Shown: positions 1 through 64,000 of the stretch, piece after piece | Layout of the letters: each line of letters begins with the position of its first letter | Numbering within the stretch: the stretch's first letter is position 1 | Assembly: GCA_016936075.1 (NCBI GenBank) | Contig: JAFGPS010000195.1 | Location: 1 to 64,000, forward strand | Source: Sedimentisphaerales bacterium | GTDB lineage: Bacteria; Planctomycetota; Phycisphaerae; Sedimentisphaerales; Anaerobacaceae | Length of the DNA stretch: 64,000 nucleotides | Direction of reading: 5' to 3' | Made by a program: the position numbers and the translations under genes | The notes under the pieces: generated by a model | Database searches by the model: none | What the model was told of the DNA's origin: nothing | The model's input: the letters and a program-made list of their open reading frames with translations, nothing else

Positions 1-444
1 ATACTGGGTAACGAAGCATTTATAAACAATAAATGGTACAAGGAAGGTGACATGGTTCAGGATGCTAAAATTGTATCAATCGAACCTACACAGGTCACAA
101 TAGAATGGGATGGAAAGAAAACTGTTTTACGTCCTCTTGGTGCTAATGTCGCTTCAAACGGAACAAGTGGAAATGCTCCCCCCAGACCAGAAAACATTAT
201 AACCTCTGGCCGGAGAGCCGTTTCAATTGTACCACCTGCGCAGGGACAACCTCCCGATGAAACTCCCAGTCCAGACGTAGTTATAATGGAACCACCTTCA
301 CAAGATCAAATGCCGGATGAAATTAAAAATGCAATGGAGCAAATGAACCTTCCAAATATGAGCCCGGAAATGCTTCAAAATATGAGTGAGGAACAAAGGA
401 AACAGTTCGAGCAAATGATCATGCGGCGTATGGAAATGAACTGA
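1..444 (+). CDS. GspB/GspC-like type II secretion protein, C-terminal part (5' end outside window)
   Basis: The reading frame is open from base 1, so this is the C-terminal end of a longer protein; the first ATG at 52 is internal. The opening residues (about 10-40) follow the pattern 'INNKWYKEGD...V..I....V...W.G', typical of the small beta domain of GspB/GspC/PilP proteins that contact the secretin. A proline-rich linker and a Met/Gln/Glu-rich tail with 'NMSPEMLQNMSEEQRKQ' follow. The secretin starts 82 bases downstream on the same strand, consistent with one type II secretion or pseudopilus operon. The family call rests on a short motif and on context; the exact component cannot be fixed. 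Confidence 0.55.
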   Translation: MLGNEAFINNKWYKEGDMVQDAKIVSIEPTQVTIEWDGKKTVLRPLGANVASNGTSGNAPPRPENIITSGRRAVSIVPPAQGQPPDETPSPDVVIMEPPSQDQMPDEIKNAMEQMNLPNMSPEMLQNMSEEQRKQFEQMIMRRMEMN

Positions 445-526
445 AACTAAAAAATATAATCCCCGGTAATCGCTGGGATATTTAAAATGAACTATAAAAA
501 AATCAAATTTAATCGAGGCACATAAC

Positions 527-3500
527 ATGAAAAAATCAAACAAAATAATCTCAATAATATTCAGTATAATTGCAATACTTCTTATTATTATTGAAGTTCG
601 TTTTTTGTCTCCCATGCCCCAGCCGTCGGATGAATCGCTCAGATTAGGAGAACCGCGAATAACTTCCGAGCAAAACACTCCATCAAACCAGGAAGAAGAA
701 AATCAGGAAGTTTCCGAACCTGATTTTTCCAATGAACCTGACGATAGAAATACATCTGAAGAGAATGCTGCTTCGCCTGACTCAAATCAACCTAACGACA
801 ATGAACAGAAAGAACCTGACAAAACAGAAGATATAGGCGATCCTAATGATCCTCTGGAGGCAGTCCATATCAATAATATGGAAATGAAAAATATCATGTC
901 TAAGCTTATGGATTGGACTGGCAAGAGTATTATTCCTTCCAATGAAGCTATGAAAGTTAAAATCACTGTTTTTACACCCAAAAAACTTCCAAGAAGCAAA
1001 GCCCTTCAGCTTATCTACAGCGCACTGAAAGAACAGGGTTATATCGTTGAGGAATACGACGACGATACACTCAGAATAAAACAGATAACAGATGCAACCA
1101 AACTCAGTATGGTCCCGATAATTGACTCAAACACACCGCTCGCTGCTATTGAAAACAAAGAACAGATTGTCCAGAAATTCTTTAAGCTCAATAATTACAC
1201 ACCTTCACAAATGGGACAAGTTCTTATACCTATGCTCGGCGAGTATGGAAATCTCAGCGCAGATGACGACACGAAAATTCTGGGAATTATTGATACAGTT
1301 CGTACTCTCATGCGAATGGAATCAGTAATCCAGCAATTCGATACATTGACGGCCGAGCCAATGATCGAAGATATTTTTGAAATACGCTATCGAAAACCTT
1401 CAGAAGTCATTCAGTTACTTCAGGTACTTATAACAGAAAACAGCAGTTCCGGATCATTGAAATATTTAACCGGTAATAATAGTCAGAGTAAACCTGAGCA
1501 AAACACACCTGTTCCGCCTGCTCCTAACAAAAATAAAACTCCTTCTCGAAGTCCCGCCGGGGCAAACAAAAGCGGCGGCTCAGCAACATCTGTAACAATA
1601 GGAACCGGAAGAACGCCGCCAACATTTATAGCTGAACCAAGAAACAGTTGGATTATCGCAAGAGCAACTGAAACAGATATGGAATTAATTCGCCATTGGG
1701 TAGCAAAACTCGACACCCCCGCTACTATGGTAGATGAAAACACGCCGCTTGCGAGTATTGAAAATAAAAACCAGGTTGTACAAAGATTTTTCAAGCTCGA
1801 AAATTACAGTCCGACATTAATGATGCAATTAATAAGACCAATGTTAAATAATACTGGTTACGTAAGTGCTGAAGAAAGCACAAGAACATTATTAATAATG
1901 GACACTGTCGAAAGCCTGATTCGTGTCGAAGGTATTATCGAAAATTTCGATGTGCCCGGAACCGAACAGGCAGTTGCAAATACATACAATCTTCAATACG
2001 CTGACCCGTCGGAAGTTGTACAATTAATTACAATGCTGCTAAGCCAGGATGGTTCCAATTCAAGAAGCAGCTCTGGAATTAGTATTCGTTCATCTGGTGG
2101 CGGTATAGTTATAAGTTCCAGCGGCCGGAGTTCTTCATCGGGCAGTTTCATGCCCGCTACGTCAAGTGCGATGTTAGGAGGAAGCAGAATCCCGGTAGTA
2201 ATGATTCCATACCCGGATCGCAAACAAATAATAGCACGCGGCCCTGCTGAAGCAATGCAGCAAATCGAAGAATGGATAATAAAGCTTGACCAGAAAGAGA
2301 GTCTCGATAGAGAATATGATCTTATAGTCCCTCAATTTATCGATGTCTCTGAAGTATCATCAAGAATCAGTTCCATGCTAAGTCAAATGCCAGGGCAGGA
2401 GATACGAAAAAGTGTACTTATCCAACCTCTTACAAAAGACGGACAAATTATGATTTTCGGCAAGAAAGAAATGCGAGACATGATAAAGAAACTCATCCTT
2501 GAAATAGATATTCCACCGGGAGTATTCGAAACAAAATATTTCAAGTTAAAACATGCTGATCCTGATATGATTAAAACCAGGATAGATGAGTTATATAGCG
2601 GGACATATAGCGGAAGCGGCAATTCTAATACTACTCGTTATTATGTTTACGAATATTATTACGATTCATATAACAGCGGCGGAAGCGGTTCGTCTAAAAT
2701 GTCAAAAGATTCTGTAAGAGTTATTTCTGATCCCGCATTGGGACAGGTCACTGTAATAGCTTCAGAAGATAATATGAAAAAAATTGAAAAGCAAATCAAG
2801 GAATGGGACATTCCGATAGATGCTGAATCACTCAGACCAAGATTTCTCGAACTCAGAAATGTTGACCCGGTTAAAATGGCACAATTCCTGACAACTTTAT
2901 TCTCTCAACCATCCAATAGCGGAATGTCATATTCGTCGTACAATAGTTATGACGATTCGGAAACAAAAAAGAAAATTGTCGGGCCGCTTTATGGACAATT
3001 AACTTTCGAGTATATTCCCGGAACAAAAAAGATTATTGTAATAAGTAAAATTCCGGAAGCGTATGATATTATCGAAAAACTCGTACTTGAAATTGATAGC
3101 GAAGAAATGGCGGAAGTACCAACTGTTGTGCCGCTTAAATTTGCGAATCCGGAAAGAATTTGCGAAATTCTGAATGCAACCTTCAGTCAACCCGGAGCTT
3201 CTGTAGAAATTCTTCGTTCTGAGAACGGCTTAAGTCAATATTCAATGGAAAGTGAATCAGGCTCGACAAATAATAATAATAATTCAAATAATAATAATTC
3301 AAGAGATGGATACACTCCCTGGTGGGGTACATCAGTATCACGTAATACAACCGACGATGAAAGACCTATTAGCAATGTAATAGGAAAAATCAGATTTGTA
3401 CCAGAAACTCGTACTAAATCCATCCTTGTTCTTTCGCCGCCTGAATTCGTCAAAAATATTATAGCTCTGATTGACGCTCTCGACAGGCCGAGTAAACAGG

Positions 3501-4339
3501 TGATGATAAAAGCGGTCGTTGTAGAAGTTGACCATAAAAACCTAAGCTCACTTGGAGTGCAGTTGGCAACCAATCCGAGTGCGTTCGGGTCTCTTGGAGA
3601 AAACTCATTAATCGCATTAAACGCATTACAGCAGCTTGACACACATGGTTCGTCAAATTTTGGAGCATCCGGTGCTCAAGGAACGGTAGTTACAAACACT
3701 TTAAGCGCTAACATTTACGGCCTGCTCGATTTTCTTGAAAAGAAAGTGAACGCAAAGATTCTGAACCAGCAGACTATGTGGACACAGAACAATGAAGAAG
3801 CGAGCTTCTTCAAAGGCGATAGAGTCGCCTTTTATACTGCGGCAACAACTGGTACTGGTACATCAACGCAGAATGTTGAATTCCAAAAAGTCGGTATGAA
3901 TGTGGCTGTCCGACCAAGTATAACTCCGAATAAAGAAGTTGATATGAATATTAATATTCTCATTTCACAGCTTACATCAGATGAGAAGAACGGCCAGCCG
4001 GTCAGGACTGAAATGGAAACTAAAACCAAAATGGTAGTCTCCGACGGTCAAACACTCATGCTTGGCGGTATTCTCTTCCAGCAGGATGGAGTTATCAAAC
4101 GAGGAGTACCGGGTCTCAGTGACATACCTATTCTTGGAGGACTTTTCACTCATACTGAAAAGACACTGGCAAACAATGAATTAATTGTATTTATCACGCC
4201 ATACGTATTCGATATAGACGAGGAAACAGGAGAAGTCTCCCCGGAAATCCAGGAGCAGATAAATATTCCGCTCGATAAACTCAATCAAATAAGAAAAGAT
4301 TTAAAAATTAATATCGACAATATGGAACTACCAAAATAA
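527..4339 (+). CDS. Very long type II secretion secretin (GspD/PulD-like)
   Basis: 1270 residues, about twice a usual GspD. One N-terminal hydrophobic segment (about residues 7-28) is followed by an acidic, Asn/Pro/Glu-rich linker, then a chain of secretin N-type domains. The C-terminal pore domain has the secretin signature near its end ('GVPGLSDIPILGGLF' followed by 'NNELIVFITPYVF'). Two modules, starting near residues 202 and 405, are clearly duplicated ('NTPLAAIENK' and 'NTPLASIENK', each followed by about 75 similar residues). Ser/Gly- and Asn-rich spacers separate domains. Start ATG 527 has GAGG upstream. It would form the outer-membrane channel of a type II secretion or pilus-like system. 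Extra N-domains suggest a long periplasmic vestibule; long multi-domain secretins are familiar from Planctomycetota (inference). Confidence 0.9.
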   Translation: MKKSNKIISIIFSIIAILLIIIEVRFLSPMPQPSDESLRLGEPRITSEQNTPSNQEEENQEVSEPDFSNEPDDRNTSEENAASPDSNQPNDNEQKEPDKTEDIGDPNDPLEAVHINNMEMKNIMSKLMDWTGKSIIPSNEAMKVKITVFTPKKLPRSKALQLIYSALKEQGYIVEEYDDDTLRIKQITDATKLSMVPIIDSNTPLAAIENKEQIVQKFFKLNNYTPSQMGQVLIPMLGEYGNLSADDDTKILGIIDTVRTLMRMESVIQQFDTLTAEPMIEDIFEIRYRKPSEVIQLLQVLITENSSSGSLKYLTGNNSQSKPEQNTPVPPAPNKNKTPSRSPAGANKSGGSATSVTIGTGRTPPTFIAEPRNSWIIARATETDMELIRHWVAKLDTPATMVDENTPLASIENKNQVVQRFFKLENYSPTLMMQLIRPMLNNTGYVSAEESTRTLLIMDTVESLIRVEGIIENFDVPGTEQAVANTYNLQYADPSEVVQLITMLLSQDGSNSRSSSGISIRSSGGGIVISSSGRSSSSGSFMPATSSAMLGGSRIPVVMIPYPDRKQIIARGPAEAMQQIEEWIIKLDQKESLDREYDLIVPQFIDVSEVSSRISSMLSQMPGQEIRKSVLIQPLTKDGQIMIFGKKEMRDMIKKLILEIDIPPGVFETKYFKLKHADPDMIKTRIDELYSGTYSGSGNSNTTRYYVYEYYYDSYNSGGSGSSKMSKDSVRVISDPALGQVTVIASEDNMKKIEKQIKEWDIPIDAESLRPRFLELRNVDPVKMAQFLTTLFSQPSNSGMSYSSYNSYDDSETKKKIVGPLYGQLTFEYIPGTKKIIVISKIPEAYDIIEKLVLEIDSEEMAEVPTVVPLKFANPERICEILNATFSQPGASVEILRSENGLSQYSMESESGSTNNNNNSNNNNSRDGYTPWWGTSVSRNTTDDERPISNVIGKIRFVPETRTKSILVLSPPEFVKNIIALIDALDRPSKQVMIKAVVVEVDHKNLSSLGVQLATNPSAFGSLGENSLIALNALQQLDTHGSSNFGASGAQGTVVTNTLSANIYGLLDFLEKKVNAKILNQQTMWTQNNEEASFFKGDRVAFYTAATTGTGTSTQNVEFQKVGMNVAVRPSITPNKEVDMNINILISQLTSDEKNGQPVRTEMETKTKMVVSDGQTLMLGGILFQQDGVIKRGVPGLSDIPILGGLFTHTEKTLANNELIVFITPYVFDIDEETGEVSPEIQEQINIPLDKLNQIRKDLKINIDNMELPK

Positions 4340-4353
4340 GCAAACATATTTTG

Positions 4354-5601
<1,248 letters not shown>

Positions 5602-5659
5602 AAGCCATGCATTTTCATAAGAACTATAAATTTATACACTTAACAGTTTAATATAAATT

Positions 5660-5686
5660 TTGTAAGATTGTTTAAGTTGCTATTAT
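5660..5686 (+). promoter_or_regulatory. Possible promoter of the molybdenum-cofactor operon
   Basis: TTGTAA (5660-5665), a 15-base spacer and TATTAT (5681-5686), about 78 bases before moeA. The match is weak and the spacer is short; it is listed because some promoter is needed in this 160-base gap. An imperfect hairpin (5688-5724) follows it. Confidence 0.3.
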
Positions 5687-5763
5687 GTTTTCATCCGGAC
5701 GAAAGATAAATTCCCAGATGAAAGTCTTAAATTGAAAATATTAAATATAAATCGAGCATAAAA

Positions 5764-6939
5764 ATGTTGCCGTTTGACAAAGCTCTTAAAATAGTTCTTA
5801 ATGAAGCCAGCACCTTAAGTAGTGAAACTGTAAGTATTGAAGATTCACTAAACCGCATTTTATCTGAAGATATCAAATCTGATATTGATTTGCCGCCCTG
5901 CGATAGAGCTATAATGGATGGTTACGCCTGTCGTCGAGAAGATATTGATAAAGAACTATCAATAGTGGAAATAATCCAGGCTGGGAAAAAACCTGAAAAA
6001 GAAATAGAACCAAATCAATGTGCAAAGATTATGACTGGTGCGTCAATGCCCAAAGGTGCAGACTGCGTAATCATGGTCGAACACACGGAAAATCCAACTG
6101 GCAAAACAGTTCGGATTTTTGGAAACAATACAAACGACTTTATTCGATACGAAGGTGAAGATATTCATGCCGGACAGGTTGTACTTAATAAAGGTATCTT
6201 AATTAAGCCGCAGCATATTGCTGTGCTCGCATCTGCAGGTTGTACAAAAGTCCCTGTTGCAAAGCAGCCTATAGTAGGAATTATTGCCACCGGGGATGAA
6301 CTGGTTGAGCCGGATACAAAACCGAATCCATGGCAATTAAGGAATAGTAACAGTTTGCAGCTTAAGGCACAACTTGAGAATATCGGCACAAACGTGATTT
6401 ATTATGGAATTGCAAAAGACTCCATTGATGAGATTGACATAGCCTTTAAAAAGGCCGCTGATGAGTGCGATGTAGTAACTATATCAGGCGGAGTCTCAAT
6501 GGGCGATTTTGATTTTGGGCCCGAGATATTTAAGAAAAATAATGTAAAACTTTTATTTGAAAAAATTGCTCTCAAGCCGGGCAAGCCTACAGTCTTTGGA
6601 GTAAGAGAAGGACTTTACTGTTTCGGTATTCCCGGAAATCCAGTATCAACTTTTACAGTGACGAAATTATTAATCAAACCTTTTCTGTATAAATTGATGG
6701 GACATGAATATTGTCCATTGAATATAAAACTGCCGCTCGGAGAAACCATAAAAAGAAAAGATATAGAACGACTGGGCTGGTTTCCGGTTAGAATAACAAG
6801 CGAAGGAAATGTAAAATCAATCGACTATCACGGCTCGGCACATATCAATGCGCTGAGTTGTGCAGACGGATTAATAAGTATGGATATTGGTATTGCAGAA
6901 TTATCTAAAGATTCTATTGTACCTGTCAGGCTAATTTGA
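5764..6939 (+). CDS. moeA: Molybdopterin molybdenumtransferase MoeA
   Basis: 391 residues, normal length for MoeA. The substrate-binding motif 'DRAIMDGYACR' is near residue 47, 'MTGASMPKGADCVIMVEHTE' near 90-110, the MoCF-type domain shows 'ISGGVSMGDFDF', and 'GIPGNPVSTF' is near 300. MoeA inserts molybdate into adenylylated molybdopterin to give active molybdenum cofactor in the cytoplasm. First gene of a tight rightward operon (next ATG is 1 base after its stop) that supplies cofactor, very probably to the molybdenum hydroxylase encoded just downstream on the other strand. Ribosome binding site is weak (GAGC). Confidence 0.95.
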   Translation: MLPFDKALKIVLNEASTLSSETVSIEDSLNRILSEDIKSDIDLPPCDRAIMDGYACRREDIDKELSIVEIIQAGKKPEKEIEPNQCAKIMTGASMPKGADCVIMVEHTENPTGKTVRIFGNNTNDFIRYEGEDIHAGQVVLNKGILIKPQHIAVLASAGCTKVPVAKQPIVGIIATGDELVEPDTKPNPWQLRNSNSLQLKAQLENIGTNVIYYGIAKDSIDEIDIAFKKAADECDVVTISGGVSMGDFDFGPEIFKKNNVKLLFEKIALKPGKPTVFGVREGLYCFGIPGNPVSTFTVTKLLIKPFLYKLMGHEYCPLNIKLPLGETIKRKDIERLGWFPVRITSEGNVKSIDYHGSAHINALSCADGLISMDIGIAELSKDSIVPVRLI

Positions 6940-6940
6940 A

Positions 6941-7906
6941 ATGCAGAACATAATTGACTATCTCAGAGTTTCAGTGACTAATAAATGCAATTTGAAATGC
7001 ATTTATTGCCATCCCCTCAGTGACAATGAACTGAGCGAATACCAGGACATTATGGATACGAATGAAATTCTGCATATCATCAAACTCTTTGTAAAATGCG
7101 GCATAAAAAGAGTTCGCTTAACAGGAGGCGAGCCGTCACTTAGAAATGACATTCTTCAACTTGTAAACCAATTATCTTTAACAGAAGGTATTGAGGACAT
7201 CTCAGTCACAACAAATGGAGTTCTTCTCGAATCCATGGCACAGGATTTAAAGACTGCTGGTTTACAGAGAATAAATATAAGCGTGGATTCTTTGGACAAG
7301 GAAGTCTATAAAACCATAACAGGATTTGATGTGCTCGAAAATGTAACAAAGGGAATTCAAAAGGCAATAGAAGTCGGTTTGAAGCCAGTGAAAATTAATT
7401 GTGTTGTAGTAAAAGGTGTCAATAGCAGTAAAGAAGAAATAATTCCATTAGCTAAAATGAGTATTGATTTGCCGGTCACAGTAAGATTCGTGGAATATTA
7501 TCCGACAAGCAATAATTCAAAACTCGACAAAGGTTTTGTTCCTAATATTGAAATTAAAAAAATAATCGAGCAGACATTTGGTACACTTGATAATACATCA
7601 GAGATAAAAGGTTACGGACCTGCTCAGAATTTCAAAATTAAAAATTCTGTAGGAGCGATAGGATTCATAAGCGGCAGGTCCACTATGTTTTGTGACCAAT
7701 GCAACCGTATAAGGCTAAGTTGTGATGGAAAATTAAAACCATGCTTATACTCTGCAAAGCAGTATGATATTAGAGAGTTGCTAAGTAAATGTGCAAGTGA
7801 AGAAAACGTATTAGCGAAAATGAAATACATTATTCAGAAAAAAAGTAACTACAATAAGAAGACCAGACCTATGGAAGAATTTTCCATGCAGAGTATTGGA
7901 GGATAA
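6941..7906 (+). CDS. moaA: GTP 3',8-cyclase MoaA (radical SAM)
   Basis: 321 residues. The radical-SAM cluster motif is C16-X3-C20-X2-C23 in 'NKCNLKCIYC'. The second, substrate-binding 4Fe-4S site is the CX2CX13C set in 'FCDQCNRIRLSC...KPC'. The protein ends in Gly-Gly ('SMQSIGG'), the conserved C-terminal tail of MoaA. It performs the first step of molybdopterin synthesis, GTP to 3',8-cyclo-7,8-dihydro-GTP, with MoaC completing cPMP. It begins one base past the moeA stop; both clusters are oxygen-sensitive. Confidence 0.96.
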   Translation: MQNIIDYLRVSVTNKCNLKCIYCHPLSDNELSEYQDIMDTNEILHIIKLFVKCGIKRVRLTGGEPSLRNDILQLVNQLSLTEGIEDISVTTNGVLLESMAQDLKTAGLQRINISVDSLDKEVYKTITGFDVLENVTKGIQKAIEVGLKPVKINCVVVKGVNSSKEEIIPLAKMSIDLPVTVRFVEYYPTSNNSKLDKGFVPNIEIKKIIEQTFGTLDNTSEIKGYGPAQNFKIKNSVGAIGFISGRSTMFCDQCNRIRLSCDGKLKPCLYSAKQYDIRELLSKCASEENVLAKMKYIIQKKSNYNKKTRPMEEFSMQSIGG

Positions 7907-7930
7907 AATCCAAAACAGGAATTTGTGTAA

Positions 7931-8368
7931 ATGATTGATATAAGTAAAAAAGATATTACCGTAAGAACAGCAAAAGCCAAAGGGACAATAGCTTTCGGTG
8001 ACAAAGCATTCGAAATTATAAAAAATAGAACAAGCAAAAAAGGTGATGTATTTACAACCGCGAAAATCGCTTCTATTCAGGCCGTAAAATCTACGCCGAA
8101 TTTGATTCCGATGTGTCATCCAATTCCAATAGAATCTGTTCAAGTCGATTTTGAAAACAACGAATCTGAAAAAACTGTCACTATAATAGTTACGGTCAAA
8201 TCAACTGGAAGAACCGGTGTAGAAATGGAAGCTTTGTGCGGCGCTGCGACTGGTTGTCTTACAATTTATGATATGCTCAAATATTCTGACAAAGCGATGG
8301 TAATAAAAGAAGTGAAACTGATTGAAAAAACAGGTGGAAAAAGTGGCGACTATAAAAGGCAGGATTAA
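7931..8368 (+). CDS. moaC: Cyclic pyranopterin monophosphate synthase MoaC
   Basis: 145 residues with the MoaC core: 'AKIASIQAVKSTPNLIPMCHPIPI' region, 'VKSTGRTGVEMEALCGA' and 'TIYDMLKY'. It converts the MoaA product into cPMP. AGGA precedes ATG 7931. The C-terminal end overlaps the start of the MOSC gene. The genes for molybdopterin synthase (moaD, moaE) and MoeB are not in the window and must lie elsewhere if this pathway is complete. Confidence 0.95.
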   Translation: MIDISKKDITVRTAKAKGTIAFGDKAFEIIKNRTSKKGDVFTTAKIASIQAVKSTPNLIPMCHPIPIESVQVDFENNESEKTVTIIVTVKSTGRTGVEMEALCGAATGCLTIYDMLKYSDKAMVIKEVKLIEKTGGKSGDYKRQD

Positions 8369-8792
8369 AGCTATATCAATTTCCGAGAAAAAGGGCATGA
8401 GAAAGAAAAATGTACTCGAAGCTAAACTGGAAGTTGACCACGGAATAATCGGAGATGCTCATGCCGGGAAATGGCACAGGCAAATAAGTTTACTTGGCTT
8501 TGAATCTTTTGCTGAAGTAGTTGCTCAGGGAGTAATGGTATCGCCGGGTGATTTCGCTGAGAATATCACAACTGAAGGAATTAACCTTAAAGAAATAAAA
8601 GTTGGAGATAGAATATTATTGGGTAAGGATACAAAAATTGAAATTACACAAATTGGAAAGAAATGCCATACAAAATGTGAAATATATAAACAATTGGGAA
8701 ATTGTGTCATGCCGAAAGAAGGCCTTTTTGCGAAAGTTCTCAAAAGCGGCTCAATAAATATCGGTGACGAAATCGAGGTAATCAATGATTAA
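8343..8792 (+). CDS. MOSC-domain protein
   Basis: 149 residues from GTG 8343, chosen because AGGTGG sits 5 bases upstream; a TTG at 8322 is the other option. Sequence features include 'DHGIIGDAHAGKWHRQISLL' near the N-terminus, 'PGDFAENITTEGI' and the conserved Cys in 'IGKKCHTKCEIY'. Small stand-alone MOSC proteins are predicted to bind sulfur or molybdenum cofactor and often sit with moaC/mogA; a role in cofactor sulfuration or transfer is plausible but unproved. It overlaps moaC upstream and mogA downstream, implying translational coupling. Confidence 0.88.
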   Translation: MATIKGRIKAISISEKKGMRKKNVLEAKLEVDHGIIGDAHAGKWHRQISLLGFESFAEVVAQGVMVSPGDFAENITTEGINLKEIKVGDRILLGKDTKIEITQIGKKCHTKCEIYKQLGNCVMPKEGLFAKVLKSGSINIGDEIEVIND

Positions 8793-9261
8793 AACCGCAA
8801 TATTAACAATCAGCGATAGTTGTTCAAAAGGAACGCGAGAAGACATTAGCGGCCAAACTATCGCAGAAATGTTGCCTGAAAATAAATTCCAGATAAGCAA
8901 AATAAACATAGTACCTGATGACATACAGGAAATTGCAAAAGAGTTAATTAATTTCTGCGACAAAAATGAAATCGATATAGTATTCACTACAGGAGGGACA
9001 GGACTGGGACCACATGATGTCACTCCGGAAGCAACTGCTTCTATTAGTGACAAGCTCGTTCCTGGAATCAGCGAAATTATACGAGCTGAAGGTTTCAAAA
9101 AAACACCTAACGCCGCCCTATCAAGAGGAATATCCTGTATTAGAAAAAATACTTTGATTATAAATCTGCCCGGAAGTCCGAAGGGTGTACGAGAATCATT
9201 GGAAGTAATATTGACTTTTATACCTCACGCAATAAAAATGATGCATGGGAGCGGACATTAA
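8785..9261 (+). CDS. mogA: Molybdopterin adenylyltransferase (MogA/MoaB family)
   Basis: 158 residues with the family core 'ILTISDSCSKGTREDISG' and 'FTTGGTGLGPHDVTPEAT', and 'INLPGSPKGVRESL' near the end. MogA adenylylates molybdopterin before MoeA adds molybdenum. The start overlaps the MOSC gene by 8 bases and has GAGGT upstream. Sequence alone does not cleanly part MogA from MoaB, but in this operon the adenylyltransferase role is the simplest. Confidence 0.9.
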   Translation: MIKTAILTISDSCSKGTREDISGQTIAEMLPENKFQISKINIVPDDIQEIAKELINFCDKNEIDIVFTTGGTGLGPHDVTPEATASISDKLVPGISEIIRAEGFKKTPNAALSRGISCIRKNTLIINLPGSPKGVRESLEVILTFIPHAIKMMHGSGH

Positions 9262-9267
9262 ACAAAT

Positions 9268-10341
9268 ATGAGAGAAAAAACAGAAAATTCTGTAGAAGTC
9301 TTTGTAAAAGCAAAAGAGCTTCTCGATAGCGGCGAAAGTTTTGCTATTGCCTTGGTTCTTAACGCCGAAGGCTCAACGCCGCGTAAAGAAGGTGCGCGTG
9401 CTATTATTACAAATACCGGTAAACTTTTCGGAACCATCGGAGGAGGTGCCATAGAATGCGAAACGCAACGCCTTGCAGTAGAATCCTGCAAATCAAAAAA
9501 ATCTGTAATTTTCGATTTCGAATTACAAGGTCTGGACAGAGAAGGTGACACTCCTATCTGCGGTGGAAAAATGAGAATTCTTATCGATCCGATTTCAGTT
9601 CAACATAAAAATATTTTTAGCCAGATAGCAGAAACAATTAAACAAAGAAACAAAGGTATTTTCCTTACAACAATAAAATATTTACAAATAGAATATAAAT
9701 GGATCTCTTGTGATTCAATAAATTCTAATATAGATTTCCCAGGTGAAGAAGAAATAAACTTATGTCTGGAACATAAACAACCAGAGCTATTTATTCAAAA
9801 TAAAGGTGCGAAAGAAGTTTTCGTTGAACCTATTATTCCACGTCCTTTACTCGTAATTGCGGGCGGAGGTCATATAGGACAGGCTCTGGCAATTCAGGCG
9901 AGCTTAGTTGGCTTCGATATTTTGGTATTGGATGACAGGTCTGAATTTACAAATCGGGAGCTTTTCCCGAAAGACACAAAAACTATTTGCGACGATATTG
10001 CACAAGAGCTTTCCAAAATACCCGCTCAAAAAGATACTTACATTGTCATTGTCACTCGAGGACACAAAGATGACGCCCAGGCACTTGAGGAATGTATTAA
10101 CAAGCCTTTTACTTATATCGGTATGATAGGAAGTAAGCGAAAAGTCGCTATGATTCGTGACAGTTTAATTCAATCAGGTGTTTGTTCAACAGAACAATTC
10201 GAAAAAGTATTTTCGCCTATCGGTCTGAATATTGGCGCGTTGAGTGTACCGGAAATTGCGACAAGTATTACAGCAGAACTAATCGCCGTAAGGAGAATGG
10301 GTATAACGCATAAACCATGGACAGATAAGGAGACTCTATGA
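9268..10341 (+). CDS. xdhC: XdhC-family molybdenum cofactor insertion/sulfuration factor
   Basis: 357 residues: N-terminal XdhC/CoxI domain ('GSTPRKEGARAIIT', 'GTIGGGAIECE', 'ICGGKMRILI') and C-terminal Rossmann domain ('LLVIAGGGHIGQALA', 'DDRSEFTNRELFP', 'YIGMIGSKRKV'). XdhC proteins bind the cofactor and guide its sulfuration and insertion into xanthine-dehydrogenase-family enzymes. Its presence with the adjacent mocA-like gene ties this operon to the molybdenum hydroxylase encoded at 10.9-14.7 kb. The stop overlaps the next start by 4 bases. Confidence 0.92.
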   Translation: MREKTENSVEVFVKAKELLDSGESFAIALVLNAEGSTPRKEGARAIITNTGKLFGTIGGGAIECETQRLAVESCKSKKSVIFDFELQGLDREGDTPICGGKMRILIDPISVQHKNIFSQIAETIKQRNKGIFLTTIKYLQIEYKWISCDSINSNIDFPGEEEINLCLEHKQPELFIQNKGAKEVFVEPIIPRPLLVIAGGGHIGQALAIQASLVGFDILVLDDRSEFTNRELFPKDTKTICDDIAQELSKIPAQKDTYIVIVTRGHKDDAQALEECINKPFTYIGMIGSKRKVAMIRDSLIQSGVCSTEQFEKVFSPIGLNIGALSVPEIATSITAELIAVRRMGITHKPWTDKETL

Positions 10342-10934
10342 TTTGCGGAATTATTTTAGCGGCCGGTTTTTCGAGCAGAATGGGAAGCCAGAAACTCTTA
10401 CTTCCCTTTGGCAAAACTACAGTCATTTCACATATTACAAACCAACTTATTAATAGTAAAGTTACAAAAACATATGTTGTCGTAGGCCATCAGGCAGAAC
10501 AAGTCACTGAAGAACTTTCCGATAAGCCAGTGATAATTATTAATAATCCCGAATACAAAACTGGAATGTTATCTTCGGTAAGAGCCGGGATACGCGACTT
10601 ACCACAAGATTGCAAACAGATTCTTATTGCTCTTGGGGACCACCCATCCATCACAACAAGTTTTATAAACGAATTGATTCAAATATTTTCGCAGACAGAT
10701 AAGAAAATCATCGTTCCGAAATATGGCGACAAACGCGGGCATCCAATATTGTTTTCATCAATTTTCTCAGATGAAATTCTCACAAATTATGACGATATAG
10801 GCCTGCGCGGACTATTGCGAACTCATGATAGTGACATATATGAAATGAACGTTTCCGATTGCTCTGTTGTTTCAGATATGGATTACCCAGAAGACTATCA
10901 GCGAGAAATCAATAGATTTGAAAATAATAAATAA
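10338..10934 (+). CDS. mocA: MocA-like molybdenum cofactor cytidylyltransferase
   Basis: 198 residues of the NTP-transferase fold: 'GIILAAGFSSRMGSQKLLLPFG' N-terminal signature loop, 'VVGHQAEQV', 'LGDHPSI' metal-binding region. MocA makes the cytidine-dinucleotide form of the cofactor used by the xanthine dehydrogenase family. Strong AAGGAG before ATG 10338. Last gene of the operon; its stop is only 4 bases from the stop of the convergent Mo-subunit gene, with no terminator between. Confidence 0.85.
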   Translation: MICGIILAAGFSSRMGSQKLLLPFGKTTVISHITNQLINSKVTKTYVVVGHQAEQVTEELSDKPVIIINNPEYKTGMLSSVRAGIRDLPQDCKQILIALGDHPSITTSFINELIQIFSQTDKKIIVPKYGDKRGHPILFSSIFSDEILTNYDDIGLRGLLRTHDSDIYEMNVSDCSVVSDMDYPEDYQREINRFENNK

Positions 10935-10938
10935 CAAC

Positions 10939-13278
10939 CTACTCAGTTATTTTTCCAGTTGCTCGTAGAATCTTTTCAGGTGTTATAGGTAAATCCTTAC
11001 ATCTGTATCCAGTAGCGTCATACACCGCATGTGCAATCGCAGGTGCGGTCGGAATCGCCAATCCCTCCCCTGCTTCTTTTGCTCCGAAGGGTCCTTCCTT
11101 TTCATACGTTTCGATTGTATAGGATTCTATTTGCGGCATATCTTCGGCGGCGGGAATCTTATAGTCAAGGAAAGTTGTATTGAGAACTTTGCCGTCACGA
11201 ATGACAAATTGCTCGCTGAGAGCATAGCCCAATCCCATATGTAACGCGCCTTCGAGTTGGCCTTCTACAGACATTGGATTAATCACTGTGCCGCAATCAT
11301 GTGCGGTAGTGACTTTTTCTACTGTAACGACACCAGTATCAGGATCAACTGCAACTTCCGCTACCTGGGCGCCGAATGAATAAGCTGGAGTAGTTAAACC
11401 TTTATCCCTCGGTGTATAATAACCACGAGCGGTCAATTCCTCGCCGCGATGAGTTTTAACCCACATAGCTACGGCTTCCCCGAAAGAGATACCGCGTTCG
11501 GGTTTTGCTTTGGCGAATGCTCGGTCATTAGCGAATGCTACCTCATGAATTATATTGAGATTGTATTTTATGGAAACCATTTGAGCGAGTTTCTCTTTTA
11601 TTTTATTGGCGGCGTCGAGAATTGCGTTACCATTCATCAATGTCACCCTACTGCCCCATGTCCCCAAATCGGCTTTGGGTGTCATTGCGGTATCAGCGGA
11701 AGTGACACGGATATTTTCCACTTTAATTCCCAATGCTTCGGCAAGAATCTGCCGCAAAACTGTATCGGAGCCCTGACCTATATCAGATGCCATGGTCAAC
11801 AGATGCGCTGTTCCATCATCATAAGCTCGTACTTCACATGCGGCGAAATTGTACGGCGTATTGAACCAGTTAAATACGCCGCCTGAGATAAAGCTGTAGC
11901 AGCCGATACCAATACCTTTATTGTTGGGCAAGCTTGCACGTTTTTCTTTCCACTTAGACATTTCAGCTACTTTTTGCAATGACTCAACAAATCCGGCGGA
12001 TGATATTTTTGTCACGCCTTCAATAGTATCACCGGTAACCATCGCATTCTTGATTCGCAAATCAATAGGATCAATATTCAGTTCCTTCGCGGCTATATTC
12101 ATTTGTGTTTCTGTAACATACAGAGCCTGCGGTGCGCCAAAACCACGCATTGCACCGGCTGGAGTTTTATTAGTATAGACATGATAGCCACGATAACGAT
12201 AAGCTGGATAGCGATATAACATTGCACCGAAATTGCCGCATAAGAATGTAGCGGTCGGACCCATAGAATTATATGCGCCTCCATCAAGATATGCTTCGAA
12301 ATCTTTGGCTACAATTGTACCATCTTTTTTGAAACCAACCTTCGAGCGAATATTCATAGCATGTCGAGTTCGCCCGGTGGATAGTTCTTCAGCTCGTGTG
12401 AGTACAAATTTAACCGGCCTGCCGGTGCGCTTCGCCATAAAAGCAGCACAGAACTCCCATGAACGAAGTTCCATCTTGCCGCCAAATCCGCCTCCTACAT
12501 GAGGTTTGATAACACGGACGTGGTTTTCCGGCAAACCCAGAGTTGACGCTAAAAGGCACTGGATTATATAAGGAGCCTGAGTCGAGGTCCAAAGTATCAA
12601 GCGGCCTTCAACATCGGGTTGAGCTAATGCAGCACATGGTTCCAAATATGCATGAGATACAGCATGCAAAGTGAACTTATCATCCAGTATCAAATCAGCT
12701 TTATCAAATGCTTTATCAATATCGCCTACATCAATGTTGCGGTCAATACTTATATTTCCTTCAAGCTGGTCAATATCATCATGAATCAATGGAGCGTCCT
12801 GAGCGAGAGCTTCATCAATACTGAATACCGCAGGGAGTTCATCATATTCGACGTGAATTAAACTGATCGCTTCTTCAGCAATATCCGGGTCAATTGCAGC
12901 TACGGCGGCTACTTCATCACCAATAAAACGAACCTTATCCATGGCTAAAGGATATTCATCCTGAGTTTGAGGGAATAATCGCCAATTGCCATATTTAATT
13001 CCGGGAGTATCTTTGCCCGTGATAACATCTTTTACGCCCGGAAACGCAGCAGCTTTGGAAATATCAATATTTTTTATTCGAGCATGTGGAACAGGACTTC
13101 TGAGAAGTTTGCCGTAAAGCATACCCGGCAATTTCATATCTGCGGTATATTGTGCGGCTCCTCTTGCTTTATCGGGAGCATCGATGCGTGGAACACTGCG
13201 CCCCACCACACTTTTCTGCGTATAAGGCCCCGAAACTTTCTGGTTCAGGGCAGGATTTTGTTTATTATTCATTTTCAC
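10939..13278 (-). CDS. Molybdenum hydroxylase large (Mo-binding) subunit, xanthine dehydrogenase family
   Basis: 779 residues with the two-domain layout of CoxL/XdhB/HcrA subunits: 'VGRSVPRIDAPDKARGAAQYTAD' start region, 'PHVGGGFGGK', 'MRGFGAPQA', 'SDIGQGSDTVL', and near the C-terminus 'PFGAKEAGEG', whose last Glu aligns with the catalytic base of the family. The 'GAKEAGEG' form recalls 4-hydroxybenzoyl-CoA reductase (HcrA) and related ring-modifying hydroxylases (from memory). It would oxidise or reduce an aromatic or N-heterocyclic substrate with a Mo-pterin cytidine dinucleotide. Third gene of a leftward operon (FeS, FAD, Mo) with overlapping ends. Substrate unknown. Confidence 0.88.
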   Translation of the reverse strand: MKMNNKQNPALNQKVSGPYTQKSVVGRSVPRIDAPDKARGAAQYTADMKLPGMLYGKLLRSPVPHARIKNIDISKAAAFPGVKDVITGKDTPGIKYGNWRLFPQTQDEYPLAMDKVRFIGDEVAAVAAIDPDIAEEAISLIHVEYDELPAVFSIDEALAQDAPLIHDDIDQLEGNISIDRNIDVGDIDKAFDKADLILDDKFTLHAVSHAYLEPCAALAQPDVEGRLILWTSTQAPYIIQCLLASTLGLPENHVRVIKPHVGGGFGGKMELRSWEFCAAFMAKRTGRPVKFVLTRAEELSTGRTRHAMNIRSKVGFKKDGTIVAKDFEAYLDGGAYNSMGPTATFLCGNFGAMLYRYPAYRYRGYHVYTNKTPAGAMRGFGAPQALYVTETQMNIAAKELNIDPIDLRIKNAMVTGDTIEGVTKISSAGFVESLQKVAEMSKWKEKRASLPNNKGIGIGCYSFISGGVFNWFNTPYNFAACEVRAYDDGTAHLLTMASDIGQGSDTVLRQILAEALGIKVENIRVTSADTAMTPKADLGTWGSRVTLMNGNAILDAANKIKEKLAQMVSIKYNLNIIHEVAFANDRAFAKAKPERGISFGEAVAMWVKTHRGEELTARGYYTPRDKGLTTPAYSFGAQVAEVAVDPDTGVVTVEKVTTAHDCGTVINPMSVEGQLEGALHMGLGYALSEQFVIRDGKVLNTTFLDYKIPAAEDMPQIESYTIETYEKEGPFGAKEAGEGLAIPTAPAIAHAVYDATGYRCKDLPITPEKILRATGKITE

Positions 13279-14150
13279 TTTGCCCTAATTTGTTCCATGC
13301 TGGCATTAAGTGCACGCCTGACTAATACATCAACCATTTTCTTTCTATACGATGCGGTTGCTCTTGTATCTGAAATTGGAGTAGCTTCATCGAGTGAAAT
13401 TTCCGCCGCCTGGTTTATCAATTCTTCCGTAAGTTTTTTACCTTCCAGAGTCTTTTCGGCGTGGAGGACACGTTTCGGAACAGGAGCGACTGCGCCAATT
13501 GCAAGACGAGCCTGAGTTATTGTCTCTTTTTCATCAACATGGAGACAAGCTGAAACTCCTACGGCAGCTATATCTACCTTGCTTCGCGGAGAAACTTTCT
13601 GGTAGTTCGAGCCTGAACGATCCGAAGTAAGCGGTAAAACCAATTCTTTAACGATTTCTCCTGATTCGAGAGCAGTAACGCCCGGGCCGCGGAAGAATTC
13701 ATCCAAAGCAAGAGTTCTCTCACCAGCCGGGTGCATTATAACTACTTTTGTATCATATACTAACAGAGGCGTAGCGGTATCAGCCGAAGGACTTGCATTA
13801 CAGATATTTCCAACTACCGTACCCATATTACGAATTTGTACAGTAGCGGTAACGCCCGCGGCGTAAGCCAATGCGGGAAAATAGCGTTGAATATCGGGAT
13901 TTTGTGCAACCATAGTAAGACTGGCATTTGCACCAATTGTTAAATGTTTATGATTTGAATGAACATAATCTGTATTCGGTATGTTGCTAATACCAATTAT
14001 ATATTCAGGCTGAACTGTCCTGTGCTTCATTTTAATAAGTAGATCAGTTCCACCGGCGAGAATACGCGCTTTATCCTCATGTTCAGCAAGCATTATGCAA
14101 GCTTCTTTGAGACTTTTGGGGATTAAATATGAAAATTTCGGCAGAGCCAT
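13275..14150 (-). CDS. Molybdenum hydroxylase FAD-binding subunit (CoxM/HcrB-like)
   Basis: 291 residues with the FAD-binding loops 'ILAGGTDLLI' and 'VGNICNASPSADTATPLL' and a CO-dehydrogenase flavoprotein C-terminal domain. It passes electrons between the 2Fe-2S subunit and an external partner. It lacks the extra cysteine-rich insertion that carries a 4Fe-4S cluster in true 4-hydroxybenzoyl-CoA reductase (HcrB, about 320 residues), so it may be a dehydrogenase rather than a ferredoxin-driven reductase. It overlaps the genes on both sides by a few bases. Confidence 0.9.
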   Translation of the reverse strand: MALPKFSYLIPKSLKEACIMLAEHEDKARILAGGTDLLIKMKHRTVQPEYIIGISNIPNTDYVHSNHKHLTIGANASLTMVAQNPDIQRYFPALAYAAGVTATVQIRNMGTVVGNICNASPSADTATPLLVYDTKVVIMHPAGERTLALDEFFRGPGVTALESGEIVKELVLPLTSDRSGSNYQKVSPRSKVDIAAVGVSACLHVDEKETITQARLAIGAVAPVPKRVLHAEKTLEGKKLTEELINQAAEISLDEATPISDTRATASYRKKMVDVLVRRALNASMEQIRAK

Positions 14151-14671
14151 TAATCCGACTCCTCGTTCGACCCTGAAGCTTTCGATGGGCCGTTTTGTTG
14201 GTTGATTTTTTTACTGGCAACCATAACAGCTTTAACAATGCGGTGATATCCGGTACAACGGCATAAATTGCCGGATAATGCCTGGCGAATCTCCAATTCA
14301 GTAGGTTCTGGATTTCGATCCAACAAATATTTAGCTGATAGAATCATACCCGGAGTACAATATCCGCATTGGATTGCACCTTCCTTAACAAAAGCTTCCT
14401 GTATTGGATGCAAGGTATCACCTTTTGTTGACAACCCTTCTATAGTTGTGATTTCCTTACCGTCTGATTCCACGGCCAGAGACAGGCATGAGGTAACTGA
14501 TTTGCCATCAATCAGTACTGTACAGGCACCGCAATCGCCGGTTCCACACCCGATTTTTGTACCAATCAGGTTCAAATCCTCACGAAGCACTTCAGCCAGT
14601 GTTCTACAAGGCTCAACCGCGACTGAATATGTATCGCCATTAATATGTAAGGTAATATTAACCTTAGCCAT
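14150..14671 (-). CDS. Molybdenum hydroxylase 2Fe-2S subunit (CoxS/HcrC-like)
   Basis: 173 residues. The plant-ferredoxin-like 2Fe-2S site is 'GCGTGDCGACTVL...C' and the helical second site is 'QCGYCTPGM' with 'GNLCRCTGY', both complete. It shuttles electrons between the Mo centre and FAD. The last 20 residues form a hydrophilic tail not needed for the fold. First gene of the leftward hydroxylase operon; the 305-base gap upstream separates it from the divergent dehydrogenase operon and holds dyads that may be regulatory. Confidence 0.95.
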   Translation of the reverse strand: MAKVNITLHINGDTYSVAVEPCRTLAEVLREDLNLIGTKIGCGTGDCGACTVLIDGKSVTSCLSLAVESDGKEITTIEGLSTKGDTLHPIQEAFVKEGAIQCGYCTPGMILSAKYLLDRNPEPTELEIRQALSGNLCRCTGYHRIVKAVMVASKKINQQNGPSKASGSNEESD

Positions 14672-14711
14672 TATTGCCCCATTTTTGTCGGATTATCTAA
14701 AATCCGAATTT

Positions 14712-14762
14712 GGCATATGCCCACAATAAAATTCGATATTTCCGGTTTTGCTTTGCCGGAAT
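14712..14762. promoter_or_regulatory. Pair of dyad-symmetric sites in the divergent intergenic region
   Basis: A perfect 10-base palindrome GGCATATGCC (14712-14721) and a 24-base dyad, TTTCCGG/CCGGAA around a 10-base loop (14739-14762), lie 40-90 bases before the 2Fe-2S subunit start and upstream of the consensus promoter on the other side. Placement suits operators for divergent control. No regulator gene is nearby, so this is tentative. Confidence 0.35.
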
Positions 14763-14887
14763 TTCTTCAATTAAAAACAGCTTTAAACATGTAATGTAAC
14801 TCATAAGCCCTTTTTTGTCAATAGGATAATGACTTTTCACCAAATGAGCTTAAGCGCATTATATTTATCTCGAAGCAAGCTCAACTG

Positions 14888-14915
14888 TTGACATTTTTTC
14901 CTTTGTCTTTATAAT
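14888..14915 (+). promoter_or_regulatory. Near-consensus sigma-70 promoter for the dehydrogenase/activase operon
   Basis: Perfect TTGACA (14888-14893), a 16-base spacer, and perfect TATAAT (14910-14915). Start of transcription would fall near 14922, about 55 bases before the dehydrogenase ATG. It should drive the whole 15.0-20.2 kb operon strongly. The rest of the 305-base gap (14672-14976) holds the dyads listed separately and nothing coding that I can see. Confidence 0.8.
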
Positions 14916-14976
14916 GTGTACGTAATAATTTTAACGACACACAATTTGTTTACAAAAATTTTAATGAGGTATTCTT

Positions 14977-15942
14977 ATGAGAGCTATACAAATAGTCGAG
15001 CCGAGAAAAATTGCAATGCTGGACGATGCCCCAATGCCGGAACCGGCTGAAGGTGAAGTATTAGTAAAATGCAGTCACGTTGCCCTTTGCGGAAGCAACA
15101 TGGGTCCATATACTGGCGAAGGTCTCTGGGGAGAAATGGTATTTCCAAATCCAATAGGCTGGGCCGGACACGAAAATATCGGCACAATCGAAAAATCACG
15201 TTGTGAAGGTTGGGAAGAAGGCACGTTGGTTTTAGCCCAGCCGCAAGGTTATTTCGGTTTTGCCGAGTATATAACCTCTAAACCTCCGGCTATTGCACGT
15301 TTACCACAGAACACACCTGATCCGGGAGCGATTATAGTTGCTCAACCGTTAGCAACCATACTTCGAGCCATGACTAAAACAGGCAATATCATAAACAAAA
15401 CCTGTGCGGTGATTGGACAAGGCCCAATGGGGCTTATTTTTACCCACTACCTGAAATTAATGGGTGCCAGCATGGTAATCGCGACGGATATTATCGACTG
15501 GCGGCTTGAATGGGCGAAAAAATACGGTGCCGACCATATTATTAATGCCGCAAAACAGAATACAGTTGAAGTAGTAAAAGAAATAACCAACGGAACGATG
15601 GTTGATTTTGTAGTTGATGCTGTTGGTTTTAAAGAGACATTAACAACCGCGGCTTATCTGCCAACACACGGCGGCACGATTTTCATTTTTGGAATGCCAC
15701 ACTATCAAACACAGGAATTCCCATGGTATCACGTTTTCAGGAATGAAACTCAGATTAATACCTGTGTCGGGCCAACCTGCGGTGAATTTTTCCAGACAGC
15801 GGTGGATATGGTTCTCGACGATAGAAGTTCATCGCTAACCGATATGGTTATACCGCGAATGCCGTGGGATAAAGCGCCTGAAGCATTTGAACTGTATGCC
15901 GAGTGTGCAGAGGGTTCCCTCAAACTTACGCTTGAACTATAA
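14977..15942 (+). CDS. Zinc-type medium-chain dehydrogenase/reductase
   Basis: 321 residues. The catalytic zinc site is suggested by 'HVALCGSNMG' (Cys) and 'GWAGHENIG' (His-Glu). The usual four-Cys structural zinc lobe is absent, which explains the short length. The NAD(P)-binding Rossmann motif is 'AVIGQGPMGLIF' near residue 142. Such enzymes oxidise secondary alcohols, including hydroxyacyl-CoA or cyclitol-type rings. First gene of the operon with the 2-hydroxyacyl-CoA-dehydratase-like protein, so a cyclic hydroxy-CoA substrate is an attractive guess. GAGGT lies ahead of the ATG. Confidence 0.85.
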   Translation: MRAIQIVEPRKIAMLDDAPMPEPAEGEVLVKCSHVALCGSNMGPYTGEGLWGEMVFPNPIGWAGHENIGTIEKSRCEGWEEGTLVLAQPQGYFGFAEYITSKPPAIARLPQNTPDPGAIIVAQPLATILRAMTKTGNIINKTCAVIGQGPMGLIFTHYLKLMGASMVIATDIIDWRLEWAKKYGADHIINAAKQNTVEVVKEITNGTMVDFVVDAVGFKETLTTAAYLPTHGGTIFIFGMPHYQTQEFPWYHVFRNETQINTCVGPTCGEFFQTAVDMVLDDRSSSLTDMVIPRMPWDKAPEAFELYAECAEGSLKLTLEL

Positions 15943-15947
15943 TTCGT

Positions 15948-15997
15948 CGTGCGTTGCACGAAAAAACACAATACGCAATACGATATACGCAATACGA
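15948..15997 (+). repeat. Small hairpin plus 14-base tandem repeat between operon genes
   Basis: A CGTGC-GTT-GCACG hairpin (15948-15960) is followed by A-run and two copies of ATACGCAATACGA (15971-15983, 15985-15997), period 14. It lies between the dehydrogenase stop and the next ribosome binding site (AGGAG at 16008). It looks like a dispersed intergenic element or an mRNA processing/stability site rather than coding DNA. Confidence 0.6.
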
Positions 15998-16019
15998 AAA
16001 AACATATAGGAGTTTGATA

Positions 16020-17246
16020 ATGACATCATCAGCAGAACTGAAAGATTTTGAAGCCAGTAAAACAATGCGAAATGTGATGGGCCAGTATTTTAAAGAATTG
16101 ACCGATCCGGCAAGACCCAAAAAAATTGCATGGTGCACAAGTGTTGGGCCGGCGGAACTATTAAGAGGTATGGGATTCGAAGTATATTTCCCAGAAAATC
16201 ATGGCGCTATGCTTGGTGCAACAAGAATGGCAACCGATTTAATTCCTCTTGCAAATGCACATGGATTTTCACCTGACATTTGCTCGTATTTAACCAGTGA
16301 TATTGGTTCATATCTCAAAGGCGAAAGCCCCTTAAATAAGATGAAATTACCAGGCCCGCCAAAAGCCGATGTTCTTGTTTACAATACAAATCAATGCAGA
16401 GACGTAAAGGACTGGTTCGAGTTTTATGGCCGTGAATGGAATGTGCCGTGTATTGGCGTTCATACACCACGAGCAATTGGTGACGTGAGTGATACAATAT
16501 TAACTGATGTAGCCAACCAGATCGAGGCACTGATACCTACACTGGAAGAAGTCAGCGGTCAAAAATTTGATATGGATAAGTTTAAGGAAGTAATCGCACT
16601 TTCCAAGCAATGTACTGTACTTTGGAAAGGTGTTCTGGATGCGGCAGCGAATGTACCTTCACCAATCTCATTCTTCGATGGTACAATACAAATGGGACCG
16701 GCTGTTGTTCTTCGAGGCGCACAGTCGGCAATTGATTACTATGAAATATTATTGGCTGAGTTAAATGACAGAATTAAAAATGGTATCGGCGCAGTCGAAG
16801 GTGAAAAGTATCGCATTCACTGGGAAGGTATGCCGATATGGGGTAAACTTAAGAGTCTTGCCTTGCAGTTCATTGAGCTTCAGACAGCAGTTGTGTCCTC
16901 TACATATTGCAACAGTTGGGTTTTCGAAGCACTGGATCCGACTGAACCATTTAAAAGTATGGCAAGGGCATATTGTGAATTATTCATCTGCCGCAGTGAT
17001 GAGCCTAAAGAAGCTTATCTTGAACGGATGATAGAGAAATACAAGGTAGATGGTGTTTTCTACCATAACGCCAAAACCTGCCCGAACAACTCCAACAGCA
17101 GTTATAACATGCCGCAGAGAATGCAGAAAAAGACAGGTAAACCGTACGTGATTGTTGATGGCGACTTGAATGATTTGCGTCTCTATTCGGAAGAGCAAAC
17201 ACGAACCAATATCGAAGCTTTCGTAGAGCAACTGTCACAGAGTTAA
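16020..17246 (+). CDS. Single-subunit 2-hydroxyacyl-CoA dehydratase/benzoyl-CoA reductase-family protein (double-cubane-cluster-like)
   Basis: 408 residues from ATG 16020, chosen for AGGAG 7 bases upstream; an earlier in-frame ATG at 15954 lies in the repeat. It belongs to the HgdB/BcrC/FldC-type fold. Cysteines at 39, 88, 126, 144, 198, 297, 319, 324 and 354 include the cluster ligands; 39, 88, 126, 297 and 354 are my best candidates. Classical dehydratases and benzoyl-CoA reductases need two such subunits, but only one is encoded here, directly beside one activase. That arrangement matches the homodimeric double-cubane-cluster proteins (DCCP). It would carry out an ATP-driven, very low-potential reduction; the substrate is unknown. 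Confidence 0.85.
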   Translation: MTSSAELKDFEASKTMRNVMGQYFKELTDPARPKKIAWCTSVGPAELLRGMGFEVYFPENHGAMLGATRMATDLIPLANAHGFSPDICSYLTSDIGSYLKGESPLNKMKLPGPPKADVLVYNTNQCRDVKDWFEFYGREWNVPCIGVHTPRAIGDVSDTILTDVANQIEALIPTLEEVSGQKFDMDKFKEVIALSKQCTVLWKGVLDAAANVPSPISFFDGTIQMGPAVVLRGAQSAIDYYEILLAELNDRIKNGIGAVEGEKYRIHWEGMPIWGKLKSLALQFIELQTAVVSSTYCNSWVFEALDPTEPFKSMARAYCELFICRSDEPKEAYLERMIEKYKVDGVFYHNAKTCPNNSNSSYNMPQRMQKKTGKPYVIVDGDLNDLRLYSEEQTRTNIEAFVEQLSQS

Positions 17247-17248
17247 GA

Positions 17249-18046
17249 ATGACGGGAGAACAGACAGATACAATGCAGTATTATTGTGGTATTGATATAG
17301 GCGCTTCGTCTGCCAAACTCGCTATCATTGATTCCGATCACCAGTTAGTCGCTAAAGCTATTGGACGCTCTGGTATCGATTACGCAAAAACTGCAGAACA
17401 ATTACTTACAGAACTCGTTGAGAAAGAATCAATAGACAGATCTAAAATTGTTAAATCATTCTCAACTGGTTATGGCCGTGACAATGTTCCATGGGCAGAT
17501 GGAAAAATGACCGAAATTGCCTGTCATGGCAAAGGAGCGTTCTTCCATTTTAAGGAACGAATGACAATAATCGACATTGGCGCCCAGGATAGTAAGGTAA
17601 TCCACCTTAACGAAACAGGAAAACGTGACAACTTTAAAATGAATCGTAAATGTGCCGCTGGTACGGGAGCTTTCATCGAGGAGATTGCGTATCGACTGGC
17701 ACTGGATGTTTCGGAGCTTAATGCTCTTGCCGAGAAATCCACTAACGAAGTATCATTGGGAAGTTTTTGTACTGTTTTCGCCGCTACTGAGGTGCTCGCA
17801 AAGATACGAGCCGGAGTTGATGTAACGGATATTGTTCGTGGTGCATTTAACTCTGTTGTTAAAAGGATTGTTGAAATGGATCGCGTCGAAGGCATGCTCG
17901 TTATGACCGGCGGTGTGGTAGCAAACAACCCGTTTTTAGCTAAACTCATTGGGCTGGCATTTGGCACTGAAGCGCATATTGCTCCCAATGCACAATATAA
18001 CGGCGCATTCGGCGCTGCTTTGTTCGCTGCTGAACAGGCTCGCTGA
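17249..18046 (+). CDS. ATP-dependent activase of the BadF/BadG/BcrA/HgdC family
   Basis: 265 residues of the ASKHA ATPase fold: 'GIDIGASSAKLAI' near the N-terminus, 'IDIGAQDSKVI' in the middle, and 'MTGGVVANNPFLAKL' near the end. Two cysteines, C135 in 'NRKCAAGTGAF' and C174 in 'GSFCTVFAATE', are the ligands that bridge one 4Fe-4S cluster across the homodimer. It injects single electrons, with ATP hydrolysis, into the preceding dehydratase-like protein. An alternative start is ATG 17273, which removes eight hydrophilic residues; neither start has a good ribosome site. It begins 2 bases after the partner's stop. Confidence 0.93.
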   Translation: MTGEQTDTMQYYCGIDIGASSAKLAIIDSDHQLVAKAIGRSGIDYAKTAEQLLTELVEKESIDRSKIVKSFSTGYGRDNVPWADGKMTEIACHGKGAFFHFKERMTIIDIGAQDSKVIHLNETGKRDNFKMNRKCAAGTGAFIEEIAYRLALDVSELNALAEKSTNEVSLGSFCTVFAATEVLAKIRAGVDVTDIVRGAFNSVVKRIVEMDRVEGMLVMTGGVVANNPFLAKLIGLAFGTEAHIAPNAQYNGAFGAALFAAEQAR

Positions 18047-18087
18047 TTGCATTTATAACTATAAATCAAAGTAAAAAAGGAAATAAC

Positions 18088-20166
18088 ATGTTTGATAAAC
18101 TATTCAGCCCAAAATCAGTCGCAATTATAGGAGCCTCACAAAAGCCCCTTTCGATTGGTAATGTTATTACAAAAAATCTATTAAAATATGAGTATAAGGG
18201 AGAAATTTACCCGATTAATCCCAAAGCAGATGAAATTCTGGGAATCAAGGCTTACCACTCGATTCTGGATGTCCCCGGTGACGTTGATCTTGCGCATATG
18301 TCTATTCCCGCAAAGTTTACTCCCATGGCAATGGATGAATGCGGAAAGAAAGGAGTAAAGTTTGTTATTATAAATAGCGCCGGTTTTAAAGAAGTTGGCG
18401 AAGAAGGCCTTGCTTTAGAAAACGAAGTAGTTGCCGTAGCTAAGAAATATGGTATCAGGGTATTTGGCCCCAACTGCCAGGGAATCATTAATACTGATCC
18501 GGAATTAAAAGCCTACTGTGATTTTACTTTTACCTATCCGGAAGAGGGTCATATTTCAATTGTCGCACAAAGCGGCGGTGTAGGTGCGTTGTTTATGCAG
18601 GCAATTCATGACCTTAGTGTTGGCCTGCGATTCTATGCTTCCAATGGTAATGCATGTGACATTTCAATTCCTGAAATTTTACGATACTACGGAAACGATG
18701 AAAAAACCAAAGCAATCATTCTCTATGCCGAAGGTTTTTCGGATCCCGCAGAGTTTATGGAAGCCGCCAGAGAAGTAGCTGCCAAAAAACCTGTACTTGG
18801 AATGCGTGCCGGACGAACTGAAGAAGGTGCCAAAGCCGCAACGTCTCATACCGGCGGCCTTGCCGGAGGCGGATTATCAACAGAACTGATTTTCAAGAAG
18901 ACCGGCATTCTTACCTTCAGGGATGTTGAAGAAATGTGCCAGTCTGCGGTTGCTCTTTCCTCACAACCAATACCAAAAGGGAAACGAGTTGGATTGATTA
19001 CCGACACAGGCGGCCCCGCTATTATCGCAACAGACGAACTCGTCGATGCAGGTCTGGAAATTCCGGAACTTTCGGATACCGCAAAAGCAACACTAAAAGA
19101 ACAATTACTTCCCCAGGCATCATTGAGAAATCCAATTGATGTTGTCGCGACAGCCGGCGCACCTCATTACCGCGCAGCTCTCGATGTGTTGATGGGTGAG
19201 GAAAATATCGATAGCGTATATATCAATTTCGTCACACCTTCCTTTGTTGACTGCGAAGCGGTTGCAAAAGAGATGGCGGAAGTAAGTAAGCAGCAAAAGA
19301 AACCTATCGTGTGTAACTACATGACTGATAAACCTCAATGGACAGGAACAACTGCGAATATGAAAGAAGGCGGCATTCCCTGTTATGATTACCCGGAAAT
19401 GGCTGCAAAAGCTCTCGCCGCAATGACAAGGTATAACGATCTTCGTAACAGAGAAATTGGAACAGTAAAAACTTTCGATGATGTTGATAAATCCAAAGCC
19501 GAAAGCTTGTTAGCTGAAGCGAAAAAAGCTAATCGAACAATACTGAACGCAAAAGAAGTTTATGAAATTCTTGCGGCCTATGGTATTCCTGCAGCACCAT
19601 GGAAGATAGCTAATAGTGTTGATGAAGCAGTAGCGGCCGCTGAAGAAATAGGTTATCCGGTTGTAATAAAAGCCGATTCAGAGAGTATCGTTCATAAGAG
19701 TGATGTTGGCGGCGTAGCGGTTAACTTAACTGATAAAGCTGCGGTTGAATCAACCGTTAACGAAATGACAAATAAATTCGGTGCTAAAGGATTAAAATTC
19801 TTTATCCAGAAATTTATGCCAGGCGGCCAGGAAGTTATCGTTGGCGCCAAAGCAGAGCCTGGACTTGGACATTTGGTAATGTTCGGACTGGGCGGCGTGA
19901 CAGTTGAACTATTCAAAGACGTCTCCTTCGAAATTACTCCTGTTTCTGACGCTGAAGCAAAACAAATGCTTTCGTCCATTAAAGCCTATCGACTCCTTTC
20001 AGGATTCAGAGGTGCAAAAGGTGTTGACCAGAAAAAACTGGTCGAAGTTATCCAACGTATATCACAATTGGTAATGGACTTGCCTGCAATTCAGGAAATG
20101 GATTTGAATCCGATTATGGCTTATGAAGATACTATTTGTGTAGTTGACGCTCGCATTAGTATATAA
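18088..20166 (+). CDS. ADP-forming acyl-CoA synthetase (fused alpha-beta)
   Basis: 692 residues. CoA-binding Rossmann domain first ('SVAIIGASQKPLSIGN'), then the succinyl-CoA-synthetase-like domains with 'VAQSGGVGALF' and the phospho-histidine loop 'AATSHTGGLAGG', and a C-terminal ATP-grasp domain ('YPVVIKADSESIVHKSDVGGV', 'QKFMPGGQEVIVGAK'). It interconverts acyl-CoA + ADP + Pi with acid + ATP + CoA, and in fermenters usually makes ATP. At the end of this operon it probably harvests energy from the CoA ester made by the preceding enzymes. Good AAAGGA site before ATG. Confidence 0.92.
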   Translation: MFDKLFSPKSVAIIGASQKPLSIGNVITKNLLKYEYKGEIYPINPKADEILGIKAYHSILDVPGDVDLAHMSIPAKFTPMAMDECGKKGVKFVIINSAGFKEVGEEGLALENEVVAVAKKYGIRVFGPNCQGIINTDPELKAYCDFTFTYPEEGHISIVAQSGGVGALFMQAIHDLSVGLRFYASNGNACDISIPEILRYYGNDEKTKAIILYAEGFSDPAEFMEAAREVAAKKPVLGMRAGRTEEGAKAATSHTGGLAGGGLSTELIFKKTGILTFRDVEEMCQSAVALSSQPIPKGKRVGLITDTGGPAIIATDELVDAGLEIPELSDTAKATLKEQLLPQASLRNPIDVVATAGAPHYRAALDVLMGEENIDSVYINFVTPSFVDCEAVAKEMAEVSKQQKKPIVCNYMTDKPQWTGTTANMKEGGIPCYDYPEMAAKALAAMTRYNDLRNREIGTVKTFDDVDKSKAESLLAEAKKANRTILNAKEVYEILAAYGIPAAPWKIANSVDEAVAAAEEIGYPVVIKADSESIVHKSDVGGVAVNLTDKAAVESTVNEMTNKFGAKGLKFFIQKFMPGGQEVIVGAKAEPGLGHLVMFGLGGVTVELFKDVSFEITPVSDAEAKQMLSSIKAYRLLSGFRGAKGVDQKKLVEVIQRISQLVMDLPAIQEMDLNPIMAYEDTICVVDARISI

Positions 20167-20187
20167 TAAATAGTCTATACGCAAATT

Positions 20188-20218
20188 AAAGGGTACGGTT
20201 TTCCGTGCCCTTTTTTTT
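20188..20218. terminator. Bidirectional rho-independent terminator
   Basis: Stem AAAGGGTACGG / CCGTGCCCTTT with a TTTT loop and an 8-T tail on the plus strand; the A-rich left arm provides a U-run on the minus strand. It sits between the convergent acyl-CoA synthetase and MatC-like genes and can stop both operons. One G-T pair is in the stem. Confidence 0.85.
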
Positions 20219-21500
20219 ACAACGATGGAAATAAAAATAGAAGTACTGCATGTATCATAATATTGATAGCTGCCCATGCAATCAATCCGAGGAAAAACTG
20301 AGAGCGTTTTTTCTCGTCATCAACTAAAGATACCGCCATTGCGCCCATCGAAGAAAATGGTGATATTGCAGTTGCCAATCCTCCAACAGCTATCGCATAA
20401 AAAAGAATACCGGCATCAATTCCGCTTGCAGCAACTCCGGGAACCAGAGGGAAAAAAGTTGTGTTCACAACAAAGCCGCTAACGAAAAAACTCATGATTC
20501 CGGAAAAGGTCGCAAAAAGCACAGGAGATGAGCCCTGAGAAATATTAGTTGACAAAAATTCTGAAATCTTATCTATCGATCCTGTTTTGGTAACAACCGA
20601 AATCAGCATACTCATTCCGCAGAGAACAGTGAAAGCTCTCCAGGAAACCCGAAGAAAGGATTTTTTCTCGTCACCAACCTTAAATAATAAACAAAGCAAC
20701 GCACAAAAAAATGATATGAAAGCAATATTAAGATTTGCTTTAAGAAAAGCTAAAAAAGTCAGCTTTGGAAATGCTGTATTCAATAAAGGAATTAAAACCA
20801 TAATACAAATATAAAAGATTATAATTCCAAGAGTTATTTTTTGTTTTCCTTCAAAGGCCGGAGGTTTTGCAATTTCCTTTGCTTTTAATTTGAAACCTCT
20901 AAAGACAATATAAGCAGCTACAAATATAATCGTAAATAGAATAAAGCTATGTAATAAAGCTCTATATGCATATGTACCTGCAACTTCCAGAGAATATCCA
21001 GCCTGTTCTATCATCAATTCTTTTATAAAAATATGAATAGTACTTATTGGAGTTAATCCCCCAATGCTTATGCCGCATATTACAGATGAGGCCGCAAGAA
21101 AGTAATTCATACCAGTAATCCCGGCAATCGTAATTGATATGGGTAAAAGAAGCACAATAGCTCCGTCACCGGCTCCAATCCCGGCCAAAACAAAACCCAG
21201 AAAATAAAGAACTATTGGTAAAGCCCATGGAATAGACCGACATATATAAACAGCATGAAGTGCCAGTTTTTCCAGAGAACCGTTGAGAGTGGCGAAACTA
21301 TAAAAAAAAGTTACCGCAAAAAGCATCAGGAATAACTTAGTTGGCCACAGAGTAATAATTTCTTTCGGAGGTATTTTTAATACAAACGAACCTAATATAT
21401 AAGCAGCAAATATCGCCCATAGCCCAATATTGGTTTTTGTTAAAGTACCCATAATTATTACTACAATAATAATTATGCTGCATACAAGCAGGATACCCAT
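20217..21500 (-). CDS. MatC-like dicarboxylate/organic-anion carrier
   Basis: 427 residues, about 11-12 predicted membrane segments, with an N-terminal block typical of the MatC_N (malonate/dicarboxylate carrier) part of the ion-transporter superfamily: 'LGFVLAGIGAGDGAIVLLLPISI' and 'ISIGGLTPISTIHIF'. A second conserved re-entrant region is 'AVGGLATAISPFSSMGAMA'. A strong AAGGAG precedes the ATG. It is the last gene of the leftward operon with the glycyl-radical enzyme, so it may import the substrate or export the product acid. The exact solute is unknown. Confidence 0.8.
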   Translation of the reverse strand: MGILLVCSIIIIVVIIMGTLTKTNIGLWAIFAAYILGSFVLKIPPKEIITLWPTKLFLMLFAVTFFYSFATLNGSLEKLALHAVYICRSIPWALPIVLYFLGFVLAGIGAGDGAIVLLLPISITIAGITGMNYFLAASSVICGISIGGLTPISTIHIFIKELMIEQAGYSLEVAGTYAYRALLHSFILFTIIFVAAYIVFRGFKLKAKEIAKPPAFEGKQKITLGIIIFYICIMVLIPLLNTAFPKLTFLAFLKANLNIAFISFFCALLCLLFKVGDEKKSFLRVSWRAFTVLCGMSMLISVVTKTGSIDKISEFLSTNISQGSSPVLFATFSGIMSFFVSGFVVNTTFFPLVPGVAASGIDAGILFYAIAVGGLATAISPFSSMGAMAVSLVDDEKKRSQFFLGLIAWAAINIMIHAVLLFLFPSL

Positions 21501-21583
21501 ACTTTTTGCTCCTTATATATAAAAACAAATATTCCAGGAAAGGCTATGAAGCAAATCGAAACTTAATACTAACCTGAACTTAA

Positions 21584-23974
21584 TCAAACAAGATTCAGTT
21601 CAGTTCTTTCGATTACCTCGTCCTGAACTTCTTTACCTAATACTGTAAAATAAGCACTATAACCTGCGACACGTACCACAATATCACGATGCTTTTCAGG
21701 AGTGATTTGTGCATCCTGAAGTGTTTTCTTGTCTATTACATTAAACTGGACATGCTTGCCGCCGTTTTTGAAATAGGCTTTAATAAGAAAAGATAATTTT
21801 TGTAAATCTTCATTTGTTTTCAGTGAAGATGGATGAAATTTCATATTCAATAAAGTTGCCTGATATGAATCCTGGTCAATCTTACAGGCGCTTTTTATAA
21901 TAGCGGTCGGACCTTTCTTGTCCATACCGTGCATAGGTGACATGCTGCCATCGGCGAGTATTTCACCTTTGCGCCTTCCATCCGGAGTTGCCCCAGTTAA
22001 AGCTCCTCCCGGCTGATGAGATGTAATGGAAATCGCTGTCGTTATAATTTTTCCACCATATGCGGAATCTTTTTTTGCTAATGTTTGTTCAACAAATTTA
22101 TACAGGTCGGCCGCAATTGAATCGACGTAATCATCATCGTTTCCATATTTCGGAGCGTTAAGAAACATCTTTCTCAAGTCTTCGTAACCAGTCCAATCAG
22201 CATCAAGAGCAGCTACCAATTCTTTCATAGTGACTTTTTTATCTTCATATACGAGTTTTTTTACCGCAGCTAATGAGTCGGCAACATTTATTGCCCCTAT
22301 CGTACAGATAACGGAACCATTTTCAAAAGGCATCTTACGATTTAATAAATCTTTACCTTCTTTAATCGCGTCTTTCATTAAAGATGACCTGAACGGGTCA
22401 GGGAAAAATTGCCTCTGTGCCAAAAGCTCTACGTTATTTCTTTCTCCGGCTAAATCCAAAAGATATTCAAGTTGTTTATAGAATGCGGCCTTAAATTCCT
22501 GATACGTTTCCATATCTTCAACATTACCGGTATTAATCCCAACTAATTCATCATTATTCGGATTGATACCGTTATGCATAAAAATATCAAACGCAAGAGA
22601 AACAACAAACATTCCTATTGAAACAGTTCTCGATAGAGCGGGTATATTGCCATCGAGACATCCGGTCATTATATATTCACGGGAATCTTCAAGTGACAAT
22701 CCATTCTTACGGAAAAATTCGATATACGATTTATCATTAACAAAAGCAGGCATCCCCAAACCAGTACGTATAACTTCCAGTGCCTTTTGCATCAATTCGA
22801 TTGGAGTATTATCATGCACACGAAGCGTCAGGGTATGATGTGGAATTTGGGTTTGTTTTGCTGCTTCCAATAAAAGATAAGTCAACTCATTCGTCGCGTC
22901 TTTTCCATCGCGTGTCACTCCGCCGATAGTCCAATTGTGCCACTTCGCCATTCCGGAATTTTTCTTCCTATTGGCCTTGCCGGATACCCTGTTCAATTTT
23001 ATATTCTTGATACGCAGAAATTCAAGTAACTCGAGGACTTCATCATCATTAATCTTACCTGCATTCTTATCTTTTTTGTAAAAAGGATACATATACTGGT
23101 CGAACCTTCCAGCCGCTGATGTCGGAGAAGGACATATCAAAAGGAAAGTAAACCAGAACGATTGTAAAGCTTCGAAGAAATCTCTGGCAGGATTAGCGGG
23201 AACCCATTTGCAGGCTTGAGCTATTCTTTCAAGCTCTTTTTTGCGAGTCGAATCTTTTTCTGTGCTTGCTATTTCTTGAGCCAATTGAGCATAACGATTA
23301 GCAAAAGCAATAATGGCTTTGTGTACGATTATGACTGACTGTAAGAAATTTTGTTTTTCAAGAGACTCTCCGTTGGAATCTTTAATCCTCTCTAATTCTT
23401 CCTGAGCCTGTGAGATTATTTTCAGTGAACCTTCGCTGAGCATTTTTTCATAATCAACTCCGACCAGAAAGAATCCCGGTCCAAGTCCCAATCCAGATTG
23501 AGCATATCCCCCGCCGCTTCCGACTTTTTTCCCTTTCCAGGGAGGAAGTATCAATCCTGATGTTATAAATGGCCTAAGACGCTCATTTTCATACAACACT
23601 TCGCCCATTGCTGAAACTAAATTTCTATCGTTGAATTTTGCATTCAATACGTGCAATTCGGCTTCTTCCTGAGCTGTGATTGAATATTGTTCCTGCTTTA
23701 AGGAATCTATTTCATCCTGTGTCCATGTCCCATATTCATAATCTATTTCCAGGCCGAAAGGTTTACTTGCACCAGCTCCGGCGAAGAGTTCGTCTTGTTC
23801 GATAAAAATATTTATATTGTTTAAGACATTTGAGAGAATTTTTGCCCGCCTGATGATATACGGCTCACCTTCGGTTTCGGCAAGAGTCTGTGTAGCAAGC
23901 CGAAACTTTTCAATACAAAGCGGATATTTATCCACTTTGAGACGGTCAATCATTCTTTTTATTCTGTCATTCAT
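21584..23974 (-). CDS. Glycyl-radical enzyme of the pyruvate-formate-lyase superfamily, atypical active site
   Basis: 796 residues from ATG 23974, chosen because family members start with 'MN.RIK.L'; a GTG at 24007 adds 11 residues. The radical glycine is in 'RVAGYSAYF' (Gly771 by this start). The thiyl cysteine is Cys439 in 'MTGCLDGNIPAL'. Most decarboxylase, dehydratase and C-N/C-S lyase members carry Cys-X-Glu there; here it is Cys-Leu-Asp. An unassigned reaction is therefore likely: decarboxylation or elimination on an aryl or organic acid would fit the neighbours. The activase gene lies just upstream and overlaps the GTG start. The radical makes it oxygen-sensitive. Confidence 0.93.
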   Translation of the reverse strand: MNDRIKRMIDRLKVDKYPLCIEKFRLATQTLAETEGEPYIIRRAKILSNVLNNINIFIEQDELFAGAGASKPFGLEIDYEYGTWTQDEIDSLKQEQYSITAQEEAELHVLNAKFNDRNLVSAMGEVLYENERLRPFITSGLILPPWKGKKVGSGGGYAQSGLGLGPGFFLVGVDYEKMLSEGSLKIISQAQEELERIKDSNGESLEKQNFLQSVIIVHKAIIAFANRYAQLAQEIASTEKDSTRKKELERIAQACKWVPANPARDFFEALQSFWFTFLLICPSPTSAAGRFDQYMYPFYKKDKNAGKINDDEVLELLEFLRIKNIKLNRVSGKANRKKNSGMAKWHNWTIGGVTRDGKDATNELTYLLLEAAKQTQIPHHTLTLRVHDNTPIELMQKALEVIRTGLGMPAFVNDKSYIEFFRKNGLSLEDSREYIMTGCLDGNIPALSRTVSIGMFVVSLAFDIFMHNGINPNNDELVGINTGNVEDMETYQEFKAAFYKQLEYLLDLAGERNNVELLAQRQFFPDPFRSSLMKDAIKEGKDLLNRKMPFENGSVICTIGAINVADSLAAVKKLVYEDKKVTMKELVAALDADWTGYEDLRKMFLNAPKYGNDDDYVDSIAADLYKFVEQTLAKKDSAYGGKIITTAISITSHQPGGALTGATPDGRRKGEILADGSMSPMHGMDKKGPTAIIKSACKIDQDSYQATLLNMKFHPSSLKTNEDLQKLSFLIKAYFKNGGKHVQFNVIDKKTLQDAQITPEKHRDIVVRVAGYSAYFTVLGKEVQDEVIERTELNLV

Positions 23975-23999
23975 AAACAAGCCAATTATTAAATCTGAA

Positions 24000-24941
24000 C
24001 TATCCACCTATTTTAACAGATAACCCATAAGACTCCAAAATTTTTGTTATTTCATTCATCTTTTTATCCGAAGGAATTGTTCCGGAAAAACCGTTCCATG
24101 ATTGTTCAAGATTCTTATGCTTTTGCTCTCCCAAATTATTATAAGGTAATAAATGCACTTTTATTAATTTATCAAGCATTGTCGAAATAAAGTTTGCAGT
24201 CTGTTTTATATTCATAATCGAATCGTTACAATCCGGTATAATCGGCAATCTGGCAACAATTGGAATCTTGAGTTCATGGTATATTTTTTTTGCATTTTCT
24301 AATATTGTTTCATTGGAAACTCCGGTGAATTTTATATGTTCGCTATCATCAAAATGTTTAAAGTCAAAGAGTACTAAATCTGTAAAAGTAAGTACATTCT
24401 TTAAAGTTTCCCATGAACCATATCCGCTTGTTTCGATCGCGGTGTGAATATTTTCGTTTTTGCACAACTCAAGAATAGCACATGAAAATTCGTGTTGTAC
24501 TAAAACTTCTCCGCCGCTTAATGTCACTCCGCCGTTTGATTCCTGATAGAACATTTTATCTGAAGAAACTTCATTTAGGACTTCTCCGGCTGTAATTTCT
24601 TTACCAATTATTGTACGTGCTTCATTTGGACATATTGTTACACATTTGCCGCATATTTTGCACAAATTACGGTCGGTTTGTACTACAGATCCATTTTGCG
24701 AGATAGCATTTTGAGTACATACTGAAATACATTTGCCGCAACCTGTGCATTTATCATAACTGAAAAATAACTGGGGATATAATTCCTGCGATTCAGGATT
24801 CTGGCACCACAAGCATTTCAGGGGACATCCGCTTAAAAATACGGTTGTTCTTATTCCCGGTCCATCATGGATAGCATAATGCTGAATATCAAATACAAAT
24901 CCCTTAATTTCTTCAAGGTCATGTATTCTTTTGTTTTCCAT
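24000..24941 (-). CDS. Glycyl-radical enzyme activating enzyme (radical SAM, two extra 4Fe-4S clusters)
   Basis: About 313 residues from ATG 24941; a TTG at 24953 is also possible. The radical-SAM site is CX3CX2C in 'SGCPLKCLWCQNPES'. A ferredoxin-like insertion follows with two CX2CX2CX3C/P sets ('CTGCGKCISVC' and 'CKICGKCVTICP'), as in activases of glycerol dehydratase, hydroxyphenylacetate decarboxylase and relatives, but not pyruvate formate-lyase. It abstracts the glycine hydrogen of the adjacent enzyme using SAM. 'SNGGVTLSGGEVL' is the family GGE motif. Confidence 0.94.
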   Translation of the reverse strand: MENKRIHDLEEIKGFVFDIQHYAIHDGPGIRTTVFLSGCPLKCLWCQNPESQELYPQLFFSYDKCTGCGKCISVCTQNAISQNGSVVQTDRNLCKICGKCVTICPNEARTIIGKEITAGEVLNEVSSDKMFYQESNGGVTLSGGEVLVQHEFSCAILELCKNENIHTAIETSGYGSWETLKNVLTFTDLVLFDFKHFDDSEHIKFTGVSNETILENAKKIYHELKIPIVARLPIIPDCNDSIMNIKQTANFISTMLDKLIKVHLLPYNNLGEQKHKNLEQSWNGFSGTIPSDKKMNEITKILESYGLSVKIGG

Positions 24942-24979
24942 GATTTCTTTCAAGCCGGAGTTTATAGCCGTAAGTTAAA

Positions 24980-26371
24980 TTAACGGAAATAAATCAAGCC
25001 TACTATTCCGGCTAATATGATTGACAAAGCAGCTCTTTCAAACCATATCAATAATAATTGCCATGGTTTTAATTTTATCGATGTTGCATATAGACATGGA
25101 ATAAAACCGGCAAAAAATATAATCGTTGAAACGGAAACAACAGCTATTATATATCTTGGAACATCAGGTAATTCTTTAACTGTCAAATTGGGAACAAAAA
25201 CTTCTCCCAGAACTACTGCACTTGCTTTGGCAACTTCCCTGTAGTTTTCCATTCCAAACAATTTTAATACATAAGTAATCGGCATAAAAACAATACCAAC
25301 CACCTCAAAGAATTTGGTTTTATTTGCGAGAACCGCGGCTAATAATCCTACCGCTGTTGCCGAAGGCGTTAAAACAAAACACATTCTCATACCGCCTTTT
25401 AGATTCGTCCATAAACTTTTTAATAGAGATTTTGACTGGGCAGCGGCTTTAACTCCTTCATTTATGGCGCTGTGTATAATATTACCTTTTACTTCCTTTT
25501 CAGGTTTGCCTACTCCGTCAATATACGAATTATCGAGTTTGTTGAGCGGATAAAGCCTTACTGTAATCGCTGTTACGGTGAATGTAATAAGAAGCGTACT
25601 CCAGAAATAGAAATTCCAGATATCCATAAAACCGGCCGTCTTAGCAATAACAATCATAAACGTTGCCGAAACAGTAGAAAAACCAGTCATTACTATAGCG
25701 GCTTCTCTATATGTGTATTTAGATTCCTTATATAATTCGTCAGTGAGAAACATTGCTACTGAGAAATTTCCGATGAAAGCTGCAATAGCGTTTATAGCAG
25801 CTTTACCGGGAACTTTATAGAGCGGTCTCATAATGGGCCTTACTATTACGCCGGTAAATTCGAGAAGGCCGTAGCCCATGATAAATGTCAGAAAAATCGA
25901 GCCGAAAGTTACTATGATGGTGACATCGACAGCTATCTTTTGCCATGCAAATGGGATAAAATTAGGATTGTTTAACCATCCAGGCCCAATACTGAAAAAG
26001 CCCATTATACATACTGGAATACCAAGCGTTCGCAATACAGAGAGAATAAAACACAACGTATTCCTTTTAAAACTTTTGTCCATCCAGGGCAATATTCCCC
26101 CAATTGTCGCAACAATAAGAACAAATATCTTAAGAAGAAAAAATATCTCAAGAGTATATTTCTCTCCAATTGGAATCTTCGCCTCTTTTAGAAATTGTAT
26201 TAAATGGTCTAATGGAATTGAGCTTTTTTCTTTGATAGTAATAGGCGTAAAAAATAAAATTACTCCGAAAACACTAAAGCAAATAAATTTCACATAGTTT
26301 ATAACTTTACTGTTATTGCTCTGAGGGACATCTCCGCTTGGAGCCTGAGGGGCCTGAGTAGTTTCGTTCAT
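24980..26371 (-). CDS. YjiH-like membrane protein with nucleoside-recognition (GATE) domains
   Basis: 463 residues. A hydrophilic Pro/Gln-rich 25-residue N-terminus is followed by about 9-10 membrane segments. The GATE-type region ('LTDELYKESKYTYREAAIVMTGFSTVSATF') and a second one near residue 380 ('EVFVPNLTVKELPDVPRY') match YjiH-family permeases. Function is not established in the family; some homologues sit with amino-acid or purine catabolism. Here it begins the operon with the glycyl-radical pair and the MatC-like carrier, so substrate uptake is plausible. AAAGAGA precedes the ATG. Confidence 0.8.
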   Translation of the reverse strand: MNETTQAPQAPSGDVPQSNNSKVINYVKFICFSVFGVILFFTPITIKEKSSIPLDHLIQFLKEAKIPIGEKYTLEIFFLLKIFVLIVATIGGILPWMDKSFKRNTLCFILSVLRTLGIPVCIMGFFSIGPGWLNNPNFIPFAWQKIAVDVTIIVTFGSIFLTFIMGYGLLEFTGVIVRPIMRPLYKVPGKAAINAIAAFIGNFSVAMFLTDELYKESKYTYREAAIVMTGFSTVSATFMIVIAKTAGFMDIWNFYFWSTLLITFTVTAITVRLYPLNKLDNSYIDGVGKPEKEVKGNIIHSAINEGVKAAAQSKSLLKSLWTNLKGGMRMCFVLTPSATAVGLLAAVLANKTKFFEVVGIVFMPITYVLKLFGMENYREVAKASAVVLGEVFVPNLTVKELPDVPRYIIAVVSVSTIIFFAGFIPCLYATSIKLKPWQLLLIWFERAALSIILAGIVGLIYFR

Positions 26372-26545
26372 AACGCTAATCTCTTTAATTCATAAATATA
26401 TCTGGTACAATCCATAGGTCTATAAAAACTTATATCCTTGATGGTTCTTCTTAAAAAGAATAAATCCTTTCCCCCACCAGCAAAAATTAGCCTATTTGGT
26501 CAATATTATTGCTACTTAACCAATACTTCCTTATCCAAAATCTAC

Positions 26546-26570
26546 GAAAGAAAATAAGTTATTTTCTTTC
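26546..26570. terminator. AT-only palindrome spanning the stop of the PaaK-like gene
   Basis: GAAAGAAAATAA, one central base, then TTATTTTCTTTC: a 25-base palindrome over the stop codon of the CoA ligase gene. On the minus strand it would form a hairpin ending in a T-rich arm. It may act as a weak terminator or 3' stabiliser; no G-C stem is present. Confidence 0.35.
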
Positions 26571-27848
26571 ATCTATAAAACGTACAGGCTTACGGAATTC
26601 CGGATTATATACAACTTTTCTAATCTCTTCTATTGGAGCAACTACAAGTTCTGGTTTCACCCGTAATCGAGCTTGCAGTTTCTGCAAAACATAATCTGCC
26701 TGTGATTGCCCTTCTGCTAAAGCAACGTAAATAGTTAAATGCTCAGAAAACGAATCATTATTACTTGCTTTAAGATAGTATTCTTTAACCTGCGGAAGTT
26801 CATTCAATACTGCCTGAACTCCCTGTGGATAGATACTTGTACCACGAATTTTCATCATTTGTTTACGCCGGCCTATAATAGGGCCGAGCCTGGCAGTATT
26901 TTTACCGCATGAACATGATGTACCAGCAATAAAACTAATATCGCCGGTTTTATATCGAATCATTGGCATACCTTCCATCTGTAAAGGTGTAACCACTACT
27001 TCACCAATTTCACCATCAGGAACATTTTGGTCGTTATCATCGACTATTTCAAGAATTCCTAAATCGGGTGAGAAATGGCCGCCCATTTGGTGTTCACATT
27101 CACAAAAAGCTGTTATTGTTTCAGTCGCGGCATAAGTAGAAAATACTTTTGCGCCCCAGATACTTTCCAATTCCTGACATGATTTTAGAAAACGTAATTC
27201 TCGATCTCGTAAAGGTTCCCCAATACATACCATTCGTTTTATACTATGAGAAGCTAAATCAATGCCCTGAGAAGTGATGTATTGACCTAATCTTAACAAG
27301 AAGCTTGGTACTCCGACCATTACAGTAGGAGAGGTTCGCATAATAACTTCTAAATAATTTGCTACAGTACTATGACCATTTCGAATTACCGCGGCTCCTA
27401 ATGAACGGGGACCTGAATAATAAGCTAAACCTGCAATGAAACATCTATCCATTGTACATGACAACAAGACGAGGTCCTCATCGGTTACCCCGCAACCTCG
27501 AAAAGCCTGAGCTTCATTATATGCCAATCGATCAAGGTCATTCATGGTATAAACAAACTTTGTGGGATGACCAGTGGTTCCGGAAGAAAAAGCCATATCA
27601 GCTACGGCTCTGTCACTAACTGCCTGAAACTGGTCATTATATTCTGAAAATTCAGATTTGTCTGTTAACGGCAAATCAGTTAAGCAATCCAGTTTGAAAT
27701 TATCGATATCGATTCCCTGAAGCTTATCCCGATAATAAGGCGAATTATCACTGATGTGCCGAAGATGCCTTCGCAACAAATCCTCTTGCGTTTTATAGAT
27801 AACCTCAGTCGATTCAAAGGCTAAATCAGGATATTTTAAAATTGACAT
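26559..27848 (-). CDS. PaaK-like phenylacetate/aryl-acid-CoA ligase
   Basis: 429 residues of the adenylate-forming superfamily, PaaK branch. The P-loop-like motif is 'AFSSGTTGHPTKFVYT' near residue 87. The aryl-site and hinge regions include 'YAATETITAFCECE', 'YKTGDISF' and 'GRRKQMMKIRGTSIYP'. Typical PaaK length is about 430-440. It activates an aryl acid such as phenylacetate, or a related acid, to its CoA ester with ATP to AMP. A Cys pair near 'GTSCSCGKNTARLG' matches the PaaK zinc-ribbon-like loop. It precedes the YjiH/glycyl-radical genes by 187 bases on the same strand. Substrate not readable. Confidence 0.85.
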   Translation of the reverse strand: MSILKYPDLAFESTEVIYKTQEDLLRRHLRHISDNSPYYRDKLQGIDIDNFKLDCLTDLPLTDKSEFSEYNDQFQAVSDRAVADMAFSSGTTGHPTKFVYTMNDLDRLAYNEAQAFRGCGVTDEDLVLLSCTMDRCFIAGLAYYSGPRSLGAAVIRNGHSTVANYLEVIMRTSPTVMVGVPSFLLRLGQYITSQGIDLASHSIKRMVCIGEPLRDRELRFLKSCQELESIWGAKVFSTYAATETITAFCECEHQMGGHFSPDLGILEIVDDNDQNVPDGEIGEVVVTPLQMEGMPMIRYKTGDISFIAGTSCSCGKNTARLGPIIGRRKQMMKIRGTSIYPQGVQAVLNELPQVKEYYLKASNNDSFSEHLTIYVALAEGQSQADYVLQKLQARLRVKPELVVAPIEEIRKVVYNPEFRKPVRFIDERK

Positions 27849-28115
27849 AAATACCTTATATTCCTTTTACTATTACCTGACGTTCCCCATTTAACTCTAT
27901 ACAACATCAATTTTTATGTAAAATACTAATAATAGTTATAAACTTCTAATTCTAACAAATATTTTCAAAATAATCAAGAAGTTTTGTCCTAAAACGGCTT
28001 AATAAAATATTTACATGAAAACAGGTTTTTATATATCTAACCACTAATGCTTTAATTTCATAATGAATTAATTTTTCACTCTAAAGATTTAAAATCGCTA
28101 AACCTGAAAATACTC

Positions 28116-31100
28116 TCAATCTTCACTATTGTTACCAGAATCAGGAATATAAACGATTCCATCACTGGAGCCATAAGATGACCAGTATCCGAGAGCATTT
28201 TGAGCACGGACACTTATATAATAACTTTGACCCGGAATAAGCGGTGTATCCGTCAAATCCTCATTTATCATTGTTTCAATTCCAACTGATTTCCAGTAGC
28301 GTAAATCAGCCTCTCCAGGGAATGTTCCTATTCCATACTCATAATTTGTGATACCGCTATTATGAGATAATGACCAGGAAGCCTCAAATATATTCGAATC
28401 TGAAGTTACTAATCCATTATCCTCAACAATAGGACGACTGGGATACCAGGTCAGGTCAGTATTAGATATAAATACAACAATATCATTCCTCGCTGTGAAT
28501 GATAATGAATTAGACGGATTCGTATCCACAGATCCAGCTAATATACGTCTTCCTGAATCGTCTATTATATAATCCAATTCATTTATATTAATACCTGCAC
28601 GGTCAAAGGTAAGCGGTGACATAACAGACCATGATGTTCCATCATATACGCTTTCATAAATTTGCTGACAATATTGTCCATTATTAAAATATGGAAGAGC
28701 ATTTCTGGCAATATATAGTTTATCGTTAGGATCTATCGCAAGAGCAGGCGATTGACCAGATACAAACGTATCCATAATTACTTCAGAGTCAGAGAAATAC
28801 TCTCCATTATAATATCGATATGAAACTTCATCACCCTCAGGTCCAGAGTAAACCAAATGAAGATAATCCTGTGAATCAATTTTAAGTGAAAAAGAAGGAG
28901 AATAAGAAGTTGTAGTTACTAACTCCGGTGAAAACCAGCTTCCGTCTATTAATTTCATCATATGAATTGCGTCATCGTCTCCCTGCCCCCATAGCAGATA
29001 GCCGATTCCTTTCGAGTCAAAGGTCAATTGGAGTGGTCGAATATCTAAAACATCATCAGGAAGTGTTAAAACAGAGGTATCTTCTGACCAGTCATTTCCA
29101 TCATTATAAATATAGTACAATTCAGCATTATCATTGCTGCGATAATCTACCCAAACAATGTGAGGATGTCCCTGAGGGTCAACACCAATAGTATTACAAG
29201 CATCAAAGCTTGGAATATTAAGATCGTATATTTCTGCATTAGTAGTCAATTGAACTGGATCATCCCATAATCCGTTATCAGGATTCCATGCTGTATAAAA
29301 AATCTCTGCATCTATAGACTCACCTGTAACAATACCCAGAAAACAGACATAAATTCTGCCGCTATCGGAAACTGCTACACTATGCTCGCGGGCGTAGGAT
29401 ATATAGGGAGCATCAGATATTTTAACAGCAGGCATCCAGTCATCCAATCCCTGAGCTATACGGGCATAGATTTGATTTTCTTCAAAACCACACGAATGAT
29501 AAATTATTGCTAATCTATTATTTGGCAGTTTTACTAACTTAGGTTCTGCATAATCAAAGTTCTCTTCATGCGGAGCTACGGTAAATGGACCATAAAGCAC
29601 AGGATTTAAATGCAATCTAAGTACATCAGTTGCTATCAGGCCATGTTCACCGGTAGATATTTCCATATCCAACGAAACAATGTGATCTTTTGGAGTATTG
29701 CAGTCAATGTAAATTTGAATGCTATCATCCCATGGAACAATGCTTTGCTTTTCACCTACATCTCCAATAAAGCTTGAATTATCAAGGATTGTGACATACG
29801 GATCAACAGAATTTACTTCTATTGAAACACCCTCCTGAAAAATACTATAGTTCCTAAGGCAAGGCCAAAGTACAACTGTCTCATTAGGATCCAGGTTACC
29901 ATCTTCATCATCTGCCCATAAACTGACAACTCCCAGCTTTGGAGGTAAAATTTCTGTAAGTGCTTCATTAATATCGACTCGTCCTGCACCAAGCAAGTTA
30001 ACAAAATTATTTGTGAATTCCTGTTTGTGTTCGTTAATTCCTGTAGATGTTGCTAATAACTGGAGAGCAATCTGATCTGACGACCACGATGGCCAGGCGG
30101 ATTTGATTAGAGCTGCCGCACCTGCTACTATAGGTGAGGCCATACTCGTACCGCTTTTATTTCCATACCCACCACCTGTCAAAGTACTGTAAATTGAAGA
30201 TCCGGGAGCAGTTATATCGACCCATACACCATAATTCGAATAATAATCTCTCCGATCACTTATTGTTGAAGCAGCAACGGCAATAACATTACTATAGCCA
30301 GCCGGATAAAGAGGGTGATCACTACTATCATTGCCTGCTGCTGCAATTAGAAGCACACCGGAAGAATAACAGTAATCAATAGCTTCACGCTCTATATGAC
30401 TTATATCAGGCCCGCCAAAACTCATATTAACTATATCAGCACCATTATCGGCGGCATATATCAATGCGTTTGCAATATCAGTGCTCGCTAATACTCCTTT
30501 ACCCGAACTATTCTTGAAACCAGCCCTCAAATTCATAATTTTCGCATTCCAACAAATACCGCTTACACCCAAGCCATTGTTCCCACAGGCACCTGCAATA
30601 CCGGCAACATGTGTACCATGACCTTCAAAATCCATTGGGTAATTATCTGGAGGTCCCGGATCTTCACCCGGAAACACTTCACAGGGATCGACACTTACGA
30701 AATCCCAGCCGTAAATATCGTCGACAAATCCGTTTTCATCATTATCTAAGCCATCTCCTTCAATCTCACCGATGTTTCGCCAGATATTCTCAGCTAAATC
30801 AGGATGATTCCAGTCCACACCTGTGTCTATGACAGCTATGACAACATCCGGATCACCTGTAGATACATCCCATGCAGAATTAGCCCCAATTTTTCTTAAA
30901 TGCCATTGAGAGTTGATTTCAGGATCATTTGGATTAGTTTCCAGTGTATTCAAGTAGTAAACAGGCTCAACCCATTCTATATTTGGATCTGATCTCAGTC
31001 TATCAATTGTATCTTCAAGCCCTGTCTCCAGCGGCAAATAAGCTAAATGAATATCTCTAAGCTGCATAAATTTTGAACTTTTGAATACTCTCTCAGTTCT

Positions 31101-31376
31101 GACAAAGCTATGACGATGAGCGACACTTTGCAGTCTTTGATAACTTTCCTGAGAATTATTGGAAAATAATTTACCTAATTCATTAGAAGATTTGGCAAAT
31201 TTGAACACTATGCAATCGGACCTATACCTCTGGTCGCCTGAATCCGGATATGCATTATCACCTTGTAACTCTATATTGCCATTTACTTGTGACACTCCGA
31301 AACTAATAAATATGAATAATATAGTACTTAGGAAGGAAATTGTTAAAAAATGCTTTGGTTTGCTAAGACTTCTCAT
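28116..31376 (-). CDS. Secreted subtilisin-like serine protease (S8) with C-terminal beta-rich region
   Basis: 1086 residues. Signal peptide (about 1-33), an I9-type propeptide (about 45-145), then the S8 catalytic domain with Asp in 'VIAVIDTGVDWNHPD', His in 'FEGHGTHVAGIAG' and Ser in 'SGTSMASPIVAG'. Oxyanion Asn region 'LIAAAGNDSSD' is present. The remaining roughly 600 residues show repeated 'D..G.....W' blades, suggesting a beta-propeller-like domain, and a final fibronectin-III-like stretch. No sorting signal is visible at the C-terminus. GAGGAGG precedes the ATG. It would digest protein outside the cell and could feed amino acids such as tyrosine to the pathway next door (inference). 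Confidence 0.9.
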   Translation of the reverse strand: MRSLSKPKHFLTISFLSTILFIFISFGVSQVNGNIELQGDNAYPDSGDQRYRSDCIVFKFAKSSNELGKLFSNNSQESYQRLQSVAHRHSFVRTERVFKSSKFMQLRDIHLAYLPLETGLEDTIDRLRSDPNIEWVEPVYYLNTLETNPNDPEINSQWHLRKIGANSAWDVSTGDPDVVIAVIDTGVDWNHPDLAENIWRNIGEIEGDGLDNDENGFVDDIYGWDFVSVDPCEVFPGEDPGPPDNYPMDFEGHGTHVAGIAGACGNNGLGVSGICWNAKIMNLRAGFKNSSGKGVLASTDIANALIYAADNGADIVNMSFGGPDISHIEREAIDYCYSSGVLLIAAAGNDSSDHPLYPAGYSNVIAVAASTISDRRDYYSNYGVWVDITAPGSSIYSTLTGGGYGNKSGTSMASPIVAGAAALIKSAWPSWSSDQIALQLLATSTGINEHKQEFTNNFVNLLGAGRVDINEALTEILPPKLGVVSLWADDEDGNLDPNETVVLWPCLRNYSIFQEGVSIEVNSVDPYVTILDNSSFIGDVGEKQSIVPWDDSIQIYIDCNTPKDHIVSLDMEISTGEHGLIATDVLRLHLNPVLYGPFTVAPHEENFDYAEPKLVKLPNNRLAIIYHSCGFEENQIYARIAQGLDDWMPAVKISDAPYISYAREHSVAVSDSGRIYVCFLGIVTGESIDAEIFYTAWNPDNGLWDDPVQLTTNAEIYDLNIPSFDACNTIGVDPQGHPHIVWVDYRSNDNAELYYIYNDGNDWSEDTSVLTLPDDVLDIRPLQLTFDSKGIGYLLWGQGDDDAIHMMKLIDGSWFSPELVTTTSYSPSFSLKIDSQDYLHLVYSGPEGDEVSYRYYNGEYFSDSEVIMDTFVSGQSPALAIDPNDKLYIARNALPYFNNGQYCQQIYESVYDGTSWSVMSPLTFDRAGININELDYIIDDSGRRILAGSVDTNPSNSLSFTARNDIVVFISNTDLTWYPSRPIVEDNGLVTSDSNIFEASWSLSHNSGITNYEYGIGTFPGEADLRYWKSVGIETMINEDLTDTPLIPGQSYYISVRAQNALGYWSSYGSSDGIVYIPDSGNNSED

Positions 31377-31638
31377 TATTGCTTTCCTCCTCTACAAATT
31401 ACATTATATGCAGCATTAAGAAAATCAGACCATTTTGTCAAATTTATTGTTAAAAATAGTATATCAAATAATTATCATGTTAATCAAGAACTTTCGTTCG
31501 GCATAGGATTTCTGTGGAATCTTGCCATTGAATTTAGAGAAAATCTTAACTCGGAGAATTGTTGATAAACGGATTTTCAGTTCGTAACCTGTAATCGTAA
31601 ATACTTATATATAAAAGATTAATAAACAGCAGCTTTAT

Positions 31639-33051
31639 TTATAGCAGCTCAAAACGAGCTTGGAAAAATCTTAGATATTCCGGTTCATATACCATCCTGA
31701 GGCCTTTAGTTTTTTCGCGGACATCATATACAGCTTTTACACTTTCGGCTACGACATCCATATGCGCTTGAGTATAGACTCGCCGTGGGATTGTAAGACG
31801 TGTTAATTCCAATGATGGATGGCGATGTTCACCTGATTCCGGATCACGTCCTGCACTGACTATGCCTCGTTCCATTGAACGTACTCCCGAATCCAGGTAA
31901 AGTTGTGCCGCAAGCGTTTGCGCAGGAAATTGTTCCTGTGGAATATGCGGATAAAACTTTTTGGCATCAATGAAAATTGCGTGACCTCCTATTGGCTCCA
32001 CAATTGGAATATTCCAGTTGAGAAGAAGTTCTCCCAAATATCGTACCTGCATTATCCTCGAACGTATATGGTCGTCTTTTATTCCTTCAGCAATACCTAT
32101 CGCGAGAGCTTGCATATCACGTCCGGCCATACCTCCGTATGTATGCAAACCTTCATATATTACTACCATATTACGTGCATTTTCTGCTACTTTAGGCTCA
32201 TTAACAGCAAGCCAGCCGCCTATATTAACCAGGTGGTCTTTCTTTGCACTCATCCATGCGCCGTCAGTATAGCTGCAAAATTCTTTTAATATTTCGGCCA
32301 ACGATTTATTTGCATAACCTTCCTCGCGTTCCTGAATAAAGAAAACATTTTCATACATGCGTGTTGCATCTAAATATATAGCTATTCCATATTTATCACA
32401 TAATTTTCGCAAAGCTTTTACGTTAGCCATGCTCACCGGCTGTCCGCCGGCCATATTTACTGTCCCGGCAAGGCTTATATAAGGTATTTGATCTGCTCCC
32501 ACTTTTTTGATTAATGTCTCAAGTTTATCCAGGTCAACATTACCCTTAAACGGATTCATACTTGAGGTGTCATGAGCATCGTCGATTATCACATCAACGA
32601 AAGTTCCTCCAGCTAATTCCTGATGAAGCCGTGTAGTTGTGAAATACATATTGCCGGGTATGAAATCGCCGGGTTTTATAAGAGCTTTACTGATGAGATG
32701 TTCCGCACCCCTTCCCTGATGAGTAGGGATAATATATTTGTAGCCATAGTAAGTTTGTATTGCTTCTTCAAGATGATAGAAATTCCTGCTGCCGGCGTAA
32801 GCTTCATCGCCAAGCATAATTCCTGCCCATTGCCGGTCACTCATAGCGCTTGTGCCGCTATCAGTTAATAAATCGATATACACATCTTCTGAACGAAGCA
32901 AGAAAGTATTGTAACCGGCTTTTTCAGCAGCCTGTTTGCGTTCTTCGGCGCTAATCATATGGATAGGTTCTACCATTTTGATTTTCCATGGTTCAGCCCA
33001 TGAACGGCGACCGAATTGTTGTCCCATGGTTTCGTAAATAGAGTTTGGCAT
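31639..33051 (-). CDS. tpl: Tyrosine phenol-lyase (PLP)
   Basis: 470 residues. Compared from memory with Citrobacter freundii tyrosine phenol-lyase, all key residues are present with an offset of 14: Thr63 (Thr49), Tyr85 (Tyr71), Thr138 (Thr124), Lys271 in 'MSAKKD' (PLP Lys257), Arg395 in 'RSMERG' (Arg381, substrate hydroxyl side) and Phe462-Phe463 (448-449). Tryptophanase lacks that Arg. It splits tyrosine to phenol, pyruvate and ammonia in the cytoplasm. It follows the GYD-protein gene by 77 bases on the same strand; AAGGTG precedes the ATG. The N-terminal 14-residue extension is the only difference in length. Confidence 0.93.
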   Translation of the reverse strand: MPNSIYETMGQQFGRRSWAEPWKIKMVEPIHMISAEERKQAAEKAGYNTFLLRSEDVYIDLLTDSGTSAMSDRQWAGIMLGDEAYAGSRNFYHLEEAIQTYYGYKYIIPTHQGRGAEHLISKALIKPGDFIPGNMYFTTTRLHQELAGGTFVDVIIDDAHDTSSMNPFKGNVDLDKLETLIKKVGADQIPYISLAGTVNMAGGQPVSMANVKALRKLCDKYGIAIYLDATRMYENVFFIQEREEGYANKSLAEILKEFCSYTDGAWMSAKKDHLVNIGGWLAVNEPKVAENARNMVVIYEGLHTYGGMAGRDMQALAIGIAEGIKDDHIRSRIMQVRYLGELLLNWNIPIVEPIGGHAIFIDAKKFYPHIPQEQFPAQTLAAQLYLDSGVRSMERGIVSAGRDPESGEHRHPSLELTRLTIPRRVYTQAHMDVVAESVKAVYDVREKTKGLRMVYEPEYLRFFQARFELL

Positions 33052-33128
33052 ATTTTCACCTTCTTTATTAAAGCTTAATAAAAGACTACTACAATGTACC
33101 GGACAACTTATTTAACGCGCAATGTTTA

Positions 33129-33422
33129 CTATAGGTGTACTCTACCGGTGATTAATTTATCGAAGTCTTCTACCGCTATGGCAGGAGCGGTCTTAAAAGC
33201 GATGCCAGTCATTTTAGTCAGAGCAATAGAAGCTTTCATTACTTGTTTTATATCTGGAAAGTCAACAATAAGAACTATATCCTGCTCTCCAAGCAGTGTG
33301 TACATTGAATTCACCTGGCCGCCATATTTACTCAAAAGAGTAATTGCTTTGTCAGTTCTTTCGGTACCCATTTGGTTAAATGATCCTGATGAGTAATTCC
33401 CAAACATAAAAAACGTAGCCAT
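33129..33422 (-). CDS. GYD-domain small protein
   Basis: 97 residues with the GYD-domain pattern: N-terminal strand 'TFFMFGNYSSGSFNQM', central 'YGGQVNSMYTLLGEQDIVLIVDFPD' region and a C-terminal 'AIAVEDFDKLI'. The fold is a ferredoxin-like alpha/beta sandwich of unknown function. It is the first gene of a two-gene unit with tyrosine phenol-lyase, so a role in regulation or in handling the phenolic product is possible but unproved. AAAGGTGG precedes the ATG. Confidence 0.8.
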   Translation of the reverse strand: MATFFMFGNYSSGSFNQMGTERTDKAITLLSKYGGQVNSMYTLLGEQDIVLIVDFPDIKQVMKASIALTKMTGIAFKTAPAIAVEDFDKLITGRVHL

Positions 33423-33444
33423 ATCAATCCCACCTTTCTTTATC

Positions 33445-33460
33445 GCCAGTCCAAACTGGC
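33445..33460. promoter_or_regulatory. Perfect inverted repeat ahead of the GYD-tpl unit
   Basis: GCCAGT-CCAA-ACTGGC, 6-base arms with a 4-base loop, 23-38 bases upstream of the GYD start. On the transcript it sits just before the ribosome binding site. It could be an operator or a translation-control hairpin. It does not match the TyrR box. Confidence 0.4.
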
Positions 33461-33620
33461 ATTAGTCCTTACTATAAAAACATGCTTTTTTCAATCTTGA
33501 TATTATATTGATTGAAGGAAATATCAAGTAAAATGTTAATAAAATCCCTAAAAGTGAAAAAACTATTAAATTATAATTTAGCTGTAAAATAATAATTTGA
33601 AATTTTATATAAAGTATTTA

Positions 33621-35414
33621 TCATTTATTCGTTATTGGTATTCCATACAGAATACCCTTTGAATTTTCTGCTATAACCGGCAGACTTAAGACAACATCTG
33701 ATGTTACTAATATGTCGCTGACTCCAAACTCTTCTCTTATATCCTGCCATTGCTCAAGTGTTCTGTTTTCCCAAATAGCCTGATATAATTCAAAAGGTAT
33801 ATCTAAATGTTGGTATTTAATAGGCGGAGGTATCATCAAATCTACACCGTAAACTTTCTTAAGGATATTATCATAAATAAGAACAGAACCAGGAGCATAA
33901 ATAAAGAAATTGGGCGAGGACATATCTACAAGAACCGGCCTGCGAGTTTTAATGGAAATCATTGGGTTATGAATTGTTGCAAGAAGCAATCCTTCTCTCT
34001 TTGAAATTTTAGCATAAAACTCGTCATTTGTTCTATCTTTTAAAGTATCCTGCCTGATAATATAATGATTAACATATTTCTTACTAAATAGAATATTTAC
34101 CGAAAGAAAAGCCACTAAGACTATTAACATTAGTGCTTCATATCCGATTTTGTGAGATCTTTGTAAAAGAAGCTTTTTATTGTTACAGGAAAATTTATTA
34201 ATTAAAACATAAGCCAACCATATCATAGCTAATCCGAAACATATTAACTGAACTTCAGCATGTCTTGTGAAGAATGAGCAAATTAAGAAAAAAGCGAAGA
34301 GATTATAATTAACTATATATTTTTTATTTCTTTCGATAGTCAGTAATCCTACAAGAACAGCCGCTAACATAAAATTGTTTAAATTTATATATCTGCCCGG
34401 CATGAGAATCAAAAAAGCAACTGGCACTTTCTCAGGAGGAATTTGCGTTATAATACCTGCCAGTAACGAAGAAATCCCTGATACTATGATTATCTTGAAT
34501 AAAAAGGATGTGGATTCTTTTTCCTTAAAATATCTTAATCCTATAAAACCTGCTATAATGCTGAAAGCACATAAAACAAGACCCCAACGATGATATAAGA
34601 AGCTATCATCGAGAGAATCCCAGTATAATTTTGCTCTATGAGCATCCCAATAATTAATATAACTAATTAGATATTGTTTTTCGATTCCGGCTTCGACTTT
34701 CGGGAGCATACGTATCGAATATAAATGATATGTAAACAGTGAAACCGTTATGAAGAGCCCTGCCAAAAAGAACCAATATTTTCTTTTGATAACCTGTGCA
34801 AAAAAATTCCTGCTCCATATCGCAGATATCGCAAAAACCAATATTAGCCATGCCCCCCAGGATAAGTGTATACAAGGCGCAATACCCAGAAAAAAAAGAC
34901 CAATTCGATAGCAAGTGTTACTAATTAGAGCAATAGTTAAAACTATAAAAGAAAGTCCAAGAATTCCGTACGTATGCTGAATACCGAGCATCCAAACAGG
35001 ATAGACAACACCCTTACCAACGTAGTTTGCAAAATAAATTAATATTGTACCCAGAATAGCCAACCATGCATTTTTATTAATTGAGAAAATGAGTAAACCA
35101 ATTGCCTGAAATGAAACCATTCCCAAAAAGCCTGAAATCAAGATTGTCACAATTCTTTCTGAGCCGATAAGCTTTAACAGTAGAGCAGTGATATAGTTAA
35201 TAATCGTAAACGCTTTCCTGTGATAAATATAAAAAGGATTGTCGGTTGGATATTTTACTATATGAGAGATTACCTGAGCTGTTTCGACAGCTACCTGCCA
35301 TGTCGCATTTGAAAATCCAAGACAAAGTCCGGCTAATCCACAAAATATAACTACAAATAGAAGAGGCCTTTGATTTATGATATTATTTATTTTTCCCTGA
35401 TGTGTCTGTAGCAT
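33621..35414 (-). CDS. Large polytopic membrane protein of a surface-polysaccharide locus (GT-C-like)
   Basis: 597 residues: about 11-12 membrane segments over residues 15-440, then a soluble C-terminal part of about 150 residues. A conserved-looking loop 'IGIQHTYGILGL/PCIHLSWGAW' and 'LMPGRYINLNN' lie between segments. The layout resembles GT-C glycosyltransferases or oligosaccharide-acting membrane proteins, but no catalytic motif can be named. It overlaps the preceding glycosyltransferase gene by 32 bases, and a decayed second copy lies at 39.2-39.6 kb in the same locus. Function is inferred only from topology and context. Confidence 0.6.
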   Translation of the reverse strand: MLQTHQGKINNIINQRPLLFVVIFCGLAGLCLGFSNATWQVAVETAQVISHIVKYPTDNPFYIYHRKAFTIINYITALLLKLIGSERIVTILISGFLGMVSFQAIGLLIFSINKNAWLAILGTILIYFANYVGKGVVYPVWMLGIQHTYGILGLSFIVLTIALISNTCYRIGLFFLGIAPCIHLSWGAWLILVFAISAIWSRNFFAQVIKRKYWFFLAGLFITVSLFTYHLYSIRMLPKVEAGIEKQYLISYINYWDAHRAKLYWDSLDDSFLYHRWGLVLCAFSIIAGFIGLRYFKEKESTSFLFKIIIVSGISSLLAGIITQIPPEKVPVAFLILMPGRYINLNNFMLAAVLVGLLTIERNKKYIVNYNLFAFFLICSFFTRHAEVQLICFGLAMIWLAYVLINKFSCNNKKLLLQRSHKIGYEALMLIVLVAFLSVNILFSKKYVNHYIIRQDTLKDRTNDEFYAKISKREGLLLATIHNPMISIKTRRPVLVDMSSPNFFIYAPGSVLIYDNILKKVYGVDLMIPPPIKYQHLDIPFELYQAIWENRTLEQWQDIREEFGVSDILVTSDVVLSLPVIAENSKGILYGIPITNK

Positions 35415-36351
35415 TTTCGTCGATTCCTATTTTGCTTTCAATAATATACAGAGGTCTTTGTTTCATTTCCTGATGAATTTTTCCAACGTACAATCCCAAA
35501 ACACCTATTGTGGAAAGAATAGTGCCGCAAAGAAAAAGCATTGTCACCATTATAGCAGGCCAGCCCGGCTGGTGCATTCCCCAGAAAACTCTTGTAATGA
35601 TAATATAGATCAAATATATCAAAGCTCCTGTTGATACTAAAAAACCCATAACAAGGGCAAAATATAACGGCAACTCAGAAAAAGATGTCAGGCCGCGTAT
35701 AAATTCCTTCATAGGATTAAGACTTCTAAATAGCGGAAATTTTGCCTCTCCAGCAAACCTTGGATCACGTTCATAAAAAACATTTACCTGTTTAAAACCA
35801 ACCCACCTTACGAGTCCCCTCATGAAAGGGTCATATTCATTCAATTGCAATAACTGTTCTACTGCCCTACGGGACAATAACTTAAAATCACCTGAGTTTT
35901 CAGGTAGTTCGATATCTGAAATGGCATTGATTGTTTTATAAGCCAGTTTTGTAAGCTGCATTTTGAAAAAATTCTCACCTTTTCGTTTTGTCCTCGTGGT
36001 ATGTACTACATCAGCGCCTTTTTTATATTCGTCGATAAGTTTTGGAATTAACTCCGGCGGGTCCTGTAAGTCACAGTCCATGTAAACAACAGCATCACCT
36101 CTGGTGTGTTTCATGCCGGCTATGACACAAGGTGTCACCCCGAATCTTCGTGACATGTTTATAATCTTGATATTGTTGTCGGTATTGTGGTAATTCAACA
36201 ATAATTCGAGTGAGCCATCATTGGAATTGTCATTTACGAAGATAAACTCGTACTCGACATTTAGAGGTTTAAAAGTATCAGAGAGCCTTTTAATCAACTC
36301 AGGAATAACTTTTTCTTCATTTCGAAAAGAAAATACGACGGAAACAAGCAT
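35383..36351 (-). CDS. GT2 family glycosyltransferase (DPM1/GtrB type)
   Basis: 322 residues. N-terminal GT-A domain with 'SVVFSFRNEEKVIPELI', 'VNDNSNDGS', 'VVYMDCDLQDPPELIP' (metal-binding DXD-like) and 'RRFGVTPCVIAGM'; C-terminal two membrane helices (about 225-295). This is the form of polyprenyl-phosphate sugar transferases such as GtrB/ArnC. It would load a sugar on undecaprenyl phosphate for the neighbouring membrane protein to transfer onto a glycan. It overlaps the downstream gene. Confidence 0.88.
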   Translation of the reverse strand: MLVSVVFSFRNEEKVIPELIKRLSDTFKPLNVEYEFIFVNDNSNDGSLELLLNYHNTDNNIKIINMSRRFGVTPCVIAGMKHTRGDAVVYMDCDLQDPPELIPKLIDEYKKGADVVHTTRTKRKGENFFKMQLTKLAYKTINAISDIELPENSGDFKLLSRRAVEQLLQLNEYDPFMRGLVRWVGFKQVNVFYERDPRFAGEAKFPLFRSLNPMKEFIRGLTSFSELPLYFALVMGFLVSTGALIYLIYIIITRVFWGMHQPGWPAIMVTMLFLCGTILSTIGVLGLYVGKIHQEMKQRPLYIIESKIGIDENATDTSGKNK

Positions 36352-36377
36352 ATTGAGAATCCTTTCTCGAAAAGTAT

Positions 36378-37847
36378 TTAAATACAGGAATATTTTCTTT
36401 TTAGTTTATTCGAAGTCATTTCCACTAAATGACTAACGACATCATCGCCGAATTTATTTTTAATCATATTAAGATATCGAGGATTTTTATAATAAGCATC
36501 GAACGCATAATCTCTGAATGAAAGAATTTCTCCGCCGGAAAGATATTTACTTGGTAAAGGCAAAGATTCGTAAGAATACTGTGAATATCCATCCCACGAT
36601 TCGGGAAGAAGCCATTTGTTTTCAAGAGCAAAATCATAAAGCTGTGAGCCTGGAAATGCCATAGCTGAATAAATATTTGCCCATTCGGCATTAATATCAA
36701 ACATAAGTTTTAGCGTATCATTCATTGAATCATAATCATCTTCAGGAAGACCGAAGATATAATTTGCACAAATATAAAAACCCAAATCATAACTCATCTT
36801 TACTACTTCTTCGACCAATTCAACTTTGTAACCTTTTGTTACATCTTTGATGACTCTTTTGCTGCCGGATTCAAACCCGTAAGCCAGCCAGTTAATTCCG
36901 GCTTTTTTCATCCCCTCGAGCATTTTGGGTTTAACTGTATTTACCCGTGCATACGCCCACATATTCAAATCGTATTTTCTTTCGATAATCTTATTACAGA
37001 GCTGCAAAACACGATTTTCATTCAGCGCGAACATTTCATCCATAATTTTAATATTTTTAACACCATAAGTATTAACAAGAATATCCAGCTCTTCCATTAC
37101 ACTATCAATACTGCGATAGCGAATGGTATTTTTCCCGAACAGGGCATTTATACAACAGAAACTGCAATGGAAAGGACAACCAAGACTTGTGTACAAAACG
37201 GCGTAAGGCTGTCGATTATGAATATCATCAAAGCAATGCCAGTTGTGCGCTCTATATTTTTCCATTGGCAGCATGTCCCAGGCAGGCAGAGCAATACTAT
37301 CGAGATCTTCAAGTATCTCAGGTGCAGGATTTGAAATTACCTTTCCATCTTTTTTGTACCATAAGCCCTCAATTGGAAATTCTGTTGCATTATTTTTTAT
37401 AGCATTTATTAATTCAGGTAGAGTTTTGAAGCCTTCCCCCTGGCAGAGAAAATCCGCAGGTTCTTCTATAATTGTTCTTTCGGGCAAAGCACTCGGGTGC
37501 AATCCCATCAATAATGTTTTTGCCGAAGATTCAAGTTCCTGCAATGAAGAGATAATTTCTGAAGCTCCAGTCATATTCATAGTCGAAGCTGATGGATTAG
37601 AACCAGAAACAACTATAGCGGCCAAATGAGGATTTATATCATTAATTCTCCTGGCCGTTTCTTCATAATTCCAGTTTTCTACTTCTGCATCGAAAAGAGC
37701 GACAGAATAGCCCTTTTGTTTTAGAAAAGCGGCTAAAATCGCGGCCCATAATGGAGGTTCTATTGCGGTTAGCTTAAAATCACCAAGTTCGCCGTAAAGC
37801 TGACGTTGACTTCCGGGTTTAACCAATACTATATCAATCTGGCTCAT
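36378..37847 (-). CDS. Radical-SAM protein with N-terminal B12-binding domain (sugar locus)
   Basis: 489 residues. N-terminal cobalamin-binding-type Rossmann domain (about 1-150), radical-SAM core with CX3CX2C in 'SLGCPFHCSFCCIN', and a C-terminal tail of about 120 residues. Such enzymes (P-methylase/BchE group) methylate unactivated carbons or rearrange rings. Placed between a ColD-type sugar dehydratase and a glycosyltransferase, it may C-methylate or rearrange the nucleotide sugar or the lipid-linked sugar. Substrate is not known. It begins 14 bases past the ColD-like stop. Confidence 0.85.
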   Translation of the reverse strand: MSQIDIVLVKPGSQRQLYGELGDFKLTAIEPPLWAAILAAFLKQKGYSVALFDAEVENWNYEETARRINDINPHLAAIVVSGSNPSASTMNMTGASEIISSLQELESSAKTLLMGLHPSALPERTIIEEPADFLCQGEGFKTLPELINAIKNNATEFPIEGLWYKKDGKVISNPAPEILEDLDSIALPAWDMLPMEKYRAHNWHCFDDIHNRQPYAVLYTSLGCPFHCSFCCINALFGKNTIRYRSIDSVMEELDILVNTYGVKNIKIMDEMFALNENRVLQLCNKIIERKYDLNMWAYARVNTVKPKMLEGMKKAGINWLAYGFESGSKRVIKDVTKGYKVELVEEVVKMSYDLGFYICANYIFGLPEDDYDSMNDTLKLMFDINAEWANIYSAMAFPGSQLYDFALENKWLLPESWDGYSQYSYESLPLPSKYLSGGEILSFRDYAFDAYYKNPRYLNMIKNKFGDDVVSHLVEMTSNKLKRKYSCI

Positions 37848-37861
37848 TTATAAATGTCCTT

Positions 37862-39031
37862 CTAAAGATTATTCAACAATTCACAAAGAGATAAAATCTT
37901 CTGTTCTTCGATATCAGGATAATTACCAATATAATATCCGTAAAAATGAATGTGTTCAATGTTCGGATATTTTTCCCATTCTTTATCAGTGATAAAAGTT
38001 TTCAGATAAGGTTGTCTCAACTGATTACCGCCTCCTGAACTGCCTCGACGAAATTCCACATTTGCATTACTAAGTGCTTTTTCAACTTTATCCCGAAATT
38101 CAGGATCAGGTTTTTTAATTACCAGATTGAATGCATAATTGCTGCTTCCTTCAAGGTCAAAATCTGTGCGGTACTTCTGACTGTCAAGGTTATCAAGAAA
38201 CACCTTAAAATTCTTATTTCGCTTGATTATATTATCATCAAGACGTTTTAGCTGGTTTTTACCTATTACTGCTCCGATCTCAGTCCCACGTACATTATAG
38301 GCCGGATAGGCAAAAATGAAATCGGGACTCAAATCAGGATTATCATCAATGTATGTCTGTTTGAGTTTTTCGTTCAGTATTTCACGAGTCATACCATGAG
38401 AGCGAAACGCTCTGATTACTTCATAAATATTTTCATCATTGGTACAAACCATGCCCCCCTCAACCGTGCTCATATGATGAGCAAAATAATAACTAAAATT
38501 TGATATAAGGCCAAAAGAACCTAATTTTCTTCCGTTAAAAGATGCACCATGGGACTCACATACATCTTCAATCAACGGGATATTTCGCTTGTCTAACTCA
38601 GTTAGTAATCGATCCGTTAAGCCGTTAAAACCCTGCACATACGTAATAAAAACTGCTTTTGTTTTATCACTGATTTTATTTATTACCTGTTCATCATCCA
38701 TGCACAAATTGTTAGGATTAATATCAACGAAAACCGGTTTGAAGCCGTTCTGTATAACAGAAGCAATATCCGATACCCACGTCAGTGTGGGGACAATAAT
38801 TTCGCCCGGACCATAAAGATTCTTTAATGCGGCCATTGTTATCAAATTTGCGGATGCCCCCGAATTTACGAAAACACTGTATTTGACATCCAGCCATTTA
38901 GACCATTCTTCCTCAAAAGCACGCACATTCTCTGATTGAGTTAATCGCGGCATTTTGCTTAAAAATTCTATAAGAATATTAATATCTTCACGGGTAATAT
39001 TGTTTTCCATCAATGGCCAGTTTAAACTCAT
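37862..39031 (-). CDS. ColD-type PLP 3-dehydratase of nucleotide 4-keto-6-deoxy sugars
   Basis: 389 residues of the DegT/DnrJ/EryC1/StrS fold. The lysine that binds PLP in aminotransferases is replaced: 'YYFAHHMSTVEGGM' has His185 at that place. This is the hallmark of GDP-4-keto-6-deoxymannose 3-dehydratase (ColD, about 388 residues, no iron-sulfur cluster), which removes the 3-hydroxyl for colitose. The related RfbH has a cluster and is longer. 'EDVCESHGASF' keeps the PLP-ring contact Asp. So the locus should make a 3-deoxy (3,6-dideoxy) sugar, not an amino sugar. ColD usually takes its amino group from glutamate during turnover. Confidence 0.85.
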   Translation of the reverse strand: MSLNWPLMENNITREDINILIEFLSKMPRLTQSENVRAFEEEWSKWLDVKYSVFVNSGASANLITMAALKNLYGPGEIIVPTLTWVSDIASVIQNGFKPVFVDINPNNLCMDDEQVINKISDKTKAVFITYVQGFNGLTDRLLTELDKRNIPLIEDVCESHGASFNGRKLGSFGLISNFSYYFAHHMSTVEGGMVCTNDENIYEVIRAFRSHGMTREILNEKLKQTYIDDNPDLSPDFIFAYPAYNVRGTEIGAVIGKNQLKRLDDNIIKRNKNFKVFLDNLDSQKYRTDFDLEGSSNYAFNLVIKKPDPEFRDKVEKALSNANVEFRRGSSGGGNQLRQPYLKTFITDKEWEKYPNIEHIHFYGYYIGNYPDIEEQKILSLCELLNNL

Positions 39032-39166
39032 GTTAATATTCCTTTTTATATAATACTCGTGTTATTTTTCTGAATAATATATATTCCTAAAAACACTAAT
39101 AGAAAAATTGGTAATAGTGTCGCATATTCTATTTTATGTTGTCTGCTCTTTACGGTAATACTTATT

Positions 39167-39570
39167 TTAGAAATAATATTTTTTAACTGGTAAATAGTAC
39201 AACCAGCCAATCATTATTGCAAGCAAAACCAGTTTTACTTCAATATGACAGCTAAAAAAGCCGCCAATAATAAATAAAACAAAGAAATTATAGTTTTGAT
39301 GTATACTTTATAAACAGGACTTGTGACTAATTCCAATATAATTGCTGTTAGTGTCATATTTGCGATGTTGAGATTTCTGGCTGGCATCAAAGCCAATAAG
39401 AATGATGGTACTTTATCAAACAATATTTCTGTAATTATTCCCATTATATTTAGGATATTTGACAATACCAGCAAGCACTTGGGCTGCTTCAGCAGAAGCC
39501 TGCCAAAGAAGCTAAAATAATTAATAAAAGGAACTGGTTAGATGTTAAAAACTCATCAACGCTTTTTTTA
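39167..39570 (-). pseudogene. Deletion-ridden relic of a second copy of the 33.6-kb membrane protein gene
   Basis: Fragments in three frames match the 597-residue protein encoded at 33621-35414. From upstream: 'NQFLLLIILASLAGFC' (like 'NQRPLLFVVIFCGLAGLC'), then 'WQASAEAAQVLAGIVKYP' (like 'WQVAVETAQVISHIVKYP'), then a jump of about 250 codons to 'GIITEILFDKVPSFLLALMP' (like 'GIITQIPPEKVPVAFLILMP'), then 'HIEVKLVLLAIMIGWLYYL' after a stop/frameshift. The gene has lost its middle and C-terminus. It fills most of the 609-base gap 39032-39640; the 135 bases before the ColD-like start hold nothing I recognise. Confidence 0.85.
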
Positions 39571-39640
39571 ATTCCCCTGTTTCCAGCATTAATTATAATA
39601 TTATTACAACAAAATATGTTCTTTATTAATCAAAAGATTA

Positions 39641-40597
39641 TTATGGAAGGTTTTTAATTACTTCAGAGATTTGTTCTATACTGAAATCTCCTGCTTTATA
39701 AAGTTTTTCTCTGTTGCCGCATTTAAATATATAGCTATCATCAAATCCAATATTTTTGAGTTTAATATCTGCGTTTTTCTCTCTAAGTATGTTCGTTACC
39801 AAACTATCCATACCACCTTTATTAATAAAGCCTTCTTCGAGAGTTATAATATTTTTATAATTCCTGATTGTATTAAATAACGACTCTTTGCGTATTGGCT
39901 GCAGCGTAAACACATCAACCACACCAATATTGAGGTTATCAGATTGCAGTTTCTGTGCAATGTCCAAGGCTCTATGCGTCATATATCCTGTGGAAACAAT
40001 ACAAATTTTATCACCTTTTATTAATTCACAAAAACCTTTATTCCACTCAAAAGTTGTGTTTTCGGAATATATTTTCGCTACTGGTTTGCTGTCTATTCTG
40101 ATATATTTTGGTTTTTTGAGTTCGATTGAAAAATCAACAAATTTCCCAGCAGTCACCCAGTCAGAAGGCGAACATAAAACTATGTTCGGAAGTGTCCTTA
40201 TTATTGATATATCTTCAAGACAGTGGTGACTCGGACCTGACATATCATAACTTACTCCCGTACCAACTCCAATAAGATTAACATTCATTTCTTTTTTCTG
40301 GCATGACATCGCCAAATTTGTTCTTATCTGTTCGAAGGCTCTCATAGTAATAAAGCCGGCGATTGCAAAAGCATATACAATAAATCCTTCTAAAGCGAGC
40401 CCGGTGGATATGTTTATAAGATTCTGTTCGGCAATTCCTACATTAATAAATCTATCGCTAAACTCGCTCCTCAATTTGTCAAGCGCAGGCGCTCCCATAT
40501 CGGCAGAGAGGAAAATTAGCCGGTCATTATGATGCATTCGTTCATAGACATTTTCTATGATTGCATCTCTCATTGTTTTAGGTTTAGCAGAATCCAT
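39641..40597 (-). CDS. Transketolase-like protein, C-terminal (pyrimidine-binding) half
   Basis: 318 residues, equal to the Pyr and C-terminal domains of transketolase. The TPP-activating glutamate is in 'INVGIAEQNLI'; 'GTGVSYDMSGPSHHCLEDI' follows. It pairs with the N-terminal half encoded by the next gene upstream (stop and start meet at 40597). Split transketolases move two-carbon units between sugars. In a heptose locus it may make sedoheptulose 7-phosphate, or add a C2 branch to a 4-keto sugar. Confidence 0.9.
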   Translation of the reverse strand: MDSAKPKTMRDAIIENVYERMHHNDRLIFLSADMGAPALDKLRSEFSDRFINVGIAEQNLINISTGLALEGFIVYAFAIAGFITMRAFEQIRTNLAMSCQKKEMNVNLIGVGTGVSYDMSGPSHHCLEDISIIRTLPNIVLCSPSDWVTAGKFVDFSIELKKPKYIRIDSKPVAKIYSENTTFEWNKGFCELIKGDKICIVSTGYMTHRALDIAQKLQSDNLNIGVVDVFTLQPIRKESLFNTIRNYKNIITLEEGFINKGGMDSLVTNILREKNADIKLKNIGFDDSYIFKCGNREKLYKAGDFSIEQISEVIKNLP

Positions 40598-41409
40598 TAG
40601 TTATTTTCAAGTATCTTGTCAATTTCCTGAGCAGACAAACTTTTTACATGACAAAGTCTGTCACCTTCTAATTGAGGAATACCTTTTCCTTTGCGAGTAT
40701 TAGCTATTAAAACTTTAGGTTTGTTTGTCTTACTGTTTTTAAAATTGCTTAACGATGAATATAACTGTTCGATATTATGGCCATCGACAGTTTCTGCCTC
40801 CCAACCAAAAGAGTTAAATATTTTTTCCAGAGGTCCAACATTTAATATATTCTTCTGATAATCCAGCATAGATATCTTATTGTCATCGATAATTAATATC
40901 AGGTTATCCAGTTTGTGATGAGAAGCAAACATAACTGCTTCCCATACAGAACCTTCGTTAAGTTCTCCATCGCCGCATAACACAAAAACATGTCTTTGTG
41001 TTTTCTTGATTCTCAATGCCATTGAAACTCCGCAGGCAACACCAAGACCGTGACCAAGCGAGCCGTTTATTGTTTCAAATCCCGGAACTGATGTATCAGG
41101 TATACCGCACAGAAAGGAATCTTCTTTACCGATTTTTTTTAATTCACTCTTGTCGAAATAATTCAGGTCGGCCAGAATCGGATATAACGAGACCGCTCCG
41201 TGACCTTTACTGATTATAAATCTGTCTCTCTGCTCGGATTCGGTATTTTGCGAATCATAATTGAGAAGGCCACCATAGTATAAAACCACAAAGATTTCAA
41301 TATCAGACAAACACGAAGCAATTCTGGATTCCGGAGCATATTTATGCAGCTTTAACATTTCTTTCCAGGCCCACTGAACTTTATCTTCTAATGCTTCGAA
41401 AGAAATCAT
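40597..41409 (-). CDS. Transketolase-like protein, N-terminal (TPP-pyrophosphate-binding) half
   Basis: 270 residues. The TPP/Mg motif is 'LCGDGELNEGSVWEA...NLILIIDDNK' (GDG-X~25-N), with 'ISKGHGAVSLYP' and 'GSLGHGLGVACGVSMA' upstream. Together with the following gene it forms a full transketolase-type enzyme as two subunits. Start ATG 41409 overlaps the kinase gene's stop by 4 bases. Dedicated transketolase pairs in polysaccharide loci are distinct from the housekeeping enzyme. Confidence 0.92.
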   Translation of the reverse strand: MISFEALEDKVQWAWKEMLKLHKYAPESRIASCLSDIEIFVVLYYGGLLNYDSQNTESEQRDRFIISKGHGAVSLYPILADLNYFDKSELKKIGKEDSFLCGIPDTSVPGFETINGSLGHGLGVACGVSMALRIKKTQRHVFVLCGDGELNEGSVWEAVMFASHHKLDNLILIIDDNKISMLDYQKNILNVGPLEKIFNSFGWEAETVDGHNIEQLYSSLSNFKNSKTNKPKVLIANTRKGKGIPQLEGDRLCHVKSLSAQEIDKILENN

Positions 41410-42536
41410 ACTGTATGCTCCGTTTGTTTTTTGTCTTTATTTTTTGGAGGAATATCTTTAATATTCAATGGTTTTTCAAAGGAATCCAATTCTTTAAAAC
41501 AACTTATTTTACGCTTAGCACGGTCCTTCTCTGCTTCACTGTAGTCTTCTCGTTCCAACTCATAGAAAATTATCTGGCTGCCTCCTGACTCGAAACGAAA
41601 CGGCACATGAATATTTTCTGATAAAGCCTCTCTGACATGCTCTTGTTTTTCGGGCGGCACAAACAATAAGAGGAAACCCCCGCCGCCCGCACCGGTAATT
41701 TTGCCACCTATTGCTCCGGCTTTTTGTGCTTTATTATAAAGATTATCAACCTCGTGATTCGTTATATTTGAACTTAAATTTCTTTTGAGCGACCATGATT
41801 TGTGTAATAATTCACCAAATTTACAAATATCAGAGTTGCTTTTTAATATTTCCACTCCCTGGTCAACCATTTCCTGCATCTGCTTAAGGAGTTCATTTTT
41901 TTCATTAAAGACATCTTCATAGCCTTTTACGATATTTGAAGCCGTACGTTTTATGCCGGTGTAGAAAAGCATTAAATGTGAATCTAACTCCTCCATTCGA
42001 TTAGAACTTAAAGTTACAGGTTGTACATCAAATTGCCCATTTGTCGAAAAATTTATCAAATTCAATCCACCATAGGCAGCGCAAACCTGGTCCTGAGAAC
42101 CGACTGCTTCTTTAATCATATTTTGTTCTATATGAATACTTTCCTTAGCTAATTGTTTTTTACTTGGCATAATACCCATATAAGCATAAAGAGCATGCAG
42201 AAGCCCTACGGTAAATGAAGAACTCGAGCCCATGCCGCTTCGAGCCGGCAAGTCACCATCATGATGAATTTCAAGTCCTTTTTCGATATTTAAAAAATGA
42301 AGCACTTCGCGTACAGCAGGATGTTTAATTTCTTTATAACCATGGCATTCCTCCATTTTTGAGTATACTATTCTTAATCTATGTTCAAAAAAGGGAGGTA
42401 AAACTCGACATGTTATATAACAGTATTTGTCTATAGAAGTGTTAAGAACAGCACCTCCGTGCTTGAGATACCATTCTGGGTAATCGGTACCGCCACCAAA
42501 AAACGATATCCTGAACGGTGTGCGATTTATAATCAT
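41406..42536 (-). CDS. hddA: GHMP kinase, D-glycero-D-manno-heptose 7-phosphate kinase-like (HddA)
   Basis: 376 residues. GHMP features: 'INRTPFRISFFGGGTDYPEWY' N-terminus, 'LPARSGMGSSSSFTVGLLHAL' ATP loop, and 'GGKITGAGGGGFLLLFV' third motif. The 'FFGGGTDYP' start is typical of HddA and related sugar-1-kinases. It would phosphorylate the anomeric position of a heptose 7-phosphate. A hydrophilic, Lys/Asp-rich C-terminal tail of about 35 residues is extra to the family. The gene for the matching isomerase GmhA or phosphatase GmhB is not in the window. Confidence 0.85.
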   Translation of the reverse strand: MIINRTPFRISFFGGGTDYPEWYLKHGGAVLNTSIDKYCYITCRVLPPFFEHRLRIVYSKMEECHGYKEIKHPAVREVLHFLNIEKGLEIHHDGDLPARSGMGSSSSFTVGLLHALYAYMGIMPSKKQLAKESIHIEQNMIKEAVGSQDQVCAAYGGLNLINFSTNGQFDVQPVTLSSNRMEELDSHLMLFYTGIKRTASNIVKGYEDVFNEKNELLKQMQEMVDQGVEILKSNSDICKFGELLHKSWSLKRNLSSNITNHEVDNLYNKAQKAGAIGGKITGAGGGGFLLLFVPPEKQEHVREALSENIHVPFRFESGGSQIIFYELEREDYSEAEKDRAKRKISCFKELDSFEKPLNIKDIPPKNKDKKQTEHTV

Positions 42537-42584
42537 TCTATCTCCCTGCCAAATATATAATGTTACACCATTTCCAAAAATCCT

Positions 42585-43298
42585 TTATTGCTTTTCATTG
42601 AAAAAATCCTCAGCTTTAGAATAGGATTCCGGCGTTCCAATGTCAATAAAACGTGCCGTGTCGCAATATCCGAAGTTTTGTTCTTCCGTTAAGGAAGGAA
42701 ACAAATCACGCTCCAAAGAGTAAAACTTTCCAGTTGGTATAGAACTAATCAGAGCCTTCTTTATTAAATAAACACCGGCATTAATCCAACCAGGTCCTGC
42801 ATTATAGCTTTTTTCTTCAAAAGCTGCAATCTCTTTGTTACTGTTTATTATCACTTTTCCATATCTGCTGGTATCATCCATTTCAGTCAAAAGCAGTGAT
42901 ACCTGGCGTTCTTTTTTAAAAAACCAGTTTATATATGCATCAAGATCCGCATCAATATACGAATCACCATTCATTACTAAAATAGTATCTGAGGTTAAAT
43001 GCGGCAGAGCCAGTCTTAAACCGCCCCCTGTCCCTAAAGGTTCATCTTCCTTCGAATATTGAATATCCAGTGATTTATAAGTGTCACCGAAACAAGTTTC
43101 AATTTTATCAGCCATATAACCAGTACAAAGTACTACCCTGTTTATCCCTGAATTTATAAGTTGGTCAAATGTATATGACAAAAAGGGTTTACCTGAGATT
43201 TCAGCAAGCGCCTTTGGTCTGTCTGAAACGACCGATTGCAGTCGTGTCCCTTTCCCACCAACCAATATTGCAGCGGTAATATCACTGATTTTTCCCAC
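42585..43298 (-). CDS. hddC: Sugar-1-phosphate nucleotidyltransferase (HddC-like guanylyltransferase)
   Basis: 237 residues with 'AAILVGGKGTRLQSVVSDRPKAL' signature, 'DEPLGTGGGLRLAL' and 'LVMNGDSYIDADL'. The short length and context beside HddA fit D-glycero-alpha-D-manno-heptose 1-phosphate guanylyltransferase, giving a GDP-heptose. A hexose-1-phosphate substrate cannot be excluded. It starts at the stop base of the preceding epimerase gene. Confidence 0.85.
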   Translation of the reverse strand: MGKISDITAAILVGGKGTRLQSVVSDRPKALAEISGKPFLSYTFDQLINSGINRVVLCTGYMADKIETCFGDTYKSLDIQYSKEDEPLGTGGGLRLALPHLTSDTILVMNGDSYIDADLDAYINWFFKKERQVSLLLTEMDDTSRYGKVIINSNKEIAAFEEKSYNAGPGWINAGVYLIKKALISSIPTGKFYSLERDLFPSLTEEQNFGYCDTARFIDIGTPESYSKAEDFFNEKQ

Positions 43299-44239
43299 TA
43301 TTTGCCTCTTTCTTCCTGCCAGATTTGATAAGTTGTTTGTAAGCCTTCATCCAGATCTATTTTCGGCATCCAGCCAAGAGACATAAATTTACTACTATCA
43401 AGCAACTTTTGCAATGTACCATCAGATTTATTTGTATCCCAGAAAATATTACCTTTGTAACCTACAGTATCTGCAATTTTCCTGGCTAAATTTTTTATTG
43501 TATAATCTATACCTGTACCAATATTGTAATGATGGTTTTCCATGCTATCAACATTGTTTATTGCGAAAATTGAAGCTTCTGCAACATCCTCGGAAAAGAT
43601 AAATTCCCTTTGCGGCTTACCGCTTCCCCAGAGAGTAATATCCGGAATATTATTAACTTTTGCTTCATGAAATCTTCTGATCAAAGCAGAAAGAACATGA
43701 GAATTTTCCAGATCATAATTATCACCTGGCCCATACATCGAAGCAGGAATCAGGGCAATAAAACAATTTGTTTGATATTGTTCATTATAAACTCTGCATG
43801 CAATGATACCTGAAATTTTAGCAGTTGCATAAGCCTGACTGGTTTGTTCTATCGGCCCGGTTAATAAATATTCTTCTTTGACAGGCTGCAAAGATTCTTT
43901 CGGATAACTGCATGAAGAACCATAAAATACAAGATTTTTTACCTGTGCTTTTCGGGCAGCCTGAAAAACATTATCTTGCATGGCAATATTAGTATGAAGA
44001 TAATCTGCAGGATATGTCTTATTGCTTAATATCCCCCCAACTTTTCCTGCTGCAAGAAAAACATATTCAGGTTTTTGCGAGCAGAAAAAATCTTCGACAC
44101 TTCTTCTATCTGTCAGGTCCAACTGGTCATGTGTTCTGGTTATAAGATTTTTGTAACCTTTTGCTTTCAGCTTTCTCACTAATGCTGAACCTAATAATCC
44201 AGTATGACCGGCAACATAGATTTGAGAATCTTTAAACAT
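43298..44239 (-). CDS. GDP-fucose-synthase-like epimerase/reductase (Fcl/ColC type)
   Basis: 313 residues, extended short-chain dehydrogenase. NADP motif 'VAGHTGLLGSALVRKL', 'GGILSNKTYPADYL', active-site Ser/Tyr/Lys in 'YGSSCSYP' and 'YATAKISG', and 'PASMYGPGDNYD'. This is the Fcl family, which epimerises and reduces GDP-4-keto-6-deoxy sugars. In colitose synthesis ColC is the homologue that acts after ColD; in capsular heptose pathways Fcl-like reductases finish GDP-6-deoxyheptoses. Either fits here. Confidence 0.9.
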   Translation of the reverse strand: MFKDSQIYVAGHTGLLGSALVRKLKAKGYKNLITRTHDQLDLTDRRSVEDFFCSQKPEYVFLAAGKVGGILSNKTYPADYLHTNIAMQDNVFQAARKAQVKNLVFYGSSCSYPKESLQPVKEEYLLTGPIEQTSQAYATAKISGIIACRVYNEQYQTNCFIALIPASMYGPGDNYDLENSHVLSALIRRFHEAKVNNIPDITLWGSGKPQREFIFSEDVAEASIFAINNVDSMENHHYNIGTGIDYTIKNLARKIADTVGYKGNIFWDTNKSDGTLQKLLDSSKFMSLGWMPKIDLDEGLQTTYQIWQEERGK

Positions 44240-45170
44240 TACTATACTTGTTGTTACTGATAATAGTATAAACTTTAATCAACTCAGATATGCCCATTTC
44301 GATTGAATAATCGGGAGAGAATCCTGTCTTCTCAATTTTTTCATTAGAAACAATATAATCTCTTTTGTCCGGGTCTTCGCCGACCGTCGCTTCCAGAACA
44401 ACAAAATTTTTAATTTGCTCTTTTATTAACGTACATAATTCAAGTTTTGACAGATTAGCATCTGAAAGCCCAACGTTATAAGGCTCATTTTTCATCGTAT
44501 CGAAATTATCTATAGTATGAATGAAGGCTTTGGCTACATCCCTAATGTGTATGTAGTTACGTTTGAAATGCCCCTCGAATATAACGATAAATCCATCTTT
44601 AATAGCACGATACGTAAAGTCATTAACAAGTAAATCAAGCCGCATTCTCGGGCTGGCACCGAATACAGTTGCAAGTCTCAAACTTACACTGTTTCCTCTG
44701 TCTAAGATAAATTTTTCAGCTTCGACTTTAGTTTTTCCATAAAAGGAAATTGGCTTCAGCGGAGTCTCTTCAGTGCAGTAAATTCCTTTTTGACCTATTC
44801 CATAGCCGCTGTTAGTAATCGGTATAATTATCCTTTGTTCTTTCGAAAGTATTTCGCAAAGGGTTTTTATTGCTCCGGAGTTTGTAGTTTCAGAACCGAT
44901 TTTATCTTTATTACACAACGGAGCTCCCACAAGAGCAGCTAAGGGAATTACAATATCTTTGTCTTTAGTAATAGATTCTAATAATGTCTTGTCTCTTGCA
45001 TCACCGGAGACGATATTAAATGTTTCCCATGGACAACAATCCATAAGAGAATTTGGTCTGAACATGAAATTGTCCAGTACTGTTACTTTATTTCCCTTTT
45101 TAAGTAATTCCAGTGTAAGCACGGAACCTAAATATCCCGCGCCTCCGGTTATCAAAATATTATATCCCAT
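44232..45170 (-). CDS. NAD-dependent epimerase/dehydratase (nucleotide-sugar SDR)
   Basis: 312 residues. 'ILITGGAGYLGSVLTLEL' NAD motif, 'TNSGYGIGQ' and 'SFYGKTKVEAEK' (YxxxK), and 'FKRNYIHIRDVAKAF' substrate region. First gene of the polysaccharide operon. It could be the 4,6-dehydratase or an epimerase that prepares the substrate of the ColD-type enzyme; its length (GMD is about 345-370) and motif do not decide. AGGTGA precedes the ATG, and a strong promoter lies upstream. Confidence 0.85.
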   Translation of the reverse strand: MGYNILITGGAGYLGSVLTLELLKKGNKVTVLDNFMFRPNSLMDCCPWETFNIVSGDARDKTLLESITKDKDIVIPLAALVGAPLCNKDKIGSETTNSGAIKTLCEILSKEQRIIIPITNSGYGIGQKGIYCTEETPLKPISFYGKTKVEAEKFILDRGNSVSLRLATVFGASPRMRLDLLVNDFTYRAIKDGFIVIFEGHFKRNYIHIRDVAKAFIHTIDNFDTMKNEPYNVGLSDANLSKLELCTLIKEQIKNFVVLEATVGEDPDKRDYIVSNEKIEKTGFSPDYSIEMGISELIKVYTIISNNKYSNV

Positions 45171-45303
45171 CTTTTCACCTGTATTATCAACAATATTGCT
45201 TTAGCTGGTATCCCCAATTAAAACATAAGAAATCTCATTTCTGCAATAGAAACGCCTTCACATTCTCCAATTGAGGTTTATTGATTACTTCAATATTTAA
45301 CGT

Positions 45304-45332
45304 AGTATAAATTGCCTGTTATTTTTTGTCAA
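45304..45332 (-). promoter_or_regulatory. Near-consensus promoter of the polysaccharide operon
   Basis: On the minus strand, TTGACA (45332-45327), a 17-base spacer and TATACT (45309-45304). Transcription would start near 45297 and run left into the epimerase gene with a leader of about 125 bases. The 331-base gap 45171-45501 holds this promoter and the inverted repeats listed next, and nothing coding. Confidence 0.75.
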
Positions 45333-45440
45333 CAGGACTTCCATATATCAATTTTATATCTTCTGAAAACATTCCAATAGAAAATCAAAGTGTACCTAAT
45401 CATATAAATTTATTCACTCCCACAAAGATTTATATTTTAA

Positions 45441-45489
45441 AATATTGCACTAAAATTGCAATATTTGAATACCTGAAGAAATTCTTCAG
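45441..45489 (-). terminator. Two adjacent inverted repeats after the acyltransferase gene
   Basis: CTGAAG-AAATT-CTTCAG (45473-45489) lies 12 bases past the acyltransferase stop. AATATTGCA-7-TGCAATATT (45441-45465) follows, with an A/T-rich stretch after it. They precede the promoter of the next operon and probably form a weak terminator; the stems are AT-rich. Confidence 0.45.
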
Positions 45490-45501
45490 TATGAGCGTTT
45501 T

Positions 45502-46440
45502 CTACTTTGTTCCTTTTTCACTATCTGCCACAAACGGAACACTTTTAAGAGAATATGTTTCTTTCCTCAAATAATCCACTACATCCTGAGAATTACCTAT
45601 TTTTGACAATACTTTATGATTTACAATATCCCCAAAAACAAATCTAATAGTTCTGTTCCTTGTTAGTAATAGTTCCCTAATAAACAAAAACTGTCCGAGA
45701 GATTTATGAATGCTCCTTGCAAACTGAAAAAGCATACTCGTTTGCCCATGGAAAAAGACAGGAAGGACATTAGCTTTACTCCTTCTTACTAATAGCCCAA
45801 GTCCCTTTGCCCACTTTGCATCGGTAGCGTCTTTCTGCCATAGATATTTCCTCAATGAAATATCCCCGGCTGGAAAAATTATTAGTGTATGTCCACCGTT
45901 GAGCCATTTCATACCTGCTATTATAGCTTTCCGATTTTTCTCTTTCGCTTTTTTTGAATTTTTCAATCTTATAGGAATTATATAATCTTTTAGATGTGGA
46001 ATTTTTCTTAGTCCGGAAATAGCCAGTATTTTTATATCACTTCGACAATTCATTATAACACTCGAAATTGCGAAACCGTCAACCAGGGCCAAAGGATGAT
46101 TGGCAATTATTAGTAATGGTCCATCCCGATTTATTTGTGACAATTTTTCATGATTATAGCTCAGCTTTATATCAAAAGAATCGAGGACTTTCTGAAAAAC
46201 AAAATCTTCAGATCTTGGATCATTTGCAAAGCGATAACTTATTTCCTGAAACTCTTTAAAGCGAAACATTTTCAGAATTGGTTTCGAGATAAATTCCAAA
46301 AGTAACGTTAGCGGAGAATCTGGATCGCCGAAATTTATGGAAACACTTTTTGTCGTATCCGAAAACCTTAGCAATGTTTTGGATTTCCTCGGAGATGCCA
46401 CTGTATCAGTATCAACAAATCTTTGATATTTATTTTTCAC
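45502..46440 (-). CDS. PlsC/OlsA-like lysophospholipid acyltransferase
   Basis: 312 residues. The catalytic region is 'LLIIANHPLALVDGFAI', the N-H-P-X4-D form of the hemolysin/OlsA branch of glycerolipid acyltransferases, with 'LIIFPAGDIS' as the second conserved block. The N-terminal about 90 residues are hydrophilic to amphipathic. It would place an acyl group from acyl-ACP on a lyso-lipid or aminolipid at the inner membrane. It lies at the edge of the lipid locus, same strand as the sugar operon but parted from it by hairpins. Confidence 0.82.
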   Translation of the reverse strand: MKNKYQRFVDTDTVASPRKSKTLLRFSDTTKSVSINFGDPDSPLTLLLEFISKPILKMFRFKEFQEISYRFANDPRSEDFVFQKVLDSFDIKLSYNHEKLSQINRDGPLLIIANHPLALVDGFAISSVIMNCRSDIKILAISGLRKIPHLKDYIIPIRLKNSKKAKEKNRKAIIAGMKWLNGGHTLIIFPAGDISLRKYLWQKDATDAKWAKGLGLLVRRSKANVLPVFFHGQTSMLFQFARSIHKSLGQFLFIRELLLTRNRTIRFVFGDIVNHKVLSKIGNSQDVVDYLRKETYSLKSVPFVADSEKGTK

Positions 46441-46535
46441 TTCACTAATTCCCGATTTCTGATTTAAACACGATACTTTTAAAATCCCTATAATTAATAG
46501 TAAAACTGTATATCAAAAAGTTGTCTATATTTTCA

Positions 46536-46943
46536 TTACCCATTCACACTCTCAACTTCTAACGCCGGATTCTGTTGTTCCAACTGACTCAATTCTTCGG
46601 AAGTTAGAAGTTTTTGCATAGCCTTCCGAGTCGCCCAACGAAGAAATATCATCGAATACTTAGCACCGGAAAGATACATTCCAATAATAAAGACCAAGTG
46701 CGATAAACCATACATTAAAGGCCCTCCTATCATGATGAGAAGAGGCCAACGATATATTATAGTCAGATATCCCAGTAAACTAATAGTAGGCCATGCAATG
46801 AGATAACTGAACATGATGAGAAAAACTCCGAAAATAATCCGAAAAGTGGGACGTTCATGGAATGCACTTAGGTCCGCCTTATCACGAATTGCAGAAAGGA
46901 CAAAATCTTTTTTAATCAATTTTCTAACAAGCATTTGTTTCAT
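46536..46943 (-). CDS. Small membrane protein of unknown function
   Basis: 135 residues: a basic N-terminus, three hydrophobic segments (about 33-56, 58-80 and 84-95), and a Glu/Gln-rich C-terminal tail. I do not recognise a family. It sits 95 bases upstream of the acyltransferase gene on the same strand and diverges from the GT25 gene, so it may be part of the lipid locus. Coding status rests on length and plausible membrane composition. Confidence 0.55.
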   Translation of the reverse strand: MKQMLVRKLIKKDFVLSAIRDKADLSAFHERPTFRIIFGVFLIMFSYLIAWPTISLLGYLTIIYRWPLLIMIGGPLMYGLSHLVFIIGMYLSGAKYSMIFLRWATRKAMQKLLTSEELSQLEQQNPALEVESVNG

Positions 46944-47094
46944 TTTAATGTAATATCATTTCGATAATAAGAATCGTCATAACCTTTGGTATTATAACGA
47001 CTTTTTTGAAAAAATCTTGCGTTTTCGCCTATCTTACCTTACTTTATATGGTTTTGAAACATGAAAAATTCTGGTTGCGTGATAAAGCTGCAAA

Positions 47095-47811
47095 ATGAAT
47101 GGAATTAATGCCTCAAAGTATTGGAAATTTTTTGACCAAGTTTATTGTATTTCTGTATTAAACCGAACGGAACGGCGTGCAGAAGCTCAAAAACAGTTTG
47201 AAAAAGTCGGACTTAAGGACAAAGTAGAATTTGTGGTAGTTGAGAAAAATATTGAGAGTCCCGAAAAAGGAATTTATGATTCTCACTTAGCCTGTATTCG
47301 TAAAGGTCTTCAAGCCGGTGCATCACGAATTCTTATTTTTGAAGATGATATTATTTTTGATCGCTTTAACACGACCACACTCAGCCGGTGCATAAATTTC
47401 CTGTCAGAATGTTCAGAATGGAACACGCTGCATTTAGGGTGTATTGTTAAGGGCAGCAGAAAGACAAAAAATCCATCAGTCCTTGAGATTTCCTACCGTT
47501 GCCTGACCCACGCTTATGTAATTCATAGCCGGTTTGCTCAAGTCCTTGAGAAAATACCCTGGGATGGAGTGCCTTATGATGGACTATTAGCAAAATATGA
47601 GGGACAATATACAGCATATCCGTCTTTCGCATTCCAAAGTAACTCACCAACAGATAATGATTGCCTCATTCGACTGGATAAGTTCCGAAGAGCAATAGGC
47701 GGCCTAAGAAGAATTCAGAAATTTAACGAGATGTTTTATCACCACAAAACCATCATTATTATCGTGAATATTGTTATCCTGGTTTTGTTGTTGAAATGGA
47801 TAATAACGTGA
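47095..47811 (+). CDS. GT25-family glycosyltransferase with C-terminal membrane anchor
   Basis: 238 residues. 'VYCISVLNRTERRAEAQKQF' is the typical GT25 (LOS glycosyltransferase) N-terminus; 'GIYDSHLACIRKG' and 'RILIFEDDIIFD' (the DD motif) follow. One hydrophobic helix occupies the last 20 residues. GT25 enzymes usually add galactose or glucose to lipooligosaccharide or collagen-like acceptors. First gene of the rightward three-gene operon; the ribosome site is weak. A target in the lipid product of the adjacent locus is plausible. Confidence 0.82.
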   Translation: MNGINASKYWKFFDQVYCISVLNRTERRAEAQKQFEKVGLKDKVEFVVVEKNIESPEKGIYDSHLACIRKGLQAGASRILIFEDDIIFDRFNTTTLSRCINFLSECSEWNTLHLGCIVKGSRKTKNPSVLEISYRCLTHAYVIHSRFAQVLEKIPWDGVPYDGLLAKYEGQYTAYPSFAFQSNSPTDNDCLIRLDKFRRAIGGLRRIQKFNEMFYHHKTIIIIVNIVILVLLLKWIIT

Positions 47812-47836
47812 ACAACGAATAAGCAGAAAGAACTCA

Positions 47837-49252
47837 ATGAGAATTATAAGAATAAGGTTTATCATTTCACTGGGATTAGTATTGATTTTTGCCGAAATCA
47901 CACCGTTCACCAATGTTTTTAATATCTCCCCCGGTGAAATAAAAAAGGACAAGCAAGTAGTTCTTTTCGAGCAGAGTCAGAAAACCGACTTGTTCACATA
48001 CAGCAGCCTTGTATCCGGCGATGGTTATAATTCATATCCATTGTATTCCAGCCTTCTATCTGGAATACAAATATTTGAGCTGGAGCTCTTCACCCAGAAA
48101 TCAGAAAGCGAAAGATATTTCATTTTTGCCAGGATGAGTTTAATCATTTTTATCAGTTGTACTATATTTCTATGTTTAATGTTGATGAACGTAAGGCTGA
48201 CTATTTTGTCTCTGGTACCTGTGTTCTTATCCCTTGTATGCACACTTGGACTTCTGATGCTTGCAGTGCAATCACTGAATGTTTTCGGTCTTTTATTGGC
48301 CTTAAGCCTCCCCGTTTTGAGCACTTTTAGTTCCTTTCTTATAGTACGTTTTTATCAGCGTTACCATAATCAGGCTTTTGGCATTTTAGACCGGAAACGA
48401 CTTTCAGTCTTTATTGGTTTTGCAGCCACCATGGCCGGTTTGGGATTCATGTTTACAACAAACCATAATCTTTTTAAAGGTCCCGGCTTACTTGTACCAG
48501 TGGGTATCGGGTTTATCACTATCGGAGCTTTTGTTATTTTACGATATTTACTATTCTGGTTTGACAGAAAGGAATCCGGAAAAAAATGTCTGTCAGAGAA
48601 TTTACAGGATAGAGTCATCTGGCGATACCGGAACATGGATGTCTATTCACGTTTTTTTGGTTTTTTTAAAATCCGGCTTGATCCTATGTTTTCTGAGCTT
48701 CCAGGACTTTTAGAAAAAATACCACCTGTAAAAACTATCATTGACATTGGTACAGGTTATGGTGTCCCGGCAGTTTGGTTTTTGGAGAAATTACCGGAAG
48801 TCAGAATCTTTGGACTTGACCCGGATAAGGATAGGATACGAGTGGCATCGCAGGCAATTTCAGATCGAGGAAAAATGACGGTTGGTGGTGCACCAGAGGT
48901 ACCTTCGCCATCAGAATCAGCAGATTTAGCTACCCTGCTGGACGTAATTCAATATATTGATGATGAGGCCTTGGAAATTACCCTGAAACGACTTTCCGAA
49001 AAGCTATGCCCTAATGGAATGATTCTGCTAAGGATATCCGTTCCCCTTGAAAAAGGAAATCCATGGCCATGGTGGATTGAACGAATTCGAGTAAGTACCC
49101 AAAGGATTACGACACATTATCGTTCCGTTAACCAAACAGAGGAAATGCTGCAAAAGGCCGGATTCACCATACAATATACTGGCCCCTCGGGAAAAAATGG
49201 GGACCTGTTCTGGCTTTTAGGAACACTAAAAAAGGATCACCCACTGGGATGA
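47837..49252 (+). CDS. MMPL/RND-exporter transmembrane fragment fused to a SAM methyltransferase
   Basis: 471 residues. The first about 240 hold six hydrophobic segments with an order and spacing like the C-terminal half of an MMPL/RND exporter ('VFGLLLALSLPVL', 'FIGFAATMAGLGFMF'). The rest is a class I methyltransferase: motif I 'IIDIGTGYGVPAVWFL', acidic 'GLDPDKDRIRVAS', 'ATLLDVIQYI'. In aryl-polyene-type loci the exporter and methyltransferase are normally separate; here they are one frame and the rest of the exporter is not seen. The stop overlaps the deacetylase start by 4 bases. A real fusion or a decayed exporter are both open. Confidence 0.75.
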   Translation: MRIIRIRFIISLGLVLIFAEITPFTNVFNISPGEIKKDKQVVLFEQSQKTDLFTYSSLVSGDGYNSYPLYSSLLSGIQIFELELFTQKSESERYFIFARMSLIIFISCTIFLCLMLMNVRLTILSLVPVFLSLVCTLGLLMLAVQSLNVFGLLLALSLPVLSTFSSFLIVRFYQRYHNQAFGILDRKRLSVFIGFAATMAGLGFMFTTNHNLFKGPGLLVPVGIGFITIGAFVILRYLLFWFDRKESGKKCLSENLQDRVIWRYRNMDVYSRFFGFFKIRLDPMFSELPGLLEKIPPVKTIIDIGTGYGVPAVWFLEKLPEVRIFGLDPDKDRIRVASQAISDRGKMTVGGAPEVPSPSESADLATLLDVIQYIDDEALEITLKRLSEKLCPNGMILLRISVPLEKGNPWPWWIERIRVSTQRITTHYRSVNQTEEMLQKAGFTIQYTGPSGKNGDLFWLLGTLKKDHPLG

Positions 49253-50070
49253 GTAAACAAAAAGAAAAACATCTTTTTTTATCGCCATTCATAAAACTGG
49301 AAATCATTTGCTTCCTGGCAGCTTTTTGCCTGTTTTTCGTAAACGCTAAGCTTTGCGTACTGCCATTAGTTTGTTTCCTTAGTGTGAGTTTTGCAGCACC
49401 ATTTTTTCCAACGTTTGGTTATTATCTTCCCATTATAAGCAGGGGTAATCCCAACACAAATGCAATTTCCCTAACTTTTGACGATGGGCCTGATTCCGTA
49501 ACTACGCCAGAAGTTCTCAGACTGTTGGAAAAATATAAAGTAAAAGCCACCTTTTTCGTAACAGGTAGTTCCGCAGCCCAGCACCCCTTGCTCATTAAAG
49601 AGATAGTGCGTTCAGGACATACTATTGGCAACCATTCTTATAATCATGACTTGTTTTTGATGTTACGCTCGAAGAAGATATTGAACAGGGAAATTGAATC
49701 TACACAAGAGAAATTAAGCACACTGGATATTTGCCCACTTGTCTTTCGTCCGCCTGTTGGAATTACCTCTCCACGGCTAAAAAAAGTATTGGAAAAACTT
49801 GGTATGATATGTGTAAACTTCAGTTGCCGGGCTGTGGATGGTGGGAACCGGAGAGTAAAAAATATTTCACAAAAAATTCTTAAAAAGGTACAACCAGGCG
49901 ATATTGTGATGCTTCACGATACTTGCCCCAAAAATATGGACCTATTACCATATTGGTTAACAGAACTGGAACTTATTTTGACAGGTATTCGAGAAAAAAG
50001 GTTGGAGATACTGCCGTTATCAGAGCTAATTAATAAGCCGGTAATGCAGCTCAATTCACAAACTCAATGA
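49249..50070 (+). CDS. Membrane-anchored polysaccharide deacetylase (NodB domain)
   Basis: 273 residues. Two N-terminal hydrophobic segments (about 14-60), then the NodB fold: 'AISLTFDDGPD' (motif 1, two Asp), 'SGHTIGNHSYNHD' (motif 2, metal His pair), 'FRPPVGI' (motif 3) and 'VMLHDTC' (motif 5). It removes N- or O-acetyl groups from a glycan or glycolipid at the periplasmic face. Translationally coupled to the upstream fusion gene, so it likely trims the same glycolipid. Confidence 0.9.
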   Translation: MSKQKEKHLFLSPFIKLEIICFLAAFCLFFVNAKLCVLPLVCFLSVSFAAPFFPTFGYYLPIISRGNPNTNAISLTFDDGPDSVTTPEVLRLLEKYKVKATFFVTGSSAAQHPLLIKEIVRSGHTIGNHSYNHDLFLMLRSKKILNREIESTQEKLSTLDICPLVFRPPVGITSPRLKKVLEKLGMICVNFSCRAVDGGNRRVKNISQKILKKVQPGDIVMLHDTCPKNMDLLPYWLTELELILTGIREKRLEILPLSELINKPVMQLNSQTQ

Positions 50071-50137
50071 TTTAAGAATGGCTTCTAAATTAGAAATGAA
50101 AAGAGAGTGTATGGAGAATAAGATATGAATCACCTGA

Positions 50138-51574
50138 TTACAACGAATTTGTTTTGTAATCAGCATGAATATTTCGTAATGCATTGCCATACAAGGCACC
50201 GCGCCACATAAAAAGGAGGATGTCCCTGAATGGAACCTTCACTTTATTTAGTCGCCAGGGATTGTTGCGAAACGCCAGCAAATACAGGAAGGCGAAATTA
50301 CGATAGAATGTTTTCATTGGTATCCTGGTTGGCAGAATTGTATGCATACAATCATAGAAAGTATAGGGATCCAAACAGATAAATTCATCCTTATGTTTTT
50401 TCCATAAGTCAGTACCCGGTGGCGGCGAAAAAACCGTAAAGGTAATTTCCGCAGGAGTAATTAAATCAATGCTCTTACGTAAATTAGCAAAATCCGATTC
50501 AGAAAAATTGGGATGAACCATTAAAGCGGCATGTAAACCAATCTCCAGGTCACGAAGTATCTCAACGGCCTTAAGATTTGTAGATGGTTCTATACCCTTA
50601 TTATAGGATTGCAGGGTTTCCGCTTCCATTGATTCGAGGCCAACATAAAGAATAGTCAAACCAGCCTCTTTCCAAAGACTAAACAATTCCGGATGTTTGC
50701 AAATGGTATCCGCACGGGCCCAACTAACGTAGTTTTTTTGAATATTACGATCAATAAGTAATTTAGCAATCTTTTCGGTACGTTTGGCATTGATAAACAT
50801 TTCATCATCAACAAAATAGATGTGATTCGATTTTATTGAGGCAATCTCATCCACTACATCTTCTGGCGTTCGCTGCATATATTTACCATTGGCCAGAAAA
50901 GGAACTACACAGAAATTGCAATGGTTAGGACAACCAACACTGGTCCTTACTGTGGCAGTTGGAGGAAATAAGGTTTTTAGCACCTGTCCCTTACCCGCAT
51001 ATTGAATACAATAATAATCCGAAGTCTCGATTAAGTCCCTGCGCGGCAAAGGAATCTTTTTGAAATCCGGTAATGATGGCGGCAAAGTATTGGCTAAATC
51101 CGTGAATTTCTTTGATCCAGTCAACAAGAAAACAGAGCTTTCCGGGATAGGTTCTTTTCTGTCAATACATTCGAGAAGCTCAGGCATAACCGATCCACCT
51201 TCCCCTCGAACAACCAGATCGATAGTTCCAGGTAGATTAAAATCAATTGGAACAATAGTAGCGTGAATACCACCTACAAGTATAAAAACCCCATCAAGTT
51301 GACGCTTAGCCATTTGTGAAAGATTCTTGATATTCGATGCCTGATTGGAGTATCCTGTAAAGCCTATCACTTCTGGTTTAAATTTTTTAAGGCGATTATT
51401 AAATACCCTGTCAGTTCGGCTTTCTGTTGTTAAATCCAGAATCTCTACATTGTGTTTGTCCGTATTTATACCGCCAGCAACAATCTCAAGAGCCAGGGGT
51501 TCTAAATGGAGGAATCCTTCCAATCGTTGAGCCACCTTCAATGGTGTCGGCGGTTTGACTAATAGAATATTCAT
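50138..51574 (-). CDS. Radical-SAM/B12-binding protein, first of the lipid locus
   Basis: 478 residues. B12-type Rossmann domain ('EVIGFTGYSNQASNIKNL', 'ILVGGIHATIVP'), radical-SAM CX3CX2C in 'SVGCPNHCNFCVV', and a C-terminal domain of about 100 residues. Such BchE/HpnP-type enzymes methylate or cyclise hydrophobic substrates under anoxia. It is the last gene of the long leftward lipid operon. Substrate unknown; acyl-ACP chains or a lipid product are likely in this context. Confidence 0.85.
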   Translation of the reverse strand: MNILLVKPPTPLKVAQRLEGFLHLEPLALEIVAGGINTDKHNVEILDLTTESRTDRVFNNRLKKFKPEVIGFTGYSNQASNIKNLSQMAKRQLDGVFILVGGIHATIVPIDFNLPGTIDLVVRGEGGSVMPELLECIDRKEPIPESSVFLLTGSKKFTDLANTLPPSLPDFKKIPLPRRDLIETSDYYCIQYAGKGQVLKTLFPPTATVRTSVGCPNHCNFCVVPFLANGKYMQRTPEDVVDEIASIKSNHIYFVDDEMFINAKRTEKIAKLLIDRNIQKNYVSWARADTICKHPELFSLWKEAGLTILYVGLESMEAETLQSYNKGIEPSTNLKAVEILRDLEIGLHAALMVHPNFSESDFANLRKSIDLITPAEITFTVFSPPPGTDLWKKHKDEFICLDPYTFYDCMHTILPTRIPMKTFYRNFAFLYLLAFRNNPWRLNKVKVPFRDILLFMWRGALYGNALRNIHADYKTNSL

Positions 51575-51604
51575 AAATACCTTTGCTACTCCCTATATGT
51601 ATTA

Positions 51605-52939
51605 TTAACAGGATATTCCCAAACATGCATTCCGGGCAACAGTTATCAATTCTTGTTTTTGGTTACAATCAATCATCCCGTGATGCAAAGTAATAGACAT
51701 ATTCAAACGTTTGCCAAATTTATTAAAATAAATCCCCGCTCCAGTTTGCACTGGTATCCGGGGGTAATGAAACACATTAATAAGACGCCTTCCACAGAAA
51801 AAACCTTCCTTAATATTACACTTGTGTAGAAAAGCAAAATTAAACGAACCAAAAAAGACGTGCATCCAGGTTGACATCATATTACCGAGTATCTTTTTCG
51901 GCATGATTCGCATCAACAACATAACTTTTGAGAGTTTTTCAGGATATTTTTCTTTTGTGTTTTCATAGAATTGCTGCTTAAAAATATTAATTATACCTGA
52001 ACGATCATCTAAGTCTGCCTGACTAATTTTAAAAAACATAAAAGAAAGATAGTTAAAAAAAATCGCCGGCTGATTTGGCGATAGATAACGCTGATCTACA
52101 CTGCAACTGGCAAGAAAATCCTCTTCGGACGCATTCACACTTTTCGCTAAATACCTGAAAACCATAGCAGCTACATATAGTCCATATGGCAAGGTCATCA
52201 AGTAACCGGCGTGGTTCTGGACCTGGTTTTGAAATTGCAACGTTTCTTCGTCATTTAAAAAAACAGAAATATGATCCTGATACTGCTTTTTAAATGGGGT
52301 TGTTAGAAAAAGATTCGGTTTCTCCAGCAACTTATAGCGACATTGAATTACGGCTTTTCCACAAAGAAAATTTTCACGCCAGTGATCAAGATGCGCCGGC
52401 TCAGTCAATCGAATCTCTTTGCATACCTGATCCGGTTTAATCTGTTTGGAAAAAACTTTTTCCAGTAAACTTAAAAATGACTCTGCGCCATACGCATCAA
52501 AGAGACGATGATCAAACTGCATTGCCAGATAACATCGATTCAATCCTACCTGCAAAATCCGAAAACATAAATAATCCAAATCGCTTTCAAATGGCTTGTT
52601 CGCCCACTCTTCAAGAATAGATAGAACCGCTTCTTGTTTAACGTCATCTTCAATTGTCTTTAAAATCACTGAGACATTCACGCTCTTTTTGCGATTCGAA
52701 GCCCAAAAAGGTGCCAATGTCCAATCACGTCTTACCTTGCCGGTAAAGAAAGGAATCACTTCGGTGACTTGCCGAATAGTCTTCTTGAAATCTTCTAACT
52801 CAAACACTCCCTCCATTTCAAGAACAACCATTGAACTATTGCCCAAACCAGTTGCTTTAAGCGTGTTATAATGGAGCGCATGAACAAGCCAATCGTCACC
52901 TCTTAAATAACGTTTTGATTTAGAGCAGGGTATCCTCAA
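51605..52939 (-). CDS. Condensation-domain/WS-DGAT-like acyltransferase
   Basis: 444 residues of the BAHD/NRPS-condensation-type fold. The HHXXXDG catalytic motif appears as 'MQFDHRLFDAYGAES': the second His is kept, the first is Asp, and the final Gly is Ala. The active His still has its spacing to Asp. It would join an acyl chain from the adjacent acyl carrier protein to an alcohol or amine, or act as a lipid esterifying enzyme. It overlaps the acyl carrier protein gene by 4 bases. Assignment rests on this motif and on overall pattern. Confidence 0.65.
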   Translation of the reverse strand: MRIPCSKSKRYLRGDDWLVHALHYNTLKATGLGNSSMVVLEMEGVFELEDFKKTIRQVTEVIPFFTGKVRRDWTLAPFWASNRKKSVNVSVILKTIEDDVKQEAVLSILEEWANKPFESDLDYLCFRILQVGLNRCYLAMQFDHRLFDAYGAESFLSLLEKVFSKQIKPDQVCKEIRLTEPAHLDHWRENFLCGKAVIQCRYKLLEKPNLFLTTPFKKQYQDHISVFLNDEETLQFQNQVQNHAGYLMTLPYGLYVAAMVFRYLAKSVNASEEDFLASCSVDQRYLSPNQPAIFFNYLSFMFFKISQADLDDRSGIINIFKQQFYENTKEKYPEKLSKVMLLMRIMPKKILGNMMSTWMHVFFGSFNFAFLHKCNIKEGFFCGRRLINVFHYPRIPVQTGAGIYFNKFGKRLNMSITLHHGMIDCNQKQELITVARNACLGISC

Positions 52940-53190
52940 GAAGACTCTCTTTTTAATGCAATATATTCAGATATTGATTTGATCGTCTGTATATCTTTCA
53001 TTTCTATCCCGGCTTTCATCAAGTCAATACCAAATTCCGTTTCAATAAAGATAAACAGTTCAACTAACCGCATCGAATCGACACCTAAAGTATGCAACGG
53101 CACATCTATTTCCGGTTTTATTTTCTGTTGCGGCAATAATTGCATCAACTTGCTTTCAAGCATTTTTTGTATTTGCTGTTTATCTAACAT
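52936..53190 (-). CDS. Acyl carrier protein (second of two)
   Basis: 84 residues, helical, with the phosphopantetheine site Ser39 in 'TLGVDSMRLVEL'. The Ser context (DSM rather than DSL) and basic C-terminus differ from a housekeeping AcpP. It is next to the dead ketosynthase and the condensation-like acyltransferase, so it probably holds a growing or finished acyl chain for them. Confidence 0.88.
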   Translation of the reverse strand: MLDKQQIQKMLESKLMQLLPQQKIKPEIDVPLHTLGVDSMRLVELFIFIETEFGIDLMKAGIEMKDIQTIKSISEYIALKRESS

Positions 53191-53203
53191 GATTTTAATC
53201 CCT

Positions 53204-54220
53204 CTATTTTTGCTTCCTTACAATAATTTGTTGATTATCATGATTGGGATATTCCCGACAAGCAATGGCATTCAAAGATTGTTTAACAATATTCTGTTTC
53301 TGCATTGCCGGTGATCCAAATCGAAGCCCCTGATAAATTTTCTGTTTTTGTATAGTAGCCGCTGCAATTGCAGCATGAAAGGCAATACTTGAGAAAGTAT
53401 GACCGAAAATCGGGGCATAGCATAACGCCGGTAATACATCTCGGTCGCCTTGAGATATTTGTTCGGCGTTGACTAAATACAAATCAGTTTTGTCCGTCCA
53501 GCTTTCCACATCAATCATTAAATCCTGATCTGTATTGGGGGATTTCGATAATAGAAAAAAAACCGCCCCTTCACCGGGGATATAACCATTGTTTTCAAAT
53601 GGATCGATTTGACCCATCCTGGAAATTATCAACTTACGACTTAAAATGTATGCTAACACATTGCCAAACTCTTCGCCGGCACCAACAAGAACCTGATCAC
53701 AACGGCCGTTATTTAACCATGCCTGAGCCAGAAGGAGCACCTGAATAAACGAATTGTTAAACTGCGCAATTGTAGAAGTCGGACCTGTAATATGTAATGC
53801 CTGGGCAATATAAGAGACTGCCAGATTATGAACCGAATGAGTAAACTTTGTTGGTGAACTGCCGGTATCGCCATATGCAAGTATTTCCTCTAAAAAGTCA
53901 AAGGAAGTTGTGTGAGGTCCGAGACTCGTTGCAAACAGAATCCCGGTGCGGCTCGGATCTGATAACGACCGGCCACTTTGTTCGATGGAATCAAGTGCAG
54001 CTAATGTCACAATCCGTGAAAACCTATCGGCTCGACGCATGGCACGCGGCAAAATTCGATCTCCCAAACATTGCGATGCAATACGAAAGACAGGAAACGG
54101 GTCCTTCACCATTGATACAGTTATAAACTCAGGTTCCGAGGGACCATTTTCCAAATCTGAAATCAATGTAGAAATGCCGCGCCCCTTGGAATATATCAAG
54201 CCTAAACCGGAGATAAACAT
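53204..54220 (-). CDS. Ketosynthase-like chain-length-factor, catalytically dead
   Basis: 338 residues of the thiolase/KAS fold. The active cysteine position is Asn155 ('TSTIAQFNNSFIQV') and the first His is Glu253 ('VNAEQISQG'); the second His (H274 in 'FGHTFSS') is kept. This is the pattern of a chain-length factor partner rather than a condensing enzyme. The intact ketosynthase gene starts directly upstream, with 2 bases between the stop and start, as in type II polyketide and aryl-polyene sets. The start ATG 54220 overlaps the ketosynthase end slightly. Confidence 0.85.
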   Translation of the reverse strand: MFISGLGLIYSKGRGISTLISDLENGPSEPEFITVSMVKDPFPVFRIASQCLGDRILPRAMRRADRFSRIVTLAALDSIEQSGRSLSDPSRTGILFATSLGPHTTSFDFLEEILAYGDTGSSPTKFTHSVHNLAVSYIAQALHITGPTSTIAQFNNSFIQVLLLAQAWLNNGRCDQVLVGAGEEFGNVLAYILSRKLIISRMGQIDPFENNGYIPGEGAVFFLLSKSPNTDQDLMIDVESWTDKTDLYLVNAEQISQGDRDVLPALCYAPIFGHTFSSIAFHAAIAAATIQKQKIYQGLRFGSPAMQKQNIVKQSLNAIACREYPNHDNQQIIVRKQK

Positions 54221-54221
54221 C

Positions 54222-55400
54222 TTAATCGCCCTCTCGTTTCAGAACCAGTGCCGCATTGTTACCCCCGAATGCAATCGAAGTGGATAATGCATAAGCCTTG
54301 GAAACAGTCGTTTTTTCCTGAGTGGGAACTAATAAAATTTCCTCATCTTTATTCTTGTATCCTGTCGTGGCTGGAATCCATCCAGAAAGTAATGCTGCTC
54401 CGCTATACACAGCTTCAATCGCACCGGCTGCACCCAAAGTGTGCCCTGTATAGGCCTTGGATGACACAACCGGAACGCCTGGCAAATATTCCAAAAGGAC
54501 CTGTCCTTCGACTTTATCATTCTCTCGAGTAGCTGTACCATGAGCATTGACAAAGGCAATATCATTAAAAGTCACACCAGCCTGGTCAAAAGCTGTCTGA
54601 ATAGACCTCTTAAGACTGGTCCCTTCAGGAAGAGGACGAGTCAGGTGGTAAGCATCGTTGGAGGCTCCGTAACCACAAAGACGTAACCAGGGCTTATCTT
54701 TCCTCCCATGAAGCCGCTTTCGGCTTTCCAATATTAACACCCCTGCTCCTTCACCTAAATTGAGTCCTTCTCGATCTCGATCAAAGGGTGCACAGAGTTT
54801 ATCGCTACTGACACCCAAAGCATGAAAGCCGCTTACAGAAACACGGTTCAGTTCATCAGCACCACCTGCAATGGCGACATCACAATAACCTGCTTTTAAC
54901 CAATCAGCCGCTATACCAATTGCATCCGCTCCGGATGAACAGGCATTGACAACTGTTACATGAGGTCCATGAGTGCCAAGCATCAGAGCTACAGCTTCAG
55001 CAAGGTTTCCTTTTAAGAAGGTATCTACTGAAGACAGGTCATTGTGCCTTTGTTCACGATAATCCGAATAAAACGGCAAATCATTCAACTGGCAGGCAAC
55101 TGTTGTCCCCATAGCAATACCCACACGCAATTTAGTCATATCAGGTAAAGCGGCCATTTCCAATGCCTGCTTCAATGCCTTTTCTAAAAGACAAAGAGTA
55201 CGCATCTTACCAGTCGGAACATTTATATCCGGCACATCAAAGAACGGCCCTTTTAAAGGTGATTTTAGCCATCCTGCATCGCTGGCGCAACGTTGGCCAT
55301 TCTCCATTGATATAAGCGCAGATGATAAATCTGAACCTGCAGCAGATATTACCCCGACACCAGAGATATAAATATCAATTTGGTCGTCAGTTGATATCAT
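54222..55400 (-). CDS. Beta-ketoacyl-ACP synthase (FabF-like), active
   Basis: 392 residues with a full triad: Cys154 in 'VVNACSSGADA', His287 in 'VNAHGTATREND' and His320 in 'AYTGHTLGAAG', plus the C-terminal 'SIAFGGNNAALVL'. It condenses malonyl-ACP with an acyl-ACP. It is flanked by an acyl carrier protein gene (1-base gap) and the dead ketosynthase partner, forming a minimal KS-CLF-ACP set that would fix chain length. Confidence 0.93.
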   Translation of the reverse strand: MISTDDQIDIYISGVGVISAAGSDLSSALISMENGQRCASDAGWLKSPLKGPFFDVPDINVPTGKMRTLCLLEKALKQALEMAALPDMTKLRVGIAMGTTVACQLNDLPFYSDYREQRHNDLSSVDTFLKGNLAEAVALMLGTHGPHVTVVNACSSGADAIGIAADWLKAGYCDVAIAGGADELNRVSVSGFHALGVSSDKLCAPFDRDREGLNLGEGAGVLILESRKRLHGRKDKPWLRLCGYGASNDAYHLTRPLPEGTSLKRSIQTAFDQAGVTFNDIAFVNAHGTATRENDKVEGQVLLEYLPGVPVVSSKAYTGHTLGAAGAIEAVYSGAALLSGWIPATTGYKNKDEEILLVPTQEKTTVSKAYALSTSIAFGGNNAALVLKREGD

Positions 55401-55685
55401 TTATGACTCTTGTTTATTATCATAAATAAAGTTGGCCAGTGAATTCACAGTCCTAAAAACTTCGGAATTACTGGCAGGATTCTTCATTTCAATGTTAAAG
55501 TGACGCTGTAAAATCACAACAATCTCGACTGCATCTAAAGAATCTAATCCCAACCCATCTCCGAATAACTCTTCGTCATCCTTAATATCTTCGGGAGTTA
55601 TGTTCTCAATATCCAAAGATAACTGTTCTACTAACAATTTCTTAAGTCGGGTTTTAATTTCTTTAAGTTCCTGTTCTTTTTCCAT
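55401..55685 (-). CDS. Acyl carrier protein (first of two)
   Basis: 94 residues with Ser49 in 'GDGLGLDSLDAVEIV', the usual acidic helical ACP. It is immediately upstream of the ketosynthase gene. Start is preceded by AGAA rather than a strong Shine-Dalgarno. It is the likely carrier for elongation in this locus. Confidence 0.93.
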   Translation of the reverse strand: MEKEQELKEIKTRLKKLLVEQLSLDIENITPEDIKDDEELFGDGLGLDSLDAVEIVVILQRHFNIEMKNPASNSEVFRTVNSLANFIYDNKQES

Positions 55686-55819
55686 TATTTCTCCGTAATT
55701 TTCCTTTTTTGTAGGTCACTATCAACCATAAAAGTACTCTTTTAATATTTCAGATTTCTAAGTATAAAATAAAATGAACTTTATCAAAAAGAATTGTATG
55801 TTATTTTAGGTATTTCTAT

Positions 55820-56428
55820 TTAAAATGGTATTATAATTCCTATTGCAAATTTTGTCGAGTTTAACGGCACATTGGGGCTTTCCATACCCATATTCGAAAT
55901 ATGGTGATATCGACATTCAAAATTCAATATATTACCATTAGATAATTTAAAACGAACACCGAGATCAAATTGATAGTTGCCGCAAATATCTGAACCTACG
56001 CCGTCAATATCACCGGCGATGTAAACCGGTCCTCCACCTAGAGCTACATATGGTTCAACTTCTGAATTAGCCTTTGAAACCAACGCCATTAAAAACGTTG
56101 CACTAATCATCCCAATATCATGGTGATCATTGTTGTCAGAATCCGAAAGAATCACTGAAGCGGGAAGCTCAATCCATAACTCACGATTAAAAATATACCA
56201 ATCAGAACCAAGGTTCTTATCCTGAACAAAACTGAACCGCGGGATTACATCTAAAACATGAACTCTTTCCGTTGTTTGACCAAATCCGGGATGCGAGACA
56301 CCATAACCCAGCATAAATCCTCCATAGCGACCATCAGATATCACTTGGCCGGATACCGGTATTGACAGAAAGAAAATGATTCCAAGCAAAATACAATGTT
56401 GTAGGCGGGCTTTATTTATCCCTGGCAT
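55820..56428 (-). CDS. PagL-like lipid A 3-O-deacylase (outer membrane)
   Basis: 202 residues from ATG 56428, chosen for GGGAGA upstream and a clean signal peptide ('GIIFFLSIPVSGQ'). An earlier ATG at 56518 would lie inside the preceding gene. The C-terminal 'CRYHHISNMGM...PN' holds the His-Ser pair of PagL and nearby conserved Asn; the body is a beta-barrel pattern. PagL removes a 3-O acyl chain of lipid A at the outer membrane. It sits between the acyl carrier protein and LpxL-like genes, suggesting that the locus product is lipid A-like or attached to it. Confidence 0.75.
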   Translation of the reverse strand: MPGINKARLQHCILLGIIFFLSIPVSGQVISDGRYGGFMLGYGVSHPGFGQTTERVHVLDVIPRFSFVQDKNLGSDWYIFNRELWIELPASVILSDSDNNDHHDIGMISATFLMALVSKANSEVEPYVALGGGPVYIAGDIDGVGSDICGNYQFDLGVRFKLSNGNILNFECRYHHISNMGMESPNVPLNSTKFAIGIIIPF

Positions 56429-57305
56429 TTGTAGTCTCCCAAATATTATCAAAGATATAATACTGAAGAGGGAATCTATCCAAAAATTCTTCCAAAGAAG
56501 ATGCGTATTCCTGTACAAACGGTCCCCAACGTTCGGTCATCGTTCCCCTTCGGGACATTTTTGGTTCAATAACTTTGGCAATCTTAACTTCGTAAGTCAA
56601 AGAATCTACCTTTGCCGAAGATAAAACCGCTACTGGACAACGAGCACCTGCAGCGATTCGAAAGGCACTGTATGGCAAATAGGCCTTATCACCAAACAAC
56701 GTAACTTCAACCTGATCACTCTGATAACTCCTATCTCCCATAATACTAACAATCTGACCATTAGAAAGAGCCTGCATCATTTCAACTACGCCACCCAGGT
56801 GCTTATCAGTATTAATGATATGAATATTACCACGCTCCTGATCAACTTTAAGTGCGTTGCGCACAGCCTGGTTATCTTCGGCACGCATTAACAAATAGAC
56901 TTTTTTTTCAAGTGTTTCCAAGGCATACATCACCAACTGCCAGTTACCAACATGAGAAGTAAGAAGAATAAATCCGTTTTCGTTACGAAGAAGTTCCTTT
57001 AGAGTTTCGATTCCATTAAACTTAATATCAAAAGGCTCGTAACCAGCCATTAAAACAAATCTATCAATAAGGTTCTTACCTTGATTGACAAAGAGAAGAT
57101 AAACATAGAAATATCGTTTTAAAAACTTTGCCTTTGGAAATCGACGCTTAATGTAGGGCAATACCGATTGTACGGCTTGCCTATCAAAAAGAACATAATA
57201 GAGGCATACGATATATAAAAAACCGTAGGCCCCTCGTAATCCGGTAGCACGCACCAGAATTTGAAAAAACCAGAATCCAAAACGATTTCCTCTTTTCCTG
57301 GTCAT
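56412..57305 (-). CDS. LpxL/HtrB-like lysophospholipid acyltransferase with His-X4-Gln
   Basis: 297 residues. 'FILLTSHVGNWQLVMYAL' stands at the HX4(D/E) catalytic site of the LpxL family, but the acid is Gln. 'VSIMGDRSYQ' and 'VAVLSSAKVDS' are the later conserved blocks. Membrane-anchoring N-terminus. It would add an acyl group from the locus ACP to a lipid head group; the missing acid leaves its activity in doubt. The stop overlaps the PagL-like start; its ATG overlaps the glycosyltransferase stop by 4 bases. Confidence 0.82.
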   Translation of the reverse strand: MTRKRGNRFGFWFFQILVRATGLRGAYGFLYIVCLYYVLFDRQAVQSVLPYIKRRFPKAKFLKRYFYVYLLFVNQGKNLIDRFVLMAGYEPFDIKFNGIETLKELLRNENGFILLTSHVGNWQLVMYALETLEKKVYLLMRAEDNQAVRNALKVDQERGNIHIINTDKHLGGVVEMMQALSNGQIVSIMGDRSYQSDQVEVTLFGDKAYLPYSAFRIAAGARCPVAVLSSAKVDSLTYEVKIAKVIEPKMSRRGTMTERWGPFVQEYASSLEEFLDRFPLQYYIFDNIWETTNARDK

Positions 57306-58471
57306 GTGTTTACCTGTAATGGCCTGTACGAAGCTTTTTTTATTTTTAAAATTTGATTGGCCAAATAATAGGTTAAAAACCCAATAAGGATTCCCAAAAT
57401 CGGTGTTATTATCAATGAACCCAAAAACCAGTTTCCTAAGTGATGATGAAAATTATTAAGGACCGCTTCTGTTTTGGCAGAATCTAACCAGGAGCCGTTA
57501 CGAATGAAATGACCTAATTCAATACAAGCTAAAGGCACAATTTGTCGAGGGCAAAGAATCTGGACACTCAATGCTATTATCCGATTTAAACTCAAGCGAG
57601 TCGTGACATATAAAACAATAATTATATGAGTCCAAATTAAAGGCAGAGTCGCTAATATAACACCCAATCCCGCAGCAACTGCTATTTCTATAGGAGTTGA
57701 ATTTTCCTTAAATAAATGAGACAAAAATGATTTTGGATTGCGAAACAATTTGCCAAATCCTGAGACTGGCTTACGAACAAGTTTTTTATACGGCCACAGA
57801 CTTAAGCGTCTCCCAATCAATCGTGTATGCATCCAGGTCAAACGTAAGTTATCTTTCCATGGATCGAACCTGGTGACACGTTCTTCCCGTGGAGCATACC
57901 AGGGTTTAATCGGTACTTCCTGAACCTTCAATCCATGCCAAAGTGCTTTGACTAAGACTTCAATCTCAAAATCAAAATAACACGCGGAGAGATTCATATT
58001 CGTAAGCATATCAACCGGATAAGCTCGAAAACCACTCTGTGAGTCACTTAATGAGACTCCAGTTTCACGCTTAACCCAGAAATTGGAAAACAACCGACCA
58101 AATCGGCTGGAATCAGGTATGTTTTCAACCGTAAAATCGCGAGCACCGATAATTATTTTTTCTGGTTTTCCCTGCATCAATGCCAGAAATTTTGGTATAT
58201 CCTCTGCTTTATGTTGACCATCAGCATCTACTATCAACATCCAGTCGGCTTTTCTATATTCTGCGGCTTTTAACCCGGTTAGAAGAGCTTGTCCCTTTCC
58301 GCGATTTTCATCGTGACGAATAACTTCTATATCCGTTTCAGAAAATAACTGTACAATATCGACATCTGTTGAGCCGTCGTCAACGACCAGAACATTCTCG
58401 ACATACTTGCGACAATCCAATGCAACCTGCCGGACTGTTGCCTGGTTGTTATAAACTGGTATTACACACAA
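57302..58471 (-). CDS. GT2 glycosyltransferase fused to DUF2062 membrane domain
   Basis: About 389 residues. The GT-A domain begins at once with 'CVIPVYNNQATVRQV', then 'LVVDDGSTD', 'LIVDADGQHKAEDIP' (DXD region) and 'SDSQSGFRAYP'. The C-terminal about 150 residues contain the hydrophobic DUF2062 block. No ATG precedes the domain in frame: TTG at 58471, or an upstream CTG (about 58525) behind GGGGAG, must be used. This GT2/DUF2062 pair with an LpxL-like acyltransferase is a common unit of aryl-polyene-type loci. Confidence 0.85.
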   Translation of the reverse strand: MCVIPVYNNQATVRQVALDCRKYVENVLVVDDGSTDVDIVQLFSETDIEVIRHDENRGKGQALLTGLKAAEYRKADWMLIVDADGQHKAEDIPKFLALMQGKPEKIIIGARDFTVENIPDSSRFGRLFSNFWVKRETGVSLSDSQSGFRAYPVDMLTNMNLSACYFDFEIEVLVKALWHGLKVQEVPIKPWYAPREERVTRFDPWKDNLRLTWMHTRLIGRRLSLWPYKKLVRKPVSGFGKLFRNPKSFLSHLFKENSTPIEIAVAAGLGVILATLPLIWTHIIIVLYVTTRLSLNRIIALSVQILCPRQIVPLACIELGHFIRNGSWLDSAKTEAVLNNFHHHLGNWFLGSLIITPILGILIGFLTYYLANQILKIKKASYRPLQVNT

Positions 58472-58518
58472 TATCCCGTGTATGGAATACTGTTTCGGTT
58501 CTGGTTCGGTTTGAGATT

Positions 58519-59865
58519 TCAGACTGAATTTCTCCCCAGTAAATCATAGATTCTGCTGCAACTGTATCTCATCTTCTGCAATAGATGCAGTTTTTCGTCC
58601 AGGCTGTTAGGAGGAAAAACACAATTAAATTTGTCAGCGAAAGCCTCTGTTAATGTTTTTTCCAGCCATTCAGTATCAAGTCCAGGTGAAATATAATAGA
58701 CTGATTCAAACAAATCATCATCACGGCTAATAATACCTTCGCGAATCGCAAGCCTGGCAAGCGGCGTTCCTGGTAAAACGCGAATGCCCATAAAAATAAA
58801 ATTCGCTGTTTGGCGCAAACTGCAAATATTTTCTATTCCCTCGAACACGGTTTTTTTAGTTTCCCCTGGACCACCAAACATATAATAAAACGCAGTTGCG
58901 ACACCGTGTTTTAAAAACAACTCGTTCGAATTGATAATATCTTTAAACAAAAAATCTTTACCCAGACCTTTCAAAGTTGTATCAGTGGTAGCATCAGCAC
59001 CTATTTCAGCAGCTTCAAGCCCGGTTAATTTCATCTTCTCAATAATCTCGTCATCAAGTCCTTTATCAGGGGTAAAAAATGCCATCCATGGAATACGAAC
59101 CTTTCTCCTTATCATTTCATCTATCAGATTGCGATAAAGCCCTTCAGAGTCATTGAACACAGAATCAACGAAAAAGATATGCCCTGCATTGAAATTCTCA
59201 TGAAGATTCAACAGGTCATCAACAATTTTCCCAGGATTACATACTCTAATCTTACTACCTTCAAGTACTGGATAAGAACAATACACACATCTTTTATTGC
59301 AGCCTCGTTTAGTTTGTATGGAAACTATATAACCTTTTTCCTGGTAAAACTTTAGTATCTCGCTATCATAATATGTACTGGGAATATCGTCATTCTCAAG
59401 ATCTTTTTCTGCATATATAACTGGCTCAACCGGTTTCTCTCCACGTTCTAAGGCCGAGACAAATTTTAGTATTGCCTTTTCCCCTTCACCGACAATACCG
59501 TAATCTGCACCTGTTTGTTTTAAAGTTGGCAAAGGTAAAATTGAAAAACCTGATCCTCCAAGAATAACAGGTACCGTTGAAATATTATGAACTGTCTGTA
59601 CAATTGATTTAACTGTATCTATGTAACATTCCTCATCAATCAAATTTACATTATCTATATTGCGAATTGAAATTCCTATTAGATCTGGAGAAACCGACTG
59701 TACAGCCTTGATTAATTTATCTAAAGACATCTCATTCTGCAGAAAATCGAATTGTGTCACCTCATGCCCATTGCTTTTGAGCGAGGCGGTAACCATCCCC
59801 ATACCCAACGGAAAGACTGGATACGGCGAGGTCGCAATATTAGCGGATATCATCAGTATTTTCAT
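58519..59865 (-). CDS. Radical-SAM/B12-binding protein, second of the lipid locus
   Basis: 448 residues. N-terminal B12-type domain ('LIGISIRNIDNV', 'VILGGSGFSILPLP', 'YGIVGEGEKAIL'), radical-SAM motif CX3CX2C in 'KRGCNKRCVYCSYP', C-terminal tail of about 100 residues. It resembles proteins labelled lipid-biosynthesis B12/radical-SAM in databases (from memory). It overlaps the next radical-SAM gene by 4 bases, so the two are made together. Confidence 0.86.
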   Translation of the reverse strand: MKILMISANIATSPYPVFPLGMGMVTASLKSNGHEVTQFDFLQNEMSLDKLIKAVQSVSPDLIGISIRNIDNVNLIDEECYIDTVKSIVQTVHNISTVPVILGGSGFSILPLPTLKQTGADYGIVGEGEKAILKFVSALERGEKPVEPVIYAEKDLENDDIPSTYYDSEILKFYQEKGYIVSIQTKRGCNKRCVYCSYPVLEGSKIRVCNPGKIVDDLLNLHENFNAGHIFFVDSVFNDSEGLYRNLIDEMIRRKVRIPWMAFFTPDKGLDDEIIEKMKLTGLEAAEIGADATTDTTLKGLGKDFLFKDIINSNELFLKHGVATAFYYMFGGPGETKKTVFEGIENICSLRQTANFIFMGIRVLPGTPLARLAIREGIISRDDDLFESVYYISPGLDTEWLEKTLTEAFADKFNCVFPPNSLDEKLHLLQKMRYSCSRIYDLLGRNSV

Positions 59866-61142
59866 TTTATCTCTTTATTCCCGGTACTATCATATTCCGA
59901 AAGCCAGCGTCTTCGACGTCTTTTAACAGGATGATAAGTTCCGTCCATAACTTCCCGTTTGATGACTGACATGTACAATTTGCCCATTTTTAACTCTTTT
60001 TCTCCAGGACCATAAAATGTATCCCACGCATATTGATGAAGTCGGTCGAGATCATCAACCGACATTTTAGCTGGTTTGAATACTGTCTGTGCACCAGTAT
60101 AACGAATCCAATCATTATGAAGAATACGATTTTCTTCGATCAGCTTTTGACGAATTGGAGAATGTGGAAATGGTGTCATCACAGTGAATTCGGCAAGGTC
60201 AAGTTCTACTTCAAGCAGAAAATCAACCAGTCGCTTTATCGAATCTTCATCATGATCATCAGTTCCCAATATTACTGTAGCTTCTACACCTATTCCTCGA
60301 TCCTTCAAAGACTTGATAACTTTCCGAATATGATCGGAAGTATCAATCACAGCCTGATACACATACCAACTTCCTGCTGCCGCTGCGAGATCAAGCAATT
60401 CATCATCCAAACCGATTGGATGCGAAACCCATTTCTTTTTCAAAGGAGCTATCGCCCGAAACAGGTCCTTGGTCCATTCAATATCCTGTGCAAAGGAATT
60501 ATCTACGAAAAACAAACGATTGTTATCAATCCCTTCTAATTCTTCGACTACCTTATCGATGGGTCGAGGCCGAAACTGACGACCACCCAAAAAAGGTGTA
60601 CAACAAGGAAAACAATTGAATCGACAACCTCGTGAAGCGTGGACAAGATCAACCATCTGCACACCACGATAGTTATAAAGTTCACGATTAAGAATATCAC
60701 GACGTGCAGAGCCGATTAGGTTCATATTAGGAAACGCACGACGATAATCATAAACTTTTTTAAGTTTTCCATTCTTAAAATCGTCGAGTACTTTATCAAT
60801 ATATCCCTCAGCCTCTCCAAGAAAAACAGAATCGGCGTGTAATTGAGACTCTTCGCTATGCAGATTAACACCGATTCCTCCTAAAATAACTGTCTTTCCC
60901 ATCGCCCGATATTGATCAGCAATTTCCCAACTCCGCGGTATCTGGCAAGTCAACATGCAGGAAATCATAATTAAATCGGCATCTTCATTAAAATCCAGCT
61001 TCTGAACATGCTCATCTGTAAATGATATTTCTATTTCATCGTCAAGTGCTGCTGCAAAGCAAACCGGTCCATGTGGAGGCAGGTGAAAACCCGGTTGATT
61101 TTTCATCTTGGGCCATTTGGCATATATAAGTTTAACCTTCAT
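59862..61142 (-). CDS. Radical-SAM/B12-binding protein, third of the lipid locus
   Basis: 426 residues. B12-type domain ('LIMISCMLTCQIPRSWEIADQY', 'VILGGIGVNLHSEES', 'VFLGEAEGYI'), cluster motif CX3CX2C in 'SRGCRFNCFPCCTP' with an extra adjacent Cys, and a basic C-terminus ('KRRRRRW'). The gene lies 6 bases after the half-ketosynthase stop and overlaps the second radical-SAM gene. Two coupled radical-SAM enzymes beside ketosynthases suggest carbon-skeleton editing of a fatty or polyene chain. Confidence 0.86.
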   Translation of the reverse strand: MKVKLIYAKWPKMKNQPGFHLPPHGPVCFAAALDDEIEISFTDEHVQKLDFNEDADLIMISCMLTCQIPRSWEIADQYRAMGKTVILGGIGVNLHSEESQLHADSVFLGEAEGYIDKVLDDFKNGKLKKVYDYRRAFPNMNLIGSARRDILNRELYNYRGVQMVDLVHASRGCRFNCFPCCTPFLGGRQFRPRPIDKVVEELEGIDNNRLFFVDNSFAQDIEWTKDLFRAIAPLKKKWVSHPIGLDDELLDLAAAAGSWYVYQAVIDTSDHIRKVIKSLKDRGIGVEATVILGTDDHDEDSIKRLVDFLLEVELDLAEFTVMTPFPHSPIRQKLIEENRILHNDWIRYTGAQTVFKPAKMSVDDLDRLHQYAWDTFYGPGEKELKMGKLYMSVIKREVMDGTYHPVKRRRRRWLSEYDSTGNKEIK

Positions 61143-61148
61143 GGTTTT

Positions 61149-61793
61149 TTATGTCCTTTCTGAAGCTTCTTTAATTTTTTTAGCACATTCTGCTATGTTT
61201 TCAGGCAAAAAACTCATATTAAAATGTTCAGTTGCTGCCTTACCGATTCTGACAATCAGTGCCGCCTGATAAAACTCGTCTATAAGATTGATTAGCACAA
61301 ATTTGGCCTGGGCAGTCTGCAACAGGTTTTCTACGGTCTGGATTTCCGAATTCATAGACTCATCCATTGCATCTATATACAGCAAAGGACCCCTAAAGCC
61401 GAAATATATAGCCGCTTCAGCAATGGGACTGCTTGGCAAGGTGTATATAAATAAATTTGCACGCGAGAGTTTACGTCCTCCATCCAGGTAGTCTTGAAAA
61501 AAACGCTGATTAGATGCAATACAACCAGTTTTATTGATTGCCAGAAGTCCTATCTCATGCAACTGTTCACTGTTGGTCAATCCTGCATCGCGCAAGGCAA
61601 GTGTCGTTGCAATAAATAATTTTTGTGTCAACGCCTCAAAGCGTCCGAAATTCTTAATTGTCTCTCGAAAAAGATTGTCTTCAAATCCCAATCGTTCTAA
61701 TGAAACACGATTAGCATAATCAACTTGACTGCGATTGCGGCCTTGGCCGTAACATTGATCATTCAACCATCCTAAACCTAAAATATCTATCAT
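61149..61793 (-). CDS. Half-length ketosynthase-like protein (PF13723-type chain-length factor)
   Basis: 214 residues covering only the N-terminal half of the KAS fold ('ILGLGWLNDQCYGQG' start). The usual catalytic Cys region reads 'GPLLYIDAMDES', with no Cys, and the His motifs are absent. Proteins of this kind occur as partners to ketosynthases in aryl-polyene clusters. It begins 8 bases past the intact ketosynthase stop. A structural or chain-length role is the best guess. Confidence 0.7.
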   Translation of the reverse strand: MIDILGLGWLNDQCYGQGRNRSQVDYANRVSLERLGFEDNLFRETIKNFGRFEALTQKLFIATTLALRDAGLTNSEQLHEIGLLAINKTGCIASNQRFFQDYLDGGRKLSRANLFIYTLPSSPIAEAAIYFGFRGPLLYIDAMDESMNSEIQTVENLLQTAQAKFVLINLIDEFYQAALIVRIGKAATEHFNMSFLPENIAECAKKIKEASERT

Positions 61794-61801
61794 AGCCTTA
61801 T

Positions 61802-62914
61802 TTACCGACTTATGACTAAAGCCGCATTAACCCCACCAAAGCCGGAATTTGTCGTCAAAGCAACCTGACAATCATGACTCTTCTTATTTGTTACGATCCA
61901 ACCCTTCGCATCATCGTCAATTTTATTTATCCTTGAAGAAGGAGGAATAGTTTTCATCTTTAAAAACTGCAATGTTAAAGCAGTTTCCAGCAAACCGGCA
62001 ACTCCCAAAGTATGACCAAGAGCACCCTTAACAGAGAAGGTACAGTGTGGTTGTGAAAAAACTTGTTTAAAAGCTTGCATCTCCATAGCATCATTGTAGC
62101 GTGTTCCAGTGCCATGAGCACAGATGAAGCCAATACTATCAGAATCTATTTCTGCATTGTTGAACGCCAAACGAATAGCACGGGCCAAACCATCTCCATC
62201 ACGTGCCGGACCTGTCATATGATTGGCGTCATTACTTAATCCCCAACCCAAAACATATCCCAAAATTGAACGATGTTCCCGCCTGGCCCGGTCTTCCGAC
62301 ATTAGTAACATATAGCCTGCCGCTTCTCCGAGACTAAGACCTTGACGCTCTGCATCAAACGGTCTTGCACCTTCCGGGTCAAGTGCCATTAAAGAGGAAA
62401 ATCCAGTAAACACAAATTCCGTTACTGCATCGCAGGTTACTATAAGCACTGCATCTTCGTTTTCTGATTCTATTGATGCGGCCGCTAATCCGATTGCGGC
62501 AGTGGATGATGTACATGCGGATGAAACAACGCTCGCCTTACCCTGTAAACCATATAAATCATAAACCTTTTTCAGTAATTCACTCAACTGGCTTTCAGAG
62601 CATTGTTTATTATCTTCCAGGATAGCCTGTTCTAATATATCTACCTCACCTGTGGTGGTTGCCAACAACAAAGCGGCATCATTGGGTATTGCTTTTGGAG
62701 ATAGCTGAGTTAGCATTTGCCAAACTAAAGAAAAATCCTTATGATAGGTAAGACCTTCAATTGTCGCTGCCACAGAACAGCCAAATGATGAAACATCAAA
62801 ACGGTCTACCGGTTTAATGGCACTATGTCCTTCACAAAGATTTGTCCAGCACTTTTCGATACCCAGACCAAATGGTGTCACTATATCACTATCAACGATA
62901 ACAGCCTTACTCAA
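61802..62914 (-). CDS. Beta-ketoacyl-ACP synthase (second active ketosynthase)
   Basis: 370 residues with Cys134 in 'VVSSACTSSTAAIG', His267 in 'CAHGTGTRYND', His301 in 'GALGHTLGVAG' and the C-terminal 'NSGFGGVNAALVI'. The triad is complete. Divergent from the ketosynthase at 54.2 kb. Its ATG overlaps the thioesterase stop by 4 bases, and the half-ketosynthase follows. Probably the second condensing enzyme, as in the two-ketosynthase aryl-polyene systems. Confidence 0.92.
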   Translation of the reverse strand: MSKAVIVDSDIVTPFGLGIEKCWTNLCEGHSAIKPVDRFDVSSFGCSVAATIEGLTYHKDFSLVWQMLTQLSPKAIPNDAALLLATTTGEVDILEQAILEDNKQCSESQLSELLKKVYDLYGLQGKASVVSSACTSSTAAIGLAAASIESENEDAVLIVTCDAVTEFVFTGFSSLMALDPEGARPFDAERQGLSLGEAAGYMLLMSEDRARREHRSILGYVLGWGLSNDANHMTGPARDGDGLARAIRLAFNNAEIDSDSIGFICAHGTGTRYNDAMEMQAFKQVFSQPHCTFSVKGALGHTLGVAGLLETALTLQFLKMKTIPPSSRINKIDDDAKGWIVTNKKSHDCQVALTTNSGFGGVNAALVISR

Positions 62915-63381
62915 TTAAATTCTCCATTGATCCAGCGTTCAATACATGTCTGCCACAGGTCCGGTCCAACAATAAACGGGAGTTTATTTTTAGCGTCGAC
63001 AAACATCTGAACAGTAAAACCACTTGCCGCGAGAGAACCATCCTCTTTGATTACCTGATACTCAACATTTATTCGTGACGCTTCAGTAAAAATCATCTTG
63101 CCGATTACCGTGCAGACTTCATCCAACATTAATGGCTGAAAATAATCAACATGAAACTGGACAACAGGTGCATGGATTGAACATTCGTAAAACTTTTCAT
63201 ATGTTAATCCACACAATCGCCGTAATTCAGTTGAAACCTCTTCGAAGAGAACGGCATAATAGCCATGCCACATCACGGCCATTGCATCAACCTCGCCAAA
63301 ACGAATCCGGCGTTTAAGACTATAGACTATCGGCGACGGATCGCCTGGCTCGCATTTGAAATAAGTTTTTTTTCTACGCAA
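62911..63381 (-). CDS. 4HBT-type acyl thioesterase (YbgC/FadM-like)
   Basis: 156 residues of the hotdog fold. 'RFGEVDAMAVMWHGYY' carries the catalytic Asp and the His of the 4-hydroxybenzoyl-CoA thioesterase family; 'FHVDYFQPLMLDEV' and 'INVEYQVI' follow. It would release or edit acyl groups bound to ACP or CoA. Overlaps genes on both sides (8 and 4 bases), so it is an integral part of the operon. Confidence 0.88.
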   Translation of the reverse strand: MRRKKTYFKCEPGDPSPIVYSLKRRIRFGEVDAMAVMWHGYYAVLFEEVSTELRRLCGLTYEKFYECSIHAPVVQFHVDYFQPLMLDEVCTVIGKMIFTEASRINVEYQVIKEDGSLAASGFTVQMFVDAKNKLPFIVGPDLWQTCIERWINGEFN

Positions 63382-63727
63382 AAGACACCTTCATTTTAAT
63401 GCTCGCGATACGTTGTGTGTCAATTTTAACATTGGCGATAACAGTATTTTCATCAAGTTTACAGTCAAAATTTACCATCTGACCAGGAATAATAACTGTG
63501 AAAAATTTTGAATTTATCAGCTCGGTCATGTAAATTGTTTTGCCTTTGAGCCGCTGGATAAGGACCAGAACAGTTTCCAGCAAACACACCCCAGGCAGGA
63601 TCGGATTCTGAGGGAAATGACCCTGAAATCCGAGAAAGTCCTTATCAAAACAAAGCGTTGCCGTTATCTCATCATCATGTACATTCACTTGCTGGATACA
63701 ACTATCAATCTGCGTCCTAATCGACAT
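63374..63727 (-). CDS. FabZ/ApeI-like hotdog 3-hydroxyacyl-ACP dehydratase
   Basis: 117 residues. 'FQGHFPQNPILPGVCLLE' matches the FabZ active-site segment, with its His and the Glu of the helix; length is below FabZ's 140-150. It would introduce double bases-type unsaturation: removal of water from 3-hydroxyacyl-ACP gives the enoyl chain, and with no enoyl reductase in view a polyene could build up. No ketoreductase is seen in the window. Overlaps the flanking genes. Confidence 0.78.
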   Translation of the reverse strand: MSIRTQIDSCIQQVNVHDDEITATLCFDKDFLGFQGHFPQNPILPGVCLLETVLVLIQRLKGKTIYMTELINSKFFTVIIPGQMVNFDCKLDENTVIANVKIDTQRIASIKMKVSFA

Positions 63728-64000
63728 GAAATTCCTTGGTCCTAATAATCAATTTATAATGGTATTTCTTATTACTTAGAAAAATGCCCTGGGGATAAAA
63801 AGCCTGGGGACTATTCAGGTAATTATAATATTGAATTACAACTCTACTACCTTTATCCATGACTTGCTTTTCTATCAGATTGGCATTAGAGCCTCCAAAA
63901 ACAAAACGAGTCTTACCGCCTTCAGAATTTTTTTGATTAAAAGTAAACTTACAACGGCTGCGTTTCAATGCAGCCGTTGGACTCGGAGTCCAATCAAAAT
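63717..64000 (-). CDS. LolA/LolB-like periplasmic lipoprotein-handling protein, C-terminal part (5' end outside window)
   Basis: The frame stays open to the window edge, so only about 93 C-terminal residues are present; the TTG at 63968 is internal. The ending 'LIEKQVMDKGSRVVIQYYNY...YHYKLIIRTKEFHVD' shows the alternating beta strands of LolA-like or DUF4292-like proteins. Aryl-polyene clusters usually carry a LolA-like gene, which supports the call. The evidence is thin. It overlaps the dehydratase gene by 11 bases. Confidence 0.45.
   Translation of the reverse strand, partial: FDWTPSPTAALKRSRCKFTFNQKNSEGGKTRFVFGGSNANLIEKQVMDKGSRVVIQYYNYLNSPQAFYPQGIFLSNKKYHYKLIIRTKEFHVD

Follow-up and report, generated by a model that had tools for sequence, protein, structure and literature searches.

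We propose, tentatively and with slightly less than even confidence, that two adjacent genes in the window (the whole 64,000-nucleotide stretch of DNA analysed here) encode a one-subunit relative of the class I benzoyl-CoA reductases and its activase, a pair predicted to reduce an aryl-CoA either at the ring or at a substituent. We favor this reading because the catalytic protein is placed among alpha subunits, lacks a consistent partner subunit, and has relatives whose genes keep the company of aryl-CoA genes. Against it stand the facts that the nearest single relative of the protein is a dehydratase subunit, HadB, and that its W300, which lies beside the benzoyl-ring site of BzdO, is HadB-like in our hand reading of the alignments. 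In short, the genomic company points to aryl-CoA, the nearest homologue to a 2-hydroxyacyl-CoA dehydratase, and the gene number and fold to an alpha subunit alone.

The preliminary description had noted a single cysteine-rich catalytic gene 2 bases ahead of a single activase gene, and this proved right (Table 1). The catalytic open reading frame of 408 codons plus stop matches the HGD-D profile PF06050 with 228.9 bits (cut-off 28.4), which places its product in the class I benzoyl-CoA reductase / 2-hydroxyacyl-CoA dehydratase (BCR/HAD) superfamily, and the protein contains 9 cysteines. The ATG of the activase gene follows the catalytic stop after 2 bases (TAA GA ATG), and the encoded protein is a BcrAD_BadFG / acyl-CoA dehydratase activase (TIGR00241, 198 bits, cut-off 125) with HgdC as its best PDB relative (1hux, 2.3e-50; 4eht, 5.2e-49), i.e., a single activase gene of the HgdC/HadI type, as expected for a 2-hydroxyacyl-CoA dehydratase. 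Compared with the nearest relative, locus L006, the catalytic gene has a pN of 0.054 and a pS of 0.682, and the activase gene a pN of 0.077 and a pS of 0.591, indicating that both are under purifying selection. The source genome (4.36 Mb, 89% complete) has Sedimentisphaerales MAGs as its nearest named relatives, and the genomes compared in this study are mostly or all metagenome-assembled.

Table 1. Coordinates in the window of the gene pair, its neighbors and the codons of key residues of the catalytic protein (fractions are rows of the 35-row alignment that keep the residue)
Feature	Position	Strand	Evidence or conservation
Three-subunit molybdenum hydroxylase	10939..14671	-	profile matches
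Zinc-type MDR alcohol dehydrogenase, upstream of the pair	14977..15942	+	PF00107; homologue in 12/21 group A loci
Catalytic HGD-D protein (408 aa) of the alpha, CoA-ester-binding lineage	16020..17246	+	PF06050, HadB match, fold, tree
Cys39 codon, one residue before a double-cubane ligand position (T40)	16134..16136	+	invariant, 35/35
Glu59 codon, corresponding to BzdO Glu65 (catalytic)	16194..16196	+	invariant, 35/35
Cys88 codon, cluster ligand, = BzdO Cys95	16281..16283	+	35/35
Cys126 codon, cluster ligand, = BzdO Cys128	16395..16397	+	35/35
Cys297 codon, aligned to BzdN Cys263, a distal ligand of the double cubane	16908..16910	+	34/35
Cys324 codon, aligned to BzdN Cys293, a distal ligand of the double cubane	16989..16991	+	20/35, window clade only
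Cys354 codon, cluster ligand, = BzdO Cys380	17079..17081	+	35/35
ATP-dependent activase, single gene, HgdC/HadI-like, 265 aa	17249..18046	+	TIGR00241, PDB match
ADP-forming acyl-CoA synthetase, 692 aa, downstream of the pair	18088..20166	+	profile matches

Sequence, fold and tree computations all assign the catalytic protein to the alpha branch of the BCR/HAD family. Its best relatives of solved structure are HadB (3o3m_A, 5.4e-51), the alpha subunit of (R)-2-hydroxyisocaproyl-CoA dehydratase, followed by MbdO and then BzdO, with the double-cubane-cluster protein (DCCP) structures far behind as sequence matches (1.3e-4 and 1.8e-4). An AlphaFold2 model based on 25 aligned relatives (pLDDT 91.7, pTM 0.90) gave VIA Z scores of 50.0 against HadB, 45.4 against BzdO, 41.7 against MbdO, 33.8 against DCCP and 32.5 against HadC. 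A 52-row tree splits the DCCPs and beta subunits from the alpha subunits and the family of the window protein with a support of 100/99; the branching order among the alpha subunits is unsure, since several reference branches are long. HadB shares 42 of the 72 positions that are invariant in the 35 family members, BcrB 36, MbdO 34 and BzdO 31, while the DCCPs share 16-18 and the beta subunits 12-14. The protein stays under the cut-off of every curated NCBIfam subfamily model, the scores being 230.1 bits for HadB (NF052455, cut-off 750), 160.8 for BcrB (486.6), 90.6 for BzdO (448.6) and 67.8 for DCCP (NF040772, 350). The DCCP score, the tree and the fold speak against membership in the DCCP family, for which the preliminary description had named the pair a candidate, and the source genome holds a separate, true DCCP; what stood of that description was the single catalytic/activase pair, the lack of a consistent partner in the relatives and the CoA-linked substrate.

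According to the available text of PMC11971306, the [4Fe-4S]-water cluster of BzdO is ligated by C95, C128 and C380, with a catalytic role for Glu65, and the [8Fe-9S] cluster of BzdN by C36, C73, C100, C263, C293 and C327. The window protein was compared with both in the 35-row alignment, from which L010 was left out for its internal stop and the duplicates L032, L035 and L037 were dropped; as MAFFT misplaced the N-terminus of BzdO, the comparison with BzdO at C39, Ser41 and W300 was read by hand from phmmer alignments. The three cluster cysteines and the catalytic glutamate of the substrate subunit of class I benzoyl-CoA reductases are present as C88, C126, C354 and E59, all of them invariant, and an ordinary three-cysteine cluster appears certain from this pattern. 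The six ligands per monomer that go with a double-cubane enzyme were found in part: the window protein has Cys at five of the six BzdN ligand positions, namely the three ordinary ones, C297 and, in this clade only, C324, but the position of BzdN C36 is T40, next to C39. Since C39, C297 and C324 have been kept to the extent given in Table 1, a larger cluster in the window clade is possible. A double-cubane reductase, with an [8Fe-9S] cluster in each monomer and either a small molecule or a CoA ester as its substrate, would fit these cysteines and the single catalytic and activase genes, which the pair has in common with DCCPs (6eno, 7yyl), where a Cys also occupies the C297 position. We nevertheless consider it improbable, for the DCCP model score is far under its cut-off, tree and fold are those of an alpha subunit, 35/35 relatives have Thr or Ser where BzdN has C36, C324 is missing in 15/35 and C297 in one, the invariant Glu59 has no equivalent in DCCPs in the alignment, and the true DCCP of this genome is encoded elsewhere.

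A second HGD-D subunit was not found by tblastn of window bases 6001-26500. The genome-wide search for a missing partner, by which the preliminary description would have been tested, did turn up three further PF06050 proteins, yet all of them lie in one operon on contig C75 with its own activase, and one is the true DCCP (NF040772, 416.5 bits); we therefore rejected them as the missing partner. This operon (L044:806-7768) encodes a methyltransferase-like protein, the DCCP, the two remaining HGD-D proteins, of 328 and 468 aa, the activase and a SelD-AhpD fusion, a composition that makes a link of DCCP to selenium metabolism worth a look; similar-looking HGD-D gene groups occur at G021:C101, G057:C172, G186:C167 and G198:C32. 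Among the relatives, 34/36 loci have an activase match (the exceptions are L014 and L020), and no consistent beta or partner gene was found in their genomes within the limits of incomplete MAGs, as the single-subunit claim had implied. The catalytic gene encodes the sole PF06050 protein in 9/33 relative genomes (8/20 plus 1/13), and the one-subunit subfamily is therefore real.

The pair has one of each where class I benzoyl-CoA reductases combine two unlike HGD-D subunits with two unlike activases, and it does not have the alpha-plus-beta make-up of HadBC/HgdAB, with no adjoining beta gene here and none in the nine genomes; one catalytic plus one activase gene is the DCCP-type arrangement. The protein might still be half of a heterodimer with its partner elsewhere, in the window's case one of the three C75 proteins, since the alpha subunits of solved structure compared here pair with a beta subunit and three other HGD-D proteins are at hand in the source genome. 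We find this very unlikely, given that nine relative genomes have no other HGD-D match, that the C75 proteins form a separate operon with an activase of its own, and that, where group A genomes (defined below) were examined, their remaining HGD-D proteins are of unlike kinds, some scoring only 21-44 bits; the incompleteness of the MAGs leaves a little room for it. With alpha descent and no beta partner, the protein would therefore most likely form a homodimer served by a homodimeric activase. At two loci (L023:4784-7114 and L024:6689-9187), a ketopantoate-reductase-like domain is fused to a paralogue of the window protein (41% and 38% identity, respectively) that has lost cluster cysteines, C126 being replaced by Gly and C354 by Ala or Ser, and in L024 also C88 by Asn; this fused paralogue is possibly a clusterless partner.

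The aryl-CoA association comes from the genomic company of the relatives. We call the clade with C324 (20 rows) group A, the other 15 rows being the rest, and six genomes (G065, G107, G124, G136, G142 and G181) group B. The usual gene order in group A is MDR, FadJ-like enzyme, HGD-D, activase, metallo-hydrolase and KAS III, with a divergent ligase; a FadJ match is found in 17/21 loci, one of them a remnant (L007), and a ligase match in 9/21. The ligase belongs to the benzoate-CoA ligase family, matching anthranilate-/benzoate-CoA ligases at 2e-146 versus 5e-81 for acetyl-CoA synthetase, and is present in 7/8 and 9/11 of the group A genomes tested. The genomes without it are those of the window, L006 and L013, the first two of which carry an ADP-forming synthetase in the operon. 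The group A gene set could carry a whole benzoyl-CoA-like route, if its members act as ligase, reductase, hydratase, dehydrogenases, hydrolase and condensing enzyme. In group B and L028, the gene is part of benzoyl-CoA-type clusters that also contain Oah-like, Had-like or hydratase genes; further BcrB/BcrC-type HGD-D genes (BcrB in L028) occur on the same or another contig, so that the window-type protein is not needed there as the benzoyl-CoA reductase. In L028 (Bacteroidales), BcrB (638 bits), BcrD (320) and Oah (583) all score over their cut-offs, and BcrA scores under it (429 versus 578). The same locus (L028:126-20937) combines this class I benzoyl-CoA reductase cluster with an enzyme resembling 4-hydroxybenzoyl-CoA reductase, in which the FAD subunit does contain the [4Fe-4S] loop.

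Oah is over cut-off in 7/20 relative genomes, including that of L025, which has no other HGD-D match. When the 198 genomes of the class were surveyed, the TIGR02262 aryl-CoA ligase was found in 7 and an Oah-like ring hydrolase in 6, all 13 of them carriers of the gene; that is, one or the other marker is present in 13/14 carriers versus 0/184 non-carriers (Fisher p about 2e-19, not corrected for relatedness). In the 89% complete source genome itself, neither a TIGR02262 ligase (threshold 1e-100) nor an Oah (1e-30) nor a FadJ-like protein (1e-40) was found. Therefore, the aromatic substrate suggested for the window derives from the relatives and the CoA synthetase, and as both FadJ and the ligase are missing, the pathway in this genome may differ.

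The main rival, which we rate as rather unlikely, is a one-subunit (R)-2-hydroxyacyl-CoA dehydratase, in which a recyclable electron from the activase would generate a ketyl radical, water would be lost and the resulting enoyl-CoA would, in the relatives, be passed on to FadJ-type oxidation. HadB is indeed the best match by sequence, by NCBIfam score (230 bits versus 161 for BcrB) and by fold, the single activase gene resembles the HgdC/HadI systems, and the FadJ-like hydratase/3-hydroxyacyl-CoA dehydrogenase of group A is encoded upstream of the HGD-D gene. The fusions in L023 and L024 can be counted on the same side, as the ketopantoate-reductase-like fold includes 2-hydroxyacid dehydrogenases. 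However, the ligase that tracks the gene is an aryl-CoA ligase, the clusters of group B and L028 are those of the benzoyl-CoA pathway, in which we know of no 2-hydroxyacyl-CoA, the source genome has no FadJ, and the HadB cut-off of 750 is far from reached. As for HadB itself, the likeness consists of 31% identity, the highest fold score, the three cluster cysteines, Glu59 and Ser41; but HadB works with HadC, whereas the window protein has no beta subunit, and HadB has Ser in place of C39 and Pro in place of C297.

The preliminary description had taken a CoA-linked substrate from the flanking dehydrogenase and ADP-forming CoA synthetase; both genes are as it named them, and such a substrate is supported. 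Homologues of the synthetase also lie downstream of the pair in L006, L021 and L022, and the window enzyme is 58% identical to one inside the L028 benzoyl-CoA reductase cluster. The zinc MDR scores only 45 bits with the Had model of the benzoyl-CoA pathway. Between the MDR and HGD-D genes, where the relatives have FadJ, the window has a short intergenic stretch (15943-16019) with repeated ACGCAATACG-like units. The L007 remnant is a 110-aa FadJ-like gene piece (L007:9666-9998) upstream of the HGD-D gene and marks a decayed intermediate towards the arrangement of the window. The large subunit of the molybdenum hydroxylase resembles 4-hydroxybenzoyl-CoA reductase (753 bits, cut-off 995), but we rejected this identity, as the FAD subunit does not have the extra [4Fe-4S] loop that L028 has; a link of the hydroxylase to the gene pair is possible. 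The hydroxylase genes stand in a region (5764-14671) with MoeA, MoaA, MOSC and MogA-like genes and XdhC-like and MocA-like proteins, the last two labels coming from reading the sequence. On the other side, at 20217-24953, a MatC/CitMHS-type transporter adjoins a glycyl radical enzyme with an activase of its own; sulfopropanediol dehydratase and PFL2-like are the models that fit the enzyme best, both under cut-off.

Under the aryl-CoA reductase reading, the catalytic protein would descend from the alpha, CoA-ester-binding branch (HadB, BcrB, BzdO, MbdO) and work without a beta partner. The activase would spend ATP to drive a low-potential electron into the cubane that Cys88, Cys126 and Cys354 coordinate beside Glu59, and the reduced [4Fe-4S]-water centre would then reduce the CoA-bound substrate. 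Across the family, this substrate would most likely be an aromatic, benzoate-like acyl-CoA, undergoing ring reduction or reductive removal of a substituent, and in the lineage of the window the ADP-forming synthetase would form its CoA ester. A more specific version, which we hold to be doubtful, is a minimal alpha-only aryl-CoA (Birch) reductase of the class I type, a homodimer with a homodimeric activase that retains partial ancestral double-cubane ligands (C297, C324 and C39) beside a benzoyl-CoA-reductase-like active site.

With BzdO, MbdO and BcrB, the window protein shares the alpha branch, the cluster cysteines and the catalytic Glu, as well as gene neighborhoods common to its relatives, and MbdO also has Cys at position 39; but each of those enzymes contains a further HGD-D subunit and a pair of different activase subunits, where the window has one of each. 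Phenyllactyl-CoA dehydratase, FldBC, is an activase-dependent radical enzyme acting on an aryl-containing CoA ester; it has two different subunits, unlike the window pair with one kind of catalytic subunit. In searches of the open-access literature, including that on 3-hydroxybenzoyl-CoA dehydroxylation and single-subunit benzoyl-CoA reductases, we found no description of the one-subunit subfamily, which is weak evidence. Such an enzyme is likewise not described in the available portions of PMC7500099, PMC1924859 and PMC13416013, nor did the aromatic terms searched for appear in passages of two Planctomycete genome papers. The pair is probably best regarded as a variant within the BCR/HAD family for which we found neither a fitting curated subfamily model nor a description.

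In the class I benzoyl-CoA reductases and 2-hydroxyacyl-CoA dehydratases of this comparison, two unlike HGD-D subunits work together. If our reading is true, the beta-less subfamily shows that the radical chemistry on CoA esters needs only one kind of subunit. It would then bear on the origin of BCR/HAD enzymes from homodimeric double-cubane proteins, as proposed in PMC11971306, and an alpha-only Birch reductase would represent a surviving intermediate that links homodimeric DCCPs to the four-subunit benzoyl-CoA reductases. Such an enzyme would also be simpler to express for use in enzymatic Birch-type reduction, and its gene would mark anaerobic catabolism of aromatic acids in uncultured Planctomycetes and several other phyla.

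Follow-up and report, generated by a model that had tools for sequence, protein, structure and literature searches.

A planctomycete gene cluster combining aryl-polyene-type chain-building genes with the radical-SAM set of anammox ladderane loci

Two described systems, aryl polyene (APE) clusters, such as that of E. coli CFT073 (PMC8253772), and the candidate ladderane locus of anammox bacteria, Kuste3335-3352 (PMC2649909, PMC4790861), are among the closest to the locus reported here. KS-CLF pairs of type II polyketide synthases, including ApeO-ApeC, consist of an active ketosynthase (KS) followed by an inactive partner of full or half size (PMC8358021). Work in E. coli did not settle the ladderane question (PMC4790861). 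Desulfotalea psychrophila, whose genome includes a locus in synteny with that of anammox bacteria, contains C31:8/C31:9 hydrocarbons and no detectable ladderanes (Rattray 2009, PMC2649909); its FASII loci, by the description given there, bring together radical-SAM enzymes, phytoene-dehydrogenase-like proteins, KSs, a membrane protein and an acyl ligase. Clusters assigned to the antiSMASH class "ladderane" are listed for non-anammox Cariaco Basin MAGs of Desulfobacterota, Verrucomicrobiota, Omnitrophota, Planctomycetota and other taxa (PMC9902471), and, to judge by this list of taxa, they probably belong to the same class as the cluster described below. The "ladderane-like" class is already known, and our cluster is a new form of it.

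Extent and make-up of the cluster

The window, a stretch of 64,000 nucleotides from contig JAFGPS010000195.1 of a Sedimentisphaerales bacterium, contains the following features.

47837..49252, plus strand: MMPL-like N-terminal stretch and methyltransferase in one ORF (Pfam Methyltransf_23/25)
49249..50070, plus strand: polysaccharide deacetylase (Pfam), convergent
50138..51574, minus strand: B12-binding radical-SAM protein, HpnR-like, accessory (Pfam B12-binding and Radical_SAM)
51605..52939, minus strand: HxxxD acyltransferase of the condensation / WS-DGAT superfamily
52936..53190, minus strand: acyl carrier protein 3 (PP-binding Pfam)
53204..54220, minus strand: dead ketosynthase, chain-length-factor-like partner of KS_C (ketoacyl-synt Pfam; Cys replaced by Asn)
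54222..55400, minus strand: ketosynthase KS_C (Cys-His-His triad intact; 34% to ApeO, E 2e-56)
55401..55685, minus strand: acyl carrier protein 2 (PP-binding Pfam; 37% to ApeE)
55820..56518, minus strand: PagL-like lipid A 3-O-deacylase homologue (Pfam PagL, E 2e-12)
56412..57305, minus strand: LpxL-like lipid acyltransferase (Pfam Lip_A_acyltrans; matches the C-terminal half of ApeJ)
57302..58471, minus strand: GT2-DUF2062 glycosyltransferase (Pfam; 39% to the N-terminal half of ApeJ, E 1.6e-35)
58519..59865, minus strand: B12-binding radical-SAM protein, TIGR04072 rSAM_ladder_B12 (572.8 bits, cut-off 360)
59862..61142, minus strand: B12-binding radical-SAM protein rSAM2, the best conserved cluster protein (up to 73% across phyla)
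61149..61793, minus strand: half-ketosynthase, a single thiolase-fold half without the active-site Cys (profile match to FabF)
61802..62914, minus strand: ketosynthase KS_B, partner of the half-KS (Cys-His-His triad intact)
62911..63381, minus strand: 4HBT thioesterase, ApeK-like (Pfam; 31% to ApeK)
63374..63727, minus strand: ApeI-like hot-dog dehydratase (Pfam FabA / ApeI-like)
63717..64000, on to contig 64391, minus strand: DUF3261 LolB-like lipoprotein, ApeN-like (Pfam DUF3261)

Pfam or profile domains and active-site residues bear out every part named in an earlier sequence-only reading of the window, including its two intact KSs, dead KS and half-KS, its ACPs, dehydratase, thioesterase, LpxL-like protein and GT2-DUF2062 protein, and three B12-type radical-SAM proteins. 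Two of its placements required correction. What had been taken for a LolA-like end is the DUF3261 protein, the true LolA lying at contig 66766-67425. The ORF at 47837-49252 does combine an exporter-like stretch (matching ApeM, E 5e-4) with a methyltransferase, but it lies on the plus strand, convergent, and therefore outside the operon; its membership of the cluster is uncertain, as is that of the polysaccharide deacetylase, homologues of which occur in anammox and Geobacter loci.

The cluster forms a near-contiguous minus-strand run of about 25 kb, from 50138 to about 74915. The window ends inside it, as the reading had recognized, and a domain search of the contig extension places the operon remainder at 64388-74915. 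There we found a ketoreductase (FabG), an AMP-ligase, a third ketosynthase (KS_A), an ACP, PlsC, LolA, an MMPL exporter, a CrtI-like flavoprotein and one further radical-SAM enzyme, of SPASM type (rSAM-SPASM), in fusion with a hot-dog dehydratase. Counted over its whole length, the locus encodes three KSs with intact active sites and four members of the radical-SAM family. The ketoreductase and AMP-ligase, noted as missing from the window, thus lie just past its end. The host is a non-anammox planctomycete; its genome is 89% complete, and genome-wide absences are read against that figure.

Two window genes had been overlooked. The protein encoded at 51605-52939 has weak Pfam matches to Condensation/WS_DGAT_C, H144 and D148 are invariant in 12 cluster homologues, and in structure comparison its AlphaFold model (pLDDT 80) resembles condensation domains as well as BAHD acyltransferases, with E down to 6.5e-18; a MetOD1 identity, suggested by a single member only, was rejected given the invariant HxxxD and these folds. 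The PagL homologue, whose real start is probably internal to the ORF, occurs in 5 of 30 related loci.

An aryl-polyene-type chassis

Most of the non-radical parts match the E. coli APE cluster, as the sequence-only reading had proposed. Gene-by-gene blastp against the CFT073 apeA-R proteins recovers homologues for chain building and export (KS, KR, DH, TE, ACPs, GT/AT, LolA, MMPL and DUF3261; E 1e-4 to 1e-112), among them KS_A with ApeR (43%, E 1e-112) and FabG with ApeQ (43%). GT2 and LpxL correspond to the two halves of ApeJ, the 4HBT protein to ApeK, LolA to ApeL, MMPL to ApeM, DUF3261 to ApeN and PlsC to ApeD; ApeI, the ACPs, an ApeP-like hot-dog domain and the arrangement of a KS with a half-KS partner are also shared. 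Counterparts of ApeB and ApeG were not found in the cluster by the same search. To this set our cluster adds the four radical-SAM proteins, the CrtI-like flavoprotein, the HxxxD acyltransferase and an extra pair of KS and dead KS; no SPASM, rSAM2 or TIGR04072 protein occurs in the CFT073 APE cluster. Compared with known KS-CLF systems, it carries both kinds of partner, full-length and half-size, together.

The half-KS shows no clear likeness to ApeC at the sequence level: neither blastp nor a profile of 18 relatives matched E. coli ApeC, and among structures Foldseek lists ApeC itself (6qsp_B; E 5e-4, low TM-score). A single-sequence search of the PDB gave no significant match, and the profile was required to detect similarity to the N-terminal halves of FabF (E 3e-10) and to anammox Kuste3345 (E 1e-9).

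The "aryl" character suggested by the earlier reading is not supported. Searches of the 89%-complete genome for an aromatic ammonia-lyase (PF00221) and for a UbiC-type chorismate lyase (PF04345) gave no hit, which leaves an aryl starter without support. The AMP-ligase shows no relationship to ApeH at the blastp level (E 0.12), and its nearest solved structures, a gramicidin A-domain and oxalyl- and malonyl-CoA ligases, are uninformative on the substrate.

Radical-SAM proteins shared with anammox loci

Each of the three radical-SAM proteins of the window contains a CxxxCxxC motif. The protein at 58519-59865 aligns over its residues 2-443 to positions 1-441 of 443 of TIGR04072, that is, in full length. 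rSAM2 scores just below the Pfam Radical_SAM cut-off (26.9 against 29.5 bits), and its C173, C177 and C180 are invariant in 18 relatives. The HpnR-like gene (50138-51574) has homologues at 50, 54 and 49% inside clusters L076, L080 and L087, and is considered accessory because only a few relatives carry it. A role in hopanoid methylation was rejected, since the protein reaches 246 bits against the HpnR cut-off of 650 and no squalene-hopene cyclase match was found in the host genome.

rSAM2 followed by the TIGR04072 protein is found in all 30 loci fetched, which come from many phyla, and therefore both belong to the pathway; the adjacency recurs in three genomes of the same family retrieved with rSAM2 as query instead. 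The two genes lie between the half-KS and GT2/LpxL, and gene order is kept across Kiritimatiellota, Verrucomicrobiota, Desulfobacterota, Omnitrophota and others; unlinking of radical-SAM genes from the KSs in relatives was not observed. The grouping is not due to chance. The fusion of rSAM-SPASM with the hot-dog dehydratase is found here and in L076, L079, L080, L084, L087 and L089, and the two are separate genes in other loci. The cluster has probably spread horizontally; base composition (G+C 0.393 versus 0.383 and 0.371) is uninformative as evidence of transfer.

Gene-by-gene comparison with the anammox locus likewise agreed with the earlier reading, which had pointed to a joint presence of KSs, ACPs and radical-SAM enzymes there. 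Homologues within the locus exist for rSAM-SPASM (Kuste3343 type; 38%, E 9e-81), the TIGR04072 protein (33%, E 2e-82) and the CrtI-like protein (22%, E 3e-10); rSAM2 has an anammox homologue at 31% (E 1e-60). The genome-wide best match of rSAM-SPASM falls inside the locus in 5 of 5 anammox genomes, and that of rSAM2 adjoins the locus in five. In the Kuste3335-3352 locus the SPASM and TIGR04072 proteins are neighbours. Both loci contain the two KS pairs (KS with dead KS, KS with half-KS), FabG, an ACP, a dehydratase, MMPL, a CrtI-like protein and GT2, the anammox half-KS being Kuste3345, annotated as "unknown". The anammox locus differs from our cluster in that its SPASM enzyme lacks the fusion to a dehydratase and its ligase, Kuste3344 (annotated as phenylacetyl-CoA ligase), does not match ours; nor does the anammox stretch yield matches to LolA, DUF3261 or the 4HBT thioesterase. 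As no LolA or DUF3261 match is seen there, the destination of the product probably differs.

Proposed pathway and alternatives

We consider it fairly probable that this is a single operon-like cluster in which an APE-type type II chassis for chain building and outer-membrane delivery works together with the anammox "ladderane" radical-SAM set. The joining of an APE parts list to ladderane-locus radical enzymes points to an unusual outer-membrane lipid as the probable product. From the observed gene content, homologies, linkage and active sites we infer both the product and the following steps. The AMP-ligase would load a carboxylic-acid starter, probably not 4-hydroxybenzoate, on an ACP; KS_A, KS_B with the half-KS and KS_C with the dead KS would extend it with malonyl units, FabG would carry out the reduction and the hot-dog dehydratases the removal of water. 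The double bonds are expected to persist, because no enoyl reductase gene is seen in the locus, although an enoyl reductase encoded at another site of the genome could still reduce the chain. By APE precedent, the result would be a polyene-type acyl-ACP, which the SPASM enzyme with its fused dehydratase and the adjacent cobalamin pair rSAM2 and TIGR04072 may methylate, cyclize or rearrange, as the sequence-only reading had also supposed; that interpretation as a whole is partly supported. The flavoproteins may adjust oxidation or double-bond geometry, the thioesterase, GT2 and the LpxL-, PlsC- and HxxxD-type acyltransferases would fix the chain to a glyco- or phospholipid anchor, and MMPL, LolA and DUF3261 would carry the product to the outer membrane. 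Against this explanation, three KSs and the flavoproteins leave room for other chain types.

The near-complete APE parts list would also suit an ordinary aryl polyene, a conjugated outer-membrane pigment built on a 4-hydroxybenzoyl or coumaroyl starter with the radical-SAM enzymes as minor decoration, which we regard as unlikely: besides the missing starter enzymes, the divergent ligase and the lack of ApeB and ApeG, rSAM2, of a kind foreign to APE clusters, is conserved more strongly than any other protein of the family. Somewhat less improbable is a pathway to polyunsaturated fatty acids or polyunsaturated hydrocarbons, of the type suggested for the loci of D. psychrophila, in which flavoproteins and radical-SAM enzymes would take part in desaturation. 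The hydrocarbons of that organism and the CrtI-like flavoprotein of our cluster agree with it; however, with its lipid acyltransferases and a set of genes dedicated to outer-membrane delivery, the cluster rather suggests a product that is exported and anchored. The genome encodes only one KAS III-type protein (ACP_syn_III_C), leaving no OleA candidate for head-to-head hydrocarbons, and OleA-type (Ole) products are unsupported.

The position of the SPASM and TIGR04072 proteins inside the anammox locus, with rSAM2 beside it, and the common KS pairs raise the prospect of a true ladderane pathway outside anammox, with the radical-SAM set closing a polyene into fused cyclobutanes. We judge this very improbable, given the lack of ladderanes in D. 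psychrophila, the absence of LolA and DUF3261 matches from the anammox stretch and the absence from the host genome of the hydrazine-synthase domain HZS_alpha (PF18582), found in three anammox genomes, although Pontiellaceae B12227 has it as well, so that it is not exclusive to anammox. The patchy distribution of the HpnR-like gene at the far end could hint at two unrelated pathways side by side, one APE-like and one a separate radical-SAM set, but the constant placement of rSAM2 and TIGR04072 between half-KS and GT2/LpxL contradicts such a reading, and the physical fusion of the SPASM enzyme to a dehydratase also speaks against it, making it scarcely credible.

Beyond the single-cluster reading preferred here, we speculate, with considerable doubt, that our cluster and the anammox loci could be two branches of one superfamily, a KS-pair polyene machine with a SPASM/rSAM2/TIGR04072 trio sharing a C-C bond-forming step, which would lead to ladderanes in anammox bacteria and to related cyclized outer-membrane lipids in many other anaerobes. 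If so, two anammox genes that have received little attention would count among the parts: Kuste3345, which encodes the half-KS, and the gene for the rSAM2 homologue bordering the published locus. Both can be added to the list of candidates. As our cluster shows, the radical-SAM set of the anammox loci is found together with a recognizable APE chassis in other bacteria. Carriers include a named strain, Halodesulfovibrio spirochaetisodalis JC271, which may lend itself to gene deletion and to analysis of its lipids, and clusters of this kind in cultivated bacteria could help explain ladderane-type chain formation.

Extent of the cluster and its aryl-polyene-like chassis

The window covers the first 64,000 of the 114,175 bases of contig C32, part of a 4.36 Mb host genome, and was joined to C32:64001-84000 for reading the whole cluster. 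The cluster forms a minus-strand run, read from 74915 down to 50138, with adjacent genes overlapping or at most ~150 bases apart:

Genes 1–6, from 74915, minus strand: AMP-ligase, FabG ketoreductase, CrtI-like flavoprotein, KS_A, ACP1, PlsC
Genes 7–12, minus strand: radical-SAM/SPASM with C-terminal hot-dog domain, LolA, MMPL exporter, DUF3261, ApeI-like dehydratase, 4HBT
Genes 13–18, minus strand: KS_B, half-KS, rSAM2, TIGR04072 B12 radical-SAM, GT2-DUF2062, LpxL-like
Genes 19–25, down to 50138, minus strand: PagL-like, ACP2, KS_C, dead KS, ACP3, HxxxD acyltransferase, HpnR-like B12 radical-SAM

Upstream lie two genes, for a lipoprotein and for an FAD oxidoreductase, the latter with homologues also inside related clusters. 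A putative NifA-like sigma-54 activator ORF followed by molybdate-transport-like modA, modB and modC type genes occupies C32:78718-83486 (L002:14718-19486), just upstream. A convergent plus-strand group at 47095-50070 of the window encodes GT25-like, MMPL-fragment-methyltransferase and polysaccharide deacetylase proteins; it may be accessory to the cluster, as the deacetylase has homologues in anammox and Geobacter clusters.

The sequence-only reading had assigned most non-radical parts to aryl-polyene clusters, and nearly all the non-radical proteins match E. coli CFT073 ape proteins by blastp (ape gene roles, PMC8253772). Of three components it had not seen, the ketoreductase and AMP ligase are present on C32 past 64000, but an aromatic ammonia-lyase was not found in the host genome (89% complete) or in nine further genomes that carry related loci; three of the genomes searched do have one. 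A search of 10 genomes for UbiC-type chorismate lyase, E. coli serving as positive control, gave none, and counterparts of ApeH, ApeB and ApeG were not found in the cluster at blastp level. Gene content thus indicates an aryl-polyene-like chassis but leaves an aryl head group on the product unsupported.

KS_A, KS_B and KS_C retain the Cys-His-His triad. The dead KS has Asn in place of Cys and lacks the catalytic histidines, and the half-KS lacks the Cys. The HxxxD acyltransferase, a 444-residue ORF at 51605, was at the outset without family assignment. Its HxxxD motif (H144, D148) is invariant among 12 cluster homologues. Some family members give weak hits to either Condensation or WS_DGAT_C; in structure, the AlphaFold model of the ORF (pLDDT 80, pTM 0.85) resembles both condensation domains and BAHD acyltransferases.

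Radical-SAM enzymes and the anammox ladderane locus

By sequence profile, the nearest solved relatives are tryptophan C-methyltransferase 6wte for the TIGR04072 family (E 1e-61) and the apramycin enzyme AprD4, 6fd2, for rSAM2 (E 4e-22); since their chemistry differs, neither fixes the reaction. The HpnR-like protein scores far under the HpnR cut-off, and squalene-hopene cyclase was not found in the 89% complete host genome. In the window and in six relatives (L076, L079, L080, L084, L087, L089), a hot-dog domain is fused to the SPASM radical-SAM protein, which suggests that the enzyme may work on an ACP-bound chain, beside dehydration. The hot-dog protein is separate in several other loci and, unlike in the window, the SPASM protein of anammox loci is unfused. 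A different fusion occurs in L098:3259-5292, L108:4444-6468 and L117:1156-3138, with a hot-dog domain inside ~660–680-residue frames having another N-terminal part.

Genome G127, a single 4,406,153-base contig, we take to be Kuenenia stuttgartiensis, partly from gene order. The SPASM, TIGR04072, rSAM2 and CrtI-like proteins are each matched there and none in the aryl-polyene reference; their counterparts lie at or beside the anammox locus, bearing out the ladderane parallel drawn earlier. In all five anammox genomes searched, the best genome-wide SPASM match falls within the published locus and that of rSAM2 ~3 kb from it. In G127 the latter is a B12 radical-SAM gene at C1:840213-841556, with equivalents at matching places in G391, G204, G293 and G367; it is absent from the published candidate list consulted (PMC4790861, PMC2649909).

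The half-KS profile matches (E 1e-9) an anammox ORF of 195 residues that immediately follows the Kuste3346-type ketosynthase. This small ORF (G127:C1:850418-851005, loci L057 and L058), with orthologues in Brocadia and Jettenia-type genomes, is by gene order Kuste3345, given as 'unknown' in published gene lists. Through this match, window-type and anammox loci alike have a KS+dead KS pair and a KS+half-KS pair. In a quick-method ketosynthase tree, half-KS-paired enzymes of both types fall on one side of a modestly supported branch (SH-aLRT 82), together with two otherwise-paired rows; KS_A and ApeR group at 99.

Distribution and relation to reported clusters

Among 80 related loci fetched through the TIGR04072 protein, the closest clusters, with rSAM2 at 73%, come from Verrucomicrobiota and Kiritimatiellota; those of Desulfobacterota and Omnitrophota follow, and all share the gene order. 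A neighbourhood check of the kind proposed earlier returned rSAM2–TIGR04072 adjacency in 30/30 loci, a figure conditional on the TIGR04072 search; three genomes found through rSAM2 show it independently. Among 161 genomes of the host order, rSAM2 occurs at ≥60% in only four others, all same-family yet only 60–63% identical, and is missing at that level from both same-genus genomes. The tree places KS_B and KS_C with Verrucomicrobiota/Kiritimatiellota, not with same-family clusters. Horizontal transfer best explains this occurrence and placement.

The non-anammox G425 (taken to be Pontiellaceae bacterium B12227, source of L073) has eight HZS_alpha (PF18582) domain matches, so this domain alone is no marker of anammox bacteria.

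In the parts of the related literature available to us, no statement was found of an explicit union of an aryl-polyene chassis with the anammox radical-SAM set, of the half-KS identity of Kuste3345, or of an rSAM2 homologue neighbouring the anammox locus. PMC9902471 describes ladderane-type clusters, with product not known, in non-anammox bacteria of many phyla; D. psychrophila carries a syntenic locus and makes polyunsaturated hydrocarbons, ladderanes being undetected (PMC2649909). Judged from its genes, the window cluster is therefore a putative variant of this already reported ladderane-type class.
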